From contig NC_091142.1 in the NCBI RefSeq assembly GCF_041381155.1, forward strand, positions 43,622,747 through 43,686,746: a stretch of DNA of 64,000 bases, read 5' to 3'. The translations under genes were made by a program, and so were the position numbers. The notes beneath the pieces are model-generated. The model was given only the letters and a program-made list of their open reading frames with translations. It was not told the origin of the DNA and made no database searches. Origin of the DNA: Argopecten irradians. Lineage: Eukaryota > Mollusca > Bivalvia > Pectinida > Pectinidae. This document shows positions 1 to 64,000 of the stretch, in pieces (positions within the stretch are counted from its first letter, which is position 1; the number at the start of each line of letters is the position of its first letter).

Positions 1-190
1 ACACATTATGTTTTAACACATAGTCAGTACCTTTTACAAATGAATCTTCATAGATTATTAAGTGGAATATGTTTTAATTTAAAGTACTATGTTATCAAAT
101 TAACACGTATGGTTCAGTTATCTTTATCTGCCCTTGTCGACAATCCATGCTTCTTCTTGATTATACAGATACTGTTGATCACCTGTTCAT

Positions 191-1236
191 CCAAATCCAG
201 GCCCCATCCCACATTTTAACGATATATCTTTATTTCATCTTAACATTCGGAGTCTTAGAAATAAGCTAGCATATCTAGAGAATTTAGCATCTGATTGTGA
301 TATAATATGTGTTACTTAGACTCACCTCGATATATCGATAGCAGACGACGACATGCTTCTAGACAGGTATGATATGTTCCGTAAAGACCGTGGGGCTCCG
401 GGTGGGGGGATTATTGTATATACTTCCAATGTCCTGTGCACTAGTCGTAGAGCCGACTTAGAATTCCACATAGGTGAAGTTGTGTGGACTGAGATCCAGT
501 TTCCAAATAAAAAATACCGTCTCTGCACAGTATACAGACCTCCAAATTGCATACACGCTTTTTGGAATAGCTTCCGGTTCTCCCTTGACTCAGCATTTAA
601 CGAAACTTCTCATATACTAATTGTAGGCGATACCTTCTTACAGCAGACAGAAATCATCCTTTCATAAGCATAATAAATCACTTTCACCTCACCAATGTAA
701 TAGACAGACCGACTAGAATCGGGCGCACGTGCGACACACTCCTTGACGTTATTCTTCTATCTGACACGTGTAGTCACACCTTTGCGGACACTATTGATAT
801 AGATCGTGATATCTCTGATCATCAGGCGACTTGTGTCGAATTGACTGTAGGCACAACGATAACTAAAAACTTTAAGCGTAAAATCTGGTGTTATAATGAT
901 GCAAATTTTGATCTTTTTAACAATAAATTAGAGACGACTGACTGGACTGAACTTTTTTCTCAAACAGGTAATGTAGATGACATGTGTCAAGTTTTTTCAG
1001 ATAAATATTTAGGCATAGCAGACACGTGCATTCCTTCCAAAATTGTAACCATTAGGCCAAATGATAAACCATGGTTTGACTCGGACATAAGACGAGAAAT
1101 TAGGAAACGAGATAGACTACTTCATAAATATAAATCTAATCGCACTCCGTTAAATTTAAATAACTTTAGAAAACAGCGCAATAAAGTTAACAATCAAAAG
1201 AAAAGAAAAAAAAGAATTGTTTTATGCGGACATTAA
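191..1236 (+). pseudogene. LINE endonuclease domain, broken
   Basis: The frame from 191 begins PNPGP and runs into the NIRSLRNK block typical of APE endonucleases of LINEs (about 242-275). It continues through ICVT, then a stop where the conserved ETHLD catalytic Glu codon would be (TAG 317-319), then the GGGIIVYTSN block (about 398), VYRPPN (about 530) and ILIVGD (about 617). After a frame change near 630-690 the domain continues with NVIDRPTRI (694) and SDHQAT (about 817), the family's terminal SDH motif. A basic linker follows to a stop at 1236. Motif order fits a LINE endonuclease; stop and frameshift make it a pseudogene. Confidence 0.85.
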
Positions 1237-3343
1237 TGGTCTCCTCGATAACTTTAGTAATTCAAATCCCAGAAATTTTTGGAAACTTGTCCGCAGACTT
1301 ATTAAAAATTCTGATGTATCTAACTGTATACCTCCTTTGCGGAGTGCGACTGGAATTATTGAAATTGATGACTACACAAAGGCAAATATTTTAAACGACT
1401 ACTTTATATCAATATCCAATATTGATGACAGGGGGGTGAAAGTTCCTATTGCTGAACCTAGAACTGACTCTATAATATCTGACGTACCAGTTACCGTAAA
1501 TGCCATAATTGACATCCTCAAATCTTTAAAAAGTGGGAAAGCAGTAGGACACGATTCAATTAGTCACATTATGCTAAAAAACACTGCAAGTGCAGTAGCC
1601 TACCCTCTTTCCATTATCTTTCGTACCTCATTAGAGACTGGATCCTTTCCTACACAATGGAAACGTGCATTAGTTATTCCTATATTTAAAAAAGGTGACA
1701 AACAAGATCCTTCAAACTATAGACCCATTTCATTATTATGTACAATTGGTAAAGTATTTGAGAGACTTATCGCAAAGTACTTACATAATTATTTGTTAGA
1801 TAATTCGCTTATTTATAAATATCAGTCTGGTTTTCAACCTGGACATTCTACTACTCATCAACTCATAGAAATCTTTCAAAATATATGTGATAATTTTGAA
1901 AAAAGACAACCAACCTGTTTAGTGTTCTGTGATATCTCTAAGGCGTTCGACAGAGTGTGGCACAGGGGATTGGAAAAAAAATTAACTAGCTATGGTATAT
2001 CGGGGAAATCATTGATATGGTTAACTGATTATGTTAAGAATAGGTCGCAACAAGTATGTTTGGGGAATGCTAAATCTAATGTTAAAATTACTAAGGCAGG
2101 GTTTGCCTCAAGGGTCTGTCCTAGGTCCCCTTTTATTTATTCTTTATATTAATGATATTACTGATAATTTAGACAGCCTATCTAAGCTGTTCGCTGATGA
2201 TACTTCTTTTATATGCACTGACAAATCCCCACAAGTTATAGAACAAAAATAAATAACGATATTTCGAATATCCAATCTTGGGCCGATAAATGGTTAGTGA
2301 AATTTAATCCAGTAAAAACACAGGCTATCCTCATTTCGAATATTGACCTTAATTCTGTAATTGATATTGTTTTTAATAATGTAAATATCGACTTTGTTGA
2401 TAGCCACCGACATCTTGGAGTGTATATTGATTCTGAGTGTAAGTGGGGCAGACATATAGACCATATCAGTAAAACTGTCACGAAACAATTAGGTGTTCTA
2501 CGGAAATTAAAATTCATTCTCTCTAGACAAACGTTAAGCAAAATTTATAGAACTTTTATTCTTCCTATATTGGAATATTGTTGTGAGTTGTGGGACGGTT
2601 GTACGGTCGCTGAAGCTGAAATCTTAGAAAAATTACAATTAGAGGCAGGTCGCATTGTTACGGGATTACCATCGTTCTCAAGCAGAAACTCTATATACTG
2701 TGAAACTGGGTGGGAGCCCTTATCTAACAGACGGTCTCGCAGAAAACTCCAACTCTTTTATAAAATACATCATGGGCTAACCCCAACCTATCTACAAACA
2801 CTCCTTCCTTCTATAGTTGCTGATAACACCCAACACCTTCTTCGTAATGCAGAAAATTACACACTTCCTAATAATAGACTTGAATCTTCAAATATATCTT
2901 TTTTCTCGTCTACCGTTCGTTTATGGAACCAGTTACCTATAAACACCAGACATAGCGAGTCATTCTCTAATTTTAAACATGCTATCCAGAACCAAGACGT
3001 ACCTGTAAAACTCAACTTTTTTTATTTTGGAGACCGTAAATTAAACATTATACATACAAACTTAAGAAATCGTTCAAGTTCATTACGTAGCCATTTATTC
3101 AGAGCCAATATTGTAACAGATCAAAAATGTCATTGCGGTTTCCCAGTTGAAGATCCACAGCATTTCTTTTTTAATTGTAATTCATATAGTGACCAAAGAA
3201 TCATTCTATTTCGACAGCTAAACTCATTTATTCCACTCTCTGTCAATTTATTACTTTTTGGAAATATGAACTTAAGTACACAAGAAAATGAATTAATCTT
3301 CATGCACACTCAGCAATATATCAAAGATACTCATAGATTTTAA
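1217..3343 (+). pseudogene. LINE reverse transcriptase and C-terminal domain, frameshifted
   Basis: Reverse transcriptase blocks appear in the expected order: RPISLL (about 1721), SGFQPGHSTTHQL (about 1826), FCDISKAFDRVWH (about 1924), LPQGSVLGPLLF (about 2107, in the frame of 2031) and the active-site FADD (2190-2201). A thumb-like region with HLGVYID (about 2410) follows in the frame of 2297. The C-terminus ends with a Cys-rich patch, CHCGF followed by HFFFNC (about 3130-3180), common in LINE proteins of this group. Frame changes near 2100 and 2250-2297 interrupt the domain, and FADD replaces the commoner YADD. Loss of function is certain from the breaks. Confidence 0.9.
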
Positions 3344-3666
3344 CTTCGTCCTTCTATTAATATCAAATATTTCCATATCTGCCTTACTCCCAACATCTTA
3401 CTGGTTTTGTATTTACACTTAAATTATATTTGTATAACCCTCCGATACTGACGACAAAAGAGAAACGAATATTCAAAGAAAGCCTAGAGTGACCAGGAGA
3501 AAGACAAACCGAAGACAGGATGATATGAACATTGAGAAGTCGAAAGTTAAGAAAAGTGGTTTAGAACTTCTGTCGTCTTTATCGGAGGGGTAGATTTTAG
3601 ATTTTAAAATAATAGTATATTACGAGTTGAAACTAACATCTTGAGGAGCATATTGGTTATAAAATA

Positions 3667-3730
3667 GCTCTCTCCCTCCCCCACCTCTCTCTTTCTCCAC
3701 TTCCCTCACTCTCTCCCTCTCTCTCTATCT
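3667..3730. repeat. CT-rich low-complexity tract
   Basis: A polypyrimidine run of CTCTCC-type words lies in the otherwise featureless stretch between the LINE stop (3343) and the MITE-like element (3879). I see no gene in 3344-3878; the part just after 3343 is probably LINE 3' UTR. Confidence 0.8.
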
Positions 3731-3878
3731 CAAATACAACTTTATATATTATGTATATATTCTCTTGTAAATGCCATCTTGTCTGTAATTTGAATGTTTT
3801 ATTCTTTTTGGGAACGGGCTTTATATAAGTTGTATAACTTGTGCCCAATCCCATTGCACATTTTGCAATAAAATATGT

Positions 3879-4286
3879 TTAAAGGCCCATTACCTTTCCG
3901 GAGCAAAATATAAAGGTTTCTTAAAAAACATTAATAACATCAGAAAATGCATACCGATGACCTAAAATAAGGTTACGACACCAAACATATGCAAGATTTA
4001 CTGCGTAATATATGAAAACGGTGGCGAGTCAATTCGCTGTTTTGCCGTCTGGCGCAGTGATAGTCAACTACCGCGCGGTATTTAGGATGACGGCGGGAAT
4101 CATAATACGACCCGCGTTATGAAAATAAATATTTTATTTATTATAATCAAATTGTTCAGAATGTGATGATTAATGTAGTATTAACGGTAAGTTAATAATT
4201 TTTAAGACTCTACAAAATTATCGATCTTGTTTTACATTCCCATTTTAAAAATTAAAAGCCGTTTCGGTAAGGTAGTGGGCCTTTAA
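3879..4286. mobile_element. MITE-like element with TTAA flanks
   Basis: The ends are inverted copies. The left end reads AGGCCCATTACCTTTCCGG from 3883; the right end, read on the minus strand from 4282, is AGGCCCACTACCTTACCGA (16 of 19 match). Both are bordered by TTAA (3879-3882 and 4283-4286), giving a 400-bp body with a possible TTAA target duplication, as piggyBac-type elements make. Because TTTAAA is symmetrical here, the exact boundary is ambiguous. There is no coding capacity. Confidence 0.65.
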
Positions 4287-4292
4287 ATCAAA

Positions 4293-5664
4293 AAACAATT
4301 ACGAATATATAACGCATATATTGAGGAAACAGATCGGAAGTATTGCGATTATTACGGAAGTATTAAGAATCTATTAATAATGCATTGCGTATATATAGCG
4401 GAAAGAACGGTTGTATTGCGCATGTAGGGCATCTGAATTACGGAGGTAAAAGAAGCGCGCTCGGGCCTTTCGGTATCGCTTTTCACAACAACACGACTGT
4501 AACAAAGATAAGCAAGCTGCAACTTTCATCCTACCTCCTCCAGATACAAAGAAAGTCCAGTCTGTTTCAAATTCAAATCAAAGCAGAAAACTATTTTTTT
4601 TTCTGTCTTTGAAACAATTTCATGACTTGAACAAGTAGATTAATATGTTGTTGGATACCATTGTTACGCTGCATTGGTATTATTGCCGATGACCCATTAT
4701 TACACCTGTACTTCCTGACGGACAGGAAACAATAGACAAATATGTCGATTTTTGCCATATTTAAACAGAAGTTTTGGTTTACGCAACACGTTTGTTATAC
4801 ATTCGCAAATTATTCCCAAATCAAATACAAAACAGACGCAATTCAAACGCTGAACTCAATATGCATTCGCTACAAATTATTTTAATTCGTGATGTCAACA
4901 TGATAGGTACGATATACATTCGTTTTACACACTGTCACAGTTCGCTATAAAGCCGCAAAACCCAGTCAGTTGCGGATATCAACGAATAACAGCGGATATA
5001 CAGCGCATATAATAAGCATGTGTTGAGTATGTATTGCGTACAAATAGCGTATCTAATGCGAATGATTTCCGCAATCAAAATTTTGTGCAGTTCAAAAACC
5101 CTGGGAACGGAAAAACATGCCATTGCGGATAATTGCGGACGTTTGCGGATGTTGGGCGACAGATACAAGTACGATTTACGAATATTGCGTATGTTCAGCG
5201 AATATCAGCCAATTTTGTGCGCAATACATTCGCAAATCTTCCTAAACGCCAGTGGGACCGGGCCTCTTTTATTTCCAGTCCGTCCAGAAGTACAGGTGTC
5301 ATAATGCAATATAGTAATGGGTCCTCGGCAATAATACCAATGCAGCATGACAATGGTATTCAACAACATGTCAATCAACTTGTTCAAGTCATGAAATTGT
5401 TTCCAAGACAGAAAAGAATATGAAACAGACTGGACCTTCTTTCGACCTGTAGGAGGTAGGTTAAAAATTGCATCTTGCTTATCTTTGTTGCAGTCGTACG
5501 CGTGTTGTGAAAAGCGATACCGGAAGGCCCGAGCGCGCTTCTGTTGCAACCACAACCGTTCTTTCTGCTACATCTGTGCAATGCATTCGTAATTTTTCCG
5601 TAACAGTCGCAATACTTCCGATCTGTTTCCTCAATATATGCGTTATATATTCGTAATTGTTTGT
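4293..5664. mobile_element. Foldback-type element with about 400-bp inverted arms
   Basis: The segment at 4293-4730 reappears inverted at 5270-5664, with conserved stretches such as ATATATAACGCATATATTGA and GCGCGCTCGGGCC and only moderate divergence and small indels. The spacer of about 540 bp and the DNA just beyond the right arm (to about 5860) are unusually rich in words of the form NGCGNAT and their complements. No transposase is visible. Apparent short reading frames in the arms mirror each other because the arms are homologous. The left arm begins only a few bases after the TTAA MITE, so that insertion may have removed or displaced its outer end. Confidence 0.75.
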
Positions 5665-6295
5665 TATGTATCCGCATTGTTGGATAATCTTTCGATTGTA
5701 CACCTCACGGGAGAGCATCCGTTATCGTATTCGCTTTTATTCGTGAAATATCCACCTTTTTTCGTAATAAATTCGCAGAATGTTATAAATGCATCCGAAA
5801 TTTATACTTGAAAATTTGTTAGCCAATTTTTTTGCGGATGATAACGAACGGCCAAAATTTGTAAACTAAATTCATCCGTAATCAATCCGCTCTTCAGTGG
5901 CACGGGACATTAAGGAAAATAAATCTTCTAAAGAAATGTAAAGCATATTATTTTGAACATGTTTGGATGTGCGTATAGCCTGTGAATTAATTTTGTTTAG
6001 TATGGAGATTGGTTTCACACAAGGAAATCCCTCCAATGAACTGATAGTATTGAGCTGAGGTATTCGGCTCACTTTTAGAGATTGTATGGTCAGCTGGGGT
6101 AGATAACTCTCCGTTGGTCATTGACAGGGTGTCAAAACATATCAGCAATCATTCCTGGAGCCACTTGATAAATCTGTAATATTTAGACACACTAAAACGG
6201 AACTGACTGTATCGTTACTTACGTTAATTGTGCGTTTCTGTCCAGATTCCTTACATCGTCATCTGGATTAGGATATTTTCCCACTGAAGCTAGGG
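5665..6295. other. Upstream region of the claudin-like gene, no gene seen
   Basis: To about 5860 the sequence continues the ATTCGC/ATCCG-rich composition of the foldback element. From 5860 to 6295 it is ordinary AT-rich DNA directly upstream of the first coding exon and should contain the promoter and 5' UTR. I could not identify a TATA box or initiator with confidence. Confidence 0.5.
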
Positions 6296-6479
6296 ATGTC
6301 GCAGTTTAAGAATCAGTCTGTCTATATAAAGTCGGCGCTGTGTACGTTGACTTTGGGTTTTGTTACACACCTCGTTAGTTTAGCATCCCCGTACTGGCTA
6401 CTCACTGGATCAGGAGCGCACCTCGGACTATGGCTGAATTGTGTGGACACATCGTGTCAGAGTATGGCGGCGTCACCGG
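6296..6479 (+). CDS. Claudin/PMP22-like membrane protein, coding exon 1
   Basis: This exon encodes the N-terminus, helix 1 (about residues 11-33) and the start of the first extracellular loop. It includes SPYW followed by GLWLNCVDTSC, which resembles the W...GLW..C...C signature of the claudin/PMP22/EMP superfamily. Claudins form paracellular barriers at cell junctions, in invertebrates at septate junctions; that role is inferred from the family. The ATG at 6296 is the natural start, with 61 codons plus one base before a GTATGT donor at 6480 (phase 1). The next exon continues in frame across a 564-bp intron. Cysteine spacing is shorter than in typical claudins, so PMP22/EMP-like is an equally good label. 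Confidence 0.85.
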
Positions 6480-7043
6480 GTATGTAATTCACATTGTCTA
6501 TTCAAAGAGATGGAAAATTAAAGTGTTTTAAAAGAACTGAACATTTTCGCCTAATGGTGGAAATAATTATATATTTATGAGAAATTCGAATTTTGTTCCG
6601 ATTGATATGAATAAATACTCATCAGTTTGTAAGAGGACCAATACCAACCCCAAACCAAATGTTCCTGGATACAGATAATGCCTTGTACTCACTCATCAAA
6701 CATAAAGACATTTTTCTAAGATCCAGTCATTCCTATGGTTTCCCACGGGAAACGTCCAGACAATGTTTCTCTTTAAAAGTTTTACTCATTCAAATAAAAC
6801 ATATATATATATTGTTCACGCCGAACAGTGGAAAGAAATCATATCAGGTCCAGTGAGGTTTGACCTTTTAGGTTTACCTCGATGCAAGCGACAAAACGTT
6901 GGTCAAAAACTTGGTTCTTTTTATTGAGCTGAAAGAAGCAGCATATTCATCTAGTCATGTTATATTTATATAACTTGAATCATTTTCAATGAAGAAGAAA
7001 TCCGCCATCACTGAATCAAATAAAGTAAGTTTTACAGTTTCAG

Positions 7044-7199
7044 AATGGATCCGGAGTTGCCAAGTGTTAGATGTTATGAGTATTGTTACCAGTCTGGCGA
7101 GTCTGACTGTCATGTTAGTGACCGCCTTCACACACAACTATAAACAACAACAGAGGAAAGCTCGACACATCTTCATCATAGTCTTATCTTTTATATCTG
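7044..7199 (+). CDS. Claudin/PMP22-like membrane protein, coding exon 2
   Basis: A TTTACAGTTTCAG acceptor precedes 7044. The exon completes a split codon (phase 1) and reads EWIRSCQVLDVMSIV..., giving the end of the first loop, helix 2 with the conserved Arg before it, a short HNYKQQQRKAR cytoplasmic turn and the start of helix 3 (HIFIIVLSFIS). It ends with G and a strong GTAAGT donor at 7200 (phase 1). The last 49 bases of this exon, together with the donor and 40 intron bases, are the founder sequence of the 89-bp tandem array filling the following intron. Confidence 0.88.
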
Positions 7200-10100
7200 G
7201 TAAGTATTTAGTCATATCTAACTAGTGACAGTCTTCATACAGAGGAAAGCTCGACACATCGTCATCATAGTCTTATCTTTTATATCGGGTTAGTATTCAG
7301 TCATATCTAACTAGTGACAGTCTTCATACAGAGGAAAGCTCGACACATCGTCATCATAGTCTTATCTTTTATATCGGGTTAGTATTTAGTCATATCTAAC
7401 TAGTGACAGTCTTCATACAGAGGAAAGCTCGACACATCGTCATCATAGTCTTATCTTTTATATCTGGTTAGTATTCAGTCATATCTAACTAGTGACAGTC
7501 TTCATACAGAGGAAAGCTCGACACATCGTCATCATAGTCTTATCTTTTATATCTGGTTAGTATTTAGTCATATCTAACTAGTGACAGTCTTCATACAGAG
7601 GAAAGCTCGACACATGGTCATCGTAGTCTTATCTTTTATATCTGGTTAGTATTTAGTCATATCTAACTAGTGACAGTCTTCATACAGAGGAAAGCTCGAC
7701 ACATGGTCATCGTAGTCTTATCTTTTATATCTGGTTAGTATTTAGTCATATCTAGCTAGTGACGGTCTTCATACAGAGGAAAGCTCGACACATCGTCATC
7801 GTAGTCTTATCTTTTATATCTGGTTAGTATTTAGTCATATCTAACTAGTGACAGTCTTCATACAGAGGAAAGCTCGACACATGGTCATCGTAGTCTTATC
7901 TTTTATATCGGGTTAGTATTTAGTCATATCTAACTAGTGACAGTCTTCATACAGAGGAAAGCTCGACACATCGTCATCGTAGTCTTTATCTTTTATATCG
8001 GGTTAGTATTTAGTCATATCTAACTAGTGACAGTCTTCATACAGAGGAAAGCTCGACACATGTCATCATCGTAGTCTTATCTTTTATATCTGGTTAGTAT
8101 TTAGTCATATCTAACTAGTGACAGTCTTCATACAGAGGAAAGCTCGACACATGGTCATCGTAGTCTTATCTTTTATATCGGGTTAGTATTCAGTCATATC
8201 AAACTAGTGACGGTCTTCATACAGAGGAAAGCTCGACACATCGTCATCGTAGTCTTATCTTTTATATCGGGTTAGTATTCAGTCATATCAAACTAGTGAC
8301 AGTCTTCATACAGAGGAAAGCTCGACACATGGTCATCGTAGTCTTATCTTTTATATCTGGTTAGTATTTAGTCATATCTAACTAGTGACAGTCTTCATAC
8401 AGAGGAAAGCTCGACACATGGTCATCGTAGTCTTATCTTTTATATCTGGTTAGTATTTAGTCATATCTAACTAGTGACAGTCTTCATACAGAGGAAAGCT
8501 CGACACATGGTCATCGTAGTCTTATCTTTTATATCTGGTTAGTATTTAGTCATATCTAACTAGTGACAGTCTTCATACAGAGGAAAGCTCGACACATCGT
8601 CATCGTAGTCTTATCTTTTATATCTGGTTAGTATTCAGTCATATCTAACTAGTGACAGTCTTCATACAGAGGAAAGCTCGACACATGGTCATCGTAGTCT
8701 TATCTTTTATATCGGGTTAGTATTTAGTCATATCTAACTAGTGACAGTCTTCATACAGAGGAAAGCTCGACACATGGTCATCATAGTCTTATCTTTTATA
8801 TCTGGTTAGTATTTAGTCATATCTAACTAGTGACAATCTTCATACAGAGGAAAGCTCGACACATGGTCATCGTAGTCTTATCTTTTATATCTGGTTAGTA
8901 TTTCAGTCATATCTAACTAGTGACGGTCTTCATACAGAGGAAAGCTCGACACATGGTCATCGTAGTCTTATCTTTTATATCGGGTTAGTATTCAGTCATA
9001 TCTAGCTAGTGACAAGTCTTCATACAGAGGAAAGCTCGACACATGGTCATCGTAGTCTTATCTTTTTATATCTGGTTAGTATTTAGTCATATCTATAGTG
9101 ACGGTCTTCATACAGAGGAAAGCTCGACACATGGTCATCATAGTCTTATCTTTTATATCTGGTTAGTATTTAGTCATATCTAACTAGTGACAGTCTTCAT
9201 ACAGAGGAAAGCTCGACACATGGTCATCGTAGTCTTATCTTTTATATCTGGTTAGTATTTAGTCATATCTAACTAGTGACAATCTTCATACAGTGGAAAG
9301 TTCGACAACACATGTCATCATAGTCTTATCTTTTATATCTGGTTAGTATTTAGTCATATCTAACTAGTGACGGTCTTCATACAGAGGAAAGCTCGACACA
9401 TGGTCATCGTAGTCTTATCTTTTAATATCTGGTTAGTATATTTAGTCATATCTAACTAGTGACAATCTTCATACAGTGGAAAGCTCGACACATCGTCATC
9501 ATAGTCTTATCTTTTATATCTGGTTAGTATTTAGTCATATCTAACTAGTGACGGTCTTCATACAGAGGAAAGCTCGACACATGGTCATCGTAGTCTTATC
9601 TTTTATATCTGGTTAGTATTTAGTCATATCTAACTAGTGACAGTCTATACAGAGGAAAGCTCGACACATGTCATCGTAGTCTTATCTTTTATATCTGGTT
9701 AGTATTTAGTCATATCTAACAAGTGACAGTCTTCATACAGAGGAAAGCTCGACACATCGTCATCATAGTCTTATCTTTTATATCTGGTTAGTATTCAGTC
9801 ATATCTAACTAGTGACAGTCTTCATACAGAGGAAAGCTCGACACATCGTCATCATAGTCTTATCTTTATATCTGGTTAGTATTCAGTCATATCTAACTAG
9901 TGACAGTCTTCATAATAGAAAACTAGTGACTACTCTTCATACAGAGGAAAGCTCGACACATCGTCATCATAGTCTTATCTTTTATATCTGGTTAGTATTT
10001 AGTCATATCTAACTAGTGAAAGTCTTCATACAGAGGAAAGCTCGACACATGGTCATCGTAGTCTTATCTTTTATATCGGGTTAGTATTTAGTCATATCTA

Positions 10101-11940
10101 ACTAGTGACGGTCTTCATACAGAGGAAAGCTCGACACATGGTCATCGTAGTCTTATCTTTTATATCTGGTTAGTATTTAGTCATATCTAACTAGTGACAG
10201 TCTTCATACAGAGGAAAGCTCGACACATGGTCATCGTAGTCTTATCTTTTATATCTGGTTAGTATTTAGTCATATCTAACTAGTGACAGTCTTCATACAG
10301 AGGAAAGCTCGACACATGGTCATCGTAGTCTTATCTTTTATATCGGGTTAGTATTTAGTCATATCTAACTAGTGACAGTCTTCATACAGAGGAAAGCTCG
10401 ACACATGGTCATCGTAGTCTTATCTTTTATATCGGGTTAGTATTTAGTCATATCTAACTAGTGACAGTCTTCATACAGAGGAAAGCTCGACACATGGTCA
10501 TCGTAGTCTTATCTTTTATATCGGGTTAGTATTTAGTCATATCTAACTAGTGACAGTCTTCATACAGAGGAAAGCTCGACACATGGTCATCGTAGTCTTA
10601 TCTTTTATATCTGGTTAGTATTTAGTCATATCTAACTAGTGACAGTCTTCATACAGAGGAAAGCTCGACACATGGTCATCGTAGTCTTATCTTTTATATC
10701 TGGTTAGTATTTAGTCATATCTAACTAGTGACGGTCTTCATACAGAGGAAAGCTCGACACATGGTCATCGTAGTCTTATCTTTTATATCTGGTTAGTATT
10801 TAGTCATATCTAACTAGTGACAGTCTTCATACAGAGGAAAGCTCGACACATCGTCATCGTAGTCTTATCTTTTATATCTGGTTAGTATTTAGTCATATCT
10901 AACTAGTGACAGTCTTCATACAGAGGAAAGCTCGACACATGGTCATCGTAGTCTTATCTTTTATATGGGTTAGTATTTAGTCATATCTAACTAGTGACAG
11001 TCTTCATACAGAGGAAAGCTCGACACATGGTCATCGTAGTCTTATCTTTTATATCTGGTTAGTATTTAGTCATATCTAACTAGTGACAGTCTTCATACAG
11101 AGGAAAGCTCGACACATGGTCATCGTAGTCTTATCTTTTATATCGGGTTAGTATTTAGTCATATCTAACTAGTGACAGTCTTCATACAGAGGAAAGCTCG
11201 ACACATGGTCATCGTAGTCTTATCTTTTATATCTGGTTAGTATTTAGTCATATCTAACTAGTGACAGTCTTCATACAGAGGAAAGCTCGACACATGGTCA
11301 TCGTAGTCTTATCTTTTATATCTGGTTAGTATTTAGTCATATCTAACTATGTGACAGTCTTCATACAGAGGAAAGCTCGACACATGGTCATCGTAGTCTT
11401 ATCTTTTATATCGGGTTAGTATTTAGTCATATCTAACTAGTGACAGTCTTCATACAGAGGAAAGCTCGACACATGGTCATCGTAGTCTTATATCTTTTAT
11501 ATCTGGTTAGTATTTAGTCATATCTAACTAGTGACAGTCTTCATACAGAGGAAAGCTCGACACATGGTCATCATAGTCTTATCTTTTATATCGGGTTAGT
11601 ATTTAGTCATATCTAACTAGTGACAGTCTTCATACAGAGGAAAGCTCGACACATCGTCATCGTAGTCTTATCTTTTATATCGGGTTAGTATTTAGTCATA
11701 TCTAACTAGTGACGGTCTTCATACAGAGGAAAGCTCGACACATGGTCATCGTAGTCTTATCTTTTATATCTGGTTAGTATTTAGTCATATCTAACTAGTG
11801 ACAATCTTCATACAGAGGAAAGCTCGACACATGGTCATCGTAGTCTTATCTTTTATATCTGGTTAGTATTTAGTCATATCTAACTAGTGACAGTCTTCAT
11901 ACAGTGGAAAGCTCGACACATCGTCATCGAGTCATATCTT
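7151..11940 (+). repeat. 89-bp tandem array containing exon 2 end and its donor (array A1)
   Basis: The unit runs from CAGAGGAAAGCTCGACACAT through TTTTATATCTG, then GTTAGTATTTAGTCATATCT and on to GACAGTCTTCATA. The starts at 7151, 7240 and 7329 set an 89-bp period, and about 54 copies fit. The first copy is the real end of exon 2 plus its donor GTAAGT; later copies carry GTTAGT, i.e. A to T at intron position +3. Main variants are CGTCATC/GGTCATC and TCTGG/TCGGG, with scattered one-base indels. Every copy therefore holds 46 to 49 bases of former exon and a weaker donor in sense orientation. Confidence 0.97.
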
Positions 11941-12290
11941 TGAGATTAAGATTTAGCCATAAGCTTTGATTAGGATCTACAAAATAAGTTCTATCATACT
12001 TTCCAAACGTAACATTGAGTCTCTGTTTCTTCTATTACAATACTGAGCCTATTGTTGATAAAACTTTGGGGACTCGATCCTGATTTATCTTTACACATTG
12101 TAGCCCAAATGGCAAGGGCCATCGCACACTTTCATCAGAGCTATCAAAGTGATTTGAATAAGTTATATAACTTGTTTCGTGATTTAAGTGCATAATTATA
12201 TTAACATCAAGGTAAAGTCCATTGTTGTTTATTTGATTGATTATAGAAACATATGGATGAAATAATGTGCTTATTATTCTTTCTGTTTAG
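11941..12290 (+). other. Remainder of claudin-like gene intron 2
   Basis: Single-copy AT-rich intron sequence ending in a good polypyrimidine acceptor, TTATTCTTTCTGTTTAG, at 12290. Nothing else is recognised. Confidence 0.8.
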
Positions 12291-12499
12291 CTGTGTTCCT
12301 GCAAATAGCTATAGCGGTAGCATTCAGAGCTAACTTTCCTTTTGGAGTTGCCTCCCTTTCCTGGTCTGTGCCCGTAGGAATCATCGCTGTTGTATTCTAT
12401 GGTATCACAGGCATTGTGATGATTATTGACCTTCTTCGTCTCATCTTTTATGGGGATACACAACGGACACATGTCAAGCAATCAGGAAACATTGGCTGA
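12291..12499 (+). CDS. Claudin/PMP22-like membrane protein, coding exon 3 (as sequenced)
   Basis: The exon continues helix 3 (VFLQIAIAVAF), the second extracellular loop (RANFPFGVASLSWS) and helix 4 (VPVGIIAVVFYGITGIVMII), then a cytoplasmic tail that stops at TGA 12497-12499. The three exons sum to 549 nt, encoding 182 residues. FGxSxSW-type sequence before helix 4 is typical of the superfamily. The tail as read is short and ends THVKQSGNIG. A one-base-shifted frame continues for 44 codons with a more convincing tail (next entry), so the GGGG run at 12452-12455 may contain one base too many. Confidence 0.85.
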
Positions 12500-12632
12500 T
12501 TCCATGTTTTATGGAAAGCGGGAGGGACTAGTTTTGGCTGATTCCATGTTTTATGGAAGGCGGGAGGGACAAGTTGTGGCGGTTTCTACGACAACGCCCT
12601 TAACACAGAACAGTGCAGAAACAATAGTGTAA
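12493..12632 (+). other. Probable true C-terminal tail in the shifted frame, with PDZ ligand
   Basis: In the frame one base later than exon 3 the sequence stays open to TAA at 12630-12632. It contains a 42-bp (14-codon) tandem duplication, LADSMFYGKREGLV then LADSMFYGRREGQV, with few differences, and ends in ETIV, which fits a class I PDZ-binding motif (T at -2, V at 0). Dropping one G from 12452-12455 would join this tail to helix 4, giving about 226 residues, a normal claudin length. In-frame duplication and the PDZ-type end favour this reading. It remains an inference: the frameshift could be real. Confidence 0.55.
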
Positions 12633-12636
12633 TAAA
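12631..12636 (+). promoter_or_regulatory. Candidate polyadenylation signal AATAAA
   Basis: AATAAA overlaps the stop codon of the shifted-frame tail by two bases and lies 132 bp past the as-read stop. A second AATAAA lies at about 12645. Either could serve the claudin-like transcript. Confidence 0.4.
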
Positions 12637-12639
12637 GCA

Positions 12640-14457
12640 GTTTCATTTGAGGATAATAAAAAACAGGGTTGCTTTTATAGCTATGGGGACAATGTCTGGC
12701 ATTTTACAATGATAAGCAAAAATATATGTCCCACTTTGTGTATAGTAGCTATATCTGGTGTACATTTAGCGATAAACACCTTTCTGCATGGAAAACAATA
12801 TACATAATACTACACCAGTGAGTGCTAAAGTACACAAATATGCTTACACATTGGATGCTATTGTGGATTCCTCTCAACTCAACATTTAAAGCATACAGAA
12901 CAGCTGAATAATGAATAGAACAGCTGAATAATAAATAGAGAATGTTGTTTTCTGATACGTCATCCTGCTTTTAGAAATAATACCAAAAGGCCTATATCTA
13001 CAGGTACAAATGTAAATAATGAATGTCTCAATACCAACGTAGGCAACAAGGAACTGGACCGAGTGAATAAGTACCTCTGTGTTAAGGCAGGGAGAAGGTA
13101 ATGCTTTTAGAAACAAATGAATACTGTCATTTTTACAAAATATGTTTATTAAAAAAATAATGATAAATAAATATTTGTTTCTGATATAGATCAACAATAA
13201 CATATAAAACTTGTCTATAAAATGTAGTCAAACACACAATCACTGGGAACAGTCAGCCATTTCTGTCAGCACAGTTGGGTAGATTCTGTTGTTAAAGCAC
13301 AATAAAATCCCATAGTGTCATTATACCCATAAGAAATCAGACTTTAAGTTCATTTAGTAATAACTCATCCTCCAATCTCAACCATTCTATAATACAGATA
13401 CAAAATAATGGCAATGTAACATGTACATAGAAGTAGCTGTTTGGAGATGCCAAGCTCAGCCAAGTCTCTTGAGATCCAGAACTTATATAATCAAAGATAT
13501 ATTTTATGAAAATGTTAAACATTTACAGGTAAACATTATTACATTCATTATTCTGGATAGAATAACTGTGTGTATGACTTAATATTTCAATAAATAGGAC
13601 TATTATACAACAGAAAGCACTGGTGACAGGGTCTATAATAAAGTGGAATAACTACTGGAGTATAATCACACACATTGTATAATAAGGAAATAAAACCCAA
13701 ACATCAGCTTTATTTTGACAGAACAGACAGTAGTGAAGGATATATGGACGATTCATACTGACCATGTGTATTTGATACTGCTAATTGTTTAAGCAATGTA
13801 CAGTATTGAAGTGAGTAATATCTAAGGGGCGACAACTGCCAGGTATAGTGAATAATTTATTTGACTTGGACTGATAGATTAAATTAAAAAAGAGAAAGAA
13901 AAATGCATGCATAAAACATTTTGACTAAATGTTGAATATACATCTATAATGTCTGGAAGGTTGGATGGATCACCTCTGCAAACCAACGTGTTGTATGTTC
14001 TACGAAGGTTCATTTGTTCATTAAAAAAATTGTTTGCAATAAAAAATGTGTATTTAAAAAGAATGCTTTGACTAAAGTAGTTTCTTAATACTGTTTTCAA
14101 AAAGAAAAAAACTTTGGAAGAGAGAAGGATATTTAAAAAAGAAAAAAAAAATCCTTGCATCCTCAATCCTGAGTTATCTATTATAATACAAATTACATTG
14201 TAGAGAAAAATGTAAACCTATTTTCGCTAAATTACAACATTTTGCGATTTCCATTTCCAAACATGTTCATGTGCTTTAACATTCACAGATTTAAATATAA
14301 AATGGAAATTCCTTTCAATGTGAATAATGTACCGAAGTAAATATTAATTCACAGAGATAAACTTTCTTTAAATCATTTGGGTTACATATTTTGTAAATTA
14401 AATGTGAAGGTAATTTGGTTTACAGTAACAAATATTGGAGCTAGTATCTACTATTAC
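12640..14457. other. Intergenic space between convergent genes, no gene seen
   Basis: AT-rich single-copy DNA with poly-A and poly-T runs. It lies beyond the plus-strand claudin-like gene and beyond the minus-strand CCDC62-like gene and could hold 3' UTR of either. A minus-strand open frame near 13879-14010 was considered as an exon and rejected (see rejected list). Confidence 0.5.
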
Positions 14458-17400
14458 ATTATATGTAGGAGGATATATATAACACATAGCAGGACAGTAA
14501 CAACTAATCAACAAGGGCAGGTAACTCTGTTAGGAGACAGCCAGGAGATGTAATGGTGTAGATTATATGTAGGAGGATATGACCAATGGTGGTACAGTAA
14601 CAACTAATCAACAAGGGCAGGTAACTCTGTTAGGAGACAGCCAGGAGATGTAATGGTGTAGATTATATGTAGGAGGATATGACCAATGGTGGTACAGTAA
14701 CAACTAATCAACAAGGGCAGGTAACTCTGTTAGGAGACAGCCAGGAGATGTAATGGTGTCATTATATGTAGGAGGATATGACCATTGGTGGTACAAGAAT
14801 AAACTAATCAACAAGGGCAGGTAACTCTGTTAGGAGACAGCCAGGAGATGTAATGGTGTAGATTATATGTAGGAGGATATGACCAATGGTGGTACAGTAA
14901 TAACTAATCAACAAGGGCAGGTAACTCTGTTAGGAGACAGCCAGGAGATGTAATGGTGTAGATTATATGTAGGAGGATATGACCAATGGTGGTACAGTAA
15001 TAACTAATCAACAAGGGCAGGTAACTCTGTTAGGTGACAGCCAGGAGATGTAATGGTGTAGATTATATGTAGGAGGATATGACCAATGGTGGTACAGTAA
15101 AAACTAATCAACAAGGGCAGGTAACTCTGTTAGGTGACAGCCAGGAGATGTAATGGTGTAGATTAGAATATGTAGGAGGATATGACCAATGGTGGTACAG
15201 TAATAACTAATCAACAAGGGCAGGTAACTCTGTTAGGAGACAGCCAGGAGATGTAATGGTGTAGATTATATGTAGGAGGATATGACCAATGGTGGTACAG
15301 TAATAACTAATCAACAAGGGCAGGTAACTCTGTTAGGAGACAGCCAGGAGATGTAATGGTGTAGATTATATGTAGGAGGATATCACCAATGGTGGTACAG
15401 TAAAAACTAATCAACAAGGGCAGGTAACTCTGTTAGGTGACAGCCAGGAGATGTAATGGTGTAGATTATATGTAGGAGGATATGACCAATGGTGGTACAG
15501 TAATAACTAATCAACAAGGGCAGGTAACTCTGTTAGGTGACAGCCAGGAGATGTAATGGTGTAGATTATGTGTAGGAGGATATAAGCAATGGTGGTACTT
15601 TAACAACTAATCAACAAGGGCAGGTAACTCTGTTAGGAGACAGCCAGGAGATGTAATGGTGTAGATTATATGTAGAAGGATATGACCAATGGTGGTACAG
15701 TAATAACTAATCAACAAGGGCAGGTAACTCTGTTAGGAGACAGCCAGGAGATGTAATGGTGTAGATTATATGTAGGAGGAGGATATGACCAATGGTGGTA
15801 CAGTATTAACTAATCAACAAGGGCAGGTAACTCTGTTAGGAGACAGCCAGGGGATGTAATGGTGTCATTATATGTAGGAGGATATGACCAATGGTGGTAC
15901 AGTAATAAAACTAATCAACAAGGGCAGGTAACTCTGTTAGGTGACAGCCAGGAGATGTAATGGTGTAGATTATATGTAGGAGGATATGACCAATGGTGGT
16001 ACAGTAATAACTAATCAACAAGGGCAGGTAACTCTGTTAGGAGACAGCCAGGAGATGTAATGGTGTAGATTATATGTAGGAGGATATGACCAATGGTGGT
16101 ACAGTAACAACTAATCAACAAGGGCAGGTAACTCTGTTAGGAGACAGCCAGGAGATGTAATGGTGTAGATTATATGTAGGAGGATATGACCAATGGTGGT
16201 ACAGTAATAACTAATCAACAAGGGCAGGTAACTCTGTTAGGAGACAGCCAGGAGATGTAATGGTGTAGATTATATGTAGGAGGATATGACCAATGGTGGT
16301 ACAGTAATAACTAATCAACAAGGGCAGGTAACTCTGTTAGGAGACAGCCAGGAGATGTAATGGTGTAGATTATATGTAGGAGGATATGACCAATGGTGGT
16401 ACAGTAATAACTAATCAACAAGGGCAGGTAACTCTGTTAGGAGACAGCCAGGAGATGTAATGGTGTAGATTATATGTAGGAGGATATGACCAATGGTGGT
16501 ACAGTAATAACTAATCAACAAGGGCAGGTAACTCTGTTAGGAGACAGCCAGGAGATGTAATGGTGTAGATTATATGTAGGAGGATATGACCAATGGTGGT
16601 ACAGTAATAACTAATCAACAAGGGCAGGTAACTCTGTTAGGAGACAGCCAGGAGATGTAATGGTGTAGATTATATGTAGGAGGATATGACCAATGGTGGT
16701 ACAGTAATAACTAATCAACAAGGGCAGGTAACTCTGTTAGGAGATCAGCCAGGAGATGTAATGGTGTAGATTATATATGTAGGAGGATATGACCAATGGT
16801 GGTACAGTAACAAACTAATCAACAAGGGCAGGTAACTCTGTTAGGAGACAGCCAGGAGATGTAATGGTGGTGTAGATTATATGTAGGAGGATATGACCAA
16901 TGGTGGTACAGTAATAACTAATCAACAAGGGCAGGTAACTCTGTTAGGAGACAGCCAGGAGATGTAATGGTGTAGATTATATGTAGAAAAGGATATGACC
17001 AATGGTGGTACAGTAACAACTAATCAACAAGGGCAGGTAACTCATGGTTAGGAGACAGCCAGGAGATGTAATGGTGTAGATTATATGTAGGAGGATATGA
17101 CCAATGGTGGTACAGTAATAAACTAATCAACAAGGGCAGGTAACTCTGTTAGGAGACAGCCAGGAGATGTAATGGTGTAGATTATATGTAGGTACAGGAT
17201 ATAAAACAATGGTACTCCTGTATTACCAGGATGATGTAAATGTACGATTATATTTAGGAGGAAATGACCAATGGTGGTACAGTAACAACTCAATCAACAA
17301 GGGCACGGTAACTCTGTTAGGGAGACAGCCAATGGTGTCATTATACTATGTAGGAGGATATGACCAAAGGGTGGTCAACAGTAACAACTAATCAACAAGG

Positions 17401-20400
17401 GCAGGTAACTCTGTTAGGAGACAGCCAGGGGATGTAATGGTGTAGATTTATATGTAGGAGGATATGACCAATGGTGGTACAGTAATAACTAATCAACAAG
17501 GGCAGGTAACTCTGTTAGGAGACAGCCAGGAGATTGTAATGGTGTAGATTATATGTAGTTAAAGGATATGACCAATGGTGGTACAGTAAACAACTAATCA
17601 ACAAGGGCAGGTAACCTCTGTTAGGAGACAGCCAGGAGATGTAATGGTGTAGATTATGTTAGGAGGGATATGACCAATGGTGGTAACAGTAACAAACTAA
17701 TCAACAAGGGCAGGTAACTCTGTTAGGAGACAGCCAGGAGATGTAATGGTGTAGATTATATGTAGGAGGATATGACCAATGGTGGTACAGTAATTAACTA
17801 ATCAACAAGGGCAGGTAACTCTGTTAGGAGACAGCCATGGAGATGTAATGGTGTAGATTATATGTAGGAGGATATGACCAATGGTGGTACAGTAACAAAA
17901 ACTAATCAACAAGGGCAGGTAACTCTGTTAGGAGACAGCCAGGAGATGTAATGGTGTAGATTATATGTAGGAGGATATGACCAATGGTGGTACAGTAAAA
18001 CTAATCAACAAGGGCAGGTAACTCTGTTAGGAGACAGCCAGGAGATGTAATGGTGTAGATTATATGTAGGAGGATATGACCAATGGTGGTACAGTAATAA
18101 CTAATCAACAAGGGCAGGTAACTCTGTTAGGAGACAGCCAGGAGATGTAATGGTGTAGATTATATGTAGGAGGATATGACCAATGGTGGTACAGTAACAA
18201 CTAATCAACAAGGGCAGGTAACTCTGTTAGGAGACAGCCAGGGGATGTAATGGTGTCATTATATGTAGGAGGATATGACCAATGGTGGTACAGTAAAAAC
18301 TAATCAACAAGGGCAGGTAACTCTGTTAGGTGACAGCCAGGAGATGTAATGGTGTAGATTATATGTAGGAGGATATGACCAATGGTGGTACAGTAAAAAC
18401 TAATCAACAAGGGCAGGTAACTCTGTTAGGAGACAGCCAGGAGATGTAATGGTGTAGATTATATGTAGGAGGATATGCAACCAATGGTGGTACAGTAAAA
18501 ACTAATCAACAAGGGCAGGTAAACTCTGTTAGGTGACAGCCAGGAGATGTAATGGTGTAGATTATATGTAGGAGGATATAACCAATGGTGGTACAGTAAT
18601 TAACTAATCAACAAGGGCAGGTAACTCTGTTAGGAGACAGCCAGGAGATGTAATGGTGTAGATTATATGTAGGAGGATATGACCAATGGTGGTACAGTAA
18701 CAACTAATCAACAAGGGCAGGTAACTCTGTTAGGAGACAGCCAGGAGATGTAATGGTGTAGATTATATGTAGGAGGATATGACCAATGGTGGTACAGTAA
18801 AAACTAATCAACAAGGGCAGGTAACTCTGTTAGGAGACAGCCAGGAGATGTAATGGTGTAGATTATATGTAGGAGGATATGACCAATGGTGGTACAGTAA
18901 AAACTATCAACAAGGGCAGGTAACTCTGTTAGGAGACAGCCAGGAGATGTAATGGTGTAGATTATATGTAGGAGGATATGACCAATGGTGGTACAGTAAC
19001 AAACTAATCAACAAGGGCAGGTAACTCTGTTAGGAGACAGCCAGGAGATGTAATGGTGTAGATTATATGTAGGAGGATATGACCAATGGTGGTACAGTAA
19101 TAACTAATCAACAAGGGCAGGTAACTCTGTTAGGAGACAGCCAGGAGATGTAATGGTGTAGATTATATGTAGGAAGGATATGACCAATGGTGGTACAGTA
19201 AAATTAACTAATCAACAAGGGCAGGTAACTCTGTTAGGAGACAGCCAGGGAGATGTAATGGTGTAGACATTATATGTAGGAGGATATGACCAATGGTGGT
19301 ACAGTAATAACTAATCAACAAGGGCAGGTAACTCTGTTAGGAGACAGCCAGGAGATGTAATGGTGTAGATTATATGTAGGAGGATATGACCAATGGTGGT
19401 AACAGTAAAAAACTAATCAACAAGGGCAGGTAACTCTGTTAGGAGACAGCCAGGAGATGTAATGGTGTAGATTATATGTAGGAGGATATGACCAAATGGT
19501 GGTACAGTAAATGTAATGGTATGTAACTAATCAACAAGGGCAGGTAACTCTGTTAGGAGACAGCCAGGAGATGTAATGGTGTAGATTATATGTAGGAGGA
19601 TATGACCAATGGTGGTACAGTAAAACTAATCAACAAGGGCAGGTAACTCTGTTAGGAGTGACAGCCAGGTAGATGTAATGGTGTAGATTATATGGTAGGA
19701 GGATATGACCAATGGTGGTACAGTAAAAACTAATCAACAAGGGCAGGTAACTCTGTTAGGAGACAGCCAGGAGATGTAATGGTGTAGATTATATGTAGGA
19801 GGATATGACCAATGGTGGTACAGTAATAACTAATCAACAAGGGCAGGTAACTCTGTTAGGAGACAGCCAGGGGATGTAATGGTGTCATTATATGTAGGAG
19901 GATATGACCAATGGTGGTACAGTAAAAACTAATCAACAAGGGCAGGTAACTCTGTTAGGAGACAGCCAGGAGATGTAATGGTGTAGATTATATGTAGGAG
20001 GATATGACCAATGGTGGTACAGTAACAAACTAATCAACAAGGGCAGGTAACTCTGTTAGGAGACAGCCAGGAGATGTAATGGTGTAGATTATATGTAGGA
20101 GGATATGACCAATGGTGGTACAGTAAAAACTAATCAACAAGGGCAGGTAACTCTGTTAGGAGACAGCCAGGAGATGTAATGGTGTAGATTATATGTAGGA
20201 GGATATGACCAATGGTGGTACAGTAATAACTAATCAACAAGGGCAGGTAACTCTGTTAGGTGACAGCCAGGAGATGTAATGGTGTAGATTATATGTAGGA
20301 GGATATGACCAATGGTGGTACAGTAACAACTAATCAACAAGGGCAGGTAACTCTGTTAGGAGACAGCCAGGAGATGTAATGGTGTAGATTATAGTGTAGG

Positions 20401-22911
20401 AAGGATATGACCAATGGTGGTACAGTAATAACTAATCAACAAGGGCAGGTAACTCTGTTAGGAGACAGCCAGGAGATGTAATGGTGTAGATTATGTTGTA
20501 GGAGGATATGACCAATGGTGGTACAGTAATAACTAATCAACAAGGGCAGGTAACTCTGTTAGGAGACAGCCAGGAGATGTAATGGTGTAGATATATGTAG
20601 GAGGATATGACCAATGGTGGTACAGTAATAAACTAATCAACAAGGGCAGGTAACTCTGTTAGGTGACAGCCAGGAGATGTAATGGTGTAGATTATATGTA
20701 GGAGGATATGACCAATGGTGGTACAGTAATAAAACTAATCAACAAGGGCAGGTAACTCTGTTAGGTGACAGCCAGGAGATGTAATGGTGTAGATTATATG
20801 TAGGAGGATATGACCAATGGTGGTACAGTAATAAACTAATCAACAAGGGCAGGTAACTCTGTTAGGTGACAGCCAGGAGATGTAATGGTGTAGATTATAT
20901 GTAGGAGGATATAGACCAATGGTAAGGTACAGTAATAAACTAATCAACAAGGGCAGGTAACTCTGTTAGGAGACAGCCAGGAGATGTAATGGTGTAGATT
21001 ATATGTAGGAGGATATGACCAATGGTGTGGTACAGTAATAACTAATCAACAAGGGCAGGTAACTCTGTTAGGAGACAGCCAGGAGAGATGTAATGGTGTA
21101 GATTATGTGTAGGAGGATATGACCAATGGTGGTACAGTAAAATAACTAATCAACAAGGGCAGGTAACTCTGTTAGGAGACAGCCAGGAGATGTAATGGTG
21201 TAGATTATATGTAGGAGGATATGACCAATGGTGGTACAGTAACAACTAATCAACAAGGGCAGGTAACTCTGTTAGGAGGACAGCCAGGAGATGTAATGGT
21301 GTAGATTATATGTAGGAGGATATGACCAATGGTGGTACAGTAAAAACTAAATCAACAAGGGCAGGTAACTCTGTTAGGAGACAGCCAGGAGATGTAATGG
21401 TGTAGATTATATGTAGGAGGATATGACCAATGGTGGTACAGTAAAAACTAATCAACAAGGGCAGGTAACTCTGTTAGGAGACAGCCAGGAGATGTAATGG
21501 TGTAGATTATATGTAGGAGGATATGACCAATGGTGGTACAGTAATAACTAATCAACAAGGGCAGGTAACTCTGTTAGGAGACAGCCAGGGGATGTAATGG
21601 TGTCATTATATGTAGGAGGATATGACCAATGGTGGTACAGTATTAACTAATCAACAAGGGCAGGTAACTCTGTTAGGAGACAGCCAGGAGATGTAATGGT
21701 GTAGATTATATGTAGGAGGATATGACCAATGGTGGTACAGTAAAAACTAATCAACAAGGGCAGGTAACTCTGTTAGGTGACAGCCAGGAGATGTAATGGT
21801 GTAGATTATATGTAGGAGGATATGACCAATGGTGGTACAGTAACAACTAATCAACAAGGGCAGGTAACTCTGTTAGGAGACAGCCAGGAGATGTAATGGT
21901 GTAGATTATATGTAGGAGGATATGACCAATGGTGGTACAGTAAAAACTAATCAACAAGGGCAGGTAACTCTGTTAGGTGACAGCCAGGAGATGTAATGGT
22001 GTAGATTATATGTAGGAGGATATGACCAATGGTGGTACAGTAACAACTAATCAACAAGGGCAGGTAACTCTGTTAGGAGACAGCCAGGAGATGTAATGGT
22101 GTAGATTATATGTAGGAGGATATGACCAATGGTGGTACAGTAAAAACTAATCAACAAGGGCAGGTAACTCTGTTAGGTGACAGCCAGGAGATGTAATGGT
22201 GTAGATTATATGTAGGAGGATATGACCAATGGTGGTACAGTAAAAACTAATCAACAAGGGCAGGTAACTCTGTTAGGAGACAGCCAGGAGATGTAATGGT
22301 GTAGATTATATGTAGGAGGATATGACCAATGGTGGTACAGTAAAAACTAATCAACAAGGGCAGGTAACTCTGTTAGGTGACAGCCAGGAGATGTAATGGT
22401 GTAGATTATATGTAGGAGGATATGACCAATGGTGGTACAGTAAAAACTAATCAACAAGGGCAGGTAACTCTGTTAGGAGACAGCCAGGAGATGTAATGGT
22501 GTAGATTATATGTAGGAGGATATGACCAATGGTGGTACAGTAAAAACTAATCAACAAGGGCAGTAACTCTGTTAGGAGACAGCCAGGGGATGTAATGGTG
22601 TAGATTATATGTAGGAGGATATGACCAATGGTGGTTACAGTAAAAACTAATCAACAAGGGCAGGTAACTCTGTTAGGAGACAGCCAGGAGATGTAATGGT
22701 GTAGATTATATGTAGGAGGATATGACCAATGGTGGTACAGTAAAAACTAATCAACAAGGGCAGGTAACTCTGTTAGGAGACAGCCAGGAGATGTAATGGT
22801 GTAGATTATATGTAGGGAGGATATGACCAATGGTGGTACAGTACAAAACTAATCAACAAGGGCAGGTTACTCTGTTAGGAGACAGCCAGGAGATGTAATG
22901 GTGTAGATTAT
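14458..22911. repeat. 100-bp tandem array beginning at the CCDC62-like stop codon (array A2)
   Basis: On the plus strand the unit includes TATATGTAGGAGGATATGAC, CAATGGTGGTACAG, AACTAATCAACAAGGGCAGG and TAACTCTGTTAGGAGACAGC. A 100-bp period is read directly (TATATGTAGG at 16071 and 16171), giving about 84 copies. Variants include GGTGACAG for GGAGACAG and CATTATATG for GATTATATG; 17160-17400 is more degenerate. The right end merges with the last exon of the minus-strand gene: TATAATCTACACC on the minus strand is shared by the exon end and the units. The array therefore lies in that gene's 3' UTR or terminator region. Confidence 0.97.
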
Positions 22912-22958
22912 AAACTGTGTTGCTGTCCTTCCTCAAGGTCTTCTACATTGGATGGATC
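22908..22958 (-). CDS. CCDC62: CCDC62-like protein, terminal coding exon
   Basis: On the minus strand a TATTTAGTTTCAG acceptor is followed by 16 codons, DPSNVEDLEEGQQHSL, and TAA (22910-22908), starting in phase 0 as required by the previous exon. The final bases and the stop coincide with the edge of the 100-bp array, so the C-terminus may have been reshaped or truncated by it. No GT donor fits within the exon, supporting it as terminal. Confidence 0.65.
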   Translation of the reverse strand, partial: DPSNVEDLEEGQQHSL

Positions 22959-23480
22959 CTGAAACTAAATACCGTCATATCAATATAAAATCTCTTTTAA
23001 GGTATAAATAGTTTTATTTTTAAAGCAAAAACAATGGGCCTAAACGGTCATCTGACTATTGGCACAATACAACACCTCAAAAAATATAGAAGTTACAAAC
23101 AATTAAACAATTAATACAAACAACTCTTTTAATAAAAGAAGTTGAGGTTCTGATATATTTGATGTATTAGACCATGAACAAAGGTCTTTGATCCCCATCA
23201 TGCTACAAGTCCAATATCACATCTCTAGGCCTCCAAGTTATTCACAAGAAGTTGTTTAAATATTTTAGCCTATTTGAACTCTGTGACCTTGAGTAAAGAT
23301 CAAGGTCAATCATTTGAACAAATTTGGTAGCCCTTCATCCCAGCATGTCACAGGCCCAATATCAGGTGTCTATATAGGCCTCTTAGTTATTCACTAGAAA
23401 GTGCTTAAAGATTTTGGCTTATTTGACCCCTGTGACCTTGAATAAAGGTCAAAGTCATTAATTTGAACAAATCGAACAAT
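22959..23480 (-). other. Intron of the CCDC62-like gene, single-copy part
   Basis: AT-rich intron sequence between the terminal exon and array A3. It contains two diverged copies of a motif around CTGTGACCTTGAGTAAAGAT (about 23281 and 23431), spaced about 150 bp, an apparent old tandem duplication. No exon is seen. Confidence 0.6.
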
Positions 23481-26400
23481 GTACATTGTACCTGTTCTGA
23501 TGTACATGTAGGTTATATATGTACTTGTCCTGATGTAGATGTAGGTTTGTAGGTTATATATGTACCTGTTCTGATGTAGATGTAGGTTATATATGTACCT
23601 GTTCTGATGTAGATGTAGGTTATATATGTACCTGTTCTGATGTAGGTATGTAGGTTATATATGTACCTGTTCTGATGTAGATGTAGGTTTGTAGGTTATA
23701 TATGTACCTGTTCTGATGTAGATGTAGGTTATATATGTACCTGTTCTGATGTAGATGTAGGTTTGTAGGTTATATATGTACCTGTTCTGATGTAGGATGT
23801 AGGTTATATATGTACCTGTTCTGATGTAGATGTAGGTTATATATGTACCTGTTCTGATGTAGGTTTGTAGGTTATATATGTACCTGTTCTGATGTAGATG
23901 TAGGTTATATATGTACCTCTTCTGATGCAGATGTAGATGTAGGTTATATATGTACCTGTTCTGATGAAGATGTAGGTTTGTAGGTTATATATGTACCTGT
24001 TCTGATGTAAGTTTGTAGGTTATATATGTACCTGTTCTGATGTAGGTTTGTAGGTATATATATGTACCTGTTCTGATGTAGGTTTGTAGGTTATATATGT
24101 ACCTGTTCTGATGTAGATGTAGGTTATATATGTACCTGTTCTGATGTAGGTTTGTAGGTTATATATGTACCTGTTCTGATGTAGGTTTGTAGGTTATATA
24201 TGTACCTGTTCTGATGTAGATGTAGGTTATATATGTACCTGTTCTGATGTAGATGTAGGTTATATATGTACCTGTTCTGATGCAGATGTAGATGTAGGTT
24301 ATATATGTACCTGTTCTGATGTAGATGTAGGTTTGTAGGTTATATATGTACCTGTTCTGATGTAGGTTTGTAGGTTATATATGTACCTGTTCTGATGTAG
24401 GTTTGTAGGTTATATATGTACCTGTTCTGATGTAGGTTTGTAGGTTATATATGTACCTGTTCTGATGTAGGTATGTAGGTTATATATGTACCTGTTCTGA
24501 TGTAGATGTAGGTTATATATGTACCTGTTCTGATGTAGATGTAGGTTTGTAGGTTATATATGTACCTCTTCTGTGTAGGTATGTAGGTTATATATGTACC
24601 TGTTCTGATGTAGATGTAGGTTATATATGTACCTGTTCTGATGTAGATGTAGGTTTGTAGGTTATATATGTACCTGTTCTGATGTAGATGTAGGTTATAT
24701 ATGTACCTGGTTCTGATGTAGATGTAGGTTGTAGGTTATATATGTACCTACCTGATGTAGGTATAGTAGGTTATAATATGTACCTGTCTTCTGATGTAGG
24801 TATGTAGGTTATATATATGTACCTGTTCTGATGTAGATGTATGTAGGTTATATATGTACCTGTTCTGATGTAGATGTAGGTTATATATGTACCTGTTCTG
24901 ATGTAGATGTAGGTTATATATGTACCTGTTCTGATGTAGATGTAGGTTATATATGTACCTGTTCTGATGCAGATGTAGATGTAGGTTATATATGTACCTG
25001 TTCTGATGTAGATGTAGGTTATATATGTACCTGTTCTGATGTAGATGTAGGTTATATATGTACCTGTTCTGATGTAGATGTAGGTTATATATGTACCTGT
25101 TCTGATGTAGGTTTGTAGGTTATATATGTACCTGTTCTGATGTAGATGTAGTTTGTAGGTTATATATGTACCTGTTCTGATGTAGATGTAGGTTACTATA
25201 TGTACCTGTTCTGATGTAGATGTAGGTTATATATGTACCTGTTGTACCTGTTCTGATCTAGATGTAGGTTTATATATGTACCTGTTCTGATGTAGATGTA
25301 GATGTAGGTTATATATGTACCTGTTCTGATGTAGGTATGTAGGTTATATATGTACCTGTTCTGATGTAGATGTAGGTTATATATGTACCTGTTCTGATGT
25401 AGGTTTGTAGGTTATATATGTACCTGTTCTGATGTAGATGTAGGTTATATATGTACCTGTTCTGATGTAGATGTAGATGTAGGTTATATATGTACCTGTT
25501 CTGATGTAGATGTAGGTTTGTAGGTTATATATGTACCTGTTCTGATGTAGGTTTGTAGGTTATATATGTACCTGTTCTGATCTAGATGTAGGTTATATAT
25601 GTACCTGTTCTGATGTAGATGTAGATGTAGGTTATATATGTACCTGTTCTGATGTAGATGTAGGTTATATATGTACCTGTTCTGATGTAGATGTAGGTTT
25701 GTAGGTTATATATGTACCTGTTCTGATGTAGGTTTGTAGGTTATATATGTACCTGTTCTGATGTAGATGTAGGTTTATATATGTACCCTGTTCTGATGTA
25801 GGTTTGTAGGTTAGTTATGTACCTGTACTTATGTTGTGATGTAGATGTAGGTTTGTAGGTTATATATGTACCTGTTCTATGATGTAGATTGTAGGTTATT
25901 ATATGTACCTGTTCTGATGTAGGTTTGTAGGTTATATATGTACCTGTTCTGATGTAGGTTTGTAGGTTATATATGTACCTGTTCTGATGATAGATGTAGG
26001 TTTTGTAGGTTATATATGTACCTGTTCTGATGTAGATGTAGGTTTGTAGGTTATATATGTACCTGTTCTGATGTAGATGTAGGTTATATATGTACCTGTT
26101 CTGATGTAGGTTTGTAGGTTATATATGTACCTGTTCTGATGTAGGTTTGTAGGTTATATATGTACCTGTTCTGATGTAGATGTAGGTTTGTAGGTTATAT
26201 ATGTACCTGTTCTGATGTAGATGTAGGTTATATATGTACCTGTTCTGATGTAGGTTTGTAGGTTATATATGTACCTGTTCTGATGTAGATGTAGGTTTAT
26301 ATATGTACCTGTTCTGATGTAGTTTGTAGGTTATATATGTACCTGTTCTGAGGGTAGTAGTAAGTAGGTTTGTAGGTTATATTTATGTACACTGTTCTGA

Positions 26401-26819
26401 TGTTGGTGTAGGTTTGTTGGTTATATATGTACCTGTTCTGATGTAGATGTAGGTTATATATGTACCTGTTCTGATGTAGGATGTAGGTTATATATGTACC
26501 TGTTCTGATGTAGGTTTGTAGGTTATATATGTACCTGTTCTGATGTAGATGTAGGTTATATATGTACCTGTTCTGATGTAGGTATGTAGGTTATATATGT
26601 ACCTGTTCTGATGTAGATGTAGGTTATATATGTACCTGTTCTGATGTAGATGTAGGTTATATATGTACCTGTTCTGATGTAGATGTAGGTTATATATGTA
26701 CCTGTTCTGATGTAGATGTAGGTTATATATGTACCTGTTCTGATGTAGATGTAGGTTATATATGTACCTGTTCTGATGTAGATATAGGTTATACATATAG
26801 CTATATGTTATATATGTAC
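23481..26819 (-). repeat. 33-41-bp tandem array containing a CCDC62-like donor (array A3)
   Basis: The core on the plus strand is GTTATATATGTACCTGTTCT followed by GATGTAGATGTAG (33 bp); a longer version inserts GTTTGTAG. About 90 copies fit. Read in the gene's sense, each unit has CTACATCAGAACAG, then GTACATATATAACC. The adjoining exon ends CTTCATCAAAGCAG, then GTACATATATAAC, so the unit carries about 16 bases of exon end plus the donor and the first intron bases. The 33-bp type leaves open frames in several places, which are artefacts of the period. Confidence 0.95.
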
Positions 26820-26924
26820 CTGCTTTGATGAAGATGAATGGTTTGTGGATTTTTCTAGGTTTTCTATCATTTTCTTTGATTCAAGTAAAAGTCGTTGAAG
26901 CTTACTTCCTGGTGAAGCATCTGA
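26820..26924 (-). CDS. CCDC62: CCDC62-like protein, coding exon 11
   Basis: The exon is 105 nt, 35 codons, phase 0 at both ends, between a TTTTGTTTCAG acceptor and a GTACAT donor. It encodes SDASPGSKLQRLLLESKK followed by MIENLEKSTNHSSSSKQ. The SKLQRLL-ES block is strongly reminiscent of the conserved C-terminal segment of vertebrate CCDC62 (SKLQRLLAESRQM as I recall it). This was one of the two best clues to the gene's identity. The donor is non-canonical at +4 to +6, and the same donor is repeated about 90 times in array A3. Confidence 0.85.
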
Positions 26925-27055
26925 CTGAAACAAAACATCAAAATTATTTATGTATCATAACTCGAGCGTAGATTCAAGAGGAGAGCTTGCCCTGAAAATA
27001 GTACCAGGATCAAACAGTGCTTCATATACAGGTGACAATTGCAAGAGGTCAAGGG

Positions 27056-30000
27056 TTTTTACATCTGAATTAATAGAACTGATGAGCTGTTGTATATAAG
27101 ATGTATACTTACATCAGAATTGATAGAGATGGACAGCTCTGGTACATAAGATGTATACTTACATCAGAATTAATAGAACTGATGAGCTGTTGTACATAAG
27201 ATGTATACTTACATCAGAATTAATAGAACTTGATGATGGACAGCTGTGGTACATAAGATGTATACTTACATCAGAATTAATAGAACTGATGAGCTGTGGT
27301 ACATAAGATGTATACTTACATCAGAATTAATAGAACTGATGAGCTGTGGTACATAAGATGTATACTTACATCAGAATTAATAGAACTGATGAGCTGTGGT
27401 ACATAAGATGTATACTTACATCAGAATTAATAGAGATGGACAGCTGTGGTACATAAGATGTATACTTACATCAGAATTAATAGAACTGATGAGCTGTTGT
27501 ACATAAGATGTATACTTACATCAGAATTAATAGAGATGGACAGCTGTGGTACATAAGATGTATACTTACATCAGAATTAATAGAACTGATGAGCTGTGGT
27601 ACATAAGATGTATACTTACATCAGAATTAATAGAACTGATGAGCTGTGGTACATAAGATGTATACTTACATCAGAATTAATAGAACTGATGAGCTGTTGT
27701 ACATAAGATGTATACTTACATCAGAATTAATAGAACTGATGAGCTGTGGTACATAAGATGTATACTTACATCAGAATTAATTAGAGAGACTGTGGATGAG
27801 ACTGTGGTACTAATAAGATTGTATAACTTACATCAGAATTAATAGAACTGATGAGCTGTGGTACATAAGATGTATACTTACATCAGAATTAATAGAACTG
27901 ATGAGCTGTGGTACATAAGATGTATACTTACATCAGAACTAATAGAGATGGACAGCTGTGGTACATAAGATGTATACTTACATCAGAACTAATAGAACTG
28001 ATCAGCTGTTGGTACATAAGATGTATACTTACATAAGACTTTTAGAAGATGAGCTGTGGTACATAAGATGTATACTTACATCAGAACTAATAGAGATGGA
28101 CAGCTCTGGTACATAAGATTTATACTTACATCAGAACTAATAGAGATGCGACAGCTGTGGTACATAAGATGTATACTTACATCAGAATTAATAGAGATGG
28201 ACAAGCTGTGGTAGAACATGGGGAACTAAGATGTATACTTACATCAGAACAAAATCAATAGACATGATGAGCTGTTGTGCATAATATTGTATACTTACAT
28301 CAGAATTAATAGAGATGGACAGCTGTTGTACATAAGATGTATACTTACATCAGCATTAATAGAGTATACTTGGACAGCTGTGGTACATAAGATGTATACT
28401 TACATCAGAATTAATAGAGATGGACAGCTGTGGTACATAGATGTATACTTACATCAGAACTGAATAGAAACTGATACTGTTGTACATAAGATGTATACTT
28501 ACATCAGAACTAATAGAGATGGACAGCTGTGGTACATAAGAATGTATACTTACATACTAATAAGATGGACAGCTTAACATCAGGTACATAAGATGTATAT
28601 AACTTACATCAGAACTAAATAGAGATGGACATGCTGTGGTACATAAGATGTATACTTTCATCAGAATTAATAGAAGATGGATCAGCCTCTGTGGTACATA
28701 AGATGTATACTTTACATCAGAATTAATATAAACTGGATGAGCTGTGGTACATAAGATGTATACTTACATCAGAACTTTAATATGAGATGGACAGCTCTGT
28801 GGTACATAAGATGTATACTTACGTACAGAATTAATAGAACGATGATGAGCTGTGGTACATAAGTATTGCTATACTGTAACATCAGAATAATTAATAGAGT
28901 TGGACAGCTGTGTAGTAAGGTAATATAAGACATAAGAACTGATATACCGTACGTCATCAAATTAAATAGAAACTATGGACAGCTTGTGGAACATAAGAAT
29001 GTTATACTTACATCAGTAACTAATAGAGACTGACAGCTCCTGGTACATAAGAATGTATACCTTACATCAGAACTAATAGAGATGGACAGCTGTAGTGGGT
29101 ACATAAGATGTATACTTACATCAGAACTAATAAAAGAGATGGACAGCTAAGCTGTACATAATGATGGTATATACTTACATCAGAACTAATAGAGTTACAT
29201 GGACAGCTGTTGTATCATAAGATGTATACTTACGTCAGAACTTAATAGAGACTGGAATGGTACATAAGAGCTCTCCTGAACTTATGGTACATAAGATGTA
29301 TACTTACATCAGAAGCTAATAGAGATGGACAGCTCGTGGTACATAAGATGTATACTTACATCAGAATTTAATAGAGATGAGATGGACAGCTGAGCTGAGG
29401 TACATAAGATGTATACTTACATCAGAACTAATAGAGATGGACAGCTCTGGGTACATAAGATGTATAACTTACATCAGAACTAATAGAGATGGACAGCTGT
29501 GGTACATAAGATGTATACTTACATCAGAACTAATAGAGATGGACAGCTGCTGGTACATAAGATGTATACTTACATCATGTGAGAACTAATAGAGATGAAC
29601 AGCTGTGGTACATAAGATGTATACTTTACATCAGGAATTAATAGAGATGGACAGCTCTGGTACATAAGATGTATACTTACATCAGAACTAATAGAGATGG
29701 ACAGCTCTGGTTTACATAAGATGTATACTTACATCAGAATTAATAGAGACTGGACAGCTGTGGTACATAAGATGTATACTTAACATCAGAACTAATAGAG
29801 ATGGACAGCTGTGGGTACATAAGATGTATTACTTACATCAGAAAAACTTAATAGAGATGGACAGCTGTGGTACATAAGATGTATACTTTACATCAGAATT
29901 TAATAGAGATGGACAGCTCTGGGAACATAAGATGTATACTTACATCAGAATTAATAGAACTGATGACTGCTCTGGTACATAAGATGTATACTTAACATCA

Positions 30001-33000
30001 GAATTAATAGAGATGGACAGCTCTGGGTACATAAGATGTATACTTACATCAGAACTAATAGAGATCCGGACAGCTGTGGTACATAAGATGTATACTTACA
30101 TCAGAACTAATAGAGATGGACTGCAGCGGTGGTGTACATTACATAAGATGTATACTTACACATCAGATAACTAATAGAGATGGACAGCTGTGGTACATAA
30201 GATGTATACTTACATCAGAATTAATAGAGATGGACAGCTGTGGTACATAAGATGTATACTTACATCAGAACTAATAGAACTGATGAGCTGTGGTACATAA
30301 GATGTATACTTACATCAGAACTAATAGAGATGGACAGCTGTGGTACATAAGATGTATACTTACATCAGAATTAATAGAACTGATGAGCTGTGGTACATAA
30401 GATGTATACTTACATCAGAACTAATAGAGATGGACAGCTCTGGTACATAAGATGTCTTACTTACATCAGAACCTAATAGAGATGAACAGCTGTGTGGTAC
30501 ATAAAGATGTATACTTACATCAGAACTAATAGAGATCGGGACAGCTCTAGGGTACATAAGATGTATACTTACATCAGAACTAATAGAGGATGGACAGCTG
30601 TGGTACATAAGATGTATACTTACATCAGAATTAATAGAGATGGACAGCTCTGGTACATAAGATGTATACTTACATCAGAATTAATAGAACTGATGAGCTG
30701 TGGTACATAAGATGTATACTTACATCAGAACTAATAGAGATGGACAGCTGTGGTACATAAGACTGTATACTTACATCAGAATTAATAAACAGATGGACAG
30801 CTTGGTACCTAAGATGTATACTTACATCAGAACTAATAGAGATGGACAGCTCTCGGTACATTAAGATGTATACTTACCATCAGAATTAATGGAGAATTGA
30901 TGAGCCTGTGGTACATAAGATGTTATACTTACATCAGAACTAATAGAGAATGGAACAACAGCACTGGTACATAAGATGTATTACTTACATCAGAACTAAT
31001 AGAGATGGACAGCTGTGGTACATAAGATTTGTATACTTACATCAGAACTAATAGAGCATGGACAGCTCTGGTACATAAGATGTATATTACAATCAGAATT
31101 AATAGAACTGGATGAAGCTGTGGTACATAAGATGACCTATACTTACATCAGAACTAATAGAGGATGGGACAGCTGTGTACATAAGATGTATACTTACATC
31201 TGAAACTTAATAGAGATGGACAGCTCTGGTACATAAGATGTATACTTACATCAGAATAATAGATAGAAGATGGACAGCTGTGGTACAATAAGATGTATAC
31301 TTACATCAAGAATTTAATAGAATGATGAGCATGTTGTACATAAGATGTATACTTACATCAGAACTAATAGAGATGGACAGCTGTGGTACATAAGATGTAT
31401 ACTTACATCAGAACTCAGAACTAATATGACAGCTCTGGACAGCTCTGGTACATAAGATGTATATTTACAACATCAGAAATTAATAGAGCTGGATTAGCTG
31501 TACGGTACATAAGATGTATACTTACATCAGAAACCTAATAGAGATGGACAGCTGTCGGTACATAAGATGTATACTTACATCAGAACTAATAGAGATGGAC
31601 AGCTCTGGTACCTAAGATAATATACTTACATCAGAACTAATAGAAATAGGACTGATGAGCTGTTGTACATAAGATGTATACTTACATCAGAACTAATAGA
31701 GATGGACAGCTCTGGTACATAAGATGTATACTTACATCAGAACTAATAGAACTGATGAGCTGTGGTACATAAGATGTATACTTACGTCAGAACTAATAGA
31801 GATGGACAGCTGTGGTACATAAGATGTATACTTACATCAGAACGTAAATAGAGATGGACAGCTCTAGGTACATAAGATGTATACTTACATCAGAACTAAT
31901 AGAGATGGACTAGCATTGTGGTACATAAGATGTATACTTACATCAGATACTAATAGAGATGGAACAGCTGTGGTACATAAGATGTATACTTACATCAGAA
32001 TTAATAGAGATGGACAGCTGTGGTACATAAGATGTATACTTACATCAGAATTAATAGAGATGGACAGCTGTGGTACATAAGATGTATACTTACATCAGAA
32101 TTAATAGAACTGGACAGCTGTGGTACATAAGATGTATACTTACATCAGAACTAATAGAGATGGGGACAGCTCTGGTACATAAGATGTATACTTACATCAG
32201 AATTAATAGAGATGGACAGCTGTGGTACATAAGATGTATACTTACATCAGAACTAATAGAGATGGACAGCTGTGGTACATAATGATGTATACTTACATCA
32301 GAAACTAATAGAGATGGACAGCACTGTGGTACATAAGATGTATACTTACATCAGAATTAATAGAGATGGACAGCTGTGGGTACATAAGAATGTATACTTT
32401 ACATCAGAATTAATAGAGATGGACAGCTGTGGTACATAAGATGTATACTTACATCAGAACTAATAGAGATGTGACATCTGTGGTACATAAGATGTATACT
32501 TACATCAGAATTAATAGAACTGATGAGCTGTTGTACATAAGATGTATACTTACATCAGAACTAATAGAGATGGACAGCTGTGGTACATAAAGATGTATAC
32601 TTACATCAGAACTAATAGAGATGGAGCTGTGGTACATAAGATGGTATACTTACATCAGAACTAATAGAGATGGACAGCTGTGGTACATAAGATGTATACT
32701 TACATCAGAACTAATAGAGATGGACAGCTGTGGTACATAAGATGTATACTTACATCAGAACTAATAGAGATGGACAGCTCTGGTACATAAGATGTATACT
32801 TACATCAGAACTAATAGAGATGGACAGCTCTGGTACATAAGATGTATACTTACATCAGAACTAATAGAGATGGACAGCTGTGGTACATAAGATGTATACT
32901 TACATCAGAACTAATAGAGATGGACAGCTGTGGTACATAAGATGTATACTTACATCAGAACTAATAGAGATGGACAGCTCTGGTACATAAGATGTATACT

Positions 33001-36000
33001 TACATCAGAACTAATAGAGATGGACAGCTGTGGTACATAAGATGTATACTTACATCAGAACTAATAGAAGAAGAGATGGACAGCTGTGGTACATAAGATG
33101 TATACTTACATCAGAATTTAATAGAGATGGGACAGCTGTGGTACATAAGAAGTATACTTACATCAGAAATTAATAGAGATGGACAGCTGTTGGTACATAA
33201 GATGTATACTTACATCAGAACTAATAGAGATGGATGAGCTGTGGTACATAATAGAATGTATACTTACATCAGAACTAATAGAGATGGACAGCTGTGGTAC
33301 ATAAGATGTATACTTACATCAGAACTAATAGAGATGGACAGCTGTGGTACATAAGATGTATACTTACATCAGAACTAATAGAGATGGACAGCTGTGGTAC
33401 ATAAGATGTATACTTACATCAGAACTAATAGAGATGGACAGCTGTGGTACATAAGATGTATACTTACATCAGAACTAATAGAGATGGACAGCTGTGGTAC
33501 ATAAGATGTATACTTACATCAGAAACTAATAGAACTGATGAGCTGTGGTACATAAGATGTATACTTACATCAGAACTAATAGAGATGGACAGCTGTGGTA
33601 CATAAGATGTATACTTACATCAGAACTAATAGAGATGGACAGCTGTGGTACATAAGATGTATACTTACATCAGAACTAATAGAGATGGACAGCTGTGGTA
33701 CATAAGATGTATACTTACATCAGAACTAATAGAACTGATGAGCTGTGGTACATAAGATGTATACTTACATCAGAACTAATAGAGATGGACAGCTGTGGTA
33801 CATAAGATGTATACTTACATCAGAACTAATAGAGATGGACAGCTGTGGTACATAAGATGTATACTTACATCAGAACTAATAGAGATGGACAGCTCTGGTA
33901 CATAAGATGTATACTTACATCAGAACTAATAGAGATGGACTTGAGCTATAAGGTATACTTACATAAAGAATGTATACTGGTACATCAGATGTACTATATA
34001 GAACTAATGATGGACAGCTGTGGTACATAAGATGTATACTTACATCAGAACTAATAGAGATGGACAGCTGTGGTACATAAGATGTATACTTACGTCAGAA
34101 CTAATAGAGATGGACAGCTGTGGTACATAAGATGTATACTTACATCAGAATTAATAGAACTGATGAGCTGTGGTACATAAGATGTATACTTACATCAGAA
34201 CTAATAGAGATGGACAGCTGTGGTACATAAGATGTATACTTACGTCAGAACTAATAGAGAGAGATGGACAGCTGTGGTACATAAGATGTATACTTACATC
34301 AGAACTAATAGAGATGGACAGCTGTGGTACATAAGATGTATACTTACATCAGAACTAATAGAGATGGACAGCTGTGGTACATAAGATGTATACTTACATC
34401 AGAACTAATAGAGATGGACAGCTGTGGTACATAAGATGTATACTTACATCAGAATTAATAGAGATGGACAGCTGTGGTACATAAGATGTATACTTACATC
34501 AGAACTAATAGAGATGGACAGCTGTGGTACATAAGATGTATACTTACATCAGAACTAATAGAACTGATGAGCTGTGGTACATAAGATGTATACTTACATC
34601 AGAACTAATAGAGATGGACAGCTGTGGTACATAAGATGTATACTTACGTCAGAACTAATAGAGATGGACAGCTGTGGTACATAAGATGTATACTTACATC
34701 AGAACTAATAGAGATGGACAGCTGTGGTACATAAGATGTATACTTACATCAGAACTAATAGAGATGGACAGCTGTGGTACATAAGATGTATACTTACATC
34801 AGAACTAATTTAATAGAGATGGACAGCTGTGGTACATAAGATGTATACTTACATCAGAAACTAATAGAGACTGGACAGCTGTGGTACATAAGATGTATAC
34901 TTACATCAGAATTAATAGAGATGGACAGCTGTGGTACATAAGATGTATACTTACATCAGAACTAATCGAGAGATGGACAGCTGTGGTACATAAGATGTAT
35001 ACTTACATCAGAACTAATAGAGATGGACAGCTGTGGTACATAAGATGTATACTTACGTCAGAACTAATAGAGATGGACAGCTGTGGTACATAAGATGTAT
35101 ACTTACATCAGAACTAATAGAGATGGACAGCTGTGGTACATAAGATGTATACTTACATCAGAATTAATAGAGATGGACAGCTGTGGTACATAAGATGTAT
35201 ACTTACATCAGAATTAATAGAGATGGACAGCTGTGGTACATAAGATGTATACTTACATCAGAACTAATAGAGATGGACAGCTGTGGTACATAAGATGTAT
35301 ACTTACATCAGAACTAATAGAACTGATGAGCTGTGGTACATAAGATGTATACTTACATCAGAACTAATAGAGATGGACAGCTGTGGTACATAAGATGTAT
35401 ACTTACATCAGAACTAATAGAGATGGACAGCTGTGGTACATAAGATGTATACTTACATCAGAACTAATAGAGATGGACAGCTGTGGTACATAAGATGTAT
35501 ACTTACATCAGAATTAATAGAACTGATGAGCTGTGGTACATAAGATGTATACTTACATCAGAATTAATAGAGATGGACAGCTGTGGTACATAAGATGTAT
35601 ACTTACATCAGAATTAATAGAGATGGACAGCTGTGGTACATAAGATGTATACTTACATCAGAACTAATAGAGATGGACAGCTGTGGTACATAAGATGTAT
35701 ACTTACATCAGAACTAATAGAGATGGACAGCTGTGGTACATAAGATGTATACTTACATCAGAACTAATAGAGATGGACAGCTGTGGTACATAAGATGTAT
35801 ACTTACATCAGAACTAATAGAGATGGACAGCTGTGGTACATAAGATGTATACTTACATCAGAATTAATAGAACTGATGAGCTGTGGTACATAAGATGTAT
35901 ACTTACATCAGAATTAATAGAACTGATGAGCTGTGGTACATAAGATGTATACTTACATCAGAACTAATAGAGATGGACAGCTGTGGTACATAAGATGTAT

Positions 36001-36437
36001 CTTACATCAGAACTAATAGATGATGAGCTGTGGTACATAAGATGTATACTTACATCAGAACTAATAGAGATGGACAGCTGTGGTACATAAGATGTATACT
36101 TACATCAGAACTAATAGAGATGGACAGCTGTGGTACATAAGATGTATACTTACATCAGAACTAATAGAGATGGACAGCTGTGGTACATAAGATGTATACT
36201 TACATCAGAACTAATAGAGATGGACAGCTGTGGTACATAAGATGTATACTTACATCAGAACTAATAGAGATGACAGCTGTGGTACATAAGATGTATACTT
36301 ACATCAGAACTAATAGAGATGGTCAGGTACATAAGATGTATACTTACATCAGAACTAATAGAGATGGTCAGGTACATAAGATGTATACTTACATCAGAAC
36401 TAATAGAGATGGTCAGGTACATAAGATGTATACTTAC
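27056..36437 (-). repeat. 50-bp tandem array of strong donor sites (array A4)
   Basis: On the plus strand the unit is ACATAAGATGTATACTTACA, TCAGAACTAATAGAGATGGA, CAGCTGTGGT (50 bp), with a variant having GAACTGATGAGCTG. About 185 copies fit. In the gene's sense each unit contains TTCTGAT then GTAAGTATACATCTTATG. The adjoining exon ends GCTGAC then GTAAGTATACATCTTATG, so the unit contains the authentic donor with at least 18 intron bases. Units between 27.8 and 31.9 kb are riddled with small insertions, unlike the clean 32.5-36.4 kb part. The last three units are shortened (GGTCAGGTACATAAG). Confidence 0.97.
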
Positions 36438-37296
36438 GTCAGCGTTTTCGAGATGTCTTCTATCAGATGACATGGCTTCAGATTCATGATCATCATCTAA
36501 AAATGACGAAAGTCGATCCTCAAAAGATACCGATCTCATCTCACCAGGAGAATTGGACCGAATCACTTCCCCTGTATCAGGCCAATTTCTGCCAGAATAT
36601 CTGGCTGAGTCCATTTGATCCCCCTCTGAACTTCTCCCTGTGTCATCCTCCTCGCCAGTGCTGCGATGTCTGACAGACTTTGGAGAGCTATTCTGTACCA
36701 CGTCCTGTAGTCCTGGCCATCGGAGAGATTTAGGAGTGGAAGGACTACTACAGTCCTTTTGTAAAGGTCTCTGTTCTTCCCGGGCACGATCATATTTACA
36801 CAATGGCGGCGTTCTGTACTGACTATCACTGTCCTGCTCTACAGTCTGTTCATGCTCCGTTACAACAGCCGCTGGTGGAGTTCGAGCTTTATTTTGAACT
36901 CTTTTATCAGACTCATTTTGTACCAAAGATAAATGTTTATGGAAAATTTGTCTCTTGCTTTGGGGTGATATCCTTTTACCGTACTTTTCTGACTCTAACA
37001 ACTCAGCTGGTAAACTCTGGTGAAAGTTTCTGGCTTCAAGTGGGCTAGCAGGGACCAAATCAGGCGAATGTTGTCGATGGTGGCGCTCGCGTCTGTCTGA
37101 CATATGAGATGAGTTCCTAGTGTGACGAGGTCGTAACGATGACTGTGGTGAGGTAACCTTCTGTAGATGAGAACTGTCCTGTTTAGTGTCCTGGTTAGAT
37201 GACCTGGGTGTTTCTGTATACAATGATGAATTGTTGGGAGGAGGTGACAGACTACTGTGAGACTTACTACCATAGCTACCACTCCCTCGGGAAGAA
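36438..37296 (-). CDS. CCDC62: CCDC62-like protein, coding exon 10 (long low-complexity exon)
   Basis: An 859-nt exon with acceptor TCTGACTTTACAG at 37297 and donor GTAAGTAT at 36437. It starts by completing a codon (phase 2, matching exon 9) and ends in phase 0 after ENAD. The 286 codons are rich in Ser, Pro, Arg, Asp and Glu (SSRGSGSYGSKSHSSLSPPP, RERHHRQHSPD, SSFLDDDHESEAMSSDRRH) and probably form a disordered tail, equivalent to the poorly conserved long region between the coiled coils and the SKLQRLL block in vertebrate CCDC62. Clean open frame and matching phases make the exon secure; its function is unknown. Confidence 0.9.
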
Positions 37297-37541
37297 CTGT
37301 AAAGTCAGAAATATATCGTTCATAATTGACAAGTCTTGGTTATGAGAAAGACACCATTAGATCTAGAGGACAATATATATCATGGATGTACCAGCATTTT
37401 TCTGGTAAAAAGATGTTTGATTGGATGTTTGCAACAATGAATACTACTATAGACCTACCAATTACCATTAAAGCTTGGATAATAAACAGATGTCTTCATT
37501 TAGACACCACATAACTTAGTATTTTATGGAACGATAAATTG
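37297..37541 (-). other. Intron segment between exon 10 and array A5
   Basis: Short single-copy intron sequence. A 62-codon plus-strand open frame here (37326-37514) has no recognisable content and lies antisense in an intron, so it is not annotated as a gene. Confidence 0.6.
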
Positions 37542-40500
37542 ATTGTAATGTTACTATCCCACTAAGTTATAATCCTTACTTATACTCCTCCAAACTGTAA
37601 TATTACTATCCCACTTAGTTATAATCCTTACTTATACTCCTCATAACTGTAATATTACTATCCCACTAAGTTATAATCCTTACTTATACTCCCCCAAACT
37701 GTAATGTTACTATCCCACTTAGTTATAATCCTTACTTATACTCCTCCAAACTGTAATGTTACTATCCCACTAAGTTATAATCCTTACTTATACTCCCCCA
37801 AACTGTAATGTTACTATCCCACTAAGTTATAATCCTTACTTATACTCCCCCAAACTGTAATGTTACTATCCCACTAAAATATAATCCTTACTTATACTCC
37901 CCAAACTGTAATGTTACTATCCCACTTAAGTTATAATCCTTACTTATACTCCCCCAAACTGTAATGTTACTATCCCACTTAAGTTATAATCCTTACTTAT
38001 ACTCCCCCAAACTGTAATGTTACTATCCCACATTAAGTTATAATCCTTACTTATACTCCCCCAAACTGTAATGTTACTATCCCACTAATCCTCTTTACTA
38101 TCCCCCATAACTTAATGTTACTATCCCAACTAAGTTATAATCCTTACTTATACTCCCCCAAACTGTAATGTTACTATCCCACTAAGTTATAATCCTTACT
38201 TATACTCCCCCAAACTGTAATGTTACTATCCCACTAAGTTATAATCCTTACTTATACTCCTCCAAACTGTAATGTTACTATCCCACTTAGTTATAATCCT
38301 TACTTATACTCCCCCAAACTGTAATGTTACTATCCCACTAAGTTATAATCCTTACTTATACTCCCCCAAACTGTAATGTTACTATCCCACTAAGTTATAA
38401 TCCTTACTTATACTCCTCCAAACTGTAATGTTACTATCCCACTTAATTATAATCCTTACTTATACTCCCCCAAACTGTAATGTTACTATCCCACTAAGTT
38501 ATAATCCTTACTTATACTCCCCCAAACTGTAATGTTACTATCCCACTAAGTTATAATCCTTACTTATACTCCCCCAAACTGTAATGTTACTATCCCACTA
38601 AGTTATAATCCTTACTTATACTCCCCCAAACTGTAATGTTACTATCCCACTAAGTTATAATCCTTACTTATACTCCCCCAAACTGTAATGTTACTATCCC
38701 ACTAAGTTATAATCCTTACTTATACTCCCCCAAACTGTAATGTTACTATCCCACTAAGTTATAATCCTTACTTATACTCCCCCAAACTGTAATGTTACTA
38801 TCCCACTAAGTTATAATCCTTACTTATACTCCTCCAAACTGTAATGTTACTATCCCACTTAGTTATAATCCTTACTTATACTCCCCCAAACTGTAATGTT
38901 ACTATCCCACTTAGTTATAATCCTTACTTATACTCCCCCAAACTGTAATGTTACTATCCCACTAAGTTATAATCCTTACTTATACTCCCCCAAACTGTAA
39001 TGTTACTATCCCACTTAGTTATAATCCTTACTTATACTCCCCCAAACTGTAATGTTACTATCCCACTAAGTTATAATCCTTACTTATACTCCTCCAAACT
39101 GTAATGTTACTATCCCACTAAGTTATAATCCTTACTTATACTCCCCCAAACTATAATGTTACTATCCCACTTAGTTATAATCCTTACTTATACTCCCCCA
39201 AACTGTAATGTTACTATCCCACTAAGTTATAATCCTTACTTATACTCCCCCAAACTGTAATGTTACTATCCCACTAAGTTATAATCCTTACTTATACTCC
39301 CCCAAACTGTAATGTTACTATCCCACTAAGTTATAATCCTTACTTATACTCCCCCAAACTGTAATGTTACTATCCCACTTAGTTATAATCCTTACTTATA
39401 CTCCCCCAAACTGTAATGTTACTATCCCACTAAGTTATAATCCTTACTTATACTCCCCCAAACTGTAATGTTACTATCCCACTAAGTTATAATCCTTACT
39501 TATACTCCCCCAAACTGTAATGTTACTATCCCACTAAGTTATAATCCTTACTTATACTCCTCCAAACTGTAATGTTACTATCCCACTTAGTTATAATCCT
39601 TACTTATACTCCCCCAAACTGTAATGTTACTATCCCACTAAGTTATAATCCTTACTTATACTCCCCCAAACTGTAATGTTACTATCCCACTTAGTTATAA
39701 TCCTTACTTATACTCCCCCAAACTGTAATGTTACTATCCCACTAAGTTATAATCCTTACTTATACTCCTCCAAACTGTAATGTTACTATCCCACTAAGTT
39801 ATAATCCTTACTTATACTCCCCCCAAACTGTAATGTTACTATCCCACTAAGTTATAATCCTTACTTATACTCCCCCAAACTGTAATGTTACTATCCCACT
39901 TAGTTATAATCCTTACTTATACTCCCCCAAACTGTAATGTTACTATCCCACTAAGTTATAATCCTTACTTATACTCCCCCAAACTGTAATGTTACTATCC
40001 CACTATTTAATCTTACTATTCCAAGTTATAATCCTTACTTATACTACCCCCAAACTGTAATGTTACTATCCCACTAAGTTATAATCCTTACTTATACTCC
40101 CCCAAACTGTAATGTTACTATCCCACTAAGTTATAATCCTTACTTATACTCCTCCAAACTGTAATGTTACTATCCCACTTAAGTTATAATCCTTACTTAT
40201 ACTCCCCCAAACTGTAATGTTACTATCCCACTTAGTTATAATCCTTACTTATACTCCCCCAAACTGTAATGTTACTATCCCACTTAAGTTATAATCCTTA
40301 CTTATACTCCCCCAAACTGTAATGTTACTATCCCACTTAGTTATAATCCTTACTTATACTCCCCCAAACTGTAATGTTACTATCCCACTAAGTTATAATC
40401 CTTACTTATACTCCTCCAAACTGTAATGTTACTATCCCACTAAGTTATAATCCTTACTTATACTCCCCCAAACTGTAATGTTACTATCCCACTTAGTTAT

Positions 40501-41345
40501 AATCCTTACTTATACTCCCCCAAACTGTAATGTTACTATCCCACTTAGTTATAATCCTTACTTATACTCCCCCAAACTATAATGTTACTATCCCACTAAG
40601 TTATAATCCTTACTTATACTCCCCAAACTGTAATGTTACTATCCCACTAAGTTATAATCCTTACTTATACTCCCCCAAACTATAATGTTACTATCCCACT
40701 AAGTTATAATCCTTACTTATACTCCCCCAAACTGTAATGTTACTATCCCACTAAGTTATAATCCTTACTTATACTCCTCCAAACTATAATGTTACTATCC
40801 CACTAAGTTATAATCCTTACTTATACTCCCCCAAACTGTAATGTTACTATCCCACTAAGTTATAATCCTTACTTATACTCCCCCAAACTGTAATGTTACT
40901 ATCCCACTAAGTTATAATCCTTATTTATACTCCTCCAAACTGTAATGTTACTATCCCACTAAGTTATAATCCTTACTTATACTCCTCCAAACTGTAATGT
41001 TACTATCCCACTAAGTTATAATCCTTACTTATACTCCTCCAAACTATAATGTTACTATCCCACTAAGTTATAATCCTTACTTATACTCCCCCAAACTGTA
41101 ATGTTACTAATGTTAATCCTTACTTATATCCCCCCACTTAAGTTACTATCCCACTTAGTTATAATCCTTACTTATACTCCCCCAAACTATAATGTTTACT
41201 ATCCCACTTAGTTATAATCCTTACTTATACTCCTCCAAGCTGTAATGTTACTATCCCACTTAGTTATAATCCTTAATTATACTCCTCCAAACTATAATGT
41301 TACTATCCCACTTAGTTATAATCCTTACTTATACTCCTCCAAACT
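37542..41345 (-). repeat. 52-bp tandem array containing exon 9 end and its donor (array A5)
   Basis: The plus-strand unit is AAACTGTAATGTTACTATCC, CACTAAGTTATAATCCTTAC, TTATACTCCCCC. The 52-bp period is read at 38521 and 38573; about 73 copies fit. In the gene's sense the unit has CAGTTTGGGGGAGTATAA, then GTAAGGATTATAAC. The real exon ends CAGTTTGGAGGAGTATAA followed by GTAAGGATTATAAC, so 18 exon bases and the donor are repeated. Many units keep the exact exon version (CTCCTCC on the plus strand). The array is very homogeneous, with indels mainly near 38.1, 40.0 and 41.1 kb. Confidence 0.97.
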
Positions 41346-41420
41346 GCCTTGTTGTTTTGTGATGATCTCCTTTGTTGTATCCAAATTCAATTGCATCAAT
41401 TTAACTTGCAGTTCATACAA
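41329..41420 (-). CDS. CCDC62: CCDC62-like protein, coding exon 9
   Basis: 92 nt, phase 0 in and phase 2 out, between a GTTATAACAG acceptor and a GTAAGG donor. It encodes LYELQVKLMQLNLDTT, then KEIITKQQGSLEEY plus two bases, the end of the coiled-coil region. It aligns in position with the QQSDLQFLNFN segment I recall in human CCDC62. Both edges are repeated: the donor side in array A5, the acceptor side in array A6. Confidence 0.85.
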
Positions 41421-41509
41421 CTGTTATAACTATCCATCTATACCTGACGTTCATACAACTGTAATATACTAAATGTAACATCTAATCATAAAATGGTACA
41501 CTCGAAATT

Positions 41510-42940
41510 TATACATCTGTTACCCATCCATAATATATATACTAAACCTATACATCTGTTACCCACCCATAATATATATACTAAACCTATACATCTGTTA
41601 CCCACCCATAATATATATACTAAACGTATACATCTAATTACCCACCCATAATATATATACTAAACCTATACATCTGTTACCCACCCATAATATATATACT
41701 AAACCTATACATCTAATACCCACCCATAATATATATACTAAACCGTATACATCTGTTTACCCACCCATAATATATATACTAAACCTATACATCTAATACC
41801 CACCCATAATATATATACTAAACTATACATCTAATACCCACCCATAATATATATACTAAACGTATACATCTGTTACCCACCCATAATATATATACTAAAC
41901 TATACATCTGTTACCCACCCATAATATATATACCATATACATCTGTTACCCACCCATAATATATATACTAAACGTATACATCTGTTACCCACCCATAATA
42001 TATATACTAAACCTATACATCTGTTACCCACCCATAATATATATACTAAACCTATACATCTAATACCCACCCATAATATATATACTAAACGTATACATCT
42101 GTTACCCACCCATAATATATATACTAAACGTATACATCTGTTACCCACCCATAATATATATACTAAACCTATACATCTAATACCCACCCATAATATATAT
42201 ACTAAACGTATACATCTGTTACCCACCCATAATATATATACTAAACCTATACATCTAATACCCACCCATAATATATATACTAAAACTATACATCTAATAC
42301 CCACCCATAATATATATACTAAACCTATACATCTAATACCCACCCATAATATATATACTAAACGTATACATCTGTTACCCACCCATAATATATATACTAA
42401 ACGTATACATCTGTTACCCACCCATAATATATATACTAAACCTATACATCTAATACCCACCCATAATATATATACTAAACGTATACATCTGTTACCCACC
42501 CATAATATATATACTAAACCTATACATCTAATACCCACCCATAATATATATACTAAACGTATACATCTGTTACCCACCCATAATATATATACTAAACCTA
42601 TACATCTGTAATACCCACCCATAATATATATATACTAAACGTACATACATCTGTTACCCACCCATAATATATATACTAAACGTATACATCTGTTACCCAC
42701 CCATAATATATATACTAAACGTATACATCTGTTACCCACCCATAATATATATACTAAATGTATACATCTGTTACCCACCCATAATATATATATACTAAAC
42801 GTATACATCTGTTACCCACCCATAAATATATATACTAAACGTATACATCTGTTACCACCCATAATATATATACTAAATGTATACATCTGTTACCCACCCA
42901 TAATATATACTACTAAATGTATACATCTGTTACCCACCCA
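41510..42940 (-). repeat. 39-bp tandem array (array A6, first part)
   Basis: The plus-strand unit is ACCCACCCATAATATATATA, CTAAACCTATACATCTGTT, 39 bp (42012 to 42051), about 37 copies. Since 39 is 13 codons, a 240-codon minus-strand frame results; it is not a gene. In sense, the unit includes GGTAACAG then ATGTATA, resembling the acceptor of exon 9 (TATAACAG then TTGTATGAAC). Confidence 0.95.
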
Positions 42941-44395
42941 TAATATACTCGAAACGTATACATCTGTTACCTACCCATGAAATACTCGAAATGTATACAT
43001 CTGTTACACACCCATGAAATACTCGAAATGTATACATCTGTTTACCCACCCATATAAATACTAAAGTATACATCTGTTACCTACCCATGAAATATACGAA
43101 ATGTATACATCTGTATACCCACCCATGAAATACTCGAAATGTATACATCTGTTACCCTACCCATGAAATACTCGAAATGTATACATCTGTTACCACCCAT
43201 AAAATACTACGAAATGTATACATCTGTTACCTACCCATGAAATACTCTAAATGTATACATCTGTTACTGTTACCTACCCATGAAATACTCGAAATGTATA
43301 CATCTGTTATTTACCTACCCATGAAATACTCGAATGTATACATCTGTTACCCACCCATGTTACCTACCCATAAATACTCGAAATGTATACATCTGTTACC
43401 CTACCCATAAAATACTCGAAATGTATACATCTGTTACGTTACCTACCCATAAAATACTCGAAATGTATACATCTGTTACCCACCCATAAAATACTCGAAA
43501 TGTATACATCTGTTACCTACCCATAAATACTCGAAAGTATAACTATACATCTGTTACCTACCCATATAATATACTCGAAATGTATACATCCGTTCTGTTA
43601 CCCACCCATGAAATACTCGAAATGTATACATCCGTATACATCTGTTACCTACCCATAAAATACTCGAAATGTATACATCTGTTACCTACCCATATAAATA
43701 CTCGAAATGTATACATCTGTTACTGTTACCCTACCCATTAAATACTCGAAATGTATACATCTGTTACCTACCCATGAAATACTCGAAATGTATACATCTG
43801 TTACTACACACCCATGAAATACTCGAAATGTATACATCTGTTACCTACCCATGAAATACTCGAAATGTATACATCCGTTACTGTTACCTACCCATGAAAT
43901 ACTCGAAATGTATACATCTGTTACCTACCCATGAAATACTCGAAATGTATACATCTGTTACCTACCCATGAAATACTCGAATGTATACATCTGTTACCTA
44001 CCCATGAAATACTCAAAATGTATACATCTGTTACCTACCCATGAAATACTCGAAATGTATACATCTGTTACCTACCCATGAAATACTCGAAATGTATACA
44101 TCTGTTACCTACCCATGAAATACTCGAAATGTATACATCTACTGTTACCTACCCATGAAATACTCGAAATGTATACATCTGTTACCTACCCATGAAATAC
44201 TCGAAATGTATACATCTGTTTACACACCCATGAAATACTCGAAATGTATACATCTGTTACCTACCCATGAAATACTCGAAATGTATACATCTGTTACCTA
44301 CCCATGAAATACTCGAAATGTATACATCTGTTACCTACCCATGAAATACTCGAAATGTATACATCCGTTACTGTTACCTACCCATGAAATACTTG
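42941..44395 (-). repeat. 37-bp tandem array (array A6, second part)
   Basis: A relative of the 39-bp unit with GAAATACTCGAAATGTATAC and ATCTGTTACCTACCCAT, 37 bp, about 38 copies. Insertions are frequent between 42.9 and 43.8 kb and rare after that. The array ends about 225 bp before exon 8. Confidence 0.95.
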
Positions 44396-44619
44396 AGATG
44401 AAATCAACATCAATATGATATAATAAATCAAGACATACAGCGTTTGTCACCCTTGATATATTGTGATAAAATCTTGTTATATTTTTAATTCTATTTTGTT
44501 TTTGGTTAATATCTGGTATAATATATTTAATCTCATACAATATATCAAACAAACACTGATGGTATGATCCTAATGCCAGAATCTGACACCATCCTCCACA
44601 ATGATGTTATGTTTCCTAC

Positions 44620-44708
44620 CTCTCTGATATGACGTAACTGGTGGTCGGTTCGGGCTTGTTTGGCTCTCAGAGACTCAATCACTTGGTCCTTACATTTCTC
44701 ACGTTCAC
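44620..44708 (-). CDS. CCDC62: CCDC62-like protein, coding exon 8
   Basis: 89 nt, phase 1 in and phase 0 out, with a CCATTTCAG acceptor and GTAGGA donor. It encodes EREKCKDQVIESLRAKQ followed by ARTDHQLRHIRE. This matches the spacing and much of the sequence of the EREKRKDELL...KSKQERTNSELHNLRQ segment that I recall for human CCDC62, a predicted coiled coil. This exon was a main clue to the gene's identity. Confidence 0.9.
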
Positions 44709-44924
44709 CTGAAATGGTGTTTAACACTCAGTTTTCAACTCACATAAAATTTAATCACATGACATTTTTTTTTTTATCTTTGACCTTTGAAAGGTAAAAC
44801 ATTTTCAGATAGCAGGCCATATATATCATAAGATGCATTAGGCAATGCATATTTTTATACATTACATTAAGGTATCTGGTCATAATACCTGGACACTACT
44901 TAAAGCATTCAACTATATAGATAG

Positions 44925-45057
44925 CCTATAGAATTTATGGTCTAATATAGATGCCAGAGCTTTGCAGACAACCATCTCATAATGCGTGCTAGCACATTTA
45001 TGAGATGGTTGTCTGCAAAGCTCTGGCATCTATATATAGAACCATTGATTCCATAGG
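44925..45057. mobile_element. Palindromic MITE-like element with perfect 38-bp arms
   Basis: The left arm 44945-44982 and right arm 44998-45035 are exact reverse complements (38 of 38), separated by a 15-nt loop that itself contains GTGCTAGCAC. Imperfect pairing continues outward to about 44925 and 45057. It lies in the intron between exons 7 and 8. It is probably a small foldback insertion; no target duplication is identified. Confidence 0.7.
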
Positions 45058-45318
45058 ATGACAGTTTAATACTTATATTTACTTAATCAACTAATTTTGG
45101 GGATCTATGCATTAAAAATGTTTAAGACCAGGAAAACCGTTCGTCTAAAACAATTTAATCCACAAGATGGCACAGCCATTTTGATCAGTTGAAATTATCA
45201 TGTCAACATAAGTGACATCATAAACGTCACGTTTTGTGTGTTTATTATACCCTTATAGACTTTGGCTTACATTATATAGCAGAAGTGGCAAGTGAATGTA
45301 AATTGTATAAATACTTAC

Positions 45319-45411
45319 TAAAGTCCTCCTGCATAACAATCTCTAGTTGCTTCATCTGATCTAGTTTTCCTGTCAACTCCAGTAGCTCAGAGTCTCTCTT
45401 AGTCACAATCT
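45319..45411 (-). CDS. CCDC62: CCDC62-like protein, coding exon 7
   Basis: 93 nt, phase 1 in and phase 1 out, acceptor GTTTCGATGACAG, donor GTAAGTAT. It encodes E (split), IVTKRDSELLELTGKLDQ and MKQLEIVMQEDF, then S across the junction to exon 8; heptad-like coiled coil. The first 23 bases and the acceptor are the founder of array A7 immediately upstream. Confidence 0.88.
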
Positions 45412-45420
45412 CTGTCATCG

Positions 45421-46095
45421 AAACACAACATATGTCACCAAAACATTACATGGGCAAGTCACTCTACATATATATATCAGGACCATACAAACATAGCCCG
45501 GAGTCTCTCTTAGTCACGATCTCTGTCAATGACACATGTCACTAAAATATTACAAGGACAACAGTCACTCTACATACCAGAACTATACAAACATAGCCCG
45601 GAGTCTCTCTTAGTCACGATCTCTGTCAATGACACATGTCACTTAAATATTACAAGGACAACAGTCACTCTACATACCAGAACTATACAAACATAGCCCG
45701 GAGTCTCTCTTAGTCACGATCTCTGTCAATGACACATGTCACTTAAATATTACAAGGACAACAGTCACTCTACATGCCAGAACTATACAAACATAGCCCG
45801 GAGTCTCTCTTAGTCACGATCTCTGTCAATGACACATGTCACTTAAATATTACAAGGACAACAGTCACTCTACATGCCAGAACTATACAAACATAGCCCA
45901 GAGTCTCTCTTTGTCACAATCTCTGTCAATGACACATGTCACTAAAATATTACAAGGACAACAGTCACTCTACATACCAGAACTATACAAACATAGCCCG
46001 GAGTCTCTCTTATAGTCACGATCTCTGTCAATGACACATGTCACTAAAACATTAGATGGGCAACAGTCACTCTACATACCAGAACTATACAAACA
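45421..46095 (-). repeat. 100-bp array containing exon 7 start and its acceptor (array A7)
   Basis: GAGTCTCTCTTAGTCAC recurs at 45501, 45601, 45701, 45801, 45901 and 46001, exactly 100 bp apart, and once in the exon at about 45390. In the gene's sense each copy reads TGTCATTGACAG, then AGATCGTGACTAAGAGAGAC, i.e. the acceptor plus about 23 bases of exon 7. There are six intronic copies. The remainder of the unit, with ATTACAAGGACAACAGTCAC, is ordinary intron. Confidence 0.95.
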
Positions 46096-46114
46096 TATCG
46101 TGAGTGAAAGCCTC

Positions 46115-46242
46115 TGGCCTCGATTTCTCGAAACAAAAGTGCAGACTTAAGTCAAAACTTAAGTTTTTTCTCCTTATGTAACTTATATGAAAACTTATGA
46201 CTTAAGTCAGTTTTGGAAGTTTGTTTCGAGAAATCGGGGCCT
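46115..46242. mobile_element. Short MITE-like inverted-repeat element
   Basis: GGCCTCGATTTCTCGAAACA at the left is matched by an inverted copy, TGTTTCGAGAAATCGGGGCC, at the right, with internal CTTAAGT-rich inverted sequence, about 128 bp in all. It is intronic. Target duplication is not clear. Confidence 0.65.
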
Positions 46243-46515
46243 GGTCACAGTGGTAGTAAGGAACTCAGCAGAATTTACCTATCAAGGCTTTACTACATAC
46301 ATGAATGTTCTACTTCCTTATTTCAAAATAAATTATTTATTGGTTATTTCAGTAAAGGATTTCATTTCATGATTTTGATTTTTATGTTCTTACAAAGAGA
46401 TTTAAACTGAAAAGGAGTAGATATGATAGGACCAGTATTTGGCGTTAATTTTTCAGGCCGAAAAATATTAACTCTGATCCACACCAATTTCACATCAATA
46501 AATACTCTCATACTT

Positions 46516-46756
46516 TTGTTTGTTTGTTTGATTTATTAACGTCCTATTAACAGCTATGGTCATGTAAGGACGGCCTCCCATGTATGCGTAGTGTTGCGTG
46601 TATGTTGTGTGAGGTGCGTGTTTTGGGAGACTGCGGTATATTCGTGTTGTGTCTTCTTGTATAGTGGAACTATTGCCCTTTTTATAGTGCTATATCACTG
46701 AAGCGTGCCGCCGAAGACACCAAGCAACACACCCCACCCGGTCACATTATACTGAC
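46516..46756 (-). mobile_element. SINE-like retroposon with 13-bp target duplication
   Basis: The direct repeat TACTCTCATACTT flanks the segment at 46503-46515 and 46757-46769. On the minus strand the insert ends in GACGTTAATAAATCAAACAA ACAA, an A-rich tail typical of retroposition. The body includes CCATAGCTGTTAATAGGACG, which I associate with a dispersed repeat in bivalve genomes (recollection only). I could not identify a convincing tRNA-type A/B box. Clean duplication indicates a fairly recent insertion into the intron between exons 6 and 7. Confidence 0.7.
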
Positions 46757-46769
46757 TACTCTCATACTT

Positions 46770-47316
46770 GCCATTCATCAAAACATAACTTTTTATAACC
46801 ATGTACACGATGTGCTCTACTTATGACGTCATCAAATTGACGATTTTCCTCTTCTCGCCAAATTTCGCTAGAAATTCATCATCTTTAGGTTAGAAAAGGC
46901 TTGAAATGGATTTGGCCGCCACCTTGGAGCAACTTTATATTTTGCATGGATATGCGTAAATACACGATACACTACATGTGAAAATCTCTTTCTGCTCCAC
47001 AAAGGCGGCCACATTCATTTTTGGAGAAAACCACTCAAAAAGTATGATTTTTCAAGGATTTTTGTGAAAAACAGCTGGAAACTGCATGTTGATAACGTCA
47101 TAGTGAACATAATTGGTACATGCGGGATATTTTTGGGATGTTATGTGTTAGCAAATGTATTCAACTGTTATATGGCAAAATATGTTGTTCTTTACTGGAG
47201 AATTAATTTTGCGGCCATATTTGAGTTTTAACGTACCTTCTCCTTTGTGAAATTTTGACAGAAATAACTATATGTTTGAAAGAGAATTAAACAAAACGAT
47301 AGCTTTTCTTCCTCAC
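46770..47316 (-). other. Intron between exons 6 and 7, single-copy part
   Basis: Unique intron sequence. It includes the pair GGCCGCC (about 46914) and GGCGGCC (about 46985), weakly inverted. No exon or further repeat is supported. Confidence 0.5.
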
Positions 47317-47488
47317 CAATGGAGAGTTCTAATTCCTGTTTAAGGTCACCATGTTTTTGCTTCCACTGATTTGCCTGTTTGATAGCCTCAACTTCTCGAT
47401 TCTGACATTCCTTTGTGCGAATGTCCAGCTGTTTCAACCGATCAGTCAGTTCCTGTATATGTGTGGTTGCTGTTGTCAAGTCTTGTTC
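47317..47488 (-). CDS. CCDC62: CCDC62-like protein, coding exon 6
   Basis: 172 nt, phase 0 in and phase 1 out, acceptor ATATTTTTAG, donor GTGAGG. It encodes EQDLTTATTHIQELTDRLKQ, LDIRTKECQNREVEAIKQAN and QWKQKHGDLKQELELSI, a clear coiled coil. Position and charge pattern correspond to the KDKDIIEAVNHI...KEKQDYKQKL segment of human CCDC62 as I recall it. Confidence 0.9.
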
Positions 47489-47594
47489 CTAAAAATATAT
47501 ATAAAAAAAAAGAATTTTCAGACTTGGTCTTGCAAAAAAGTATCCTACATTTGGCCTAAAGCTTTCTCCAACCAAAACTAACAATGACCTATTC

Positions 47595-48430
47595 TAAGTT
47601 TGGCCTACACATTACATTATCATGAGTTTGAACTGAGGTGACCTTCCCTAAGTTTGACCTCAGGTGACCTTCGCTAAGTTTGACCTATACATGACATTGT
47701 TGTGAGTTTGACCTAAGGTGACCTTCCCTTAGTTTGACCTATACATGACATTGTTGTGAGTTTGACTTAAGGTGACCTTCCATAAGTTTGACCTATACAT
47801 GACATTGTTGTGAGTTTGACCTAAGGTGACCTTCCCTTAGTTTGACCTATACATGACATTGTTGTGAGTTTGACCTAAGGTGACCTTCCCTTAGTTTGGC
47901 CTAAGGCAACATTCCCTAAATTTGACCTAAGGTGACTTTCCTAAGTTTGACCTAAGGTAAACTACCCTAAGTTTGACCTAAGGTGACCTTCCCAAAGTTT
48001 GACCTAAGGTGACCTTCCCTTAGTTTGACTTACGGCAATATTCCCTAAGTTTGACCTAAGGAGACCTTCCCTAAGTTTGACCTAAGGAGACCTTCCCTAA
48101 GTTTTGTCCTTAGGTGACCTTCGCTAAGTTTGACCAAAGGTGACCTTCCCTAAGTTTGACCTAAGGTGACCTTCCCTAAGTTTGACCTAAGGTTACCTTC
48201 CCTAAGTTTGACCTAAGGTGACCTTCCCTAAGTTTGACCTAAGGTGACCTTCCTCAAGTTTGACCTAAGGTGATCTTCCCTAAGTTTGACCTTAGGTGAC
48301 CTTCCCTAAGTTTGACCTAAGGTGACCTTCCCTAAGTCTGACCATAGGTTACCTTCCCTAAGTTTGACCTAAGGTGACCTTCCTCAAATTTGACCAATAC
48401 ATGACATGATGTGTGTTTGACCTCAGGTGA
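47595..48430 (-). repeat. 26-bp tandem array derived from exon 5 end (array A8, part a)
   Basis: The plus-strand unit is TAAGTTTGACCTAAGGTGAC CTTCCC (26 bp; 48125, 48151, 48177), with a longer variant containing ATACATGACATTGTTGTGAG near 47.6-47.9 kb. In sense it reads GGTCACCTTAGGTCAAACTT then AGGGAAGG; exon 5 ends GGTCACTTTAGTCAAACTTAAG, then GTAGG. The exon end is thus repeated about 25 times, but the donor GT has become GGA in the units. Confidence 0.9.
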
Positions 48431-48539
48431 CTTACCCTAGATATTTGGTATGGAGTTGACCATATAGTTTGACCAACTGCATGAGATTGATCTAAAGGAG
48501 ATCTAATCTAAATTTTATGACCTCCATAAGTTTGACCAG

Positions 48540-49008
48540 AAGGCGAACTATTCAAGTTTTGACCTAAAGTAAATCTAAACTCCCCAACATTTGATTAAAG
48601 TCAACCTATCTAGGTTTTGACCACAAAGACACCTTTCTAAATTCTGACCACAGAGTCAACCTATCTAGGTTTTGCCACAAATACAACTATCTAGGTTTTG
48701 ACCACAAAGACACCCAAGTTTTGGCAAAAAGACACTTATCTAAATTCTGACCACAAAGACACCTATCTAAATTCTGACCACAAAGTCAACCTATCTAGGT
48801 TTTGACCACAAAGACACCCAAGTTTTGCCACAAAGACACTTATCTAAATTCTGACCACAAAGTCAACCTATCTAGGTTTTGACCACAAAGACACCTATCT
48901 AAATTCTGACCACAAAGTCAACCTATCTAGGTTTTGACCACAAAGACTCCTATCTAAATTCTGACCACAAAGTCAACCTATCTAGGTTTTGAATACAAAG
49001 ACACCTAC
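48540..49008 (-). repeat. About 55-bp array derived from the start of intron 5 (array A8, part b)
   Basis: Units combine GACCACAAAGACACCTATCT with AAATTCTGACCACAAAGTCA and ACCTATCTAGGTTTT. In sense this gives GATAGGTGTCTTTGTGGTC; the real intron begins GTAGGTGTCTTTGTATTC. About eight irregular copies directly abut exon 5. Confidence 0.85.
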
Positions 49009-49110
49009 CTTAAGTTTGACTAAAGTGACCATCTCATGTTCCCTGGCTTGGAGTTGACCGATGGTATTTGACAACTCTCGCTTGGACAAGCTTAGAGATT
49101 GGTTCTTTTC
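49009..49110 (-). CDS. CCDC62: CCDC62-like protein, coding exon 5
   Basis: 102 nt, 34 codons, phase 0 both ends, acceptor GGATTGCAG, donor GTAGGTG. It encodes EKNQSLSLSKRELSNTIG and QLQAREHEMVTLVKLK. The GQLQARE...KLK core matches the conserved VGQLQAREQALTTMIKLK of human CCDC62 as I recall it, one of the best matches in the gene. Confidence 0.92.
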
Positions 49111-49321
49111 CTGCAATCCAAAGTATAGAACTAGAATTGGTTAGACAGAATAGACGCTATACACTGTACCACACACTGGCATTGTTAATGAATAAAAGGG
49201 ATTTATCTACATGTTTAGATTGGTCTAACTGGGGTTAACAGTAAGTAATAGGATTGATCTAATTATCCATACTACCAATCCATGTAATAATTGAAGGTCC
49301 ACAAACATGTGAGTTTTTTAC

Positions 49322-49488
49322 CTCAAGTTCCTGTATGACAGTGGTGTGATGGCTGTTCTCGGAGCTCAGTTTGGCGAGTTGCTCGACTGTTGACTCGAGT
49401 GTTGAGTTATGGCTGTGACTCTCATTCTTCAGTGACTTGAGTCGTGACATCGCACTCTTCAACTGTTTACTCCTCTCGTTTAACTCTC
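49322..49488 (-). CDS. CCDC62: CCDC62-like protein, coding exon 4
   Basis: 167 nt, phase 1 in and phase 0 out, acceptor ACATTTACACAG, donor GTAAAA. With the split codon it reads GELNERSKQLKSAMSRLKSL, KNESHSHNSTLESTVEQLA and KLSSENSHHTTVIQELE, a coiled coil beginning GEL like the corresponding GELHKRT segment of the vertebrate protein. The following intron to exon 5 is short (211 bp) and free of repeats. Confidence 0.9.
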
Positions 49489-50419
49489 CTGTGTAAATGT
49501 TCATCATCCAAAATATTAATGTTCCTTAAACATTTTACTTAATCAAAGTAATCCATCTCCAAAAAGTATCAAAATTAATCTTCCTTTAAATATAAAATTA
49601 ATAAAAAAAAAAAAGGTTGAATACAGACTTTATTTATTAAGGTAGACTGTTCCTTCTTGTTTCCTTTGAAGGATTTTGTTCATTTTTTTATATTTTGAAT
49701 TTAGGTACACCCTGATCACAAAAAGCACATAAAGATCATATGTTACCACATTATTTTTCCTTCCAGGGTTGAATGACTTAATATTCCAGATTTTAAGGAT
49801 TTTCAAATAAATAATATTTCCTCCCTGTAACATCCCTTATCATATATAAAGAATATGCCCATACCATGTTCCTACACTCAGAAGGTGATATATATATAGA
49901 ATCCATAACTTTATCAAATAAGCTGAATCTTCCACAATAAAATGAAATAAAGAAAAATTGCATCAAATTAGTCATGTTTTCTTTTTTCAAAATATGACCA
50001 ATTTGCCTTCTAACATCCCTTATATTTTGGCCTGAAAACGTTTTAATAAGCGAATCTGTAGCCCCTTTCAACGTTTAATGCTATTCATTTACCCTTGTTA
50101 GTATACTGATTACCACACCTTTAAATTGATACACTTCAAGTAAACACTCGAAGAGCTTCCAGACAAAATATTTCCTCAAATATTACTGCAGATTTCAGAA
50201 GCCAGTTATAATAGATGGGTACCAAGAAATAAAATACGCTTGCCGGGATCCAGATAGCGACCTTACAACATATGAGGTCGCAGAAGGGACTGTTTAATTT
50301 ACATTAAAAAAGAAAGAAATTTTTCACATATCTATTTTACATAAAAAGACGGTCTAGAGGGTCTGTACATGTCTAAGATATTAACTTTTCTAGTACTTCA
50401 TCTTTATCTTTAAAATTTT
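49489..50419 (-). other. Intron between exons 3 and 4, single-copy part
   Basis: AT-rich intron DNA. Minus-strand open frames at 49630-49833 and 49793-50071 show no recognisable protein and lack usable flanking splice phases. No exon is called. Confidence 0.55.
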
Positions 50420-51127
50420 AGGGGTTTTGAAGAAACTTTAAACTTGATTCCCAGTGTTTTAAACATCAATTCTCTGGGTTTTGAAGAAACTTTAAACTTG
50501 ATTCCCAGTGTTTTAAACATCAATTCTCTGGGTTTTGAAGAAACTTTAAACTTGATTCCCAGTGTTTTAAACATCAATTCTCTGGGTTTTGAAGAAACTT
50601 TAAACTTGATTCCCAGTGTTTTAAACATCAATTCTCTGGGTTTTGAAGAAACTTTAAACTTGATTCCCAGTGTTTTTAAACATCAATTCTCTGGGTTTTG
50701 AAGAAACTTTAAACTTGATTCCCAGTGTTTTAAACATCAATTCTCTGGGTTTTGAAGAAACTTTAAACTTGATTCCCAGTGTTTTAAACATCAATTCTCT
50801 GGGTTTTGAAGAAACTTTAAACTTGATTCCCAGTGTTTTAAACATCAATTCTCTGGGTTTTGAAGAAACTTTAAACTTGATTCCCAGTGTTTTAAACATC
50901 AATTCTCTGGGTTTTGAAGAAACTTTAAACTTGATTCCCAGTGTTTTAAACATCAATTCTCTGGGTTTTGAAGAAGAAACTTTAAACTTGATTCCCAGTG
51001 TTTTAAACATCAATTCTCTGGGTTTTGAAGAAACTTTAAACTTGATTCCCAGTGTTTTAAACATCAATTCTCTGGGTTTTGAAGAAACTTTAAACTTGAT
51101 TCCCAGTGTTTTAAACATCAATTCTAA
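50420..51127 (-). repeat. 54-bp tandem array, open on both strands (array A9)
   Basis: About 13 near-identical units (GAAGAAACTTTAAACTTGAT, TCCCAGTGTTTTAAACATCA, ATTCTCTGGGTTTT). Since 54 is 18 codons, both strands stay open for up to 155 codons, broken only by one extra T near 50672; a GAA triplet is inserted near 50972. The array lies in the intron between exons 3 and 4. Unlike most others it does not resemble either neighbouring exon edge. Confidence 0.97.
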
Positions 51128-51228
51128 AAGTCATTAACTTATTCACAGCAGAAAATACACTTATGTTGATAAAAATATAAAAATAGATCAATTTTTCAGG
51201 AAACATTATGTTTAGTTAATCTACAAAC

Positions 51229-51419
51229 CATCATATCTGGCACACTTCTGTTCCAGAAGCAGAATGCGCTGTCTGTCCTGTTCCCATGACAACAGCTGCT
51301 GTTGATGGGCGGCCATCATGTCGTTGAGTTCTCGGTCACGATCCTGTAACTCGGCCCACCAATAACTGGATCTCCTGTCTCTGTCTCTTCATTGTGGTAC
51401 TGTCCAGATCGGAGGCATT
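51229..51419 (-). CDS. CCDC62: CCDC62-like protein, coding exon 3, with one extra base
   Basis: Acceptor TTGTTGTCTTTAG and donor GTTTGT enclose 191 nt. The reading starts NASDLDSTTMKRQRQEIQLL and, after removal of one G from the run at 51355-51357, continues AELQDRDRELNDMMAAHQQQ and LLSWEQDRQRILLLEQKC. Without the correction the frame hits a stop within eight codons. The corrected length of 190 fits phase 0 in and phase 1 out. The ELxDRDxELNDMxAxHQQQLLSWE core is almost the same as in vertebrate CCDC62 as I recall it and gives the name. An overcalled homopolymer is likelier than a pseudogene, because all other exons are intact. Confidence 0.9.
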
Positions 51420-51664
51420 CTAAAGACAACAATAATCAGATTGGTTACCAGGGGTATACAGTTCAAACAATGAATTTTGATAGTGAAAGTGTTTTAAACT
51501 CTGTACATTATAAATGTATAAAAACATGAGTTTGTATCAGAAGTTAGATATTAAACAATGGTTCTGTTGCATAAATTCTTACAAAAATGTGACACACGAT
51601 CACGATCAACTGATGACTTTGTCATTCAAACCGAAACCGACAATTCCCATTCTTTGGTGACCTA

Positions 51665-51950
51665 ATAAACCTGTACAGAAGATATACATGTAGATCCATT
51701 TTCTGTACAAGGTAAACAAAAATAAACCTGTACAGAAGATATACATGTAGATCTATTTTCTGTACAAGGTAAACAAAAATAAACCTGTACAGAAGATATA
51801 CATGTAGATCCATTTTCTGTACAAGGTAAACAAAAATAAACCTGTACAGAAGATATACATGTAGATCTATTTTCTGTACAAGGTAAACAAAAATAAACCA
51901 GTACAGAAGATAGACATGTAGATCCATTTTCTGTACAAGGTAAACAAAAT
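51665..51950 (-). repeat. 57-bp tandem array beside the exon 2 donor (array A10)
   Basis: Five copies of a 57-bp unit containing CTGTACAGAAGATATACATG and TTTTCTGTACAAGGTAAAC. It begins about 25 bp inside the intron after exon 2. The unit does not contain the exon or its donor, although in sense it carries CTGTACAG then GTTTAT, a weak donor-like site. Confidence 0.95.
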
Positions 51951-51976
51951 CATATGTAGATTAAGTGTGAATTTAC

Positions 51977-52423
51977 CTGAGACCTCAGTGAGTACTTTTC
52001 CTGACCTCTCGCTGGACTGGTCACTGCTATTGGTGCTGATCTGACCATACTAGAGTGACCACCAGTGTATTGTCCAGACTGACCCAGACTAGGGGACTGG
52101 TAGTACCCAGTTCTCTGTTCGACTGTTGACAAAACTTTGCTACCAGCAGACGGAATCTCCACATTCTGTAGATACTTTTGACTGTATGTGCCCTCAGTTG
52201 GAGGGTTTTGCGGGACATCAAAGGGAGGTAACTGTTGTTGTGGCATCTCCTTTGGGGGTGGCGTGTGGGTTATGGGTGCCACCCGGCTAGTGTTACTTCC
52301 CCTGTCATGAGGACGACTTTTGGGGAGATGCCTGTGTTGTGATGTGTTCCCGCTCTGAGGACGGACACTAATCGTTTTCTTTGTGTGTGCCTTCTTCTTG
52401 GTAGAAAACGGTGGAATTGTTGA
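51977..52423 (-). CDS. CCDC62: CCDC62-like protein, coding exon 2
   Basis: 447 nt, 149 codons, phase 0 both ends, acceptor ATGTTTGTAG, donor GTAAATTC. It encodes a basic then Pro/Ser/Gln-rich N-terminal region (STIPPFSTKKKAHTKK, APITHTPPPKEMPQQQLPP, QSPSLGQSGQYTGGHSS) with no coiled coil. Vertebrate CCDC62 has a much shorter N-terminus, so this exon may be lineage-specific. The frame is fully open and the phases agree with exon 3. Confidence 0.85.
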
Positions 52424-52650
52424 CTACAAACATATACATATTTGTTAATTCAACTTGTCCTTATAAATAAGCACAACTTGGTGGTTTAATAATCCTTTTA
52501 CAAAATATAGTGATTTACATGAATTAGCGCTTCAAAGACTGAACAAAAAATGCTAAAATAAACCTACTGGTAAAATAAGTACATTGACAGTTACATGTAT
52601 GTATGCAGATTTCATTTGTGTGGTTGAGAAGTACATAAGTACATGTATAT

Positions 52651-52846
52651 GTTATATAAACAGAGGTTCCCCAACACGTGACTGTTGTTTATAATGTTTA
52701 TCAAACTCGAGTTGGTTAATTTTCAAATTTTTTGAAGACACAAGCTTTAGCGAGTGTCTTTTAAAAATTTGAAAATTAACTAACAAGAGTTTAGGTAAAC
52801 ATGATAAACAACAGTCCTGCGATGGGGAACTTATTTATCCCATAAC
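52651..52846. mobile_element. Palindromic MITE-like element in intron 1
   Basis: A foldback of about 196 bp. GACTGTTGTTTATAATGTTT and TTAATTTTCAAATTTTT at the left pair with inverted copies at the right (AACATGATAAACAACAGTC; AAAAATTTGAAAATTAA). Outer parts GTTATATAAA and CCCATAAC also pair imperfectly. No coding content. Confidence 0.7.
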
Positions 52847-52905
52847 TTTAGCTCTATATTTATACCGTGGTGACCATTTTCTCGTCTTCATTCAGGGAAA
52901 CTTAC

Positions 52906-52926
52906 CACCATACAATGTGTAATCAT
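52906..52926 (-). CDS. CCDC62: CCDC62-like protein, probable first coding exon
   Basis: A strong donor GTAAGT follows GTATGGTG at 52906. In the phase 0 needed by exon 2 the upstream sequence reads MITHCMV (ATG at 52924-52926). An in-frame ATG two codons before the donor is an alternative start. Another ATG at 52937-52939 (MAERYDYTLYG) leaves phase 1 and would hit a stop in exon 2. The donor is convincing; the exact start is not. With this start the full protein is about 795 residues. Confidence 0.5.
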
Positions 52927-53344
52927 ATCTCTCCGCCATAAAATATAGTGCCTTAATAGTGAACTAATATTCTATTGTTTAATACTTTGAATAAGCATCT
53001 ACCTCTTATGCAGTAAATACAATGCTATTTTAATGTGCTATGAAAAGTAGCGTGAAGTCAAAAGCCAATCGGAATCAAGAGATCTTAGCATTAACCAATC
53101 AGAGGTGCCATAGGTGTTTACACACTGGCCATGGAGTGTGTAAACATAAACGATAACCAACTGCTATGGAATTTATCACATAGTTTTTCCATTGTGAAAC
53201 ATGCAAATGAAGTTATGGGATAATTTGATTTTCACAGCTTAATTTTCATCACATTTTACAATGACATTGATTGTTGAGGGTTTAAAAAGGATTGATTATT
53301 ACATATATATTAATTGATAATACCTTTACTACAATTACTGTACC
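52927..53344 (-). other. Putative 5' flank of the CCDC62-like gene
   Basis: Single-copy DNA between the first coding exon and array A11; it should hold 5' UTR and promoter if the first exon is right. AGTTATGGGATAATTT near 53211 is an inverted match to TTTATCCCATAACTT near 52834. No core promoter element is identified. Confidence 0.4.
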
Positions 53345-56300
53345 TGGTACTCCAACATCTAGTTAATACATTGGTACTCCAGGTGTACAGTATCTATATA
53401 GTACATCTAGTTAATACATTGGTACTCCAGGTGTACAGTATTTATATAGTACATCTAGTTAATACATTGGTACTCCAGGTGTACAGTATTTATATAGTAC
53501 ATCTAGTTAATACATTGGTACTCCAGGTGTACAGTATTTATATAGTGTACATCTAGTTAATACATTTGTACTCCAGGTGAACAGTATTTATATAGTACAT
53601 CTAGTTAATACATTGGTACTCCAGGTGTACAGTATTTATATAGTACATCTAGTTAATACATTTGTACTCCAGGTGAACAGTATTTATATAGTACATCTAG
53701 TTAATACATTTGTACTCCAGGTGAACAGTATTTATATAGTACATCTAGTTAATACATTGGTACTCCAGGTGTACAGTATTTATATAGTACATCTAGTTAA
53801 TACATTTGTACTCCAGGTGAACAGTATTTATATAGTACATCTAGTTAATACATTGGTACTCCAGGTTACAGTATTTATATAGTACATCTAGTTAATACAT
53901 TTGTACTCCAGTGTGAACAGTATTTATATAGTACATCTAGTTAATACATTGGTACTCCAGGTGTACAGTATTTATATAGTACATCTAGTTAATACATTTG
54001 GTACTCCAGGTGTACAGTATTTATATATTAATCAGTTAATACATTTGTACTCCAGGTGAACAGTATTTATATAGTACATCTAGTTAATACATTGGTACTC
54101 CAGGTGAACAGTATTTATATAGTACATCTAGTTAATACATTGGTACTCCAGGTGTACAGTATTTATATAGTACATCTAGTTAATACATTGGTACTCCAGG
54201 TGAACAGTATTTATATAGTACATCTAGTTAATACATTGGTACTCCAGGTGTACAGTATTTATATAGTGTACATCTAGTTAATACATTGGTACTCCAGGTG
54301 AACAGTATATTTATATAGTACATCTAGTTAATACATTGGTACTCCAGGTGTACTAGTATTTATATAGTACATCTAGTTAATACATTGGTACTCCAGGTGT
54401 ACAGTATTTATATAGTGTACATCTAGTTAATACATTGGTACTCCAGGTGTACAGTATTTATATAGTACATCTAGTTAATACATTGGTACTCCAGGTGTAC
54501 AGTATTTATATAGTACATCTAGTTAATACATTGGTACTCCAGGTGTACAGTATTTATATAGTACATCTAGTTAATACATTTGTACTCCAGGTGAACAGTA
54601 TTTATATAGTACATCTAGTTAATACATTGGTACTCCAGGTGTACAGTATTTATATAGTGTACATCTAGTTAATACATTGGTACTCCAGGTGTACAGTATT
54701 TATATAGTACATCTAGTTAATACATTGGTACTCCAGGTGTACAGTATTTATATAGTACATCTAGTTAATACATTGGTACTCCAGGTGTACAGTATTTATA
54801 TAGTACATCTAGTTAATACATTGGTACTCCAGGTGAACAGTATTTATATAGTACATCTAGTTAATACATTGGTACTCCAGGTGTACAGTATTTATATAGT
54901 GTACATCTAGTTAATACATTGGTACTCCAGGTGTACAGTATTTATATAGTGTACATCTAGTTAATACATTGGTACTCCAGGTGAACAGTATTTATATAGT
55001 ACATCTAGTTAATACATTGGTACTCCAGGTGTACAGTATTTATATAGTGTACATCTAGTTAATACATTGGTACTCCAGGTGTACAGTATTTATATAGTAC
55101 ATCTAGTTAATACATTGGTACTCCAGGTGTACAGTATTTATATAGTACATCTAGTTAATACATTGGTACTCCAGGTGTACAGTATTTATATAGTGTACAT
55201 CTAGTTAATACATTGGTACTCCAGGTGTACAGTATTTATATAGTGTACATCTAGTTAATACATTGGTACTCCAGGTGTACAGTATTTATATAGTGTACAT
55301 CTAGTTAATACATTGGTACTCCAGGTGTACAGTATTTATATAGTGTACATCTAGTTAATACATTGGTACTCCAGGTGTACAGTATTTATATAGTGTACAT
55401 CTAGTTAATACATTGGTACTCCAGGTGTACAGTATTTATATATTGTACATCTAGTTAATACATTGGTACTCCAGGTGTACAGTATTTATATAGTACATCT
55501 AGTTAATACATTGGTACTCCAGGTGTACAGTATTTATATAGTACATCTAGTTAATACATTGGTACTCCAGGTGTACAGTATTTATATAGTGTACATCTAG
55601 TTAATACATTGGTACTCCAGGTGTACAGTATTTATATAGTACATCTAGTTAATACATTGGTACTCCAGGTGTACAGTATTTATATAGTACATCTAGTTAA
55701 TACATTGGTACTCCAGGTGTACAGTATTTATATATAGTACATCTAGTTAATACATTGGTACTCCAGGTGTACAGTATTTATATAGTACATCTAGTTAATA
55801 CATTGGTACTCCAGGTGTACAGTATTTATATAGTACATCTAGTTAATACATTGGTACTCCAGGTGTACAGTATTTATATAGTACATCTAGTTAATACATT
55901 GGTACTCCAGGTGTACAGTATTTATATAGTGTACATCTAGTTAATACATTGGTACTCCAGGTGTACAGTATTTATATAGTGTACATCTAGTTAATACATT
56001 GGTACTCCAGGTGTACAGTATTTTATATAGTACATCAAGTTAATACACTGGTACTCCAGGTGTACACAGTATTTATATAGTGTACATCTAGTTAATACAT
56101 TGGTACTCCAGGTGTACAGTATTTATATAGTACATCTAGTTAATACATTGGTACTCCAGGTGTACAGTATTTATATAGTACATCTAGTTAATACATTGGT
56201 ACTCCAGGTGTACAGTATTTATATAGTACATCTAGTTAATACATTGGTACTCCAGGTGTACAGTATTTATATAGTACATCTAGTTAATACATTGGTACTC

Positions 56301-59300
56301 CAGGTGTACAGTATTTATATAGTACATCTAGTTAATACATTGGTACTCCAGGTGTACAGTATTTATATAGTACATCTAGTTAATACATTGGTACTCCAGG
56401 TGTACAGTATTTATATAGTACATCTAGTTAATACATTGGTACTCCAGGTGTACAGTATTTATATAGTACATCTAGTTAATACATTGGTACTCCAGGTGTA
56501 CAGTATTTATATAGTACATCTAGTTAATACATTGGTACTCCAGGTGTACAGTATTTATATATGTACATCTAGTTAATACATTGGTACTCCAGGTGTACAG
56601 TATTTATATAGTACATCTAGTTAATACATTGGTACTCCAGGTGTACAGTATTTATATAGTACATCTAGTTAATACACTGGTACTCCAGGTGTACAGTATT
56701 TATATAGTACATCTAGTTAATACATTGGTACTCCAGGTGTACAGTATTTATATAGTACATCTAGTTAATACATTGGTACTCCAGGTGTACAGTATTTATA
56801 TAGTACATCTAGTTAATACATTGGTACTCCAGGTGTACAGTATTTATATAGTACATCTAGTTAATACATTGGTACTCCAGGTGTACAGTATTTATATAGT
56901 ACATCTAGTTAATACATTGGTACTCCAGGTGTACAGTATTTATATAGTACATCTAGTTAATACATTGGTACTCCAGGTGTACAGTATTTATATAGTACAT
57001 CTAGTTAATACAATGGTACTCCAGGTGTACAGTATTTATATAGTGTACATCTAGTTAATACATTGGTACTCCAGGTGTACAGTATTTATATAGTACATCT
57101 AGTTAATACATTGGTACTCCAGGTGTACAGTATTTATATAGTACATCTAGTTAATACATTGGTACTCCAGGTGTACAGTATTTATATAGTACATCTAGTT
57201 AATACATTGGTACTCCAGGTGTACAGTATTTTATATAGTACATCTAGTTAATACATTGGTACTCCAGGTGTACAGTATTTATATAGTACATCTAGTTAAT
57301 ACATTGGTACTCCAGGTGTACAGTATTTATATAGTACATCTAGTTAATACATTGGTACTCCAGGTGTACAGTATTTATATAGTACATCTAGTTAATACAT
57401 TGGTACTCCAGGTGTACAGTATTTATATAGTACATCTAGTTAATACATTGGTACTCCAGGTGTACAGTATTTATATAGTACATCTAGTTAATACATTGGT
57501 ACTCCAGGTGTACAGTATTTATATAGTACATCTAGTTAATACAATGGTACTCCAGGTGTACAGTATTTATATAGTACATCTAGTTAATACATTGGTACTC
57601 CAGGTGTACAGTATTTATATAGTACATCTAGTTAATACATTGGTACTCCAGGTGTACAGTATTTATATAGTGTACATCTAGTTAATACATTGGTACTCCA
57701 GGTGTACAGTATTTATATAGTACATCTAGTTAATACATTGGTACTCCAGGTGTACAGTATTTATATAGTACATCTAGTTAATACATTGGTACTCCAGGTG
57801 TACAGTATTTATATAGTGTACATCTAGTTAATACATTGGTACTCCAGGTGTACAGTATTTATATAGTACATCTAGTTAATACATTGGTACTCCAGGTGTA
57901 CAGTATTTATATAGTACATCTAGTTAATACATTGGTACTCCAGGTGTACAGTATTTATATAGTACATCTAGTTAATACATTGGTACTCCAGGTGTACAGT
58001 ATTTATATAGTACATCTAGTTAATACATTGGTACTCCAGGTGTACAGTATTTATATAGTGTACATCTAGTTAATACATTGGTACTCCAGGTGTACAGTAT
58101 TTATATAGTGTACATCTAGTTAATACATTGGTACTCCAGGTGTACAGTATTTATATAGTACATCTAGTTAATACATTGGTACTCCAGGTGTACAGTATTT
58201 ATATAGTACATCTAGTTAATACATTGGTACTCCAGGTGTACAGTATTTATATAGTACATCTAGTTAATACATTGGTACTCCAGGTGTACAGTATTTATAT
58301 AGTACATCTAGTTAATACATTGGTACTCCAGGTGTACAGTATTTATATAGTGTACATCTAGTTAATACATTGGTACTCCAGGTGTACAGTATTTATATAG
58401 TGTACATCTAGTTAATACATTGGTACTCCAGGTGTACAGTATTTATATAGTACATCTAGTTAATACATTGGTACTCCAGGTGTACAGTATTTATATAGTA
58501 CATCTAGTTAATACATTGGTACTCCAGGTGTACAGTATTTATATAGTACATCTAGTTAATACATTGGTACTCCAGGTGTACAGTATTTATATAGTACATC
58601 TAGTTAATACATTGGTACTCCAGGTGTACAGTATTTATATAGTACATCTAGTTAATACATTGGTACTCCAGGTGTACAGTATTTATATAGTACATCTAGT
58701 TAATACATTGGTACTCCAGGTGTACAGTATTTATATAGTACATCTAGTTAATACATTGGTACTCCAGGTGTACAGTATTTATATAGTACATCTAGTTAAT
58801 ACATTGGTACTCCAGGTGTACAGTATTTATATAGTACATCTAGTTAATACATTGGTACTCCAGGTGTACAGTATTTATATAGTGTACATCTAGTTAATAC
58901 ATTGGTACTCCAGGTGTACAGTATTTATATAGTACATCTAGTTAATACATTGGTACTCCAGGTGTACAGTATTTATATAGTACATCTAGTTAATACATTG
59001 GTACTCCAGGTGTACAGTATTTATATAGTACATCTAGTTAATACATTGGTACTCCAGGTGTACAGTATTTATATAGTACATCTAGTTAATACATTGGTAC
59101 TCCAGGTGTACAGTATTTATATAGTACATCTAGTTAATACATTGGTACTCCAGGTGTACAGTATTTATATAGTACATCTAGTTAATACATTGGTACTCCA
59201 GGTGTACAGTATTTATATAGTACATCTAGTTAATACATTGGTACTCCAGGTGTACAGTATTTATATAGTACATCTAGTTAATACATTGGTACTCCAGGTG

Positions 59301-62300
59301 TACAGTATTTATATAGTACATCTAGTTAATACATTGGTACTCCAGGTGTACAGTATTTATATAGTACATCTAGTTAATACATTGGTACTCCAGGTGTACA
59401 GTATTTATATAGTACATCTAGTTAATACATTGGTACTCCAGGTGTACAGTATTTATATAGTACATCTAGTTAATACATTGGTACTCCAGGTGTACAGTAT
59501 TTATATAGTACATCTAGTTAATACATTGGTACTCCAGGTGTACAGTATTTATATAGTACATCTAGTTAATACATTGGTACTCCAGGTGTACAGTATTTAT
59601 ATAGTACATCTAGTTAATACATTGGTACTCCAGGTGTACAGTATTTATATAGTGTACATCTAGTTAATACATTGGTACTCCAGGTGTACAGTATTTATAT
59701 AGTGTACATCTAGTTAATACATTGGTACTCCAGGTGTACAGTATTTTATATAGTACATCTAGTTAATACATTGGTACTCCAGGTGTACAGTATTTATATA
59801 GTACATCTAGTTAATACATTGGTACTCCAGGTGTACAGTATTTATATAGTGTACATCTAGTTAATACATTGGTACTCCAGGTGTACAGTATTTATATAGT
59901 ACATCTAGTTAATACATTGGTACTCCAGGTGTACAGTATTTATATATGTACATCTAGTTAATACATTGGTACTCCAGGTGTACAGTATTATATAGTACAT
60001 CTTTAATACATTGGTACTCAGGTGTACAGTATTATATATACATCTAGTTAATACATTGGTACTCCAGGTGTACAGTATTTATATAGTGTACATCTAGTTA
60101 ATACATTGGTACTCCAGGTGTACAGTATTTATATATAGTACATCTAGTTAATACATTGGTACTCCAGGTGTACAGTATTTATATAGTACATCTAGTTAAT
60201 ACATTGGTACTCCAGGTGTACAGTATTTATATAGTGTACATCTAGTTAATACATTGGTACTCCAGGTGTACAGTATTTATATAGTGTACATCTAGTTAAT
60301 ACATTGGTACTCCAGGTGTACAGTATTTATATAGTACATCTAGTTAATACATTGGTACTCCAGGTGTACAGTATTTATATAGTACATCTAGTTAATACAT
60401 TGGTACTCCAGGTGTACAGTATTTATATAGTACATCTAGTTAATACATTGGTACTCCAGGTGTACAGTATTTATATAGTACATCTAGTTAATACATTGGT
60501 ACTCCAGGTGTACAGTATTTATATAGTGTACATCTAGTTAATACATTGGTACTCCAGGTGTACAGTATTTATATAGTACATCTAGTTAATACATTGGTAC
60601 TCCAGGTGTACAGTATTTATATAGTACATCTAGTTAATACATTGGTACTCCAGGTGTACAGTATTTATATAGTGTACATCTAGTTAATACATTGGTACTC
60701 CAGGTGTACAGTATTTATATAGTGTACATCTAGTTAATACATTGGTACTCCAGGTGTACAGTATTTATATAGTGTACATCTAGTTAATACATTGGTACTC
60801 CAGGTGTACAGTATTTATATAGTATACATCTAGTTAATACACTGGTACTCCAGGTGTACAGTATTTATATAGTACATCTAGTTAATACATTGGTACTCCA
60901 GGTGTACAGTATTTATATAGTACATCTAGTTAATACATTGGTACTCCAGGTGTACAGTATTTATATAGTACATCTAGTTAATACATTGGTACTCCAGGTG
61001 TACAGTATTTATATAGTACATCTAGTTAATACATTGGTACTCCAGGTGTACAGTATTTATATAGTACATCTAGTTAATACATTGGTACTCCAGGTGTACA
61101 GTATTTATATAGTACATCTAGTTAATACATTGGTACTCCAGGTGTACAGTATTTTATATAGTACATCTAGTTAATACATTGGTACTCCAGGTGTACAGTA
61201 TTTATATAGTACATCTAGTTAATACATTGGTACTCCAGGTGTACAGTATTTATATAGTACATCTAGTTAATACATTGGTACTCCAGGTGTACAGTATTTA
61301 TATAGTACATCTAGTTAATACATTGGTACTCCAGGTGTACAGTATTTATATAGTGTACATCTAGTTAATACATTGGTACTCCAGGTGTACAGTATTTTAT
61401 ATAGTACATCTAGTTAATACATTGGTACTCCAGGTGTACAGTATTTTATATAGTACATCTAGTTAATACATTGGTACTCCAGGTGTACAGTATTTATATA
61501 GTACATCTAGTTAATACATTGGTACTCCAGGTGTACAGTATTTATATAGTACATCTAGTTAATACATTGGTACTCCAGGTGTACAGTATTTATATAGTAC
61601 ATCTAGTTAATACATTGGTACTCCAGGTGTACAGTATTTTATATAGTACATCTAGTTAATACATTGGTACTCCAGGTGTACAGTATTTATATAGTACATC
61701 TAGTTAATACATTGGTACTCCAGGTGTACAGTATTTATATAGTACATCTAGTTAATACATTGGTACTCCAGGTGTACAGTATTTATATAGTACATCTAGT
61801 TAATACATTGGTACTCCAGGTGTACAGTATTTATATAGTACATCTAGTTAATACATTGGTACTCCAGGTGTACAGTATTTATATAGTACATCTAGTTAAT
61901 ACATTGGTACTCCAGGTGTACAGTATTTATATAGTACATCTAGTTAATACAATGGTACTCCAGGTGTACAGTATTTATATAGTACATCTAGTTAATACAT
62001 TGGTACTCCAGGTGTACAGTATTTATATAGTACATCTAGTTAATACATTGGTACTCCAGGTGTACAGTATTTATATAGTACATCTAGTTAATACATTGGT
62101 ACTCCAGGTGTACAGTATTTATATAGTACATCTAGTTAATACATTGGTACTCCAGGTGTACAGTATTTATATAGTACATCTAGTTAATACATTGGTACTC
62201 CAGGTGTACAGTATTTATATAGTACATCTAGTTAATACATTGGTACTCCAGGTGTACAGTATTTATATAGTACATCTAGTTAATACATTGGTACTCCAGG

Positions 62301-63610
62301 TGTACAGTATTTATATAGTACATCTAGTTAATACATTGGTACTCCAGGTGTACAGTATTTATATAGTACATCTAGTTAATACATTGGTACTCCAGGTGTA
62401 CAGTATTTATATAGTACATCTAGTTAATACATTGGTACTCCAGGTGTACAGTATTTATATAGTACATCTAGTTAATACATTGGTACTCCAGGTGTACAGT
62501 ATTTATATAGTACATCTAGTTAATACATTGGTACTCCAGGTGTACAGTATTTATATAGTACATCTAGTTAATACATTGGTACTCCAGGTGTACAGTATTT
62601 ATATAGTACATCTAGTTAATACATTGGTACTCCAGGTGTACAGTATTTATATAGTACATCTAGTTAATACATTGGTACTCCAGGTGTACAGTATTTATAT
62701 AGTGTACATCTAGTTAATACATTGGTACTCCAGGTGTACAGTATTTATATATACATCTAGTTAATACATTGGTACTCCAGGTGTACAGTATTTATATAGT
62801 ACATCTAGTTAATACATTGGTACTCCAGGTGTACAGTATTTATATAGTACATCTAGTTAATACATTGGTACTCCAGGTGTACAGTATTTATATAGTACAT
62901 CTAGTTAATACATTGGTACTCCAGGTGTACAGTATTTATATAGTACATCTAGTTAATACATTGGTACTCCAGGTGTACAGTATTTATATAGTACAGTGTA
63001 CATTGGTACTCCAGGTGTACAGTATTTATATAGTACATCTAGTTAATACATTGGTACTCCAGGTGTACATTGGTACTCCAGGTGTACAGTATTTATATAA
63101 AGTGTACATCTAGTTAATACATTGTATAGTGTACAACATCTAGTTAATACATTTGGTACTCCAGGGTGTACAGTATTTATATAGTACACATCTAGGTTAA
63201 TACATTGGTACTACCCAGGTGTACAGTATTATATAGTACATCTAGTTAATACAATTGGTAATACTGCCAGCGTGTACAGTAATTTATATATAGTACATCT
63301 AGTTTTAATACATTGGTACTCCAGGTGTACAGTGAAATATATAGTGTACATTAGTTATACATTAGTATTTATAATACATTGGTACACGGGTTCTCCAGTG
63401 AGTAATCTAGTTAATACAATTGGTACTAGGTGTACAGTATTTATATAGTACATCTAGTTAATACATTGGTACTCCAGGTGTACTATTTATTTATATAGTA
63501 ACATCTAGTTTATAAATTGTACTCCAGGTGCACAGGATATTTAGTACATCGTAGTTAATACATTGGTATTACCCAAGGTGTATACAGTATTTATTTAGTA
63601 TCATACTTGT
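53345..63610. repeat. 48/50-bp tandem array with higher-order structure (array A11)
   Basis: The unit is AGTTAATACATTGGTACTCC, AGGTGTACAGTATTTATATA, GTACATCT (48 bp); a 50-bp form has GTGTACATCT. About 210 copies fit. The first part (53.5-54.9 kb) mixes GGTGAACAG and TTTGTACTCC variants; the middle is almost invariant; 63.0-63.6 kb is badly degenerate. Runs of 48-bp units give plus-strand frames up to 349 codons (VYSIYIVHLVNTLVLQ repeated) that end whenever a 50-bp unit occurs; these are not genes. The array lies upstream of the CCDC62-like gene. Confidence 0.97.
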
Positions 63611-63810
63611 TAACATTAGTTATGCATACATCACATCTATAAACAATATAAGGCATAACTCATGTCCGTGTAATACATTGAAGTACGAATGGCTAGTGCT
63701 GATGCAGAATTTAGAACCTGTCAACTATCTATTGACTAGACACTACAGTATACTCTGTCATATCCTGAACATTCCGATAATTTAGACAACTCGATCAAAC
63801 CTGTTTTACA

Positions 63811-64000
63811 CTACAATATTTGACCTAGCAGATCTAGAATGACAGTGAAAGAAAAAGATATCACAGCGAGGATCATGTAGTAGAATGGGACTAATTCTGG
63901 TACCATGTACGGTGATACCGATGACGTTTTGTGCGGACTAGCTCCGTCAGTGGTGATGTGGAACGTAACTCTTTGTAATCTTTGAATTCTGCTGAAATGG
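63811..64000 (-). CDS. Possible last exon of a minus-strand membrane protein gene (partial)
   Basis: Downstream of an acceptor-like CCATTTCAG at the window edge, one minus-strand frame is open for about 60 codons to TAG (63813-63811). It reads VTFHITTDGASPHKTSS and ends with a hydrophobic segment, LVPFYYMILAVISFSFTVIL, plus a short tail LDLLGQIL, as in a single-pass or C-terminally anchored protein. I do not recognise the family. An overlapping frame (EFKDYKELRSTSPLTELV) is also open for 35 codons, so the choice is uncertain, and the whole may be chance. Confidence 0.3.
   Translation of the reverse strand, partial: HFSRIQRLQRVTFHITTDGASPHKTSSVSPYMVPELVPFYYMILAVISFSFTVILDLLGQIL

Follow-up and report, generated by a model that had tools for sequence, protein, structure and literature searches.

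Among the closest described systems is the minisatellite of the human IFI6 (6-16) gene, which provides multiple splice donor sites (Turri et al., 1995, cited in PMC4526556) and two downstream repeat units of which are used as donors, giving rise to mRNA variants (PMC4526556). Another is an intron gain in the potato RdRp gene, produced when a genomic segment spanning an intron-exon boundary, splice signals included, was duplicated in tandem (PMC4974935). Intronic minisatellites are also reported for earthworm metallothionein, where captured junctions go unmentioned in the available portion of the article (PMC12783039). The scallop locus described here resembles IFI6 in that tandem arrays lie at the exon-intron edge, although IFI6 units can serve as donors whereas the scallop annotation shows the exon-proximal site only, and several unrelated scallop arrays occur in one gene. 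As in potato RdRp, the stretch that was duplicated reaches over an intron-exon boundary and brings splice signals with it, but the potato duplication made a new intron, whereas the scallop introns have been lengthened by many copies. Unit length, copy number and abundance are those of scallop intronic minisatellites in general, from which these arrays differ in that their units include an exon edge. The first-pass annotation knew of no described name for the pattern, which holds in part only, given the IFI6 minisatellite with its multiple donor sites (PMC4526556).

The window, the whole 64,000-nucleotide stretch of Argopecten irradians DNA that was analysed, has a CCDC62-like gene on its minus strand and, on its plus strand, a PF00822 (claudin-type) gene (Table 1). 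The spliced CCDC62-like model (exons b to j, 576 aa) has NCBI protein P0001 as a listed match with identity and coverage both at 100%, the single difference in the alignment being two extra amino acids with which the NCBI model begins its last exon, away from the edges of interest. Our PF00822 gene model matches NCBI P0021 and is identical to it across the 7199 junction; P0021 has two more amino acids at the start of exon 2. The exon edges originally proposed were right, as the splice models and the NCBI proteins agree at every junction for which capture had been claimed. In the NCBI proteins only the exon-proximal splice site is annotated, despite the 69-168 like donor motifs that follow in A3-A5.

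Table 1. Tandem arrays and the exons beside them (positions within the window).
Feature	Positions	Strand	Description
Exon 2, PF00822 gene	7044..7199	+	donor 7199/7200; matches NCBI P0021
Array A1	7150..11941	+	89-bp unit, ~53 copies; last 50 exonic bases and changed donor
42-bp duplication across PF00822 gene stop codon	12492..12580	+	2.1 copies
Array A2	14494..22912	-	100-bp unit; starts at CCDC62-like stop codon
Array A3	23487..26819	-	33-bp unit; 27 exon i bases (diverged), 87 copies of CAGGTACA
Exon i, CCDC62-like	26820..26924	-	agrees with NCBI protein
Array A4	27059..36442	-	~50-bp unit; runs through exon h donor, 5 exonic bases
Exon h, CCDC62-like	36438..37295	-	agrees with NCBI protein
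Array A5	37544..41346	-	52-bp unit; 18 exon g bases, 69 copies of AAGTAAGG
Exon g, CCDC62-like	41329..41420	-	agrees with NCBI protein
Array A6	41510..44400	-	39-bp unit; intronic
Exon e, CCDC62-like	45320..45411	-	agrees with NCBI protein
Array A7	45383..46097	-	100-bp unit; acceptor and first 29 bases of exon e; 6 array copies
Array A8	47625..48395	-	26-bp unit; resembles exon c edge, ~30 exonic bases, diverged
Array A9	48597..49034	-	27/54-bp unit; exon c edge and donor
Exon c, CCDC62-like	49009..49110	-	agrees with NCBI protein

Seven junctions had been claimed as captured by the adjacent arrays, through shared exon parts too specific for chance. In the best unit alignments, the exonic bases number 50 at 7199, 27 at 26820, 5 at 36438, 18 at 41329, 29 at 45411 and 0 at 41420, and at 49009 there are 26 with A9 and 32 with A8; for the A3 unit and donor 26820, the alignment contains gaps, and along its full length 78 of its 103 columns are identical. 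When exon letters only were scored, with 60 shuffles run for the best three of 14 exons per array, A1 reached 95 (versus 27 for shuffles), A3 32 (25), A5 36 (24), A7 48 (24) and A8 35 (21). The own exons of A4 and A9 (h and c) were absent from the best three of 14 in this scoring, and small margins carry no meaning because five further array-exon pairs, among them A4 with exon j (25 versus 21), also scored 1-4 points above the best of their shuffles. Capture is clearly seen at five junctions (donors 7199, 26820, 41329 and 49009, and acceptor 45411), with 18-50 exonic bases, and these are also the junctions at which chance can be dismissed; at donor 36438 it holds in minimal form, with 5 exonic bases only. 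Capture at acceptor 41420 was rejected, since A6 scored 22 against 28 for shuffles of the exon letters and its unit-junction alignments contained no exon part of the exon g edge. That exon similarity in general reflects chance, or dispersed satellites that landed beside exons, is extremely improbable: A6 fits such a view, as it is 71-74% like an array on C6 and its exon part fails the shuffle test, but A1, A3, A5, A7 and A8 exceed their shuffles by 7-68 points, and in each the match to the exon falls at the junction predicted, has the exon's orientation and extends to the edge itself or to within 2 bases of it. Chance is thus refuted for five junctions and stands for 41420.

Spread of one dispersed satellite was likewise rejected: the array units are mostly unrelated, since of 66 unit pairs just 2 scored above 40 shuffles, with margins of 4 and 6 points, and the sole link between A8 and A9 is their common exon c edge, which bears out the earlier proposal of independent capture by unrelated units. 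The edges of exons c, e and g and of exon 2 of the PF00822 gene are conserved in proteins of the scallops Pecten, Ylistrum and Mizuhopecten, and therefore the exon is the source of the captured edge; the end of exon i is only partly conserved in the proteins of other scallops. Together, the evidence supports captures that are real, repeated and independent, with the exon as source. Likeness of the copies to the exon falls weakly with distance in A1 and A8 (Spearman -0.28 and -0.58, respectively; p 0.04-0.05), and there is no such trend in A3, with only 12 copies over threshold, or in A5; the exon query found no copies of A9 in this test. The six copies of A7 are listed, without a coefficient, as flat in exon likeness over distance. 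The signature expected of intron gain, a unit with both flanking exons, was clear in no array among the best three exons per array, and A1 scored 23 against its downstream exon (shuffle maximum 26).

The state of the copied donors differs among arrays. A1 contains 52 GTTAGT motifs, its lone GTAAGT being the true donor; in A9, AGATAGGT is present in 8 array copies, so that the donor GT is lost, and AGGTAGGT is present in none. Donor motifs are intact in A3, A4 and A5, with the true donor among the 168 GTAAGT motifs of A4. U1 binding sites protect long introns against premature cleavage and polyadenylation, and arrays bearing many such sites might be favoured or retained for this reason. The 87, 168 and 69 intact donor motifs within the 3.3-9.4 kb arrays A3, A4 and A5 would be in keeping with such retention, but the array copies of A1 and A9 have a changed donor, and A1 nevertheless extends over 4.8 kb, while exon and junction alignments found no captured donor in the long arrays A2, A6 and A12; we regard it as very unlikely.

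The two stop codons of the window are likewise found inside tandem duplications. That of the PF00822 gene is crossed by the 42-bp duplication, and A2 has 5 coding bases in common with the CCDC62-like gene (22908-22912, stop included). A uniform ungapped method (offsets 12-400) scored two of two stop codons as straddled. The pattern is therefore not specific to splicing, and what the captured sites share is a position at the border of constrained sequence.

The same ungapped method found 5 of 25 splice junctions in the window straddled (7199, 36438, 41329, 45411 and 49009) and missed 26820. Arrays make up 20.0% of 150 kb taken as 15 arbitrary 10-kb stretches of the A. irradians genome, and tandem repeats 21.7% in the scallop A. 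pleuronectes (PMC10225492). As an unselected sample we used 56 myosin exons with 111 junctions, taken regardless of arrays (24 of these junctions came as two per exon with a flank of 250 bases only). Three of the 111 were straddled, against 1.8-2.1 expected from the background density of duplications, a ratio of 1.4-1.6 with an interval of 0.3-4.8 fold in this small sample; this rate is compatible with background. One of the three is a ~12-copy array (C16:3233009-3233656) with 39 exonic bases and the donor. Adding 14 exons guessed from ORF scores, without domain-search confirmation, gave 4 of 139 against 2.3-2.6 expected. From the first 87 junctions the method had returned five cases, of which three were counted: L034, a 118-bp duplication within coding sequence, and L030, an uncertain junction with stops in the match, were dropped. 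Several other likenesses were seen and left uncounted, namely an exon-start copy with 3 intronic bases only (L040), an 18-bp array abutting a donor with ~2 exonic bases in common (L017), a brief similarity (score 35) linking two L030 donor regions ~1.4 kb apart, beyond the 400-base offset, an inverted likeness (score 38; L034) and alternative-exon pairs (L032). L013 has 28 exonic bases on recount.

These rates bear on the suggestion that duplications are founded at exon-intron edges more often than elsewhere, by a process with a preference for junctions (break repair, R-loops or slippage). The window itself shows an excess, with 6 of 10 array loci straddling junctions against 1.7 expected (P=0.002, with intron lengths approximate and that of A12 guessed), and its 5 of 25 junctions exceed the 3 of 111 of the sample by one and the same method (P=0.0055); with more sensitive alignments the count is 6 of 25 (Fisher P=0.0013), a comparison that mixes two detection methods. 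L040 and L017, although lax, point in the same direction. However, the window was picked for this very pattern, so its excess is subject to ascertainment, and at the background rate a genome would be expected to contain roughly one or two windows in which 5 of 25 junctions are straddled (P=1.3e-4 x 13,215 windows), or only 0.07-0.14 with 6 of 25 if the mixed detection methods are used. With the unselected sample close to background and both stop codons behaving likewise, the first-pass view that junctions are preferentially amplified is not supported, although the sample would allow an enrichment of up to about 4-5 fold, and we consider such a process unlikely.

We favour, with a probability of roughly two in three, random short tandem duplications that, in a genome very rich in repeats, were tolerated at exon edges and subsequently multiplied within the intron. 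Short tandem duplications (~20-120 bp) would arise at roughly random places in the scallop genome. Inside an exon such an event would usually not be tolerated. Across a splice junction or a stop codon, by contrast, it would be tolerated, as the message would not change: splicing would continue to use the exon-proximal site, and translation the first stop. A straddling duplication could then be amplified like any intronic minisatellite, so that every unit would come to contain the captured exon edge. This account draws on the observed capture of exon edges, the independence of the units and the exon as their source, together with the exon-proximal NCBI annotation, the very high array load and the background-compatible rate in the sample; we infer in addition neutrality, an origin of the first duplication in break repair, and growth by slippage or unequal exchange. 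Counting against it are the excess of the window over the nulls and a sample small enough to allow ~4.8-fold enrichment. A less conservative possibility, which we think unlikely, is that coding edges, at splice junctions and stop codons alike, act as mild (2-4 fold) hotspots at which scallop minisatellites originate, with thousands of junctions bearing copied splice sites and array donors that may help long introns to be tolerated.

If the background rate holds, ~5,400-6,200 of ~327,000 internal junctions in this genome would carry a straddling duplication, using the 26,777 genes and 7.11 exons per gene given in PMC7090048. Scallops would then constitute a natural experiment on how the spliceosome selects a single donor among as many as 168 similar motifs, as in A4, and on intron growth. 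If, on the other hand, a genome-wide excess is real, coding edges would represent a new kind of minisatellite nursery.

Tandem Repeats Finder returned 48 rows for the window (C9:43622747-43686746 in the 845.8 Mb A. irradians genome), from which 12 main arrays (A1-A12) were retained; the rows at 3670, 12492 and 12897, each short and of only two to three copies, were left out. Local alignment of the array units with each true junction gave the exonic overlaps listed in the table. The first-pass annotation had claimed seven junctions whose edge is carried by an adjacent array; capture is real at five of these, minimal at 36438 and unsupported at 41420. When exon letters only were used, A1, A3, A5, A7 and A8 scored above 60 shuffles against the expected exon, with matches that reach the exon edge or stop within 2 bases of it, and A4, A6 and A9 showed no such match to the expected exon. 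A margin of 1-4 points over the shuffle maximum was also reached by some other array-exon pairs, and for that reason we count large margins alone. By a uniform ungapped method, which the diverged A3 (26820) escapes, 5 of 25 window splice junctions are straddled (7199, 36438, 41329, 45411 and 49009).

Exonic sequence shared between tandem arrays and splice junctions in the window and in the myosin sample
Junction	Edge	Array	Exonic bases shared	Set or method
7199	donor	A1	50	window, local alignment
26820	donor	A3	27	window, local alignment
36438	donor	A4	5	window, local alignment
41329	donor	A5	18	window, local alignment
45411	acceptor	A7	29	window, local alignment
49009	donor	A8 and A9	32 and 26 (two arrays)	window, local alignment
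41420	acceptor	A6	0	window, local alignment
L031	donor		26	myosin sample, straddled
L032	acceptor		14	myosin sample, straddled
L036	donor	54-bp unit	39	myosin sample, straddled

The spliced minus-strand model, compared from exon b (49322-49488) on, with the exons upstream of b outside the comparison, matches the A. irradians coiled-coil domain-containing protein 62-like (CCDC62-like; 100% identity listed, 576 aa), and the plus-strand gene matches the A. irradians 'lens fiber membrane intrinsic protein-like' at 99% identity (PF00822, which we take to be the PMP22/claudin family). The NCBI proteins are longer than our models by 2 aa at the starts of exon 7044-7199 and of the last CCDC62-like exon, neither of which is a claimed junction, and they use the exon-proximal splice site. 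NCBI labels the CCDC62-like protein LOW QUALITY, which fits the shift of reading frame within exon 51229-51419. The window also holds, at 320-3343, a retroelement remnant, presumably LINE-like, with interrupted endonuclease and reverse-transcriptase-like reading frames.

The exon ends at CCDC62-like exons c, e and g and at exon 2 of the PF00822 gene are conserved in three other scallops, and that of exon i (A3) is partially conserved in other scallops; on this evidence the array unit was most likely copied from the exon. Essentially no relatedness was found between the units of A1-A12, which bears out the earlier proposal of repeated independent capture, the exception being A8 and A9, both related to the edge of exon c. 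Intact donor motifs number 87 in A3, 168 in A4 (the true donor counted) and 69 in A5, whereas the 52 motifs of A1 read GTTAGT, the sole GTAAGT being the true donor, and eight copies of A9 read AGATAGGT, with the donor GT gone, and none reads AGGTAGGT. Disabling of the copies is thus no general requirement.

When a seed of the observed length was placed anywhere overlapping array-free intron, 1.73 of 10 array loci were expected to straddle a junction and 6 of 10 did (P=0.0019), with intron lengths that are approximate, one of them guessed, in a window selected because of the pattern. For these reasons a sample was taken irrespective of arrays, consisting of myosin-head exons from a family search (at least 82 places). 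Letters were obtained for 56 of the 82: 44 exons with introns (87 junctions), a set biased to compact, exon-rich stretches whose junctions were placed by reading frame and splice motifs and may in some cases be wrong, and 12 exons with 250-base flanks (24 junctions), in search-rank order. When 5 or more bases were required on either side of a junction, 3 of 111 counted as straddled, none of them among the 24 flanked ones. The same method puts the background of duplication clusters at 1.66% per junction over 150 kb of arbitrary stretches and, with the straddling clusters themselves included, at 1.89% in the myosin stretches, which predicts 1.85-2.10 straddled junctions among the 111 (ratio 1.4-1.6, exact interval 0.3-4.8). 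Adding 14 ORF-guessed exons from the arbitrary stretches, which contribute one more clear case, at the acceptor of L013 (about 28 exonic bases), gives 4 of 139 vs 2.3-2.6 expected. Neither count is a significant excess, and there is no sign of depletion.

Several sampled stretches hold further features. The L036 array spans C16:3233009-3233656, with about 12 units by DNA search; its 54-bp unit is divisible by three and the two copies examined (L036 1-157) lack a stop, such that inner donors would extend the protein in frame. An exact 23-base repeat of an exon start plus 3 intronic bases lies 179 bp upstream in the intron (L040, 71-93 and 250-272), and an 18-bp array of GGTAAAT-type units begins directly at the donor of an exon that we take to be OTU-like (L017, 2465-2687). 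A 118-bp tandem duplication within myosin coding sequence, not divisible by three (L034, 3203-3445), may be an assembly error, an alternative exon or a pseudogene. Two similar tandem myosin exons (L032, 2921-3022 and 3637-3732) presumably resemble the mutually exclusive exons of muscle myosin, and a 41-bp array on C6 (L021, 3719-7523) matches A6 at 71-74%.

By the uniform method 5/25 in the window compares with 3/111 in the myosin sample (Fisher P=0.0055); at the background rate at least 5/25 has P=1.3e-4, and of the 13,215 windows of this size in the genome roughly one or two would be expected to reach it. Counting 6/25 from more sensitive alignments, a calculation that mixes two detection methods, leaves 0.07-0.14 windows expected per genome (Fisher P=0.0013) and weighs against pure chance. 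Our confidence in the reading of random, tolerated duplications was therefore lowered slightly, from 0.70 to 0.68.

Arrays make up 20.0% of the 150 kb of arbitrary stretches, a very high load, and exon edges are captured in two unrelated window genes and, on three other chromosomes (C5, C10 and C16), in myosin genes. Staggered breaks repaired by end joining may have given rise to the founding duplications; PMC8355091 describes small tandem duplications at the ends of breaks. A duplication straddling a junction would be tolerated because the outermost splice site is used, and its copies would then multiply like any minisatellite. The preferential amplification of junctions suggested at first pass finds no significant excess behind it in the sample and is not needed as an explanation; the sampled letters are compatible with a junction excess of up to about 4-5 fold. 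In potato, according to passages of PMC4974935, a tandem duplication across an intron-exon boundary produced a new intron; among the matches listed, in a search with most subscription journals outside its coverage, there was no report of a genome-wide set of junction-carrying arrays in bivalves.

Both window stop codons are also scored as straddled by the uniform ungapped method. A2 (8.4 kb) starts at the CCDC62-like stop codon (22908-22912) and has the final 5 coding bases, stop included, in common with that gene. A 42-bp tandem duplication at 12492-12580 runs across the stop codon in the PF00822 gene, with 5 coding bases and the stop duplicated. What stop codons and straddled splice junctions have in common is that constrained sequence ends there.
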